Part shown: one piece after another, positions 1-64,000 of the stretch | How the letters are laid out: each line of letters begins with the position of its first letter | Position numbering within the stretch: position 1 is the first letter of the stretch | NCBI GenBank assembly: GCA_026874595.1 | Contig: CM049316.1 | Coordinates: forward strand, 57,979,676-58,043,675 | Source of the DNA: Sipunculus nudus | Taxonomy: Eukaryota > Annelida > Sipuncula > Golfingiida > Sipunculidae | Direction of reading: 5' to 3' | DNA: 64,000 nucleotides | Made by a program: the position numbers and the translations under genes | Notes under the pieces: generated by a model | What the model saw: only the letters and a program-made list of their open reading frames with translations | Database searches by the model: none | Told to the model about the DNA's origin: nothing

Positions 1-322
1 TAAGGTTCATCTCCCTGTGGCAGAAACATCAAGCCGGGGGGGGGGGGGGGGGGGGGGTTATCCATCTAGCCCTTCAGTTTAATGTCAGGTGCTGTTCACA
101 GTATTGAACGCTGTCATAATTAAGCATGAATTATGTAATGTACCGACAACCGTAGGATCTCTTTTCGTTAAATTTCTGAGTTGCGTGCAGCGTGACCACT
201 ATGGCAACGGGGAGGGCGCCCTTTTGCAAGTAGTCACGTGACTGGTAGAGGGCATTACACTTGGCAACGAGGCTGCCAAACGATACAGGTTCTGCCAGAG
301 CGCGCAAAAGCTAGATATCATA
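1..322 (+). promoter_or_regulatory. Upstream/5' UTR region of the large gene
   Basis: This stretch lies directly upstream of the chosen start codon at 323. It has a G homopolymer near 36-57, an E-box CACGTG at 235-240, and two GGCAAC half-sites at 203-208 and 263-268. The first GGCAAC pairs with GTGACC at 192-197 to give an imperfect inverted X-box-like (RFX-type) arrangement with a 5-base spacer, longer than the usual 1-3. I see no clear TATA box and cannot place the transcription start. An RFX-type control would fit a polycystin-family, possibly ciliary or sperm, gene, but that is inference. Confidence 0.4.
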
Positions 323-329
323 ATGAAAG
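323..329 (+). CDS. Exon 1: start codon, 7 coding bases
   Basis: ATG AAA G followed at once by a strong donor GTAAGT at 330. The single leftover base joins the GG at 1136 to give codon 3 (Gly). Exon 2 then continues as a hydrophobic signal peptide, which is the main reason for choosing this start. The upstream context ATCATA-ATG-A is acceptable for an animal start. The 5' UTR length is unknown. Confidence 0.75.
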
Positions 330-782
330 GTAAGTCTAGAGAATAATTTGATTAAAAACATGATAAAAATTCTTATCGTAATACTTCAAGCAGAGATATC
401 TCCGAATGATAAACTCTGTCCCCTGTTAATCCAACCAACATGAATTGATCGAATGAATTCTCATAAGCCGATTATCGCTTTTGAACTGCCTGTGTGAAAG
501 ATTGATGTATGGCTTAACTGGACTTATTGATTTTCTTTGTCCTTGGTGTTTTCTTTATTTTGGGAACCCCAGCTTTGTTATATATGACAGAATGATGAAT
601 AAGTTCTATAGCTACACAATGTTATAAACTCATGTTTTTTTTTAAAGATTTCACTTTCTTGATCCCGCAAAACTTGTAAAATATTTTCTGAAGAATGTCT
701 AGCGCGTGTGTTTTCTCTTTTTATGCATGAATAATGCTATGGAATATTTATATTTTTCTTGGATTATATACTTGTTATATAA

Positions 783-816
<34 letters not shown>

Positions 817-2133
817 ATTGTTATTATTATAACCATTAGAATTATTAATAATAAAATGATAATAATAATAATATGTTGTAATAATAACATTATGTAGAAA
901 TAATTATGATAAAATTGTTTTATTAATAATGATTATAATAGTAATAATAATATTATTATTATTATCATTATTATTATTTTCATTATTATTATTATAATTA
1001 TTATTATTATAATTATTAAATTTAAGTTTTTTTTTTAGTTAAAATTAGAGAGCGCTGGTGAGTTAAATTATATCAAAGCGTCTTCACTCTTGTTATTATT
1101 TAGCTTGGGGTAATAGTATGACTTTGCTGTTTCAGGGTTGTGTTCAGCCTTAGTTCTGCTGTTTTGTGGAACGGCTGAGCTTATCATTGTAGAACCACCC
1201 ACCACCAACATGATGCCTGTCTGCCCAGCAGAAAAAGTAAGTAAAAACCCACTTTGTAACAAGAAAATCTGTATTGCAAGAAATGCAAGCCTCCTCAACG
1301 TTGTGTGTGTGGGGAGGGGGGGGGGGCGGGGGGGGGGGGGAGGGGGTTCCCTATTGGGGGATGCACGCAAAACCGTGTTTGCATTCACTTATTCGAGCCA
1401 TATTCCCAGGTTCATTCGTGCATAATGACATAAGTACATTTGTGTATTTTGCTTGATGACGTTACTGAATCTGGATCATATACCGGATCCACACCAAAAT
1501 AAAAGAGACTTCATAGACGAAATTTCATGAGGTTCCGATCAGGATTGTTTGAGTATGAACAAACACACAAATACACACACATACAAACACACGTACAACA
1601 CACACAAAAACACACACTCACGCATTACCTCATAAAGGAGGGAAAAAAACTGCTCAGTCCCACTTTTTATTGTCCGACATCATAATTCGACATGATATTT
1701 TGACATTGCATTTACCACATCTTCAGAGATAGTGGGTGTCTGTGATTTGCTTTCGACAATAACAATTTATCAGTAACATACATGGCAAAGAGAGTATTTC
1801 TAGAACGGATCACACAAAGGCACGTTCAGATCATTTTTATCTTAATATTGTGTCCAAAGAATTAGAAAATTCCATTCTAATACCAATCGTTTGAACTTTC
1901 AGCTGTTACACAACGATATACATATGATATTATATAAATAGTAGAATCTGGAATATCCGAATACATTGAGGGACTTAGAATTTGTTCGGATATTTGAGGT
2001 TACGTATATGCGAGGTACACCCTTTTTTGTCGTTGTCGGTTAAGATGGTTAAATTTCGGTTCCTCAATTTAAATTATGGAAAAACGAATTTTCGGAAAAG
2101 AGATAAGGAAATTCGAGATTCGAGGTTATACTG

Positions 2134-2187
<54 letters not shown>

Positions 2188-4140
2188 CTAAGTTCATGTG
2201 ATCAGTGTGACATACACAGGGAATATTTCAGCTCTACTCTGTTTGCCTGGAGCCATGCATGAGGTGGCTTCTCCAGTTTAATTAACTGTAATTAAGTGTT
2301 TTGTTCAGGAGCTGTTTTATACGCATTAGAGTTTGTCGCACATACCGGTCATCAGGACACGATGTCAACACCCCCCCCCCCCCCCCACACACACACACAC
2401 AGACACACCACCCGCCATTAAATGATGTAATCAGCAAATGTGTTGACTGTTACCTGCGTCAGGTTTATTGAGTTGCCGTTTCCATGGCGCTGGAGTTATC
2501 ACGGTTGCTTTGTACGTTTATTGATTGAGCCTCATCGGGACCGAAAGTGGTCGGCCATATCTACGTAGAGATTATAAATGATTGGCTACTCTGCTATTTT
2601 TCAGGTGCAGTCTTAAGTCTTAAATAATCCTCAAAAAGCAACTTTGAAGCCAAAGTAAAACCGATTGACTGGTTCAGCTAAATTGTACTTAATAAAACAT
2701 CTAGAAAACACGCCAGACACAATGAATTTCTGTCCGTCATGCGTGACTGGATCAAGGCCAAAACTTTATCGATCACAGTAAGTTCAGACCTGCGCGGCAT
2801 TGATTTTCTTGGCAGACGAACAAGCCATGAGCTACTGGTTTATTCTTCCACCTGACCTCTGTGCGGCCCGGCCCGAATTTATGTGGCATGCTGAGGTCGT
2901 ATAGAAAACTACCTGTCACGTGATTGTGTCATTCAGGTATAAATATTGATCAGTATCCTTTGAAACCAAGGTTAGTCATTAGTTGTACTGAACCCTCGGG
3001 ATCCCGAAAAACAAATGAAATACCATGGAATAAAAGAAATGTCTGGCACAGGGACATTGGTATATTGCTGTAAATAATGTTATATGTATCGGGATCCAAG
3101 TAAAACTGCCAGACAAACTGGAAAAAATGCACGGCAAGGCAGTTGTTGGGGAAAATTTCAAGATTTGTCAATGTTTCTGGATGATTTATTATTTATACAT
3201 GTGTATTCATTTTGATATGACTATACTTATCCGTATGATTATTGTAAGATATCTAAACTAGACACTAACCTCCTCCAAGACTTTTATTCTGAATTGAACC
3301 CCCCAATGCATCTTTATGTTTACCTTGATGACCTATTCAGTGATGATGTTTACATTTGCAAAACCGGAATAGGATGCGGGTATTCAGATTTTAGAAGTTC
3401 TTTGACTGGTTACATCTATTATTATTGATAGACGTATAGAGGATAAATTCATGTAAGGAAAATATGAAAGATGAATTAAATATATGTTTCAAGGCAAGGA
3501 AGCTCTTCCTGAAGAAAGAAACGGGAATATGCACACCTCGTTAGTCACAGAAGCGGAAAATTTTTTTCAGCCGCTGCAACCTTTGGACCTTGTTTTGAGG
3601 TTTTGTAGGGACTAAATATTGTATTTAAGGTGGGGGAAAAAACGTAAGGAATAATGTGTTGGTAGGGACTATAAATGATGCATTTGAAGTTGAATACCAC
3701 TAAAAGTAAGGAAACAGAGTTCCATTGATGAAATCTTGATGGAAGGGAGCCCTGTTTCCCCTGATTATCGGCCGGGTGATGTCCTTTTTGACTATATGTC
3801 ACATTTTCCACCCAGACGGCCTGTCTATGAATGTCAAGGATAAACCGTCCTGCCCAGAGCCAATCACACATGTAGGCCTAGCACGCGTTTACGTCGAAAA
3901 CTTGAGGGGTGTAAATTACAAAGATTAAGCAAATGTAGCAATTATAGAGTATGCATCGACAAAATCCATGCCAAATATAACAAACAGAAGGTATTAGTCC
4001 GTGAAACATATTTTATATATTGATAAACCTGTGGACCTGTTTTGCGGTCTTCAAGGAGGGGGGGGGGACTCACAGGGTTGGAGATAACTTACAAGGATGG
4101 GGAGAGGGATGACAGGCTTGGGAGGCTAAACAAAAGTAGG

Positions 4141-4185
<45 letters not shown>

Positions 4186-7100
4186 AAGCCCGCTTATTGT
4201 CATATCGGTGGTGCATGCATAAATTATGATAATAACCGGGATGTGACATTATCCGGGCTTCAACATCGATGTACTTTTGAGTCCTAGAAGAAGGGTTATG
4301 TCTCATATGATATTAAATAAGTCGTCAATAAACAGGTAACAGGAACGTTTATGAATATTTTTATTGCACAACGGCATATCAAATTACGTTTATGCACACG
4401 TGAAAATTTATTTCCTGTAAGTTTTATGCCGCATGCCGCAATAACTGACAAAAATCCGACTTGCAAACAGAATGAGACGTAGCGTCTGGGTCATGAGGTA
4501 AAATTTTTGGAAATATGCGGCACAGTTATAACGTTATTTGTAACAAACTATTTTACTAAATAATTCTTTGCCCGACTATTGCGCCTTATTTTCCGGATAT
4601 CTCATTAATGACTCAAACTTCTTTGGTCGTCTTTATGATAGGACTGTTCAGGGAGCGGACATCGTCATCCCAGTGTCAATTTTCTGAAGTTTAGCCGTGA
4701 TTGAGGTTTTTGACCGGGTATCTCCTCCAGTGCTCACAAATCCTCCATCTTTTCATTGACCCTTAAAGGATTTTTCCAGTCGTAAGCAACGTTTAGATCA
4801 TGTGCTTTATATCATCTCGGCGAAATGTCACTAAAGTTTAAACCGCGGCCTTTCAAAGGCCAGGAGTTAATTATGTATGATATGCGATCGTAAACATCGC
4901 CCTTGTTAATGTATGAAGAAAAGCAATGATCTGGATTACCGTGGTATCTTAAGATGTTAATTAGCTTAGTGACGAGGAGTGACTAGCATGCATCACTGCA
5001 CTTGCCTGCCTCACACAGGTGGGAGATCGTTTGATACGCCTGACCGATTACAGGCTCTTGGCCTCTTTGATCGCCGTGTCGGCGTTTGATGTGATATTAA
5101 CTGCGAACTGGTATCACTTTCAAGGGTTCCAAGCATGACAATGAACGGGATTATGACAATATTGCATGATATTAAACGGTCAGATTTACCATTGTTTATA
5201 TAGGAAATGGTTTGGGATTTCAGATTTATGTGAAAATAAGCGGGATTTTCTATTAACCGATATGACACAAAGTGGGCTTGGCTGTATATACTTTTTAATG
5301 TCTGTGCAACATATTTAAAATATATACCAATTGAGTATAATTTCTTAAAAAATAAAGTATATGTTTATTCTAAACCATAATAGATATAAAATATTTCATA
5401 GTAAACTTAGAAGGGGAACCAAAGTCTACTATTCTAATTATTAATATATTTCATTTCCAATATTTCGATATTATTCCCTCAATATCAGAAGGGTTGATTA
5501 CATTGGCCATCCCCTTTTGCTGAAAGTAGGGTGGATATATACCCCCACATCCCTGTATTGACGCCCCTGTAAACAGAAATGTATGCACGTGCTTCCTTGG
5601 ATAGTTTACGTGATATAACTGTTTCCAGAATTGTTGAAGATGTAAATACAAGATGAGTGTAGTGCAGGGACACTTGTTGTGGTCATTTCAACATTATGCA
5701 AAAGGATTACTTGGATGAATTGGGGGATTAACCATCGTTGCATGCTAACAGAAGAAACGGGTGTCATGCGATCTCGAGTCACATGTTTTTGTTTTTACAT
5801 TTACTGACCATGCACGTCGGTCAGTGGCTGGGTCAAATGTCAGGCCAAACATGCTTAAATCCGTCACTGACAGTAGGGGTTATTTATATGCACGAAAGTC
5901 CTTAATCCTGCACTGGAGGGAGTTCGGCTGCTTAAGGTGATAACCTCCACGCAGTTTAAAAAAACGCACATAAATCGGTCAAAATGATGTGTACATTAAA
6001 TATGGTTTATTCTGATATCGGCGAGGTCACTGCGGGAACAATTGCCCTTTAAAATGAGGTATGGCACAGTGTCATGCGCAATGCGGCTTCAGAGAACATC
6101 GAGGGCAAAAGTGAACCAACTTCCTTTTATTAGTCTTAGATACTGTTCATTACTGTACTGTACTATACTGTACCATACTATACTATACTACAGTATACCA
6201 TACTGCATTATACTATACTTCAATGTACTGTACTGTACCGTATGATATATCCCGGTCGATTGTTTCGATTGCTTGTTTGGGATGGCGGGTGACACTGGGT
6301 TTTGAGTGGTTGTTGGTTCCTTGTCTTTGCAGGTGGTGTTCAGTTAACTCTCTCCGGGTTACAATAACTCGTCGATGTTTAGAGTAGCACATGATTTCAC
6401 TAAGTTGTTACATCCTTCTATTTTTATTGAACTAGAATTGAAATCATGATGTTACAAAGTACTTGATTAATTGCCTAATTACAACTAATTTCCTTGCAAT
6501 ACCCAGACTGTATATATTTCTGACATAAATTGATTAATAATGCAGTTATGCAGTTTTGCAAAATACGCATATTATTAATTTGTTATCAACAATCTCGGTT
6601 ATATATATTTTTAAATGCTATTATGATTACTGATTCGTTTATCTAACATACCTGAAGTGATAAGTAACATATATTATATCCAATCGGTGATACACACGTA
6701 CGAAAATTTGGCCCCCTCCTCCACACACGGAATACTCCTCTAAAAGGTTCAATTGTAAATTATAATCATAATGGTATAATGAATTGATCTGATAATTATT
6801 TTAATGTTAAACTCAGACAAGCACGAAAAACGCGTCTCCTGCGAAAATATGTTGAGAATGCAACTGTTTTACATTTAAAAATCATAAAACTTAACCGGTT
6901 TCTGTCCCGTTTTCAATCCGCCAGAGGTTGTGACTCGTTTCGCCTAAAAATGCAGAGTAAATAAATATTCCAATATGTCTTCCGTTACAGAACAAATAAA
7001 CATCATGTATTTGTAATACACAAAACTAAGAATTACCACAATCAAACTGCACCATACCAGAACACCTTAAGCTTCTTAATTTTGTAAGTTAATTCTTTGC

Positions 7101-10100
7101 AGCGATATGAACCTTATGGAAATAATGTAATAAACCTTTTTCGGACCTTTCAAATGGTTGTCCTAACTATTGTCTGTCCTTTCAGCCATACAACTGTGAC
7201 GGTGTTTGCACCACTGACAAAGCAACATGTGACTCCATAATAAATTCTGGGCATACGCTTCATGGAGGCGGAGGCGTCATTTCTTGTCCGTCGGATGCAG
7301 TAAGTAGATTTTAACCTATAAAACAATGAGATAGGAAGGTCAAATAAATTGTTTTCTTCATACATTTGCAACTGTGTCCAGGGTCATGTTCTTTTTAAAA
7401 AAAGAACGGGAGTTTTATTTAAAATGAAAAAAAAAATATTTAAAAATTAAATATGACAGTAATATATAATTAATAAAACAAAATAATTACAGACGAAGCC
7501 GCTTAATTGCAAGAGGCTTTTGTCAAGCGAATTTGTTGCAATTAACCGAAATTGCATTTAGGCGAAGTTAACCGCCTACCATGTGCAAGGGAAAGCCGAA
7601 TGATCGATTGGACAGCCGATTATCTATTTAATTTAGCATTTGTTTTGTAACACTATTCGGAATTTGATAAAGAAAAAAACACCAGTATTAGATAACTTTT
7701 ATTAAAAATAAAATATATACAAGAGAACGCATTAAAAGCCAAGCCATAGAGAGTTATTAAATATCACATATATTAACAAAGGCAACATACTTCATATACC
7801 AAAAATATACAAAATATGCAAAATGTCCGATGTAATTTACATCATGTTAACACCTACCGAACTCTGTGATTTGCTTCTGTTTTGCTTGCCACTCATGATA
7901 TAATAGTGACATGGTTCGAAATTTGCAGGTCTTTTATAGAAGAGAGGTTTTGACAAGATATAATGAACATAAGGGGTTAACAATGTAAGTTTATATAAGA
8001 GCCTTTGACTATTCTATTATTAGTATCATTAAAGGAACAAACCATGGGACAGCTAGAACACAAAGTTTGTTTGAAAATCTAGCACACAAAGTTTGTTTGA
8101 CAAACAAACTCAAGCTAATTAAGAGTTGTTCTCGTGATCAAGGTGTTTAATATGCGTGACGTTTTTAACCTACCATTGTTAACCCACTTCAAAGAGATGT
8201 GTGCTGTGACCGTATCGAACTGCATCACCGAGCACAGGGTAATTAAGGTTCTTTTTTTACACAAATGCACCTGCAGTTATCACAGCGGCTACTTTTGAAG
8301 TTCCGGTCTATGATCATTATTGGGATAACACAAACACAACTCACCGACTCATTGAAGTACTTGCATTAAACGTGAGTTTTCTACCTTTCTGCCCATATTT
8401 TCCCTTGCGTTAATCGGAAGTTTGCGATTATGAGGCTTCCGATTATGCGGCGCGTTTTTAATGTTAACATATAGGAAATGGTTTTCAGAATTTCTTGCAA
8501 ATAAGCGGCATTTTCTGTTAACCGACTTGCAAATAAGTGGCGTCGTCTGTAATAGTAATAATTTATAAATATACTGACACATCTATCTAGGAGCAAACAA
8601 CATTATTACAATTTGAAAAAAATGACAATAGTTTTGTTGAAAATATTTTGTCACTGGGACACTTTTTAGTTGTAACGACAAAATATTTAAATATATAGAT
8701 TTTGAACATTTTAAAATATAATCATTAAATAAGGCATCAAGTTCTTGTATTTAATGAGATATGAACAAAATATATTGGAAAATTATGGCGATCCTATGTA
8801 CATTATCTCTTTTTGTGACTTCTTACAACAATGTGAACATTGTCAATGTGTTTTGTAGGTGTTCTGCTTTGAGACAATGTCTTGCATAAAGGTCCACTCA
8901 GACAGCTCTTGTGAACATGTTCAAAAGGGAACGTGCAACCTTTTCCAGGTTAGTCAAATATGCCGCTAGGAAGAAATCATCAGGTTTCCCTATGTAAAAC
9001 TGAGCAACTGCGGCAGCCACGGTGGTTATAATAACTGAGTATAGTAATAAATGTGGAAGCCTAGCCTTGCCACCATTTCCACCAGAGTACCATTATGTTA
9101 GACATTGTTTAACAGTCGATTTTATAAGCTTTAAACTCCACATACCTTTTAATACTGAAAAAAAACTAAAAAAGGAGAATATAGCACTCAAGCGCCCAAG
9201 TTGAGGAAGTCATGGACCCCCGGCCTATGTGCTCCTCCAGCTACGATAAGCGTGATAGCCAAGTAAAATGATTTAACATTAGGTCTAAAGATAAGGAGAC
9301 ATTCAGGGGAGATATAGTTCAATAGCTTAGATCTATACATTTCAATTGATGCGCTGCAAAATCCAGCACACTTAACAGATCTGCAAACATATTGAATGTG
9401 CTATTAATCTCATTCTACAAGGATTATGTCTATAAGGAGAAACGAGTTTTATTGGGCGCTGTTTGCTTGTGTTTATTTGTTAGGTTTGTATTGAGTTTAT
9501 GTTTTATTCTAATGTAAATGTTAGTAGTCTTCAACGGTCGGTGTGTTTGTGTGTGCTCTTCTGATGTTTAAATGATGCTACTATAATTCTTAAGGCTGCT
9601 CTATAGCGGCTCCGTTTAGGATGAACGTCTAATTTTTAGGTTTTATATAACTGATCCAACACACACAACACACACACACACACACACACATGCCTGTTGT
9701 TTGTAGATATGTAGCTTTCTCTAGTTTAGGTTCGTCCTTAAGGCACACAGGCATTAGGATATTGATGCTCCTACACATTCAATGGCTGGTATATATTCTA
9801 CGCGTGGGCGCCCAGTGTCTTTTGTAAAAAATAACAGCTAAGAATCTGTCAGAGTCAGATTCGTTTAAATCTTGCAATTTAACACAACCACTAGATGGCA
9901 GCACCTACCGCTAATTCAAGCTGTCACACAACCCAAAGCTAGAAATCTGCATTCTAATGAATGCCAGCCTCCGCCATTCACTTATTCGGCCCACATGCCC
10001 AGGTTCATTCGAGCATTTGTGAACGTACATTTGTTAATAATCCTTGATGACTTTCCTGGACACGGATCATGTCCCGGGTTCACAGATAATCTAATCGATC

Positions 10101-13100
10101 AATCGATTCTTCATTGGCCCATCCCGAAATGGCAAGAAAATTTCATGATATTCCGTTCTGGATTGAGTTATTGTGTGAACAAACACACGCAAACACACAC
10201 GGACTGGAATGAAAGCATGCGATCCTGGCGGAGGCAATAACCCAAATTACTCTGCCTGGATATCAGAAACCTGATGGGACAGTTGTTGTCGGTCAGTTGT
10301 CTACAAAGCAATAAATCAATCCTAAAAAGTTATTCATGTAGGCTAAGTAAGCATCCTAATTTTATGGCAGAAGTGATTTTGTTAAAATGAATAACAACTG
10401 TATACATATATACATTTTTAAATCATTATATTCAGAATTATGTTTACCTTGAAATGAAGCATGTATTCCCACTGTATATTTATAAATCAAATAAACATTT
10501 TCAGCCCTATCCATGTGACGGAGCCTGTGTAGAGAGCTCTGATGCCTGCGAGGAATACAGGAAACGTCAAACCGGAAGTGATGGCACATCGCCGGGCGTC
10601 TGTCCTTCAGATTCTGTGAGAGCTTAGAAAAGAATAAATAATTTTACATTTAATTAATGTACATTAAGGTATTAAGGTGAAGACCAGGAATAAAATTCAA
10701 GTATCTGTGCTACACTATATGGATTCGGGCACTTTCATTTCGGTTCGTGATTCGGTTCTGAATAGATTTTAAATATTATTGAATTGTTTAAAAAGAAAAA
10801 AAAGTTAAACGTGTTAAGTCCTGTATTATAAAGTTTTTTACCAAAGGATGGGAAGACGTTTACAATTATTTTTTTACAGGTGTTTTGTTTTGAGACGATG
10901 GGTTGCGTGAAGATGAAAGCTGATGGATCATGTGAACATGTAACGTCAGGACATGATCCAGGTCAAACGTGTCCAGCAGAAAAGGTAAATAAAAACACAT
11001 GAACTCACAGGTGTAGCAGGAGGGCTATTAATTAAACCTCTTCCATTATACTGAAACTGTTCTTGCATTTAATATGCATACCCTTTACTTAGTCGCAAAG
11101 CTATATTCGTTAAATAAAAACTTCAAATTAACAGGTGCTTTCAATAGTAGGGTTTCCTGCGTATCACCACCAGGAATTTGCGAAAGGGTCCAGAATGTTA
11201 TAACAAATGAGATAAAGCACGAATCCTACAATACCTTGATCTGATTCGTCGAATCTTCTAGCTGGACGAAAGAATTAGAAGTGCATTGAAAATGACGTCA
11301 TTAGTAATATTATAATAAGAGGAGACATCTGCTCCATACTTGGTCTTCCGTAGATGACACTTTATCTGCTTTTTCAGCCCTTTTCCTGTGACGGTACCTG
11401 CGTGGATAGTCAAGTTGCGTGTGACGAGCACAGGAGAACAAACGGAGCCATAAATGGCCGCTGTCCAGAAGATTCAGTTAGTATCGTTAATGCACCTGAA
11501 ATTATGGCGTTACATGGTTCAACAATGAAATCCGCCTAATCATGTATCAAGCTAAATTGTAGTAGTTACCTTTACTGCTGAATGGTAAATCGTGTACAAC
11601 GTGGATACTCTAATGAGTCATTTAAAATTGCGCACTGTGAATTCAAGCCCGTAATTTGATTTCACTTGTTTCTGTGACAGGTGTTCTGCTTTGAGACAAT
11701 GGGGTGTGTGAAGATACTTGACGACGGGTCATGTGTGCATGTGATGTCACAGCCTGAACCAGGCCCAGTCTGTCCAACAGACAAAGTAAGTAAAGCAGAA
11801 GCGGATCCAGGGGAGCGGTCAAGCCCCCCCCCCCCCTTCCCTTCTATTGCAGCCACCGTAACCTTTCAGACCAATTTTTACCGCTTGGATCCCTCCCCTT
11901 TTCTGGACCTTGGGACTTTTTTTCAGGTTTTGTCATTAGTCCTCCATGATTGGACCACTCCTTTTCCTAAATCTGGATCCGCCCCTGTATAGAGCAACAT
12001 TTTCAAAGATTATAGGCACGTTTATTTCCAAAAGCATTTCCCTTTACTAATTCGTCAAGGCAGATACCGTTCATTACATTCAAGATTACACTGACGCGTT
12101 CTAGCATATAAAGTAATCACTCTCCGTCAGAAGGCTAATAACAAGGCCAGCTGTTACTGAATCATGTACTTGACGCGAAATCTACGGAAAATCTGCATAT
12201 TTTACATACATAATATTTTAAGTTTACATTTTCAGCCCTACCCATGTGACGGAGCCTGTGTAGAGAGCTCTGATGCCTGTGAGGAATACAGGAAACGTCA
12301 AACCGGAAGTGATGGAATATCGCCGGGCGTCTGTCCTTCAGATTCAGTGAGTGCTGCGAAAACAATTCATAATTCTGCTGTTAATTAATGCACATAAAAA
12401 GTGCAGAGCAGGAAAATTCGTCCACGTTCCTGTGTGACTGTAGGCCTATTTTGGGTCGAGCCCTTTCGGTTCATGATTCATTTCTGAAATAGAGCCGAAA
12501 ATTATAATCAATTAAATTGTTACATGTGCATGACTATATTTGGACGTATATAAAAAGGCTTTTAAGAAAAATTAGGCCAAAGTATACATTTTTTTGTCAC
12601 AGATGTTTTGTTTTGAGACGATGGGTTGCGTGAAGATGAACGCTGATGGATCATGTGACCATGTAACGTCAAGACATGATCAAGATCCAGTGTGTCCAGC
12701 GGAAAAGGTAAATAATAATACATGAATACACAGGATTTGTTGGGTAGGTTTTATTATTCTTTGTGTTTAAGGCAATTAATATGACCTGATATAAGGAGTC
12801 TATGATTTACCTACTTTTATCTTGTCCTATGTAGATGTTTTGTTTTCTGCTTTTTCAGCCCTACCACTGTGACGATATCTGCGTGGACACGCAAGTTACA
12901 TGTGACGAGCACAGAAGAACAAGAGGAGCTATGAACGGCCACTGTCCCGAAGATTCAGTTAGTATCGTAAATGCTATTGATCTTGTGCTTTTATATGTTT
13001 CAGGCATGAAATCTACACAATCATTTATCATACTAAATTGTAGAAGCTACATTTATTGCTGAATGGTAATTCGTGTAAAAATGGAGATGCGCTTACGAAT

Positions 13101-16100
13101 GATTTTAAAGTGGCGCATTGCCATATTCCTTGTATCAGTTCATTAATTGGAGCACGTTATTTGATTACACTTATTTCAATCACAGGTATTCTGTTTTGAG
13201 ACAATGGGTTGTGTTAAGACACATGACGACGGGTCCTGTGAGCACGTAACTTTACAGCCGGATCCAGGCCGATTCTGTCCGACAGAAAAAGTAAGTGATG
13301 AGCAAAATTTGTGAAACCAAATATCAAAATTACACCTATAGTTGAAATATATGATATTTCTTTACTTTTTGCATCATGGCAGATAAAATAACTGCCCTTC
13401 AAGATAACACTGACATAGTCCATCTGTTGTCAGTTGATTTCACGGCCAACCGTTTTGCGACTGATTTACTGGACTCATAATACAAGGAAACACTGCATAT
13501 TTATTTTTCAAATGATTTTAATAAAAAATTTCAGCCCTATCCATGTGACGGAACGTGTGTAAACAGCTCAGAAGCCTGTGAGGAATACAGGAAACGTGAT
13601 ACCGGAAGTGATGGGACATCGCAGAGAACCTGTCCTTCAGATTCAGTGAGTAAAGAAAAACAATAACTTGAAAGTAAACGTTATGTACAATCAGGTTACG
13701 ACCTGGGGAAAATTGTTCGCAAGTATTTATGTGACTGTATAGGTTTCCATGCACTTTATTTTCATTCATGATTCAGTTCTGAAATAGATATAAAATCATA
13801 CTACCGGTCAGTTATTTTGTTTTTCACGTGACACTATTGTGACAATATTGATCCATATATCAAAAGGTTCATTAAAAAATTATAGGAAAGACTATACAAG
13901 ATTATTTTGTCATAGGTGTTTTGTTTTGAGACGATGAGTTGTGTGAAGATGAACGCTGATGGATCATGTGACCATGTAACATCAGGACATAATCCAGGTC
14001 CAACGTGTCCAGCGGACAAGGTAAATAAAAACACATGAACAAAAGCGGTATAGCAGGAGGGCTATTAATTAAACCTCTTCCATTTTACTGAATCTTTTCG
14101 TGCATTTAATAGGCGAACCCTTTACTTAGTCGCCAAGCTATACTCGTTAAATAAAAACTTCAACTTAACAGATGTTTTCAATAATGGGGTTTTCTGCGTA
14201 TAACCACCAGGGATATGCTAAAGGGTCCAGAATGTTATAACAAATGAGATAAAGCATTAAACCTGCAATATCTCTCTCTCATTGGTCGAAACACATTGGG
14301 GGACGAAAGAATTAGAAGTGTATTGAAAATGACGTGGTTAGTAAGATTATAATAAGAGGAGACATCCGTCCATGCTTGATCTTCCGTATAGACACGTTTT
14401 TTCTGACTTTTCAGCCCTTCTCCTGTGACGGTATCTGCGTGGACAGTCAAATTGTATGTGACGAGCACAGAAGAACAAACGGAGCCATGAATGGCCGTTG
14501 TCCAGAAGATTCAGTTAGTATCAAAACAGACCCGACATGATGTATTTCTGCTTCCCACATGACATTCAAATTTTCATGTATCATACTATAAAAAAGTTCG
14601 TTTCAGCACCCCTATCCACCTGTTTTTTTTTCGCGATTGTTTTTTTTTTCGAATCAAAGTACGCCAAAACTTTTTGATCTGAGGGCAGAAAGAGGTAAAA
14701 GCGTAATTTACTATTATGGAAATAATAGCCTACCTTATGTCATTTTCCTGTAAACAATTTAAAACCATTTTATGAGTAACTAGACTATTCTGTAGCGACA
14801 TCTTGCCAGCCACTAACCTGTGAAATGGGCATGTCAGGGAATAGTGATGACGTCATAATAGACGTGACGTACTAAAGAGGCACCAACATTCATATGACCA
14901 ATGATCAAGAGCTGCCGACCTCTGCTTACAGCGAGACTTGTATTCTTAGCACGCATGTGCTTCACTGTTACGTCACATTACTTTATATCCATATTCAAGG
15001 AGTATAAACAATGGCCAATTATTAGGGACGCCATGAACCACGGATAGATATGAGACATGTCAACCAGGCAGTAAAGTAAAAAATATTTATATCGTGAGTA
15101 GGTAAGGTACCAAAAATTACGCTTTTGTCTCTTTATGCCATTGGTGCAAATTTTGTTTGGCACGTTTGTCTTATGTAGAGTTAATCGCGGAAAATCAGGT
15201 GGGCAGGGGTTGTAGAACGGACTTTAAATTGTTGAAGCTACATTTACTGCTGAATGGTAAATCGTTTGACAACTAGGATGTTCTAACGAATCATTTAAGT
15301 TGTGCATTGCCAATATATCATTGTGTCTGTTAATTAATTCGAGTACATTATTTGATTTCACTTGTTTCTGTGACAGGTGTTCTGCTTTGAGACGATGAGT
15401 TGTGTTAAGATACTTGACGACGGGTCCTGTGTGCATGTGACCTCACAGCCTGATCCAGGCCGAGTCTGTCCAACAGACAAAGTGAGTATAGAGCAACATT
15501 TTCAAAGACTTTAGGCACGTTTATTGATTTCCAGCCAGCTTTTCCATTTATCAGTTCGTCAAGGCAGATACTGTACATTGCTTTCTAGATTACACTGACG
15601 CATTATATAGAGCATGACGTAAGAAGGTTTATAACAAGGCCAGCGAGTATGTCCATAAAAAAACCCGGTAACCGGGCTTTTTATCGGGATTGTTGGAATA
15701 TATTATATGAGATATAACATGTTGGCTCACTTTCTTTTTTTCTAACATTTGAAATAAAATATAAATTTTCCCTGGGATACTAAAAAAGATATGTACAGAT
15801 ATTTTTACAGTAATTTTGTGGCGCTGTGCTCGTGGCAAAGAATTCATATATCTTTGTTTTTTTTATGACCTGGCCAGTGATGATGTTTACATTAACAAAC
15901 CAAAATGGGACGCGGGGGCATTAAGATTTTCGAAGGTCTTTGACTGGGTACATATATCATTTTTGTTATACTTACTATGACTAGATTGATGTAAGGAGGA
16001 TATAAAAGATGATTAAAATGTATGTATTAAGGCTAGGAAGCTGTTCCTATGTAAGAAATGGGAATATGCATATCCCGTTATAGTACCAGAAGCAGATCCT

Positions 16101-19100
16101 AAGGCTCCCCCCCCCCCCCCCTTCTTTCAGCCGTCGCAAACTTTTTAATGGATTTCAGTCCATTACTAAAGTTAAGTAAATAGAGCAAATATAGAGTATG
16201 CATCGACAACATTCATGCCAAATATAAACAACAGAAGGTTATTTGTCCGTGAAACATATTTTATATATTAATATGTGGATCTTTCTTGCGTTGTAATATC
16301 TGTGACGCTTGAGTGTGAATATAAACAGGAACTTATGCAACTGCTTCCTTGGAGAGTTTACGTGGTACAACTGTTTCCGAAATGTTGAAGTTGAAATGCA
16401 AGGTGGTAGCGCAGCGACACGTGTTGTGGTTCTTTCAACATCATGCAAAAGCATTACCTGGATGAATTGGGGGATTAACCATTATTGCATGCTGACATAA
16501 GAAATGAGTGCGAAGGGATTCAGAGTCCTGTTGCTCACATTTACTGACCCTGCATTTGGGTCAGCGACAGGGTCAAATATCAGTTGAAACATGCTTATAT
16601 CCGTCACTGACAGCAGAGTTTTAATCATATACACAATAGGCCTAAATCCTGTGTAGAGAATAACATGCAACGCAGGCATTCCTTTACCGAAGGCAGTTCG
16701 GCTGTTCTCAGAGCATGATATCCTCAACGGAATTTAGAAACCAGGAAAAATCACTCAGAATGATGTGTACGTTACCAATTATCTTTTTTCATACCAGCGA
16801 GGTCACTGCAGGGACAATAGCCTATAAAAGAGGTATAGCAGAGTGTCATACACAACGCGGTCCCAGAGAACATTGATGACAAAGGTGGACAGGATTCCTT
16901 TCATAAGCATTAGATCGAAATATCTACATGACAAGAAAAATCTACAAGATTGCAAAGTTTATTAATATTTCAAATGAGAAAATATCAAGTTACCTTCCTT
17001 GTGTTTAACGAAGTTAGGAAAAAAATGCATTCGATCCGTAAAATATCTAGAACCAGTATAATAATATCAATATATCGATATAAAATATCTTCTTTAGTTC
17101 CTCTTCAGGAATAATCAAGTTACCTTTTGTGGAGCGTATCGAAATCAGGAAACCGGAGCATAACAGGCTAGACATATTTAAGATGAACAGCATTTCCAAT
17201 TTAATATTGTTTTCTATCTCACTGAACGTCATGCAGTTATTTAATTTTACGTGTCTTCTGCTTGTTTCAGCATTGGTGTCAGTTTGAAGGTGTATGCAAG
17301 TCCTGGAATGAATCTTGTAGCCCAACTACTTTACCATCAGGATGTCAACCAGGACAGGTACATTTTGCTCTTTTACTGATTTTATTCAATACTGATGATC
17401 GGGACTTATTTCTATCTTTCTATTAACCAATTCCTTCAAACTAGATACCTATAATTAAACAAACGATCTTTTTCTTTGAATGAGTTTTCAACTAAAACTT
17501 CAAATTCATTTTTCTTTTCCAGTATTACTGTTATATGCAGAGAAGGTGCATACCTGACGGACATCCCTGCGGAACACCAACACCTACTGGAACAGTGTGC
17601 CCTGACGGAATGGTAAGAGAATATTTTATTATAGTTTCAGGTTTACTTATGTCTTGTTCTTTCGGTATTTGAAATGTTCACCGTGAATATCTCTCGAGTA
17701 ATATAGACAGATTAATTCAGTTGGCCATGTTGATATAATCAATAATCAGCAGTTGTCTGTTGAAAGGAAAATCTTCTGTACATTAGTGTATGTTGCAGGA
17801 ATGTTGACGTTATTATTATGTGCTATCACGGATTCTGTCATTTCAGGTGTTTTGTTTTGAAAATATGACCTGTATACAGGCCTACGGCAACTGCTCTACT
17901 CATAATGCCTCTTACTGTCCGGATGGTCAGGTGAGTGATTTACATGTCGTTCTCCTAGCATTTCATATGCGGGATAAGTTATAGAACATTCCTTTGTTTA
18001 GTGAAATCAGAGACAGTATTGGAAACAAATTTTCATTCACGACTATCGAGTTATTTAGGCCGTCTCCTCTTTCCCTGGATACATATGTTGTACCCTAACT
18101 AATCAGAAGATTACAGAGTTTGTAAGGTATATACTTAAAGTTCCTGGTAAACTGAACCTAGGCATCAGAAGAAAATTAACCATCTGCTATTCTAACGGTT
18201 TATAATTTCCTATATACTTTCTCAAATAATATTTCATGAAAGGTTAACCTTAATAGAGGTATAATCCCTGGTTCATCGTTTATTTTGATAAACCCATAGA
18301 CCTTTTCGCTCCAGCAATTGATATGAATAGAACAATGGGCAGTGGTTTGAACAACTTTTCAGTAAGGCTACATAGTCCATTAAAGATTCATCTTTACCTT
18401 TCCCCTGAGAAGTGCCAATTTCCAATGTGAAATTTTAAGATTCCTTCAAGTTGGAGAAAATTAAATGCATATTTTGAACGCAGGATACATATGTATTAGG
18501 GCATGAAATATCTAGAATAAAAAGCATTCTCGACTATTTTCGTATCGGCTTCCTTTCTAATAGCGTATGTACCTGTTCTTTCAGTATTGGTGTCAGTCTG
18601 AAGGCTTGTGCAAGTGGTCATATGAATCCTGTGGCCCCACTGCATCTCCCTCAGCATGTCCACCAGGACAGGTAAATTTAATTCCTCGGTCACTTTATGT
18701 TCAGCTGACTGAAAGTCACGTCAGTTCTGGTGACCAGGGTTTGTCCTTCGTGCGTTCAGCCCTCAAGTCTTTCGTTAACAGGAAAAATCCTGTGGAATAT
18801 AATGGAAACATTGAAACTGATGTTCACAGAGGTCCTCGTGTAATCTCTATGGAGTCGAAATTAAATATCCCGGTGACTCATACTTTTGCAGCTCCAACTT
18901 CTTCAAGTCAAAATCATGATTATCTTCACACTAAACATGAAGTGTTTTAGCCTATTTCGTCTGAGTATATAATTCGCATTATCATGTTTTCTTTTAAATA
19001 ATATGCGTGACAGGATCAAATCTGTTAGATATCAAAGCGTGAACCTATTTGAAATGAGGACATATCAAGTTACCTTTTCTTGAGCTAATCGACATCAGGA

Positions 19101-22100
19101 ACCCAGAGCGTTAGAGGCTAGACGTATTTTGAATGAACAGTATTGCCAATTGTCATTTCAGGTGTTTCCCTTGTCATCTATCACATTGAACGTCATGCTG
19201 TTATTTAATTTTACGTGTCTTTTGCTTGTTTCAGCAATGGTGTCAGTTTGAAGGTGTATGCAAGTCCTGGAATGAATCTTGTGGCCCCACTACTGCACCA
19301 TCAGGATGTCAACCAGGACAGGTACATTTCGCTCTTTTTACTGATTTTATTCGTCACTGATGATCGGGACTTATTTCTATCTTTCTATTAACCAATTCCT
19401 TCATACTAGATACCTATAATTAAACAAACACCTATTTCTTTGAACGAGTTTTCCACTAAAACTACACATTCATATTTCTTTTCCAGCATTACTGTTATAT
19501 GCAGAGAAGGTGCATACCTGACGGAGATCCCTGCGGAACACCAACACCTACTGGAACCGTGTGCCCTGACGGAATGGTAAGAGAATATTTTTTTAATAGT
19601 TTCATGTTTACTTATGGCTTGTCCTTACGATCTTTAAATTGTTCACTGGGAATATCTTTCAAGTACTGTAGACGGACGCATAAATCAGTAAGCAGCAGTT
19701 CTCTCCTGAAAGCAGAATACTCTTTACATTTGATTATCTTGCAGCAATGTTGTCATTATTATTATGTGCTATCACGGACTCTGTCATTTCAGGTGTTTTG
19801 TTTTGATAATATGACCTGTATACAGGCCAGCGTCAACTGCTCTACTCACAATGCCTCTTCCTGTGGGACTGGTCAGGTAAGTGCTTTATAAGCCGTTCTG
19901 ATAGCGTCTCAAATTCATGATAAGTTAAAGAATACTTTTACTTTGTTAATTGAAAATCAGAGGCAGTATTGGAAACAAATTTATCGAGTTATTTAGGCCG
20001 TCTCCTCTTTCCCTTGATACATATGTTGTACCCTAACTAATCAGAAGATCACAGAGTTTGTAAGGTATATACTTAAATTTCCTGGTAAACTGAACCTAGG
20101 CATCAGAAGAAAATTAACCATCTGCTATTCTAACGGTTTATAATTTCCTTTATACTTTCTCAAATAATATTTCATGAAAGGTTTACCTTAATACAGGTAT
20201 AATTCCTGGTTCATCGTTCATTTTGATAAACTCGCAGACCTTTTCGCTCCAACAATTGATATGAAAAGAACAATGGGGCAGTGGTTTGAACAACTTTTAC
20301 AGTAAGGCTACATAGTCCATTTAAGATTCATCTTTACCTTTCCCCTGAGAAGTGACAATTTCCAATGTGAAATTTTAAGATTCCTTCAAGTTGGAGAAAA
20401 TTAAATGCATATATTGAACGCAGGACACATATGCTTTAAGGCATGAAATATCTAAAATAAAAAGCATTCTCGACTATTTTCGTATCGGCTTCCTTTCTAA
20501 TAGCGTATGTACCTGTTCTTTCAGTATTGGTGTCAGTCTGAAGGCTTGTGCAAGTGGTCATATGAATCCTGTGGCCCCACTGCATCTCCCTCAGCATGTC
20601 CACCAGGACAGGTAAATTTAATTCCTCGGTCACTAATGTTCAGCTGACTGAAAGTCACGTCAGCTCTTGTGACCGGGGTTTGTCCTTCGTTCTTTCAGCC
20701 CTTAAGACTTTCGTTAACAGGATAAATCCTGTGGAATATAATGGAAACATTGAAACTTATGTTCAGAGAGGTCCTCGTGTAATCTCCATAGAGTCGAAAT
20801 TAAATATCCCTGTGACTCATACTTTTGCAGCTCCAACTTCTTCAAGTCAAAATCATGATTATCTTCACACTAAACATGAAGTGTTTTAGCCTATTTCGTC
20901 TGAATATATAATTCGCATTATCATGTTTTTTTTAATAATATGCGTGACAGGATCAAATCTGGTAGATATCAAAGCGTGAACCTATTTGAAATGAGGACAT
21001 ATCAAGTTACCTTTTCTTGAGCTTATCGACATCAGGAGCCCAGAGCGTTAAAGGCTAGACGTATTTAGAATGAACAGTATTGCCAATTTAGTATTGTTTT
21101 CCGTGTCATCTCACATTGCACGTCATGCTGTTATTTAACTTTACGTGTCTTCTGCTTGTTTCAGCAATGGTGTCAGATTGAAGGTGTATGCAAGTCCTGG
21201 AATGAATCTTGTGGCCCCACTACTGCACCATCAGGATGTCATCCAGGACAGGTACATTTCGCTCTTTTTACTGATTATATTCGTCACTGATGATCGGGAC
21301 TTATTTCTATCCTTCTATTAACCAATTCCTTCATACTAGAAACTTATAATTAAACAAACACCTATTTCTTTGAAGGAGTTTTCCATTAAAACTACACATT
21401 CATATTTATTTTCCAGTATTACTGTTATATGCAAAGAAGGTGCATACCTGACGGAGATCCCTGCGGAACACCAACACCTACTGGAACCGTGTGCCCTGAC
21501 GGAATGGTAAGAGAATATTTTTTTTATAGTTTCATGTTTACTTATGGCTTGTCCTTACGATCTTTAAATTGTTCACTGGGAATATCTTTCAAGTAATGTA
21601 GACGGACGCATAAATCAGTAAGCAGCAGTTCTCTCCTGAAAGCAGAATACTCTGTACATTTGATTATCTTGTAGCAATGTTGTCATTATTATTATGTGCT
21701 ATCACGGACTCTGTCATTTCAGGTGTTTTGTTTTGATAATAGGACCTGTATACAGGCCAGCGTCAACTGCTCTACTCACAATGCCTCTTCCTGTGGGACT
21801 GGTCAGGTAAGTGCTTTATAAGCCGTTCTGATAGCGTCTCAAATTCATGATAAGTTAAAGAATACTTTTACTTTGTTAATTGAAAATCAGAGACAGTATT
21901 GGAAACAAATTTATCGAGTTATTTAGGCCGTCTCCTCTTTCCCTTGATACATATGTTGTACCCTTACTAATCAGAAGATCACAGAGTTTGTAAGGTATAT
22001 ACTTAAAGTTCCTGGTAAACTGAACCTAGGCATTAGAAGAAAATTAACCATCTGCTATTCTAACGGTTTATAATTTCCTTTATACTTTCTCAAATAATAT

Positions 22101-25100
22101 TTCATGAAAGGTTTACCTTAATAGAGGTATAATCCCTGGTTCATCGTTCATTTTGCTAAACTCGCAGACATTTTTGCCTCAGCAATTGATATGAAAAGAA
22201 CAATGGGGCAGTGGTTTGAACAACTTTTACAGTAAGGCTACATAGTCCATTAATGATTCATCTTTACCTTTCCCCTGAGAAGTGCCAATTTCCAATGTGA
22301 AACTTTAAGATTCCTTCAAGTTGGAGAAAATAAAATGCATATATTGAACGCAGGACACATATGTTTTAGGGCATGAAATATCTAGAATAAAAAGCATTCT
22401 CGTCTATTTTCGTATCGGCTTCCTTTCTAATAGAGTATGTACCTGTTCTTTCAGTATTGGTGTCAGTCTGAAGGCTTGTGCAAGTGGTCATATGAATCCT
22501 GTGGCCCCACTGCATCTCCCTCAGCATGTCCACCAGGACAGGTAAATTTAATTCCTCGGTCACTAATGTTCAGCTGACTGAAAGTCACGTCAGCTCTTGT
22601 GACCGGGGTTTGTCCTTCGTTCGTTCAGCCCTTAAAACTTTCGTTAACAGGATAAATCCTGTGGAATATAATGGAAACATTGAAACTTATGTTCAGAGAG
22701 GTCCTCGTGTAATCTCCATAGAGTCGAAATTAAATATCCCTGTGACTCATTCTTTTGCAGCTCCAACTTCTTCAAGTCAAAATCATGATTATCTTCACAC
22801 TAAACATGAAGTGTTTTAGCCTATTTCGTCTGAATATATAATTCGCATTATCAAGTTTTTTTTTAAATAATATGCGTAACAGGATCAAATCTGGTAGACA
22901 TCAAAGCGTGAACCTATTTGAAATGAGGACATATCAAGTTACCTTTTCTTGGGCTTATCGACATCAGGAGCCCAGAGCGTTAAAGGCTAGACGTATTTAG
23001 AATGAACAGTATTGCCAATTGTCATTTCAGGTGTTTTCCGTGTCATCTCACATTGAACGTCATGCTGTTATTTAACTTTACGTGTCTTCTGCTTGTTTCA
23101 GCAATGGTGTCAGTTTGAAGGTGTATGCAAGTCCTGGAATGAATCTTGTGGCCCCACTACTGCACCATCAGGATGTCAACCAGGACAGGTACATTTCGCT
23201 CTTTTTACTGATTATATTCGTCACTGATGATCGGGACTTATTTCTATCCTTCTATTAACCAATTCCTTCATACTAGAAACTTATAATTAAACAAACACCT
23301 ATTTCTTTGAAGGAGTTTTCCACTAAAACTACACATTCATATTTCTTTTCCAGTATTACTGTTATATGCAGAGAAGGTGCATACCTGACGGAGATCCCTG
23401 CGGAACACCAACACCTACTGGAACCGTGTGCCCTGACGGAATGGTAAGAGAATATTTTTTTTTATAGTTTCATGTTTACTTATGGCTTGTCCTTACGATC
23501 TTTAAATTGTTCACTGGGAATATCTTTCAAGTAATGTAGACGGACGCATAAATCAGTAAGCAGCAGTTCTCTCCTGAAAGCAGAATACTCTTTAAATTGG
23601 ATTATCTTGTAGCAATGTTGTCATTATTATTATGTGCTATCACGGACTCTGTCATTTCAGGTGTTTTGTTTTGATAAAATGACCTGTATACAGGCCAGCG
23701 TCAACTGCTCTACTCACAATGCCTCTTCCTGTGGGACTGGTCAGGTAAGTGCTTTATAAGCCGTTCTGATAGCGTCTCAAATTCATGATAAGTTTATTCA
23801 TGATAAGAATATTTTTACTTTGTTAATTGAAAATCAGAGACAGTATTGGAAACAAATTTATCGAGTTATTTAGGCCGTCTCCTCTTTCCCTTGATACATA
23901 TGTTGTACCCTTACTAATCAGAAGATCACAGAGTTTGTAAGGCATATACTTAAAGTTCCTGGTAAACTGAACCTAGGCATCAGAAGAAAATTAACCATCT
24001 GCTATTCTAACGGTTTATAATTTCCTTTATACTTTCTCAAATAATATATATATGAAAGGTTTACCTTAATAGAGGTATAATCCCTGGTTCATCGTTCATT
24101 TTGCTAAACTCGCAGACATTTTTGCCTCAGCAATTGATATGAAAATAACAATGGGGCAGTGGTTTGAACAACTTTTAAAGTAAGGCTACATAGTCCATTA
24201 AAGATTCATCCTTACCTTTCCCCTGAGAAGTTCCAATTTCCAATGTGAAATTTTAAGATTCCTTCAAGTTGGAGAAAATTAAATGCATATTTTGAACGCA
24301 GGATACATATGTTTTAGGGCATGAAATATCTAGAATAAAAAGCATTCTCGACTATTTTCGTATCGGCTTCCTTTCTAATAGCGTATGTACCTGTTCTTTC
24401 AGTATTGGTGTCAGTCTGAAGGCTTGTGCAAGTGGTCATATGAATCCTGTGGCCCCACTGCATCTCCCTCAGCATGTCCACCAGGACAGGTAAATTTAAT
24501 TCCTCGGTCACTAATGTTCAGCTGACTGAAAGTCACGTCAGTTCTGGTGACCAGGGTTTGTCCTTCGTGCGTTCAGCCCTCAAGTCTTTCGTTAACAGGA
24601 AAAATCCTGTGGAATATAATGGAAACATTGAAACTGATGTTCAGAGAGGTCCTCGTGTAATCTCTATGGAGTCGAAATTAAATATCCCGGTGACTCATAC
24701 TTTTGCAGCTCCAACTTCTTCAAGTCAAAATCATGATTATCTTCACACTAAACATGAAGTGTTTTAGCCTATTTCGTCTGATTATATAATTCGCATTATC
24801 ATGTTTTCTTTTAAATAATATGCGTGACAGGATCAAATCTGTTAGATATCAAAGCGTGAACCTATTTGAAATGAGGACATATCAAGTTACCTTTTCTTGA
24901 GCTAATCGACATCAGGAACCCAGAGCGTTAGAGGCTAGACGTATTTTGAATGAACAGTATTGCCAATTGTCATTTCAGGTGTTTCCCGTGTCATCTATCA
25001 CATTGAACGTCATGCTGTTATTTAATTTTACGTGTCTTCTGCTTGTTTCAGCAATGGTGTCAGTTTGAAGGTGTATGCAAGTCCTGGAATGAATCTTGTG

Positions 25101-28100
25101 GCCCCACTACTGCACCATCAGGATGTCAAGCAGGACAGGTACATTTCGCTCTTTTTACTGATTTTATTCGTCACTGATGATCGGGACTTATTTCTATCTT
25201 TCTATTAACCAATTCCTTCATACTAGATACCTATAATTAAACAAACACCTATTTCTTTGAACGAGTTTTCCACTTAAACTACACATTCATATTTCTTTTC
25301 CAGCATTACTGTTATATGCAGAGAAGGTGCATACCTGACGGAGATCCCTGCGGAACACCAACACCTACTGGAACCGTGTGCCCTGACGGAATGGTAAGAT
25401 AATATTTTTTTTATAGTTTCATGTTTACTTATGGCTTGTCCTTACGATCTTTAAATTGTTCACTGGGAATATCTTTCAAGTACTGTAGACGGACGCATAA
25501 ATCAGTAAGCAGCAGTTCTCTCCTGAAAGCAGAATACTCTTTACATTTGATTATCTTGCAGCAATGTTGTCATTATTATTATGTGCTATCACGGACTCTG
25601 TCATTTCAGGTGTTTTGTTTTGATAATATGACCTGTATACAGGCCAGCGTCAACTGCTCTACTCACAATGCCTCTTCCTGTGGGACTGGTCAGGTAAGTG
25701 CTTTATAAGCCGTTCTGATAGCGTCTCAAATTCAAGATAAGTTAAAGAATACTTTTACTTTGTTAATTGAAAATCAGAGGCAGTATTGGAAACAAATTTA
25801 TCGAGTTATTCAGGCCGTCTCCTCTTTCTCTTGATACATATGAGTGATTTACATGTCGTTCTCCTAGCATTTCATATGCGGGATAAGTTATAGAACATTC
25901 CTTTGTTTAGTGAAATCAGAGACAGTATTGGAAACAAATTTTCATTCACGACTATCGAGTTATTTAGGCCGTCTCCTCTTTCCCTGGATACATGTTGTAC
26001 CCTAACTAATCAGAAGATCACAGAGTTTGTAAGGTATATACTTAAAGTTCCTGGTAAACTGAACCTAGGCATCAGAAGAAAATTAACCATCTGCTATTCT
26101 AACGGTTTATAATTTCCTTTATACTTTCTCAAATAATATTTCATGAAAGGTTTACCTTAATAGAGGTATAATTCCTGGTTCATCGTTCATTTTGATAAAC
26201 TCGCAGACCTTTTCGCTCCAGCAATTGATATGAAAAGAACAATGGGGCAGTGGTTTGAAAAACTTTTACAGTTAGGCTACATAGTCCATTAAAGATTCAT
26301 CTTTACCTTTCCCCTGAGAAGTGCCAATTTCCAATGTGAAACTTTAAGATTCCTTCAAGTTGGAGAAAATAAAATGCATATATTGAACGCAGGACACATA
26401 TGTTTTAGGGCATGAAATATCTAAAATAAAAAGCATTCTCGTCTATTTTCGTATCGGCTTCCTTTCTAATAGAGTTTGTACCTGTTCTTTCAGTATTGGT
26501 GTCAGTCTGAAGGCTTGTGCAAGTGGTCATATGAATCCTGTGGCCCCACTGCATCTCCCTCAGCATGTCCACCAGGACAGGTAAATTTAATTCCTCGGTC
26601 ACTAATGTTCAGCTGACTGAAAGTCACGTCAGCTCTTGTGACCGGGGTTTGTCCTTCGTTCGTTCAGCCCTTAAGACTTTCGTTAACAGGATAAATCCTG
26701 TGGAATATAATGGAAACATTGAAACTTATGTTCAGAGAGGTCCTCGTGTAATCTCCATAGAGTCGAAATTAAATATCCCGGTGACTCATACTTTTGCAGC
26801 TCCAACTTCTTCAAGTCAAAATCATGATTATCTTCACACTAAACATGAAGTGTTTTAGCCTATTTCGTCTGAATATATAATTCGCATTATCTTTTTTTTA
26901 AATAATATGCGTTACAGGATCAAATCTGGTAGATATCATAGCGTGAACCTATTTGAAATGAGGACATATCAAGTTACATTTTCTTGAGCTTATCGACATC
27001 AGGAGCCCAGAGCGTTAAAGGCTAGACGTATTTAGAATGAACAGTATTGCCAATTGTCATTTCAGGTGTTTTCCGTGTCATCTCACATTGAACGTCATGC
27101 TGTTATTTAACTTTACGTGTCTTCTGCTTGTTTCAGCAATGGTGTCAGTTTGAAGGTGTATGCAAGTCCTGGAAGGAATCTTGTGGCCCCACTACTGCAG
27201 CATCAGGATGTCAACCAGGACAGGTACAATTCGCTCTTTTTAATGATTTTATTCGTCACTGATGATCGGGACTTATTTCTATCTTTCTATTAACCAATTC
27301 CTTCATACTAGATGCCTATAATTAAAGAAACACCTATTTCTTTAAACGAGTTTTCCACTAAAACTACACATTCATATTTCTTTTTCAGCATTACTGTTAT
27401 ATGCAGAGAAGGTGCATACCTGACGGAGATCCCTGCGGAACACCAACACCTAATGGAACCGTGTGGCCTGACGGAATGGTAAGAGAATATATTTTTATAG
27501 TTTCATGTTTACTTATGGCTTGTCCTTACGATCTTTAAATTGTTCACTGGGAATATCTTTCAAGTAATGTAGACGGACGCATAAATCAGTAAGCAGCAGT
27601 TCTCTCCTGAAAGCAGAATACTCTTTACATTTGATTATCTTGCAGCAATGTTGTCATTATTATTATGTGCTAACACAGACTCTGTCATTTCAGGTGTTTT
27701 GTTTTGATAAGTTGACCTCTATACAGGCCAGCGTCAACTGCTCTACTCACAATGCCTCTTCCTGTGGGACTGGTCAGGTAAGTGCTTTATAAGCCGTTCT
27801 GATAGCGTCTCAAATTCATGATAAGTTAAAGAATACTTTTACTTTGTTAATTGAAAATCAGAGGCAGTATTGGAAACAAATTTATCGAGTTATTTAGGCC
27901 GTCTCCTCTTTCCCTTGATACATATGTTGTACCCTAACTAATCAGAAGATCACAGAGTTTGTAAGGTATATACTTAAAGTTCCTGGTAAACTGAACCTAG
28001 GCATCAGAAGAAAATTAACCATCTGCTATTCTAACGGTTTATAATTTCCTTTATACTTTCTCAAATAATATTTCATGAAAGGTTTACCTTAATAGAGGTA

Positions 28101-31100
28101 TAATTCCTGGTTCATCGTTCATTTTGATAAACTCGCAGACCTTTTCGCTCCAGCAATTGATATGAAAAGAACAATGGGGCAGTGGTTTGAAAAACTTTTA
28201 CAGTAAGGCTACATAGTCATTTAAAGATTCATCTTTACCTTTCCCCTGAGAAGTGCCAATTTCCAATGTGAAACTATAAGATTCCTTCAAGTTGGAGAAA
28301 ATAAAATGCATATATTGAACGCAGGACACATATGTTTTAGGGCATGAAATATCTAGAATAAAAAGCATTCTCGTCTTTTTTCGTATCGGCTTCCTTTCTA
28401 ATAGAGTATGTACCTGTTCTTTCAGTATTGGTGTCAGTCTGAAGGCTTGTGCAAGTGGTCATATGAATCCTGTGGCCCCACTGCATCTCCCTCAGCATGT
28501 CCACCAGGACAGGTAAATTTAATTCCTCGGTCACTAATGTTCAGCTGACTGAAAGTCACGTCAGCTCTTGTGACCGGGGTTTGTCCTTCGTTCTTTCAGC
28601 CCTTAAGACTTTCGTTAACAGGATAAATCCTGTGGAATATAATGGAAACATTGAAACTTATGTTCAGAGAGGTCCTCGTGTAATCTCCATAGAGTCGAAA
28701 TTAAATATCCCGGTGACCCATACTTTTGCAGCTCCAACTTCTTCAAGTCATAATCATGATTATCTTCACACTAAACATGAAGTGTTTTAGCCTATTTCGT
28801 CTGAATATATAATTCGCATTATCATGTTTTTTTTTTTTAATAATATGCGTGACAGGATCAAATCTGGTAGATATCAAAGCGTGAACCTATTTGAAATGAG
28901 GACATATCAAGTTACATTTTCTTGAGCTTATCGACATCAGGAGCCCAGAGCGTTAAAGGCTAGACGTATTTAGAATGAACAGTATTGCCAATTGTCATTT
29001 CAGGTGTTTTCCGTGTCATCTCACATTGAACGTCATGCTGTTATTTAACTTTACGTGTCTTCTGCTTGTTTCAGCAATGGTGTCAGATTGAAGGTGTATG
29101 CAAGTCCTGGAATGAATCTTGTGGCCCCACTACTGCACCATCAGGATGTCAACCAGGACAGGTACATTTCGCTCTTTTTACTGATTATATTCGTCACTGA
29201 TGATCGGGACTTATTTCTATCCTTCTATTAACCAATTCCTTCATACTAGAAACTTATAATTAAACAAACACCTATTTCTTTGAAGGAGTTTTCCACTAAA
29301 ACTACACATTCATATTTCTTTTCCAGTATTACTGTTATATGCAGAGAAGATGCATACCTGACAGAGATCCCTGCGGAACACCAACACCTACTGGAACCGT
29401 GTGCCCTGACGGAATGGTAAGAGAATATTTTTTTTATAGTTTCATGTTTACTTATGGCTTGTCCTTACGATCTTTAAATTGTTCACTGGGAATATCTCTC
29501 AAGTAATGTAGACGGACGCATAAATCAGTAAGCAGCAGTTCTCTCCTGAAAGCAGAATACTCTTTACATTTGATTATCTTGCAGCAATGTGGTCATTATT
29601 ATTATGTGCTATCACGGACTCTGTCATTTCAGGTGTTTTGTTTTGATAATATGACCTGTATACAGGCCAGCGTCAACTGCTCTACTAACAATGCCTCTTC
29701 CTGTGGGACTGGTCAGGTAAGTGCTTTATAAGCCGTTCTGATAGCGTCTCAAATTCATGATAAGTTAAAGAATACTTTTACTTTGTTAATTGAAAATCAG
29801 AGACAGTATTGGAAACAAATTTATCGAGTTATTTAGGCCGTCTCCTCTTTCCCTTGATACATATGTTGTACCCTTACTAATCAGAAGATCACAGAGTTTG
29901 TAAGGTATATACTTAAAGTTCCTGGTAAACTGAACCTAGGCATCAGAAGAAAATTAACCATCTGCTATTCTAACGGTTTATAATTTCCTTTATACTTTCT
30001 CAAATAATATTTCATGTAAGGTTTACCTTAATAGAGGTATAATCCCTGGTTCATCGTTCATTTTGCTAAACTCGCAGACATTTTTGCCTCAGCAATTGAT
30101 ATGAAAAGAACAATGGGGCAGTGGTTTGAACAACTTTTACAGTAAGGCTACATAGTCCATTAAATATTCATCTTTACCTTTCCCCTGAGAAGTGCCAATT
30201 TCCAATGTGAAATTTTAAGATTCCTTCAAGTTGGAGAAAATTAAATGCATATATTGAACGCAGGACACATATACTTTAGGGCATGAAATATCTAGAATAA
30301 AAAGCATTCTCGACTATTTTCGTATCGGCTTCCTTTCTAATAGCGTATGTACCTGTTCTTTCAGTATTGGTGTCAGTCTGAAGGCTTGTGCAAGTGGTTA
30401 TATGAATCCTGTGGCCCCACTGCATCTCCCTCAGCATGTCCACCAGGACAGGTAAATTTAATTCCTCGGTCACTAATGTTCAGCTGACTGAAAGTCACGT
30501 CTGCTCTTGTGACCGGGGTTTGTCCTTCGTTCTTTCAGCCCTTAAGACTTTCGTTAACAGGATAAATCCTGTGGAATATAATGGAAACATTGAAACTTAT
30601 GTTCAGAGAGGTCCTCGTGTAATCTCCATAGAGTCGAAATTAAATATCCCGGTGACTCATACTTTTGCAGCTCCAACTTCTTCAAGTCAAAATCATGATT
30701 ATCTTCACACTAAACATGAAGTGTTTTAGCCTATTTCGTCTGAATATATAATTCGCATTATAATGTTTTTTTTTTAATAATATGCGTGACAGGATCAAAT
30801 CTGGTAGATATCAAAGCGTGAACCTATTTGAAATGAGGACATATCAAGTTACCTTTTCTTGAGCTTATCGACATCAGGAGCCCAGAGCGTTAAAGGCTAG
30901 ACGTATTTAGAATGAACAGTATTGCCAATTTAGTATTGTTTTCCGTGTCATCTCACATTGCACGTCATGCTGTTATTTAACTTTACGTGTTTTCTGCTTG
31001 TTTCAGCAATGGTGTCAGATTGAAGGTGTATGCAAGTCCTGGAATGAATCTTGTGGCCCCACTACTGCACTATCAGGATGTCAACCAGGACAGGTACATT

Positions 31101-34100
31101 TCGCTCTTTTTACTGATTATATTCGTCACTGATGATCGGGACTTATTTCTATACTTCTATTAACCAATTCCTTCATACTAGAAACTTATAATTAAACAAA
31201 CACCTATTTCTTTGAAGGAGTTTTCCACTAAAACTACACATTCATATTTCTTTTCCAGTATTACTGTTATATGCAGAGAAGGTGCATACCTGACGGAGAT
31301 CCCTGCGGAACACCAACACCTACTGGAACCGTGTGCCCTGACGGAATGGTAAGAGAATATTTTTTTTATAGTTTCATGTTTACTTATGGCTTGTCCTTAC
31401 GATCTTTAAATTGTTCACTGGGAATATCTTTCAAGTAATGTAGACGGACGCATAAATCAGTAAGCAGCAGTTCTCTCCTGAAAGCAGAATACTCTTTACA
31501 TTTGATTATCTTGCAGCAATGTTGTCATTATTATTATGTGCTATCACGGACTCTGTCATTTCAGGTGTTTTGTTTTGATAATATGACCTGTATACAGGCC
31601 AGCGTCAACTGCTCTACTCACAATGCCTCTTCCTGTGGGACTGGTCAGGTAAGTGCTTTATAAGCCTATCTGATAGCGTCTCAAATTCATGATAAGTTAA
31701 AGAATACTTTTACTTTGTTAATTGAAAATCACAGGCAGTATTGGAAACAAATTTATCGAGTTATTTAGGCCGTCTCCTCTTTCCCTTGATACATATGATG
31801 TACCCTTACTAATCAGAAGATCACAGAGTTTGTAAGGTATATACTTAAAGTTCCTGGTAAACTGAACCTAGGCATCAGAAGAAAATTAACCATCTGCTAT
31901 TCTAACGGTTTATAATTTCCTTTATACTTTCTCAAATAATATTTCATGAAAGGTTTACCTTAATAGAGGTATAATCCCTGGTTCATCGTTCATTTTGCTA
32001 AACTCGCAGACATTTTTGCCTCAGCAATTGATATGAAAATAACAATGGGGCAGTGGTTTGAACAACTTTTACAGTAAGGCTACATAGTCCATTAAAGATT
32101 CATCTTTACCTTTCCCCTGAGAAGTGCCAATTTCCAATGTGAAATTTTAAGATTCCTTCAAGTTGGAGAAAATTAAATGCATATATTGAACGCAGGACTC
32201 ATATGCTTTAGGGCATGAAATATCTAGAATAAAAAGCATTCTCGACTATTTTCGTATCGGCTTCCTTTCTAATAGCGTATGTACCTGTTCTTTCAGTATT
32301 GGTGTCAGTCTGAAGGCTTGTGCAAGTGGTCATATGAATCCTGTGGCCCCACTGCATCTCTCTCAGCATGTCCACCAGGACAGGTAAATTTAATTCCTCG
32401 GTCACTAATGTTCAGCTGACTGAAAGTCACGTCAGCTCTTGTGACCGGGGTTTGTCCTTCGTTCTTTCAGCCCTTAAGACTTTCGTTAACAGGATAAATC
32501 CTGTGGAATATAATGGAAACATTGAAACTTATGTTCAGAGAGGTCCTCGTGTAATCTCCATAGAGTCGAAATTAAATATCCCGGTGACTCATACTTTTGC
32601 AGCTCCAACTTCTTCAAGTCAAAATCATGATTATCTTTACACTAAACATGAAGTGTTTTAGCCTATTTTGTCTGAATATATAATTCGCATTATCATGTTT
32701 TTTTTTTTAATAATATGCGTGACAGGATCAAATCTGGTAGATATCAAAGCGTGAACCTATTTGAAATGAGGACATATCAAGTTACCTTTTCTTGAGCTTA
32801 TCGACATCAGGAGCCCAGAGCGTTAAAGGCTAGACGTATTTAGAATGAACAGTATTGCCAATTTAGTATTGTTTTCCGTGTCATCTCACATTGCTCGTCA
32901 TGCTGTTATTTAACTTTACGTGTCTTCTGCTTGTTTCAGCAATGGTGTCAGATTGAAGGTGTATGCAAGTCCTGGAATGAATCTTGTGGCCCCACTACTG
33001 CACCATCAGGATGTCAACCAGGACAGGTACATTTCGCTCTTTTTACTGATTATATTCGTCACTGATGATCGGGACTTATTTCTATCCTTCTATTAACCAA
33101 TTCCTTCATACTAGAAACTTATAATTAAACAAACACCTATTTCTTTGAAGGAGTTTTCCACTAAAACTACACATTCATATTTCTTTTCCAGCATTACTGT
33201 TATATGCAGAGAAGATGCATACCTGACGGAGATCCCTGCGGAACACCAACACCTACTGGAACCGTGTGCCCTGACGGAATGGTAAGAGAATATTTTTTTT
33301 ATAGTTTCATGTTTACTTATGGCTTGTCCTTACGATCTTTAAATTGTTCACTGGGAATATCTTTCAAGTAATGTAGACGGACGCATTATTCAGTAAGCAG
33401 CAGTTCTCTCCTGAAAGCAGAATACTCTTTACATTTGATTATCTTGCAGCAATGTTGTCATTATTATTAAGTGCTATCACGGACTCTGTCATTTCAGGTG
33501 TTTTGTTTTGATAATATGACCTGTATACAGGCCAGCGTCAACTGCTCTACTCACAATGCCTCTTCCTGTGGGACTGGTCAGGTAAGTGCTTTATAAGCCG
33601 TTCTGATAGCGTCTCAAATTCATGATAAGTTAAAGAATACTTTTACTTTGTTAATTGAAAATCAGAGGCAGTATTGGAAACAAATTTATCGAGCTATTTA
33701 GGCCGTCTCCTCTTTCCCTTGATACATATGTTGTACCCTTACTAATCAGAAGATCACAGAGTTTGTAAGGTATATACTTAAAGTTCCTGGTAAACTGAAC
33801 CTAGGGATCAGAAGAAAATTAACCATCTGCTATTCTAACGGTTTATAATTTCCTTTATACTTTCTCAAATAATATTTCATGAAAGGTTTACCTTAATAGA
33901 GGTATAATCCCTGGTTCATCGTTCATTTTGCTAAACTCGCAGACATTTTTGCCTCAGCAATTGATATAAAAATAACAATGGGGCAGTGGTTTGAACAACT
34001 TTTACAGTAAGGCTACATAGTCCATTAAAGATTCATCTTTACCTTTCCCCTGAGAAGTGCCAATTCCCAATGTGAAATTTTAAGATTCCTTCAAGTTGGA

Positions 34101-37100
34101 GAAAATTAAATGCATATATTGAACGCAGGACTCATATGCTTTAGGGCATGAAATATCTAGAATAAAAAGCATTCTCGACTATTTTCGTATCGGCTTCCTT
34201 TCTAATAGCGTATGTACCTGTTCTTTCAGTATTGGTGTCAGTCTGAAGGCTTGTGCAAGTGGTCATATGAATCCTGTGGCCCCACTGCATCTCCCTCAGC
34301 ATGTCCACCAGGACAGGTAAATTTAATTCCTCGGTCACTAATGTTCAGCTGACTGAAAGTCACGTCAGCTCTTGTGACCGGGGTTTGTCCTTCGTTCTTT
34401 CAGCCCTTAAGACTTTCGTTAACAGGATAAATCCTGTGGAATATAATGGAAACATTGAAACTTATGTTCAGAGAGGTCCTCGTGTAATCTCCATAGAGTC
34501 GAAATTAAATATCCCGGTGACTCATACTTTTGCAGCTCCAACTTCTTCAAGTCAAAATCATGATTATCTTTACACTAAACATGAAGTGTTTTAGCCTATT
34601 TTGTCTGAATATATAATTCGCATTATCATGTTTTTTTTTTAATAATATGCGTGACAGGATCAAATCTGGTAGATATCAAAGCGTGAACCTATTTGAAATG
34701 AGGACATATCAAGTTACCTTTTCTTGAGCTTATCGACATCAGGAGCCCAGAGCGTTAAAGGCTAGACGTATTTAGAATGAACAGTATTGCCAATTTAGTA
34801 TTGTTTTCCGTGTCATCTCACATTGCACGTCATGCTGTTATTTAACTTTACGTGTCTTCTGCTTGTTTCAGCAATGGTGTCAGATTGAAGGTGTATGCAA
34901 GTCCTGGAATGAATCTTGTGGCCCCACTACTGCACCATCAGGATGTCAACCAGGACAGGTACATTTCGCTCTTTTTACTGATTATATTCGTCACTGATGA
35001 TCGGGACTTATTTCTATCCTTCTATTAACCAATTCCTTCATACTAGAAACTTATAATTAAACAAACACCTATTTCTTTGAAGGAGTTTTCCACTAAAACT
35101 ACACATTCATATTTCTTTTCCAGCATTACTGTTATATGCAGAGAAGATGCATACCTGACGGAGATCCCTGCGGAACACCAACACCTACTGGAACCGTGTG
35201 CCCTGACGGAATGGTAAGAGAATATTTTTTTTTATAGTTTCATGTTTACTTATGGCTTGTCCTTACGATCTTTAAATTGTTCACTGGGAATATCTTTCAA
35301 GTAATGTAGACGGACGCATTATTCAGTAAGCAGCAGTTCTCTCCTGAAAGCAGAATACTCTTTACATTTGATTATCTTGCAGCAATGTTGTCATTATTAT
35401 TATGTGCTATCACGGACTCTGTCATTTCAGGTGTTTTGTTTTGATAATATGACCTGTATACAGGCCAGCGTCAACTGCTCTACTCACAATGCCTCTTCCT
35501 GTGGGACTGGTCAGGTAAGTGCTTTATAAGCCGTTCTGATAGCGTCTCAAATTCATGATAAGTTAAAGAATACTTTTACTTTGTTAATTGAAAATCAGAG
35601 GCAGTATTGGAAACAAATTTATCGAGCTATTTAGGCCGTCTCCTCTTTCCCTTGATACATATGTTGTACCCTTACTAATCAGAAGATCACAGAGTTTGTA
35701 AGGTATATACTTAAAGTTCCTGGTAAACTGAACCTAGGGATCAGAAGAAAATTAACCATCTGCTATTCTAACGGTTTATAATTTCCTTTATACTTTCTCA
35801 AATAATATTTCATGAAAGGTTTACCTTAATAGAGGTATAATCCCTGGTTCATCGTTCATTTTGCTAAACTCGCAGACATTTTTGCCTCAGCAATTGATAT
35901 AAAAATAACAATGGGGCAGTGGTTTGAACAACTTTTACAGTAAGGCTACATAGTCCATTAAAGATTCATCTTTACCTTTCCCCTGAGAAGTGCCAATTCC
36001 CAATGTGAAATTTTAAGATTCCTTCAAGTTGGAGAAAATTAAATGCATATATTGAACGCAGGACTCATATGCTTTAGGGCATGAAATATCTAGAATAAAA
36101 AGCATTCTCGACTATTTTCGTATCGGCTTCCTTTCTAATAGCGTATGTACCTGTTCTTTCAGTATTGGTGTCAGTCTGAAGGCTTGTGCAAGTGGTCATA
36201 TGAATCCTGTGGCCCCACTGCATCTCCCTCAGCATGTCAACCAGGACAGGTAAATTTAATTCCTCGGTCACTAATGTTCAGCTGACTGAAAGTCACGTCA
36301 GCTCTTGTGACCGGGGTTTGTCCTTCGTTCTTTCAGCCCTTAAGACTTTCGTTAACAGGATAAATCCTGTGGAATATAATGGAAACATTGAAACTTATGT
36401 TCAGAGAGGTCCTCGTGTAATCTCCATAGAGTCGAAATTAAATATCCCGGTGACTCATTCTTTTGCAGCTCCAACTTCTTCAAGTCAAAATCATGATTAT
36501 CTTCACACTAAACATGAAGTGTTTTAGCCTATTTCGTCTGAATATATAATTCGCATTATCATGTTTTTTTTTTAATAATATGCGTGACAGGATCAAATCT
36601 GGTAGATATCAAAGCGTGAACCTATTTGAAATGAGGACATATCAAGTTACCTTTTCTTGAGCTTATCGACATCAGGAGCCCAGAGCGTTAAAGGCTAGAC
36701 GTATTTAGAATGAACAGTATTGCCAATTTAGTATTGTTTTCCGTGTCATCTCACATTGCACGTCATGCTGTTATTTAACTTTACGTGTTTTCTGCTTGTT
36801 TCAGCAATGGTGTCAGATTGAAGGTGTATGCAAGTCCTGGAATGAATCTTGTGGCCCCACTACTGCACCATCAGGATGTCAACCAGGACAGGTACATTTC
36901 GCTCTTTTTACTGATTATATTCGTCACTGATGATCGGGACTTATTTCTATCCTTCTATTAACCAATTCCTTCATACTAGAAACTTATAATTAAACAAACA
37001 CCTATTTCTTTGAAGGAGTTTTCCACTAAAACTACACATTCATATTTCTTTTCCAGTATTACTGTTATATGCAGAGAAGGTGCATACCTGACGGAGATCC

Positions 37101-40100
37101 CTGCGGAACACCAACACCTACTGGAACCGTGTGCCCTGACGGAATGGTAAGAGAATATTTTTTTTATAGTTTCATGTTTACTTATGGCTTGTCCTTACGA
37201 TCTTTAAATTGTTCACTGGGAATATCTTTCAAGTAATGTAGACTGACGCATAAATCAGTAAGCAGCAGTTCTCTCCTGAAAGCAGAATACTCTTTACATT
37301 TGATTATCTTGCAGCAATGTTGTCATTATTATTATGTGCTATCACGGACTCTGTCATTTCAGGTGTTTTGTTTTGATAATATGACCTGTATACAGGCCAG
37401 CGTCAACTGCTCTACTCACAATGCCTCTTCCTGTGGGACTGGTCAGGTGAGTGCTTTATAAGCCGTTCTGATAGCGTCTCAAATTCATGATAAGTTAAAG
37501 AATACTTTTACTTTGTTAATTGAAAATCAGAGACAGTATTGGAAACAAATTTATCGAGTTATTTAGGCCGTCTCCTCTTTCCCTTGATACATATGTTGTA
37601 CCCTTACTAATCAGAAGATCACAGAGTTTGTAAGGTATATACTTAAAGTTCCTGGTAAACTGAACCTAGGCATCAGAAGAAAATTAACCATCTGCTATTC
37701 TAACGGTTTATAATTTCCTTTATACTTTCTCAAATAATATTTCATGAAAGGTTTACCTTAATAGAGGTATAATCCCTGGTTCATCGTTCATTTTGCCAAA
37801 CTCGCAGACATTTTTGCCTCAGCAATTGATATGAAAAGAACAATGGGGCAGTGGTTTGAACAACTTTTACAGTAAGGCTACATAGTCCATTAATGATTCA
37901 TCTTTACCTTTCCCCTGAGAAGTGCCAATTTCCAATGTGAAACTTTAAGATTCCTTCAAGTTGGAGAAAATAAAATGCATATATTGAACGCAGGACACAT
38001 ATGTTTTAGGGCATGAAATATCTAGAATAAAAAGCATTCTCGTCTATTTTCGTATCGGCTTCCTTTCTAATAGAGTATGTACCTGTTCTTTCAGTATTGG
38101 TGTCAGTCTGAAGGCTTGTGCAAGTGGTCATATGAATCCTGTGGCCCCACTGCATCTCCCTCAGCATGTCCACCAGGACAGGTAAATTTGATTCCTCGGT
38201 CACTAATGTTCAGCTGACTGAAAGTCACGTCAGCTCTTGTGACCGGGGTTTGTCCTTCGTTCGTTTAGCCCTTAAAACTTTCGTTAACAGGATAAATCCT
38301 GTGGAATATAATGGAAACATTGAAACTTATGTTCAGAGAGGTCCTCGTGTAATCTCCATAGAGTCGAAATTAAATATCCCTGTGACTCTCATACTTTTGC
38401 AGCTCCAACTTCTTCAAGTCAAAATCATGATTATCTTCACACTAAACATGAAGTGTTTTAGCCTATTTCGTCTGAATATATAATTCGCATTATCAAGTTT
38501 TTTTTAAAATAATATGCGTAACAGGATCAAATCTGGTAGATATCAAAGCGTGAACCTATTTGAAATGAAGACATATCAAGTTACCTTTTCTTGAGCTTAT
38601 CGACATCAGGAGCCCAGAGCGTTAAAGGCTAGACGTATTTAGAATGAACAGTATTGCCAATTTAGTATTGTTTTCCGTGTCATCTCACATTGAACGTCAT
38701 GCTGTTATTTAACTTTACGTGTCTTCTGCTTGTTTCAGCAATGGTGTCAGTTTGAAGGTGTATGCAAGTCCTGGAATGAATCTTGTGGCCCCACTACTGC
38801 ACCATCAGGATGTCAACCAGGACAGGTACATTTCGCTCTTTTTACTGATTATATTCGTCACTAATGATCGGGACTTATTTCTATCCTTCTATTAACCAAT
38901 TCCTTCATACTAGAAACTTATAATTAAACAAACACCTATTTCTTTGAAGGAGTTTTCCACTAAAACTACACATTCATATTTCTTTTCCAGTATTACTGTT
39001 ATATGCAGAGAAGGTGCATACCTGACGGAGATCCCTGCGGAACACCAACACCTACTGGAACCGTGTGCCCTGACGGAATGGTAAGAGAATATTTTTTTTT
39101 ATAGTTTCATGTGTACTTATGGCTTGTCCTTACGATCTTTAAATTGTTCACTGGGAATATCTTTCAAGTAATGTAGACGGACGCATAAATCAGTAAGCAG
39201 CAGTTCTCTCCTGAAAGCAGAATACTCTTTACATTTGATTATCTTGTAGCAATGTTGTCATTATTATTATGTGCTATCACGGACTCTGTGATTTCAGGTT
39301 TTTTGTTTTGATAATATGACCTGTATACAGGCCAGCGTCAACTGCTCTACTCACAATGCCTCTTCCTGTGGGACTGGTCAGGTAAGTGCTTCATAAGCCG
39401 TTCTGTTAGCGTCTCAACTTCATGATAAGTTAAAGAATACTTTTACTTTGTTAATTGAAAATCAGAGGCAGTATTGGAAACAAATTTATCGAGTTATTTA
39501 GGCCGTCTCCTCTTTCCCTTGATACATATGTTGTACCCTAACTAATCAGAAGATCACAGAGTTTGTAAGGTATATACTTAAAGTTCCTGGTAAACTGAAT
39601 CTAGGCATCAGAAGAAAATTAACCATCCGCTATTCTAACGGTTTATAATTTCCTTTATACTTTCTCAAATAATATTTCATGAAAGGTTTACCTTAATAGA
39701 GGTATAATCCCAGGTTCATCGTTCATTTTGATAAACTCGCAGACCTTTTCGCTCCAGCAATTGATATGAAAAGAACAATGTGGCAGTGGTTTGAACAACT
39801 TTTACAGTAAGGCTACATAGTCCATTAAAGATTCATCTTTACCTTTCCCCTGAGAAGTGCCAATTTCCAATGTGAAATTTTAAGATTCCTTCAAGTTGGA
39901 GAAAATTAAATGCATATATTGAACGCAGGACACATATGCTTTAGGGCATGAAATATCTAGAATAAAAAGCATTCTCGACTATTTTCGTATCGGCTTCCTT
40001 TCTAATAGCGTTTGTACCTGTTCTTTCAGTATTGGTGTCAGTCTGAAGGCTTGTGCAAGTGGTCATATGAATCCTGTGGCCCCACTGCATCTCCCTCAGC

Positions 40101-43100
40101 ATGTCCACCAGGACAGGTAAATTTAATTCCTCGGTCACTAATGTTCAGCTGACTGAAAGTCACGTCAGCTCTTGTGACCGGGGTTTGTCCTTCGTTCTTT
40201 CAGCTCTTAAGACTTCGTTAACAGGATAAATCCTGTGGAATATAATGGAAACATTGAAACTTATGTTCAGAGAGGTCCTCGTGTAATCCCCATAGAGTCG
40301 AAATTAAATATCCCGGTGACTCATACTTTTGAGCCTCCAACTTCTTCAAGTCAAAATCATGATTATCTTCACACTAAACATGAAGTGTTTAAGCCTATTT
40401 CGTCTGAATATATAATTCGCATTGTTATGTTTTTTCAAATAATATGCGTGACAGGATCAAATCTGGTAGATATCAAAGCGTGAACCTATTTGAAATGGGG
40501 ACATATCAAGTTACCTTTTCTTGAGCTTATCGACATCAGGAGCCCAGAGCGTTAAAGTCTAGACGTATTTAGAATAAACAGTATTGCCAAATTAGTATTG
40601 TTTTCCGTGTCATCTCACATTGAACGTCATGCTGTTATTTAACTTTACGTGTCTTCTGCTTGTTTCAGCAATGGTGTCAGTTTGAAGGTGTATGCAAGTC
40701 CTGGAATGAATCTTGTAGCCCAACTACTGCACCATCAAGATGTCAACCAGGACAGGTACATTTCGCTCTTTTTACTGATTTTATTCGTCACTGATGATCG
40801 GGACTTATTTCTATCTTTCTATTAACCAATTCCTTCATACTAGATCTCTATATTTAAACAAACACCTGTTTCTTTGAACGAGTTTTCCACTAAAACTACA
40901 CATTCATATTTCTTTTCCAGTATTACTGTTATATGCAGCGAAGGTGCATACCTGACGGACATCCCTGCGGAACACCAACACCTACTGGAACCGTGTGCCC
41001 TGACGGAATGGTAAGAGAATATTTTTTTATAAATTCATGTTTACTTATGGCTTGCCTTACCCCTTAAATTGTTTACTGGGAATATCTTTGAGTAATGTAG
41101 ACGGACGCATAAATCAGTAAGCAGCAGTACTCTCCTGAAAGCAGAATACTCTTTACATTTGATTATCTTGCAGCAATGTTGTCATTATTATGTGCTATCA
41201 CGGACTCTGTCATTTCAGGTGTTTTGTTTTGAAAATATGACCTGCATACAGGCCAGCGTCAACTGCTCTATTCACAATGCCTCTTCCTGTGGGACTAGTC
41301 AGGTTAGTGCTTTATAAACCGTTCTGCTAGCATCTCAAATTCATGATAAGTTAAAGAATACTTTTACTTTGTTAATTGAAAATCAGAGGCAGCATTGAAA
41401 ACAAATTGGCATTCGCAACTATCGCGTTATTTAGGCCGTCTCCTCTTTTCCTGGATACATGTGTTGTACTCTAACTGCTCAGAAGAAAATTGAGTTTGTT
41501 TGTGAGCTTTATACTTTAAAGTTCCTGGTAATCTGAACCTGGGCATCTGCAGAAAATTATCCGTCCGCTAATCAAACGTTTTTTTAATATCATATATACT
41601 TTTTCGAATGATATTTCATGACAGCGTCACCTATATAGAGATATAATCCTGCGGTTATCGTGCTTTTTGATTAACCCGGAGACTTTGTCGCTGAAGCAAA
41701 CGATATAAACATAACAATGGGGCAGTGGTTTGAACCATTTTTACAGTCAGACTAAATAGTTCATTTCAAAAATTCATTTTTACCTTTCCCCTGAGAACTT
41801 TTAATTGCAAATATGAAATTTTAAGATTCCTTCAGGTTGGGCACATACGTTAATGCACATATTGAGTTCAGGTCACATATGTTTTAGGGTTTGAAATATC
41901 TAGAATAAAAAACAAACTTTTTTCCGCTTCCTGTCTGATTACGTTTGTACCTGTTCTTTCAGTATTGGTGTGGATATGAAGGCTTGTGCAAGTGGTCATA
42001 TGAATCCTGTGGCCCCACTGCATCTCCTTCAGCATGTCCACCAGGACAGGTAAATTTTACTCTTTGGACACTATAAGATCAACTGACTGAAAGTCGTTTC
42101 AACTGGGGTGATAACCCTCTTTCCTTCAAGAGTTCGGCCCTTCGGTCGTTCGTTAACAGGATAAATTTTGTCGAATATATACTTGAAAATCGAAACTGAT
42201 GTTCAGAGAGGTATATCCCGGTGACTCAGTATTTTTGCAGCTCCAACTTCTCCAAGTTACAATCATAATTATCTTCACCCTGAACGTGAAATATGTTTAA
42301 GCCCATATCCTCTGAATATATGTTTCACAAAACTGATAGATATCAAAGTGTAATCCTGTTTCAAATGCGGAAGAATCAAATCTGTCAGGCTGCAAAATAT
42401 GAAGGTTTATCCTTCGTGAATTTTGCCCTTCGGTCTTTCGTTAACAGGATATATTCTGTAAAATATAGTCAAAATATTGCAAAGAGTGAACATATTTCAA
42501 ATTAGGAATTATCAAGTTACCTTTTCTGTTGCTTATCGAAATCAGGAAACCAGCGTGTTTCATGCTAGAAGTATTTAGAATGAACAGTATATCCACATTT
42601 GTTCCACTTTACGTGTCATCTATCTTACTGGACATCATGCTGCTTTTAATTAACTTTACATGCCTTCTGTTTGTTTCAGTATTGGTGTCAGTTTGAAGGT
42701 TTGTGCAAGTTCTCGAATGAATCTTGTGGCTCCACTGCTTCTCAATCAAGATGCCCATCGGGACAGGTAACGTGTACACTCGCTACTCAGTTTTGTGTCA
42801 CTAACGTTTGTGCATTGTTTCAACCCTTCCTTCAAATCTTTATCAACCGACACACAAATATTCAATATTTTCAGAAAAAGGAGGTGTTGAAGATTGGACG
42901 GGGTTTATAGTAGCGATCATCTGTCTTAGTGGGTTTGCATTTCGTTTGTATTGACTTAGCCCTTTTCGTTTTTGGTGTCACATTTAAAGAATGCAAAAGG
43001 TTACGCATGGATCACACAGCCCAAGGGAATTTTCCTAAACACGTGCAACTGGACAGATATTTTCTTACTTATGCTGCTGTATTGGGAATGTTCATGATTT

Positions 43101-46100
43101 CAGTTTGGGCTATGATTGGAGTCTACAAAACGGAAAATGATTAGCTTAATAGGACTTAAGCTTACATTGGCATATCAGATCGATGTGTTTTCAGTATTAT
43201 TGTGACATGGAGGACAGGTGCCAACTTATTTCTGACAGATTTTTATGTTGGTTAATGTTGTATTGACATACATTTTCTGTGAGGCAGGTCAAAACCAGCG
43301 GTTGAATTTTAATTATTGAAAGAACGAGGAATCCCGATGCCTACATTTCATTTTTTTGTTTGTTTTATATTATTTTCTTTTATACATATTTATTTATATA
43401 TTATTATTGATGTGTTATAACATTGTTCTTATTCTCACTGCAGGTCTGGTGTCACCTGGAAGGAACATGCAAATCTACAGATGAACATTGTGGAACAATA
43501 TGTCCAACAGGACACAGGATACCTTCGAATGGATCTTGTGGCCCAACGTTGCCCCCACCAACTTGCCCGACTGGACAGGTACGAATTATATATTTTGCAT
43601 GGAGATTTTTCGTGTTTTACTAAATCTGAGCTTTAAGTTAACCACTATTATTCAGTTAGATTCTGATGGGTATGCTAATACCATTATTCTTCATGCAGTA
43701 TCTGTTTGCAAGCACATGCAATTAATATTCAAACATATACTAGTATGGTCTTCTAGTAACACATTCACAAATTTAAACTTATGTGTAAAGTTTCTACTTC
43801 CTCGTGTTTGGCGTATTTTATTCCAGGCATTTTGCATGCAGGAATGGGCCTGCAAGCCCGTAGATGAACCATGTAGCATGACATTACCATCCCCAAAATG
43901 TACAACGGGTCAGGTATTTGTATTTCTCATTGATCATGTACCATAGGGGAATATATGTTGATCATGATATAACAACCTCCCACCGTGAATTACTATTGTT
44001 ATGAAAAAAAAATATTTTAAAATGGGGTTCACATTTGAGGAAAGCATATGAATAAGTGGAAATTATGAACGATGACATTCAGATAAGATCAAATGTTATA
44101 TTTGTTTACAGTCCCCATAGGATTTTAAAAATATAATAGAAAAGTAACTATCGCTATAAATCTATCGACACTGTTGTTCTTATAGTTTGGATTATGGTGA
44201 GTATTTAGTGCAGATATATAAACATGTTCTATTTTTTATAAATTAATTGGGTTAGACCTTCAAACTGGTAATGCCTCGGAAAACGAAACTTCATGAACTT
44301 TACATTTTCAGTATTATTGTAATATCGAGAATATATGCAAGCCTCACGGAGAGTCATGTGGGGTACCGGAGACCTCTTGCTCTCACGAACAGGCTAATAT
44401 ATTTACATTTAATCTTTTTCACTGCCGGCCGCTCGTTAACAGGGTACAAATCGTAATTGTTAACCTAGGAACTTGTAACTAAACGTTCAGGTAGGTCTGT
44501 AACTAATCTTAATACCAAAAATATGGTCACTGTCACCGTGTGCGAGTTACGAATGCTTCCCTGTTGTTTTTAACACTTTGAAAATCAGACATCCATGAGT
44601 GCAACACTCGTAAATACAGCATTTTTTCTATGAAGAAAGGAAGTAAAACAGCCAAGTCCGTTAACCAGATTTCTTGAAGACACAACTGCGAAATTTAAAC
44701 ATTTTGGGCTATTGTTGAATGAAATTCATTCTTAAGGTAAGATAGATCAGAAATAATTGCATGGATCTGTCCGAAATTTGGTAACACATTGAAAGAACAT
44801 GATAAATTTTCAGACATGTCTCTATCACCATAGAAATTTCCTTATTCAACAAGTTCTTAACAGCTATGCGAGCAAATTTGCAGCTGATTTATGCCTTAAA
44901 TTCATATTGTAAATGAGACATCTCAGTAATGGTTGCATGACATATTTAGACATTTAGTAAGCTTCATGACCACTGATAGTCCCAGCTGTGCAAAGCTGGT
45001 GATGCCATAAACATTTTCTCAATTTTTTGTTGTATGATATTTTACTCAGAAAAAAATCTAAATTATGGCTGGTAAGAAAGCTCAAATCTAAACAGACATA
45101 GAAACTTTTAACTTAATGGCCGGAGGGATCCTAGCTAAATCCGCTTGGAGAATTTAGTTCATAGTGACATATATTCTGCAAACTTCACATATTTTTGTGT
45201 GCTTTGAGCACTAAGAAAATCAGACTTGTGTTAGGGTTCAGATTCCAAATGAAAAATTTGGCATTATATTTTAAAATTTGAATCAGGATATGAATCATCA
45301 TTATGAGTCACTATGCAAACTTATGAGGAAAATTGGCCCAGCCATTTATTCAGAACTAATAAATTGAAATTCATACTTTAGATATCTCAGTGATGTTTGC
45401 ATGGATCTTTCTGAAACTCGGCCAGGTTTTTGATTATATACGGCCCTGTCAGCATTTTTAATAATATTTTTCAGACTTAATAGTTGACATGTCTCAATTT
45501 GAGCCCAGCAAACAAAATATTTCACTTTAATGCATAGGTTGGAAGAAATGAATCATGTGTTAATATGTTTCTTTTGTTTCTATCACCATTTGATAAATGT
45601 CATCATAACTTCTGCCGACACAATTGCAGATTTGTTAAAATGAAAGCAATCTAAGTTGATATATTCCTCTTTGTCACAGATCCCCTGAGCGTCATGAAAC
45701 CTTGGCCACTTGTTAATGAGATCAGTAGCTGTAAATCCACCTGGAGGTTGAAGTAATATTTCCCTGTGTTACGTTTAAAGAGTTACGTTTTTATATGTGA
45801 GAAGCCCAAGTCATATGTATATCATTATTTTGTGAATTAATTTTCTTTTAGATATTCTGCTTTGAAACAAGCACTTGCATCAATGCTGACAGCACCTGTC
45901 TCAGTCAGAATGTCTACTCCTGTGCTGAAGGTCAAGTAAGTGCCTAGTGAAAGGTCCTCAAGCTCTGCGCTGCATATAGTCCTTAAATATTTGTTAAATG
46001 CTTTATATAGGTTAAAGTCATGCAAAACACTTGAATAGAAATGTATACTGTCATAAATAAAGAAAAAGGAATATTGCTCAGTTGAGTGGTTGTATGTAAT

Positions 46101-49100
46101 GTTTTGTTATTGAGATAAGGTCGCTCTATAAAGATCAACATTCGGCTTTCACCTCGTTTGTAATTTTTCAGTTATGTCTTTATTTTAAATCTTGGTTTAT
46201 TTATTAAATAATAATGATGTTATTCAGCTGTTTTTATTCTGTAAACTTATTAATTGGTGGAACTTGGGTAATCAACAGCTCCCAACTTGTCTAGATATTT
46301 TCAGACATTGAAACTGCGTGATCTAATGACAGGAATACTTAAAATTAAAAATAGAACAAATTACCTGGATATATTTTCAGATCTACTGCAAAAATAGGTC
46401 AGAATGTGTTCCTGTCGGGCAATGTGCGGGTGAGTGAAATAATTATTTTTAAGTCGAAATACACATAAAGTTTTCCCAAACACGGTAACCAGATTTTATA
46501 CAGAAACACTGCAGGTACAAATGATTGGACCATGGACCAGATATTAATAAATGAACAATCCATTAATCAAATAAGGTGTTGAAAACTTACCATTCTTTAG
46601 ATTAAACTTGGGTTATATCTTTGCAAAATGAAAAAAAAAGAAAAAGTTGAATATTACATACGACATTAAAGGTACAGCTTATATGTATAGTATTTACGAT
46701 AATGACTTGAGTCAGAATATACGCTTCTTTAATTTACTTATTAACATCAAACTGTCTTTCTTTAAGATGATGGCTTAACATCTACACACGGATTCCAAAA
46801 AGAAATCACCACGATTTTGGACCAAAATACAAAAGGACAACTGCTGACAACATTAGATTTGTCATCCGAGGAACCCATGATAAAAACTGATATTGACGGA
46901 AAACTACGGGCAACATTGTCAACTGTCATTATAACTGGACTTCCCCAAACGACCTTTCCAATCACAAATCAGGAACCACAGACAACGGAGAAAGATGTCA
47001 CTACGCCATATGAGGGTACATTTTGGCATCCCAAGTCAACGACTGGATCCACACCTGAGGAATCTCAAACAACACCTGAGATATTTCAGACAGCACTCGA
47101 GGAATCTGTTATAACACCTGCGGGATCTCTTACAACACCTGAAGAATTTCAGACAAGACCTGAGGAACCTCACACAACACCGGAGGGATCTCAGACAACA
47201 CCTGAGAAATCTCAGACAGCAACCGAGGAATCTCCGACAACACTTGAGGAATTTCATACATCACTTGAGGAATCTCAGACAACACCTGAGGAATCTCAGA
47301 CAACACCTGAAAACAGGATGACATCAGATCACTCTACACGCTTATACGCCGAGGCACCAACGCCACATCTTACTACGTCACAAAATCGGCAGAGAACAAC
47401 TGAAGAAGCTACGTCACCAGTCTACTCGACAGCTAAAATTTCTCAGACGACGTTAACTCCTGAACGACCGGGATCCTGTCCTGTCCCGCCGCCAGATGGC
47501 ACTGGTTCCTGTGTTCAAGACTGCACTCTCGATGAGGACTGTAGTGTTCAAGACCATAAGTGCTGCACCAGAGGCTGCAGTAAAAAATGCCTCAAGCCAG
47601 ACCCTCTAGGTAAAAATCTAATTTCATACTTCTGTATTATTATTTATATTTATTTTTATATTTATATTATTAAACATTAAGGCTATGTCTTGTTGCTTAA
47701 TAGGCCAAAACGAAATATAGAAAGAGATTTACAAGGACCCTTGGCAAGACCTGATCACAATTATAAAATTAGAGACAGAACAGAGAAGAAACCATGGTCG
47801 GGGATTGTGCCAGTTATTTATTATGTAGCATATTCTTTTGAATTTTACATAAATATTATTCTGAAGTTTTAAATGTGTTCAAAGCATAATCTAATATAAT
47901 CCAATATTTATTATACAGAGTTATTTTGGAAAATCTTAATTTACAATTAAGCTGGTATACATATTTAAATTTTATATCATTAAGGATAAAAGGTGCTGAA
48001 GCCAGACGTAGTAATGCGACATCGCTTCATAGTGTCGCCTCTCTCTGAGTGATGTAAAATATATTTATCTACTACAGTGTATTGACCTTCGATTGATCAA
48101 TATATATGTGTCTGCAGATGGACGAGTACCCCTTATTATATTAGGCAAGAAATACAGTCTCGGGGTTCCAGACACGTTCAATACACTTCAGCTTCTGGAT
48201 GAGAGTTCTTTATTAGCTAATTTGTATGAAAACAGCCAGTTCCACATCGGCCTTACGGATGAGACAGCTCAGCTTCAAAAAGTGCACAGTCGGCAAAAGC
48301 GTGATAATTGTGAGTGTTTTTATGAAGAAATATTACGGATGGTAGTATGATTACTACTCAGTGACATGTGTTAGCACGTTTGTGGGTTTGTCCAACTTTC
48401 CGCCGATGCTTCCTGCTTTGAACTTGACCTACATCGATTTCTCTTTAGACAGAGTTATTAGGTTTTCTATAAATAAATAATAGTAAATAAAAATGTTTGA
48501 TATTGATGCAGTTGACAATCACAGAAAAATGATACTTTAAATCAAACCAGATTTCGTTACTCTCCTCACGGCTTTAGGTGTTGTCACAACAAGGTGGAGG
48601 AAGTTGTATGTGAAAGAAGACTTGTGTTCAACACATTCGAATGTAATAAAAGATCATGGGTTGTGCCACTCAGGAAAAGAATTAACTGCAAATATTTTAG
48701 TTATTTATACCATTCATTGAGTAAATTATAAGATTATATAAATATTTATATAAATATATATTAATATTATAATCATTATTATTATTATTACTATAATTTC
48801 GGCAATAAAACCTTTTACTTCAATAATTCTAAGTATGAAATATGACTTTAAATATACTATTATTTTGTTATTATTTTTGTTGCAGCAATATTTATACCAA
48901 ACCAGACCTTCGGCCTACGTGAGGAACTTGCAATCATCTGGCAGTCCCACGGATACTTGGGCGCCAATGTCTCAGCTTTGGGTCCAGACGGATCAGGTAG
49001 TTCTGAAAATTCCAAACGACACCGACTGATCATCAACATGTTTTTATTTCATGAAAGTCTGCACCATACAACCGTGAAAATTGTACTTGTATACGGATAC

Positions 49101-52100
49101 ATCTGACAATTTAATTTTTTTCTGATCATGTCACTCAAAACGTGCACACATAGCTTTAATATGACCAGAAGTATCAAGAATAACAAACATTTCAAAATTA
49201 AAGCATAACGTGTAGCCATGGCTACAAACTACTCTTGAAAAAAATTAGGGTTGAATTCAAAAATTAATTAACCGTTAGTCTGTATTCATTATTAATATAA
49301 TAACCCTTTAATATGTGATAATAACCTTGAAATGAAATGATCATTCACGAGATAACACGGTAGTATATGCTTTGTTGTAGTTCTGAAGACTTACCAAGCT
49401 GCAATAATGGTGGCCCCAGATATTAAACCACCGAAACTGTCCATGAAGCCAAACATAGCCAGGAACTATCAACTCGAGGAGGATAACGTGTCTCAAAAGC
49501 TCTCTATGGACCAGCTTTTCAATATAGAAGGAACAAATCCTGGCCCCGGAGGTGAGAAAATATTTAAGTACCGTTCCTGTTCTCGTCAATGACTGTATTC
49601 CTAATACTTTTATTTGACTATGTCCTTTTTGAATAGGGCTCCGTGGCAAAAATCAAAACTGAGGTATCAAAGTCATAGGTATGCGTGTTAAAAAAAGTGA
49701 CATCATAGAGTCTATAACTTCTTGTTAACAATGAAACAAAGATACATAATCAAATGCTTCAAAAGAGTTTCACTAAAAATCATTTCTCTTGGTTTATTAA
49801 TTTGATTTCATTTCTTATAATTAAAAAAAATAAACAAATTCACGTATGAGGTACCATTATTATAACTCGTGCATATACAAGCCGTTTTAATATACTCTTT
49901 TATGTAAACATCTTTTAATCTTTTACAGGTTTATTTTACATACATGAAAGCATACAAAGTTATTTGATAATGTAAAAAGGTACTGTATTACCTTCTTTAA
50001 CTTAAGGATTAAAATTTTACTAAACATTTTTATGAAAGGTAATTTGTAGGGCTTAGTAATTCATGTTTTATATACTTTAACCGATTTTCTGCAGTACCTG
50101 TGCCTGCTGACATTGAAACCGCATTGACTCAAAAGGGCGTCAAAATGAAGAACCAGTACCTACCGATAGCGGATGAGGTCCGCGAAACCGATGTTATTGT
50201 GTTTGCAGAAATTAAGAATCCATGGCCTAATGTAGTTGCCAAGATAAAAACTCGTTCAGGTATCAACGCAATTGGTGGCATTTTGTCTGATAGGGATACA
50301 TTCAACCTTAAACCTGTCCAGGACTTCACTGGAAATGTTGAAGTCGTCTTCCACGCCGTGTATGAAACGGAGCTGGACTTCTTCAGGGGCCTGCGGTTTC
50401 AACTGTTCGAGAAACAGCTGCAGCTGATCAGGGATTACTTTGAAGATTACAAGGCTTTCATACCGAGTGTGACCCTTACCTTTGAGGTATATTATTAAAA
50501 TTTCAAATACGACATTTATTTCAAACTTAATAATATACCCTTGCCGTATGCTTAGGAAATGCAAGTATGGATATGTGTGTAGGAAGACAAGAATGACAAT
50601 ATATAATTCCACACGTTACAGGTATCCTACAGAGAGTTCAAATATATAGAATGAGCAGACTATTTCATCGCGCTTGCGCAGAAACCCTCGAGGCTTATGT
50701 TTGTTTTCATGAAAACAAACAAATGAAGATAATGACCATTTTAAATACGTGTCTAATTAAAATAATCTTACTGCAATAACATATAGTTATTCCAAGGTTC
50801 TAAAGGTCTTGACCGGGGATTAAGATATCTACTGAGTATGAATAAATGTTTATTAGATGTCTGATGCCTTAATTTGCATATTGGTACGCATCACATGCAA
50901 ATATGTTTGTATATACATGTCTATTCACAGGTAATTGATGTTAATGATGCCCCGGCTTTGAATGATTTAGCCAGGAAGACAGTGTTGCAAAAACCCGAGC
51001 GGGTGATCAGGGAGCTCCTCCCCCGTGTTCCTTACGATCTGAGTCAAAACGACGGGTTTTCTACAGATGAACTGATTAACGAGCTGTACCGTGACCAAGA
51101 TGGCGATGCCCTGGGCATTGTGGTCTGTAGGGCTCAGGTGTCAGCATTAGGTAAGAGTACATGTGTTCGGTTTATTTATAGTATACTTGGTGTTTTATAT
51201 TAAGTATCCCTTTATTCAAATGAGTACAAGTGAGTACAGGTACAGGTTCAACTTATTTATTTTCGTTAACCTTTACCTTACACTCAATCCTTGCACTAGA
51301 TATTGGAATCCAGGGCCTTCAGAGTACAGTACCATGTAAATTATCTGCTTTTATGCTCGTTCAGTAAACGGACCCCTGTATATAGCTAGATGTTGTGAGC
51401 CTTATAACAAATACTTTCCTGGTAATTTGTGACTGTACATTAATTATAATTTTTGTAAACATATAACTTAAATACTTCTTAACGATGACATCAGTTTCTT
51501 TTAATACGCATGACAGTTCTGTGTCTGGATACAAAACTTCTACTGCAAGTGGAATGTACAGAATTATATTTGAACGTTCCACGCAATTGTACCATGCAAA
51601 CTACGTATGTAGCGGGACATTAATTGAAATCACTGATTTTTGTCATGCTATATGTGTAAGTGTACATATGCGCAGAATAATCTATACACATCAATCATGC
51701 ATCTGTGCGCTGGCTTAATTCATATGTCAGCTGAACTTCAGTTGCAGGAGGCAATATCTCATTCAGTCGGTTGGTTTATATTGCTGCCAAAAGGGATAAT
51801 ATCAATTATGTTTTTGCAGGGGTTTGGGAATATAAGCTGGATGGAGATTTCATATGGTCCAATTTAACTGTGCCAGATGAAATTAACATAGGAGCATATC
51901 AACTGAAAAGTATCAGTACAGGAAGGCCTAACCGCAGATTGTACAACAGGACTTGTCTAGCACTGCCACCTGGAAGCAAAATCCGATTCAATCCAGCCAC
52001 TGAGTAAGAACAGACTATTAATACATACATCAAATCTTATTATTATTTTAAAATCTTAATATCACAGTGTTACATTTAGGAGTGATACATTCTAGTCATA

Positions 52101-53829
52101 GAAGGTGAACCCACTCAGATATCAAGTATTATTTTTATAATATACATATCTCGCATATCACAGGGGTAAAAATTAGTTATAGTGACCTAGAAGAAGGGTT
52201 ATAAACTCGCTCAGACCATAGTTGTTTAATGTTTCAGTATCGTTACAGAAAACAGTTTAAATTACATTTGATTCTTTCAAGATTTTAAAAGTGTTTGATT
52301 CCAGGGTGTTTAATGATGAATTATTCCTTTTTATAAGAATTTCCTAGACGGACAATGAATATTGAGTTCCAATTTTACAGAAATACAATATGGGGCTTTG
52401 AGCGCGGAGGAGAGACAAATTTTATCTTCCTGGCAACAGATTTTTCTGACACACCAGGTAACCAGACGCTCAGATCTGTACCGATCACTTTCCCAGACTG
52501 CACCACGGTAAGTTGTAATGACCGACAAACAGGGAGATAAGCTTGTAAAGTGAACACATGTATACCTTTGCATATTCGAACGTCCATGGAGCAGATGTAC
52601 CCTTCCACTTCCCACTAATTTTAAACCTGATCTGATCAGCTTTGCTTTATATAAGATTAAACAAGCGTCATTCTCAAACAATAATCCCTTTATAATGTGC
52701 AGTTTAGACTGTTGTGAATTCCAGAAACGATTTAAGGATATATCATTCTACAACTACTTTGCTGTATGGCATGTTATTTACATTCTCATCCGATGAAATG
52801 CGGAAAATTTTCTCATAAAGCCGTAATACTACCAATGATTAAAATTTTTGATGAAACGAGATACTAGCCCGATTACTTAGATCCAGTATAAAAAGAAACC
52901 TTACATGCAATACTGGTAAACTGATATCCGAGAGAACATCATTTTACAGTACCGTTGACTGCGGGGGGTTCTGTTGACCATTGATCACTTGCACAAAGAT
53001 GTACGTGTCAGATCGGATGTAAATATTCTAAACCAGCAAATGGCACTTCATGATTACACTGCAAGCTGCAATGAAGTATCACATTGTACTTTTGTCATCA
53101 CACTTTCATCATATATCATATTTGGTTGATTCAATGAGTGCAGGATCTAAAGGTAAAAACGTATTAAACATATTAGAAAAAAATTCACCACATATATTCG
53201 TTGGCACTCCTTTTGCCGGTCTCATTAAGTTATATATCAAACTGTGAAAACGTTTAACAGATGAGAAATTATTTTTGTATACTTTAACATATTTAATTGA
53301 TATCCCTTCTTTCAGTGCGGAGGAAGAAACGCTTTGTCTAAACACGCTGTAGCGTCACAGATGTTCCGTACCGGTTGCAACGACCAGATCGGTGCTATTC
53401 CTGATGAATGTGGTGTATGTAACGGCCTCGGGGATTCCTGCAATAAGCCGGACTGTGCAAATGTCCGCGGGGGATGTGAGAAACTTTGTGTTTCCGTTTT
53501 GTCGCACTTCTGTTCATATTTATAAAGAAAAACACTGGTGTTTTAATTCCTAAAGAGAATGTTCATTGATGTGCAAAGTAAACAACCGAAAAAGTTCTAG
53601 CAAGCTTCAAGCCAGAACACCGGTAAGATCTAACTAAAAAGCTAGTTTTAAATAATTAATCCATGGTTTTATGTGAGATGATAAATGCTATATTAATAAA
53701 AAGAAAACTTGTAACTATATCTGTGAAATATAGGAACACCATAGTGAGCATTACACTTAGTGAGCGATTTACATGTTATGGTGAGTACAGTATTTAACTT
53801 GAATTCAAGAATGTCGATATGCAATTTAA

Positions 53830-53882
<53 letters not shown>

Positions 53883-56800
53883 ACTTAACTTAAGAACTGT
53901 GCATAATCATACTGTACAATATATATATAAAATATGTACAATACTTTTTTATTTCTTGAAGCCGCTACCATTGATGATTGTGGAGTGTGCGTTGGAGGAA
54001 CTACAGGCAGGAATGCTACAGTTCGTGACTGTGCTAGTAACTGTAACAAGAGATATCGCTATTATGATATCACGCACTACCAGACAGGGGCCCTTCTTGA
54101 AAGGGTTTGCCTACTGTAAGTAGAAAAGTATAGAGGACTTGTTAATCTTTAAAGTCTAATAAGAACCATTTTATTCAGATTTGGAGGCCTCCAAACCATT
54201 AAGACGGGGATTGAGTTTGCTGGCTGTAATTTACAAGGAAAGTCCAGTTTTGTAATATATCATTATACATATAGTATGATGATTTAGTTTAGAAAAATAT
54301 TCCTCTCATAGCCGATATTGGTTGTGCTTATACCGTCAACATTTTCTCCTACAACAACAATATTTGTCTTCCAGGTGAAATGATACATTACGTCCACCTG
54401 AGCTGCGTGGCATTTTCAACAAAAAAATTATATGAGTTTTTTGATTACTTGTAAAACATCTCAAAATGGCTGACAAAGACGTAGATTATCATGAAATTTT
54501 AATGTATCGTGCCTTTCGTTTCTTTAATATTTGCTGTAAATATTTCTGATTTTCTGTTCCAGCAATGGTACTGACTTGGATAATTTCATACGATATCAGA
54601 CTAAGTATTGTGATGGAAACGCAGGAAGCACAGCCCATATTAATGAGTGAGTCATTCTTACATTCAAATAATGTTCAAATGTTTAAAACAATTCTTTTGA
54701 CTTAATATCGCACCGGCGTTAATAGATTAGCGTTTGATTGTGCCTGGCATGTCGACGATAATACCATACTATAATACCTTAGTCCTTGCTTGAACCATAC
54801 TAATGCTTCACATTTTGCAGACAATAACTGATACGGTTTACCCATATTTATAATAAATCAAAACTGTTTTTTGTGATGTTAAAACATCAGAATCTTTTTT
54901 CTTTTGTATATAAAACTGATCCTGCTGTACAGGAATCACAATAAAAATGAGCTCTCAATCTTTTGATATAGTAATATCGTTCAAGGATGCTGCTTACTGT
55001 CAAACCTTATCGTTTATGTTTTGTTACGGTTGTGTTTCGTTCTTATCGTCTTAATACACAGGATACTCAGTCTGTCCTCCTTTTTCCGTTATCATGACTT
55101 AAATACTTTCTGTTGTGCTGTAACTTTTAGCTGTGGGATATGTGTAGAGGGCGCCAGTGGTAATCCAGCAACTGCTGGTATGGATGAGTGTGGTGTATGC
55201 TTTGGAGATGGCACTACATGCCGTGTTTATGAAGGTAAGAGATTTAATTAATTACAGTTCTGAAACGGGAATATGGAGCTATCCTACAGTTGTATGTCTT
55301 TTGATTTTGTCGTTGGTTATTTGAGGCATATAGGGAGCTTAATTGTGTCAATATTAGAGTCTATATCAGAGGCAATACTGATCCTTTTAAATGTGATATA
55401 TTTTTCTCAGATTCGGCATTTTGTCAATCGCCAGAATATTTCATCTCCATCTTATTCATCAATTTAAAACCATCTAGTAAAATCATTAAAATATATATTA
55501 TCTATTGCATCGTTCTGTAAAATTGATTACAGTGTTTATATTTCATGGTGATTTAACATTCCGTAATAAATACTATATTCGAAAATATTTCATTTATAAT
55601 GCATTTTATGTTAATTGTTAGACGTTGAGATAGTGAGAATGCGGCCTACATCCATGTCGGCTCGGTATGGTGGAGTAATAGAGGTCGATGTCAGTCATGT
55701 TGAAAACGTGGCACGACTCAACTTGTGTAAGCTCATGTCCGACGATGGTACCCAGGTAAGTTATTTTACTAGCTATGACCATGAAAGGTCACAAACTGTG
55801 ATTCTTATTAACAATATTAAATAATTTAATGTTTTCCTTAATAAGAATATATATTAGATGAAGTTCGTTTGAATTTCCATACTCTTGGTTCAGATCTGCC
55901 TTTACAATATTTTCCGGATTTATTAAAAAAACAGTCAATGATTATTCCCCTTTTTTTAAATCTACTTGCTTGTGTTTCGATCTAGACTCTAATGAAATTG
56001 ACACACATAAAGCCTGCAGTATTAGCTAAAGGATTATCTGAAATTAACGATAATAGTATATTTTTATTAATATACACTCTAGGAGATATCAGTTCCCCAG
56101 CCCACTATCACACATGAGATGGACTGGGATACCTTGGAGTACGTTGCTCGTATCATCCTCGACGTGGCACCACCAGCATCCGGCTCCCACAGCCCCGGGC
56201 AGTACAAGATCACGTGCACCTATACAGACACTTCTGGCGGTCAACAGACCAAGACGTCCGAGAGTTTCATCACGCTCATTGGAGAACCTACCGTGACGTC
56301 ACTGGTACCATCTACCGTCACCAAAGGAGCCGATGTTCAGGTTAGTTGGATTATACAAGAAAATATACGGTATGAACATGTAGAATATGAAATCTATAAT
56401 TTTAGGTCGGTATCTCGATTTTGTATACATACAAATGAAGTTTTGTACGAAATTTTAAAGATTTATACTGACAAAAGAAAAAAAAACCTGATCCCGAAAC
56501 ATAATACGGTCCCCACAGCTACATTTGCTTTCTTCACGAAAGATGGAAAATTTGAAACTCTGTGACAGTTGCTTTTTATAGGAATTTAACCAAGTTTTGT
56601 ATATATTCTCTGCAATTACTAAATTGGGCCTATTGCTTATCAGTTATTTATGAAAAGGTGGCCCTTCATTCAACTCTCTTTTCACAACTGGCTTTATTTC
56701 CAATTATTTTCACATGTATGCATTTCCCTAGATTAACAGGTTTATGTGTTTGTTCCCTAACTATGCTCTTTCACCTTTCGGGTCATGTGCAATCCGTATA

Positions 56801-59800
56801 ATCAAACTGAAGTACATCTTAATATATGTTATATGATATGTTACAGGTTACAATCACTGGGACCAATTTTGGCAATTCTTCAGTAGTTGGCCTAATATGC
56901 CCAACCGGGTTTGATGGATGGAAAGTGCTGCCACCTTGCTACAGGTCTGGGTTCTACAAGCGGGCAGGACGAACCGCAAAATTCTTATCATTGCCAGTCA
57001 CAGTGGACTCCAGTGAACAACTTACCGTTGGCCTCACTGATCTTCTAGGTTCAGTAGGTCAAGTGGGTACATTTGATGTCAAGGTCATGCAAACAGACGA
57101 GCCTTCCAAAAATCAACTCCTAGGGTAATTTCCAGATTTAACTAGTGAACGCTTTCGCAAGTTCTCCTTTTGATTAAAAGATTTGCCTAAATAAAATGAA
57201 AGATATCAACTTTTTACAATAAATATCAACTACACCTGAATACATTTTTATTTATATATATATTTTGTTAAGCATGATTCATCGGCGTTTATAGATTGTA
57301 ACCGTACATGCCAGAATGGATGTTCTGAGATGCACTATGTTAATGCCACGGGAAACGATTCAAAACATCCGATTTATTTTTTATTTCAGTTACTTTGAAA
57401 ATTTCGTAATGTAATCTTCAAATATGGAATTATGTTAATTAATATAATATCACTTTAAAATATCATCACTGCTTCGAATCAAGAATCAAATCCGGCCAGG
57501 GTATTATGTTCAATTTAAATCTTTCTATTTTTGAGTACTTATTTCATTTTCATGATTTAGTTTTATAATATAGATATGTTGATGGGATGCCTGGGGCTGA
57601 TAATTCATCCCGTGTTTATTCCTCACCAGGGCTGCTGGAGCTTCACTAGCGGTCCAGAGCAGACAACCAAGCATCACAAGAACCACGTTTAAAAGTGAGC
57701 TGTGCGTGATCATGATTCAGTTCAGTATGAACATCGAGGCGAGCGGTCAGTACAGCTGCCTGGCAGGACCAAGGTACAAAGATGACCAGATCACAAACTG
57801 CTGCGGACATATCTTTGAGTCTTCATCGGCCTCGAAACTGGGAACAAGTATGTTATATACTGAACTGCATGTTGAAATTCATGTCTTGAAATGGTAGCAA
57901 ATATCAGGTTATTGGTTATTAGTGACGCTAGCTTATCAGATCCCTTAAAAAGAATGACTCAACCACCTCCCTATATTTCCATATATGGATGATAATATTA
58001 GCAAGCTAAATCTAGCAGTCTCTAGCATAATGCGCATCACAGGGCGAACCCACGTTCAGATTCTAACTTTCTGTGTGCATGTCCGTTTATTCGTTTCATA
58101 TTATATATTCCAGTTTTTTAAATGACCAAATTTGTCATCAGTATTAAGCAGAGAATAAACATTTCCAACGTGATTACAAGGAATATACAGTCTAGACCCG
58201 ATTTAGGAGCTGTGACATTTCTAGGGGCAAGGTAGTCTCTCCTTATCACACAAACGCAGCGTAAAGATTTCACTTGCTCGAATGATTTTCTTTCAGATAC
58301 CATTTGCATCATATACGGTAAACTCTTGGCGATACGACTGGGGCTGAATGCTGCATTGACCTCTAGAGATCAGCTTAACTTGCAGACTGACAGGATCAAA
58401 GAAAGGAACACGCCCGATAATCTGGCCGCCTTCGCCAGTGGGCCGGCCACGCTGCCTTCGTTAGATGTAGGTATCATAATAGGTTTTCCATTTTGAGGTT
58501 CCAGAGTTGCATCACAAATTGAACAGCTTATCTCATATATTTTTGCTGGTATATCTGTTGGATTAGTGCAGCGGTAATAATGGAAGGACGCGCCCCCCCC
58601 CCCCCTAAAAAACTGATGCTTTACATTGCAATCGTTTTCTTAATGTACGGATGGGCTGGGAACAGTTGTCCAGCATGCATAGTGAAGATGTCTGACAGTG
58701 AAGCTAATTGTTTTGAAGAAAGTGTATTTTTTTTTCAAGTACAATTCTTCATGTGGCTTTAGAAAACATTTCCGTTACATTTGATTAAATGTATTATTTT
58801 TTTTAATTAAACACATTATTCAGTCCTTTTTCTCTTGACAACAACATCACAACAGGACATGGAGGTAAGGCACAGTATATGACCTTTGCGTGTAGAGCTG
58901 CACTTTTTTAGAAATGATGTTTTTAGAAGTAATACCTACCTGGTCGTTTGGCGATAAAAGCATGTATTCGACCTTTCCAAAAGGGAAAGCAAAAATTACC
59001 ATGACCTATATTAAAACATTCGACGTTAGTCTTTAATTATATGAGTATGGATCAACAGAATACGTCACTCTGGCCCAATTTTGCCATAAAAACAGATCAA
59101 AACATAACTTCAGAAATGTCGTTTGCTTCACAAATAAGAAACCAGATTTACACCAAACTATCCAGTCTTCATCAATGTGCATAACTGTTACAGTTTTAGT
59201 TATAACCTTGACCTCTGCACTCAACCCAAGTTTTCTTGTAATCATGATAGGCCCCAGGGTTTCCATCAGATTATGTTTAAACTAGGTTGAAAGTAGCGAC
59301 ATGTGATTCCCTCGAACTGATTATATTTCAAGTAACCCTGACTGTTATTTGCGGAAAACATGATCACTTTTCCATTTTGTTTTAACTGAAATGCTATCTT
59401 AGGCCAATGTTAACATGCAAGTCAATTGTTCTTTTACATCAATTTGCGCTGTAGTAAATTAACACCTTATTAAGAAATTTTCACTGAATTTTGCCTTAAT
59501 CAAATAAGGCCACAAATAAAGCGTAAATTTAAGACTGTCATTTGCTTTACTAATAACAAACCAGAACAACACCAAACTATCCATTTTTATGGATAGTTTA
59601 TTCATTTTTAAGTGTATTACTTAATTTTTTTTTCAAACAGATTGGTTTTTCAGCATCAATAGCTCGTTTGCGCGTGTTCGCGAGTTTTCATCCTATTTGG
59701 ATCATACTCCCTCGAACTGATTAACCCTTAGTGACCTGACATTTACTTGCTGAATTTAAAGGTTCTTTTCAATTATTGACCACTGACTTAATATCACTTT

Positions 59801-60622
59801 TAAATGCTATCTTAGGCATATCGTAGCATATCGTATAGTTTTAGTTTTTATTTTTTTTGTATTGCACTATATAGCTGGTCAACACCCATTTTCTGACATT
59901 ATGTCTCTGTGACCCAGTTCAGATAAGATTCTGAGATAACTTATGTGTATCATTCTAATTGTCCATATGCATATTTATCAGGATTAAACAAAACTGTGTA
60001 GTGTTCATTGCTGGGTATGTCCGTTACCACGGTCAATGTCGCCTTCACCTTTAGTCTCGTTACAGTAAATTTTAGTCCTTTCTTGCTCTCAATTGCAACT
60101 ACATGTGCAGTTTCTCTTAAATTTGCTTTTATGTATTTGCGAGTGCAAATGCAACTTCATCTTGTTTTAAATCCAACTTATGAACGAAAATGACACATTT
60201 TTCGCAGCAATATGTAAATAACAAATGTAATTGTAACATCATGTGTCACACCTTTGCTCAGGATCTCTACCCGGTAGTTGCTGTTACCGGAAGTACTGAG
60301 GTTGGATCGTGTGACCCCATTGAGCTGTTCGCTGAGAGCAGTGCTGACGGACTCTGTGGAAGTCCTCTGACGTACTCCTGGCAGGTCTACGAGGAGGGTT
60401 CAGGTAAGCAGTATACAAAGCTCCTCCATATGTCTGGAAGATATGCACACTATGGGACCTCTCGATAACAAACGCTGACAAAGCCGGTTTTTAATTGTAC
60501 ATAATAGAAGAAGCCGCATTGAAAAGGTTAAAGATTTCAGTAATTAATTCCTAATGGGGCCATCTCAGATGTGTCAATAATAGAGAGTTGCCTGTAATAG
60601 CGCGGTGCCCGCATTAATGGTT

Positions 60623-60669
<47 letters not shown>

Positions 60670-63424: not shown

Positions 63425-64000
63425 GTAGGTGTTGTTAAAGTCTTTTTTTTTAGTGTTAAAATGGACAGCATATACAGGTCTATAGTATTTTCAAATGTAT
63501 GTCAGTTACGGTATAAATGGTGTCTGGAAAGTTTATGTATCTACTAAAGAGAGGGAATTATGCAATCTGTACCGCCATAAACATACCGGGCCATACCCAT
63601 GAACGAGTCTTGCATTGTGGACTTTCACGAGCTTTCAAAGGGTTTCCAGCAAAGAACTTAATTCTTACATAGTCTCTATTTATCAAACTTATCAAATTTT
63701 CGGTAAAACGTCGGGCCTATCTTAGAAATTTCACGATTACAAATATATTTACTATGTCGATACCTTCCGTAAAAGATTTGCAGTATTTAGCTTCATGACT
63801 CATGTCGTTCAATTTTCCTTGCACCATACCAATGCGATATAGAATAGTTTATTGTAGAGCGGTTATAACTTGTAGCTCGGTTACACTGCTAAAGGCGAAA
63901 CCTAATAATAAAATATCGATATTTTATCTAATACCCTCTTCCACTACTATTTCCTTTTATGGACACTTGATGGCCGTACGTTGATCGATAATTTCTATTG
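63425..64000 (+). other. Start of intron 98
   Basis: Begins GTAGGT. 576 bases to the window edge with no recognisable exon. Confidence 0.6.

Follow-up and report, generated by a model that had tools for sequence, protein, structure and literature searches.

What kind of locus is formed by the tandem series of small, very similar exons that fills the centre of this window (the whole stretch of 64,000 nucleotides of Sipunculus nudus DNA analysed here), how many units does it hold, and to which gene does it belong? We consider it likely that the series is a coding multi-exon tandem repeat, of the human LPA KIV-2 kind, in the N-terminal part of a single-pass receptor of the REJ type. The recurrence of exons A, B, C and D in fixed order with their introns, proposed in an earlier note, was confirmed by an exon search, and the period of about 1.93 kb that a self-comparison was expected to reveal was indeed found, the dominant self-match spacings being 1930-1939 bases, dense over about 17-42 kb. 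The count of twelve units had to be raised to 13 in register, plus a fourteenth B-like exon, and the predicted contribution of the array accordingly rises from the proposed 1390 or so residues to 1508 (13 units of 116 aa).

As delimited by the exon series and the unit alignment, the array lies at 17271..42049 on the forward strand, where the other parts of this gene described below also lie. Each unit consists of exons B (87 nt), C (90), D (84) and A (87), encoding 116 aa with 16 cysteines, and the B exons start at 17271, 19235, 21165, 23102, 25052, 27137, 29075, 31007, 32940, 34872, 36805, 38739 and 40669. Unit lengths are 1930-2085 and the introns mostly measure 165, 216, 648 and 552-563 bases. 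The right edge carries the fourteenth, diverged B-like exon (42680..42766), 80% identical to exon A. No exon was found at 16973, where the array had been said to begin; unit-like sequence extends from about 17114 to about 42769, and a weak piece of 55 bases lies at 16966-17019. All 53 exons, the B-like one included, are preceded by AG and followed by GT, keep the frame and are free of stops, in line with the phase 0-0 and good splice sites previously ascribed to them, and 51 of them have four cysteines. The length of 116 aa holds in 13 of 13 units and the 16 cysteines in 12, unit 6 having 14, with Cys4 of exon C changed to Trp and Cys2 of exon D to Ser (27389..27777). Three or four N-glycosylation motifs are present per unit.

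The surrounding gene is best explained as encoding a predicted single-pass REJ-type receptor, whose product would comprise a signal-peptide-like exon, some 70 four-cysteine exons, a Thr/Ser-rich part that also has a WAP domain, then REJ, a weak GPS match and a single transmembrane (TM) segment. The signal-peptide-like exon (1136..1236; ..GLCSALVLLFCGTAELIIVEPPTTNMMPVCPAEK), of which the sequence and splice sites were read by eye, is 56% identical to a similar exon of a neighbouring paralogue at 89237; it is entered in phase 1 and left in phase 0, and it has two cysteines inside its hydrophobic stretch and one after it, in CPAEK. Older module exons, recognised by exon search and tree, follow at 7186..15481 as E1, F1 and then three E-F-E'-F' units, with E starts at 10505, 11378, 12236, 12859, 13535 and 14415 and F starts at 10880, 11681, 12603, 13186, 13916 and 15377. 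The tree, given without support values, groups E2/E4/E6, E3/E5/E7, F2/F4/F6 and F3/F5/F7. To judge from these exons, E-F-E'-F' is a second, older four-exon array upstream of the 13-unit one, which is itself the most recent portion of a longer run of four-cysteine exons.

To the right of the array, sequence reading gave a compound module exon of 45 aa and six cysteines (43444..43578), and the exon search three further diverged module exons (43827-43913, 44312-44392 and 45852-45935). The last module exon (46381..46429; three cysteines, phase 1 end by eye) matches a paralogue stretch at about 107955-108026 that has three cysteines too. An open frame at 46766..47677 contains a Thr/Ser/Pro/Glu-rich stretch, with a 21-base tandem repeat at 47051-47310, and a WAP domain at about 47465-47599 (E 1.1e-7). 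Comparison with the paralogue identified conserved ectodomain blocks at 48114..58469, most of them without a Pfam family, an IPT/TIG-like match near 56 kb (E 6e-4, 20.2 bits) staying below the cut-off of 20.9. In profile searches, the REJ region spans 60259..64000 and runs on past the right end of the window; REJ (PF02010) matched one exon at 62657-62917 with E 7e-13 and the joined exons with E 6e-30, the best stretch covering profile positions 52-212 of 452, and a genome-wide profile scan recovered REJ at the same locus. A weak fn3-like piece to its right (E 0.0011) fell below cut-off, as did GPS (PF01825) at about 74.3 kb in window coordinates (E 0.0063, 17.5 bits against 22.5), which is 87.5% identical in the paralogue. 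A rough hydropathy scan of open frames of at least 30 aa over 73000-89100 gave three TM segments (75088, 79917 and 88725), and the 11 TM segments of the polycystin channel part were not found in it. The segment at 79917 in window coordinates, taken as the TM exon (near 79.9 kb), was matched in the paralogue, while the candidate at 75088 had no paralogue match and that at 88725 none but simple repeat. The earlier placement of the array at the N-terminus of a REJ-type protein thus stands in so far as it lies behind the signal-peptide-like exon and before the REJ region, in one reading direction and in an order common to the paralogue, but the array does not make up the whole four-cysteine series there.

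The collinear paralogue, at +89 to +151 kb, is without such an array, and array unit DNA had no match within its region; lying next door, it is a natural control. Pooled over 951 codons in 15 blocks, dN between the two genes is 0.20 and dS 1.29, so that the surrounding gene looks constrained, with the reservation that the blocks were hand-picked as gap-free, that dS is near saturation and that 5 of 16 blocks gave no estimate singly. A 131-aa ectodomain exon had two genome matches at E <= 0.001, both in the tandem genes, and no third neighbouring paralogue was seen to about +204 kb. No module series was found in 60 kb to the left of the window. At another REJ locus, on C13, the 40 kb scanned, lying roughly 8-48 kb upstream from where REJ first matches, gave no modules above 9.4 bits.

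Whole-unit identity, introns included, is 96.0-99.7% among units 2-12; unit 1 is 91.8-93.8% identical to these and unit 13 85.4-86.2%. The four-gamete test was failed by 441 of 1275 pairs of informative sites (69/338 within 300 bases, 372/937 beyond). As the units read, this combination of a homogenised centre, diverged ends and mosaic variants is concerted evolution, brought about by unequal crossing-over and conversion. The unit number could alternatively be wrong in the assembly, through expansion of a shorter array, or of two haplotypes in series, or through collapse of a longer one, and a slip of the assembler is possible among units 7-10, whose identity is at least 98.7%, with units 9 and 10 reaching 99.7% and showing a single private substitution apiece. 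We hold this to be improbable, since private substitutions number 7-32 in each of the nine remaining middle units, intron lengths vary between some units, and no multi-unit block recurs as a block, by eye, in the identity matrix. Moreover, exon A DNA searched against the 1.43-Gb assembly (E <= 0.001) gave at least 14 matches, and the 14 listed all lie in the array, being the 13 A exons and the B-like exon; no second copy elsewhere, and no second allele of the array, was seen in this search. On the assembled sequence, that a long array exists is safe, its exact unit count less so. Annotation from short reads or exon by exon would probably get the number of units wrong.

Phase-0 exons with lengths in multiples of three might instead let cells vary the number or choice of units by splicing, with length isoforms made through skipping, or a Dscam-like choice, all 53 exons being joinable in frame in any order. 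Dscam cassettes are divergent alternative exons; units 2-12 differ by just 0.3-4.0% over the whole unit, so that choosing among such near-identical copies would yield little sequence diversity. The acceptor and donor sequences are also near-uniform within each exon type, and we give splicing diversity little credence.

At the DNA level, the exons of the array change less than its introns. Over the 13 units, the 348 exon columns contain no gaps, whereas 7.7 would be expected from the 42 indel events in introns (Poisson P of none 5e-4); for units 2-12, 2.8 would be expected from 14 such events (P 0.06). Variable gap-free columns amount to 48/348 in exons against 405/1520 in introns for the 13 units (P 1.7e-7), and to 21/348 against 156/1577 for units 2-12 (P 0.024). 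Replacing and silent changes stand at 19:3 in units 2-12 and 39:10 in the 13 units, not different from a neutral expectation of about 26:8, and units 2-12 have a mean dN of 0.0154 and dS of 0.0111 (ratio 1.39), so that any constraint on the protein encoded by the individual young copies is weak or below detection. Unit 6 looks relaxed, with 7 private changes in exons and 15 in introns against 12 and 96 for the ten remaining middle units (P 0.02); when unit 6 is left out, the exon-intron contrast of private changes has P 0.054. The neutral ratio and the apparent relaxation of unit 6 would suit a by-product, in which intron-exon DNA expanded neutrally and is spliced but unselected, or spliced no longer, a reading that is very hard to sustain given 53 exons with neither a stop nor a broken GT/AG, a gap-free exon alignment, exons that change less than introns and a flanking gene that looks constrained.

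The best reading of the coding repeat is that of a coding VNTR which would set the length of a glycosylated stalk. The distances Cys4-Cys1, Cys1-Cys2 and Cys2-Cys3 each take a single value in 61 of the 68 four-cysteine exons, and Cys3-Cys4 spans 6-18; these exons are not independent, because 52 of the 70 supplied are array copies. A disulfide module seems to straddle the exon junctions, each of which would join the CPxxQ of one exon to three cysteines of the next in a two-disulfide module of about 21 residues, separated from the following one by a linker of variable length. Some 70 modules, with their glycosylation motifs, would form a long stalk; we infer both this stalk and the straddling module less firmly than the array itself. 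The two cysteines lost from unit 6 are Cys 1 and 3 of one such module and point to 1-3/2-4 pairing, at odds with the exon at 43444, which as read has the first and last module cysteines without the two middle ones. The LDL-receptor class A repeat has six cysteines and an acidic, calcium-binding second half. Module spacing resembles its first half, but the module has four cysteines and lacks the acidic calcium lobe; LDL-A was not matched in a Pfam search of the modules, and the best PDB profile match among the 18 listed (LRP1, 2fyj) was not significant (E 0.25). For the modules, nothing exceeded the curated cut-offs of Pfam and NCBIfam, and a single-sequence search of the PDB gave no match up to E 10. 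Chitin_bind_1 (E 0.065), F-box-like (E 0.0012, 17 residues), Tcp10_C (E 0.0026, 13 residues) and other weak profile matches, all below cut-off, were dismissed as chance. In protein database searches of limited weight, two joined units (232 aa) gave 4017 candidates, none at E <= 0.1, and the 98-aa membrane-near exon no candidate.

Speculatively, the surface of the stalk might bind ligands multivalently, in the manner of gamete-recognition proteins that have repeated domains. VERL repeats evolve in concert, and the best-known REJ family members receive egg jelly. A fuller scheme, which we offer as doubtful, would have an unnamed class of exon-straddling four-cysteine mini-modules forming a heavily glycosylated stalk, its length a hypervariable, allele-specific trait set by the four-exon VNTR, working in recognition (e.g., sperm-egg) like VERL repeats, with the cysteine loss of unit 6 reflecting the module's own pairing.

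In the excerpts of the sea urchin study used here, SpREJ1 and SpREJ2 have only one or two TM segments, without the large TM part, and the REJ/PKD1 family shares with the present gene a REJ region and, as a candidate below cut-off in the latter, a GPS-like stretch before the membrane; the ectodomains described there have lectin domains, PKD repeats, EGF, WSC or SUEL, and these excerpts do not mention four-cysteine exon arrays (PMC1934368). Abalone VERL, a reproductive protein of the egg coat, shows domain repeat expansion with 23 ZP-N, and repeat expansions in general are linked with concerted evolution, according to the portion of the source consulted (PMC8830517); the likeness is that of domain repeat expansion, VERL being built of ZP-N domains in the egg coat, without REJ. 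Tetrahymena LRR genes, a ciliate family of thousands, have arrays of 90-bp exons and, like the present array, equal, frame-preserving small exons with something split over the junctions, a codon there and a module here (PMC6564038, in part). Their unit is a single exon with phase-2 introns, whereas here a four-exon unit in phase 0 is found at one locus.

To our knowledge, large multi-exon coding VNTRs are few and mostly human. In the partial accounts drawn upon, LPA KIV-2 has two exons in 5.6 kb, encodes kringle domains and is polymorphic, with 1 to about 40 units; shared with the array are a multi-exon unit with introns in tandem within one gene, very similar units and a large share of the protein, and the differences are four exons, 1.93 kb, 13 units, four-cysteine modules without a name and a REJ-type single-pass protein. 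Since such coding arrays are already known from LPA, the novelty is the setting in a REJ gene and not the kind of locus; among the papers that a literature search listed, none dealt with such an array in a REJ gene, which is not proof of absence. By analogy with the lipoprotein(a) gene, the outer stalk could grow or shrink by whole four-exon blocks, and, if unit number varies between individuals, a surface protein would have a length polymorphism open to direct measurement. A locus of the LPA KIV-2 kind would now be found in a REJ-type receptor.

Self-matches within the window showed a peak of spacing at 1930-1939 bases, which bears out the 1.93-kb period proposed in the earlier note, and were dense from about 17 to 42 kb. 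The exons of the array, located by pattern search and a small profile, are B (QWCQFEGVCKSWNESCGPTTAPSGCQPGQ), C (YYCYMQRRCIPDGDPCGTPTPTGTVCPDGM), D (VFCFDNMTCIQASVNCSTHNASSCGTGQ) and A (YWCQSEGLCKWSYESCGPTASPSACPPGQ). Thirteen B-C-D-A units stand in register, one more than the twelve claimed earlier, the first B lying at 17271 and the last A at 41963-42049, with a 14th B-like exon beyond them at 42680. AG/GT flanks were found in all 53 exons of the array (53/53) and stops in none. All 14 matches listed for exon A in the 1.43-Gb assembly lay inside the array, 13 of them being the A exons themselves and one the 14th B-like exon. The proposed 116 residues per unit were correct, and the proposed 16 Cys hold for every unit but unit 6 with its 14. 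In unit 5, a 152-base extra stretch (25840-25991) of the intron between D and A resembles a local duplication of unit sequence.

The series of four-Cys exons in this gene is led by a signal-peptide-like exon (1136-1236) and comprises E1, then F1, an older array in which the four-exon unit E-F-E'-F' occurs three times (10505-15481; tree without support values), and the 13-fold array. The exon at 42680 is followed by a compound module exon at 43444, further module exons at 43827, 44312 and 45852, and the last one at 46381-46429. A C-like exon remnant lies directly right of the array (43195-43240), with no donor seen at the usual place. Outside the module series, exon joins are predicted from sequence. 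An open frame rich in Thr/Ser and holding a WAP domain (E 1.1e-7) precedes ectodomain blocks that are conserved, an IPT/TIG-like stretch (E 6e-4, slightly under cut-off), a REJ domain (E 6e-30, search on joined exons) and, past the window's edge, a weak GPS (E 0.0063, under cut-off) and a single TM exon that the paralogue has too. A 21-base coding tandem repeat (47051-47310, 12.4 copies) adjoins the WAP domain.

Cysteine spacing was evaluated in 70 module exons (first, compound and last exon excluded), 68 of them with four Cys; array copies account for 52 of the 70, so these exons are not independent. A single value was seen in 61/68 for each of three distances, Cys4-Cys1 (spanning the junction), Cys1-Cys2 and Cys2-Cys3, while Cys3-Cys4 ranged from 6 to 18. 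In both paralogues, only one Cys lies behind the hydrophobic stretch of the first exon, and three lie in the last module exon (paralogue exon ends being predicted). Because of these near-constant spacings and terminal Cys numbers, the folding unit is likely to straddle exons, as CPxxQ/xxC-x5-C-x6-C split by a phase-0 intron (slash). The compound exon, as read, keeps Cys 1 and 4 without Cys 2 and 3. The best PDB match of the module profile, to the first half of an LRP1 LDL-A repeat, was not significant (E 0.25). N-glycosylation motifs number 50 in the array's 1508 residues, three or four per unit.

The array is a homogenised centre with diverged ends. Whole-unit identity, introns counted, was 96.0-99.7% among units 2-12; compared with these, unit 1 reached about 92% and unit 13 about 86%. 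Variants shared between units fall into blocks whose groupings conflict: alignment columns 112-211 group units 2,5,6, most informative columns in 994-1215 group units 2,5,6,12, and several in 1341-1474 group units 3,5,6,11. Of 1275 informative-site pairs, 441 failed the four-gamete test. Most middle units are clearly distinct copies, since 9/11 have at least 7 private substitutions; units 9 and 10 have 1 each, and the exact unit count is least safe near units 7-10.

Variable columns were fewer in exons than in introns, both over 13 units (48/348 vs 405/1520, P 1.7e-7) and over units 2-12 (21/348 vs 156/1577, P 0.024). Exon columns had no gaps over 13 units, where the 42 intron events predict 7.7 (P 5e-4; the prediction for units 2-12 by themselves is 2.8, P 0.06). 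Frame and splice signals have thus been kept. Replacement and silent changes stood at 19:3 in units 2-12 (dN/dS 1.39) and 39:10 in all 13, a neutral proportion, and no clear filter is seen at the amino-acid level between young array copies. Unit 6 is an outlier among middle units, with an excess of private exon changes (7 exon and 15 intron, compared with 12 and 96 summed over the other ten, P 0.02). It has lost two Cys within one inferred module, Cys 1 and Cys 3 (27389-27777); by post hoc arithmetic, the chance that a second loss, falling on any of the other 207 array Cys, would hit the same module is 3/207. Two N-glycosylation motifs usual in most units are also missing from unit 6, and one motif is private to it.

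A collinear tandem paralogue (L010-L016) spans about +89.2 to +151.5 kb in window coordinates, and this second gene matches the first block by block. Pooled dN was 0.20 and dS, near saturation, 1.29, over 951 codons in 15 picked blocks, a further block, perhaps recently converted, being omitted; singly, 5/16 blocks gave no estimate. The paralogue has its own E-, F- and C-like module exons, and no array of such kind was found in its region by module exon and DNA comparison. A 131-aa ectodomain exon matched only these two genes, and REJ had 32 matches genome-wide across seven contigs. The REJ-region exon 61449-61673, with 97% protein identity to the paralogue and 95% over 228 bases, is perhaps a recent conversion tract; the next two matching blocks have 76-77% DNA identity and some further blocks 86-89%. 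Repeats of about 340 bases are common to an intron of the array gene, at about 74.4-78.4 kb in window coordinates (L009:1970-3800), and a place on C13, a contig with another REJ locus (L022:1120-5200).

We read the array gene as a putative coding VNTR in which unit number would set the length of a glycosylated stalk; units would be spliced together, alleles may vary in their number, and the protein may have a recognition role. Sea urchin REJ proteins 1 and 2, as described in PMC1934368, likewise carry just one or two TM segments. Repeat expansion within a fertilisation protein is described for VERL (PMC8830517), and arrays of small exons for Tetrahymena LRR genes (PMC6564038). The closest known kind to the sipunculan array, going by the account in PMC11462820, is the LPA KIV-2 array, of two exons, 5.6 kb and 1 to about 40 units.
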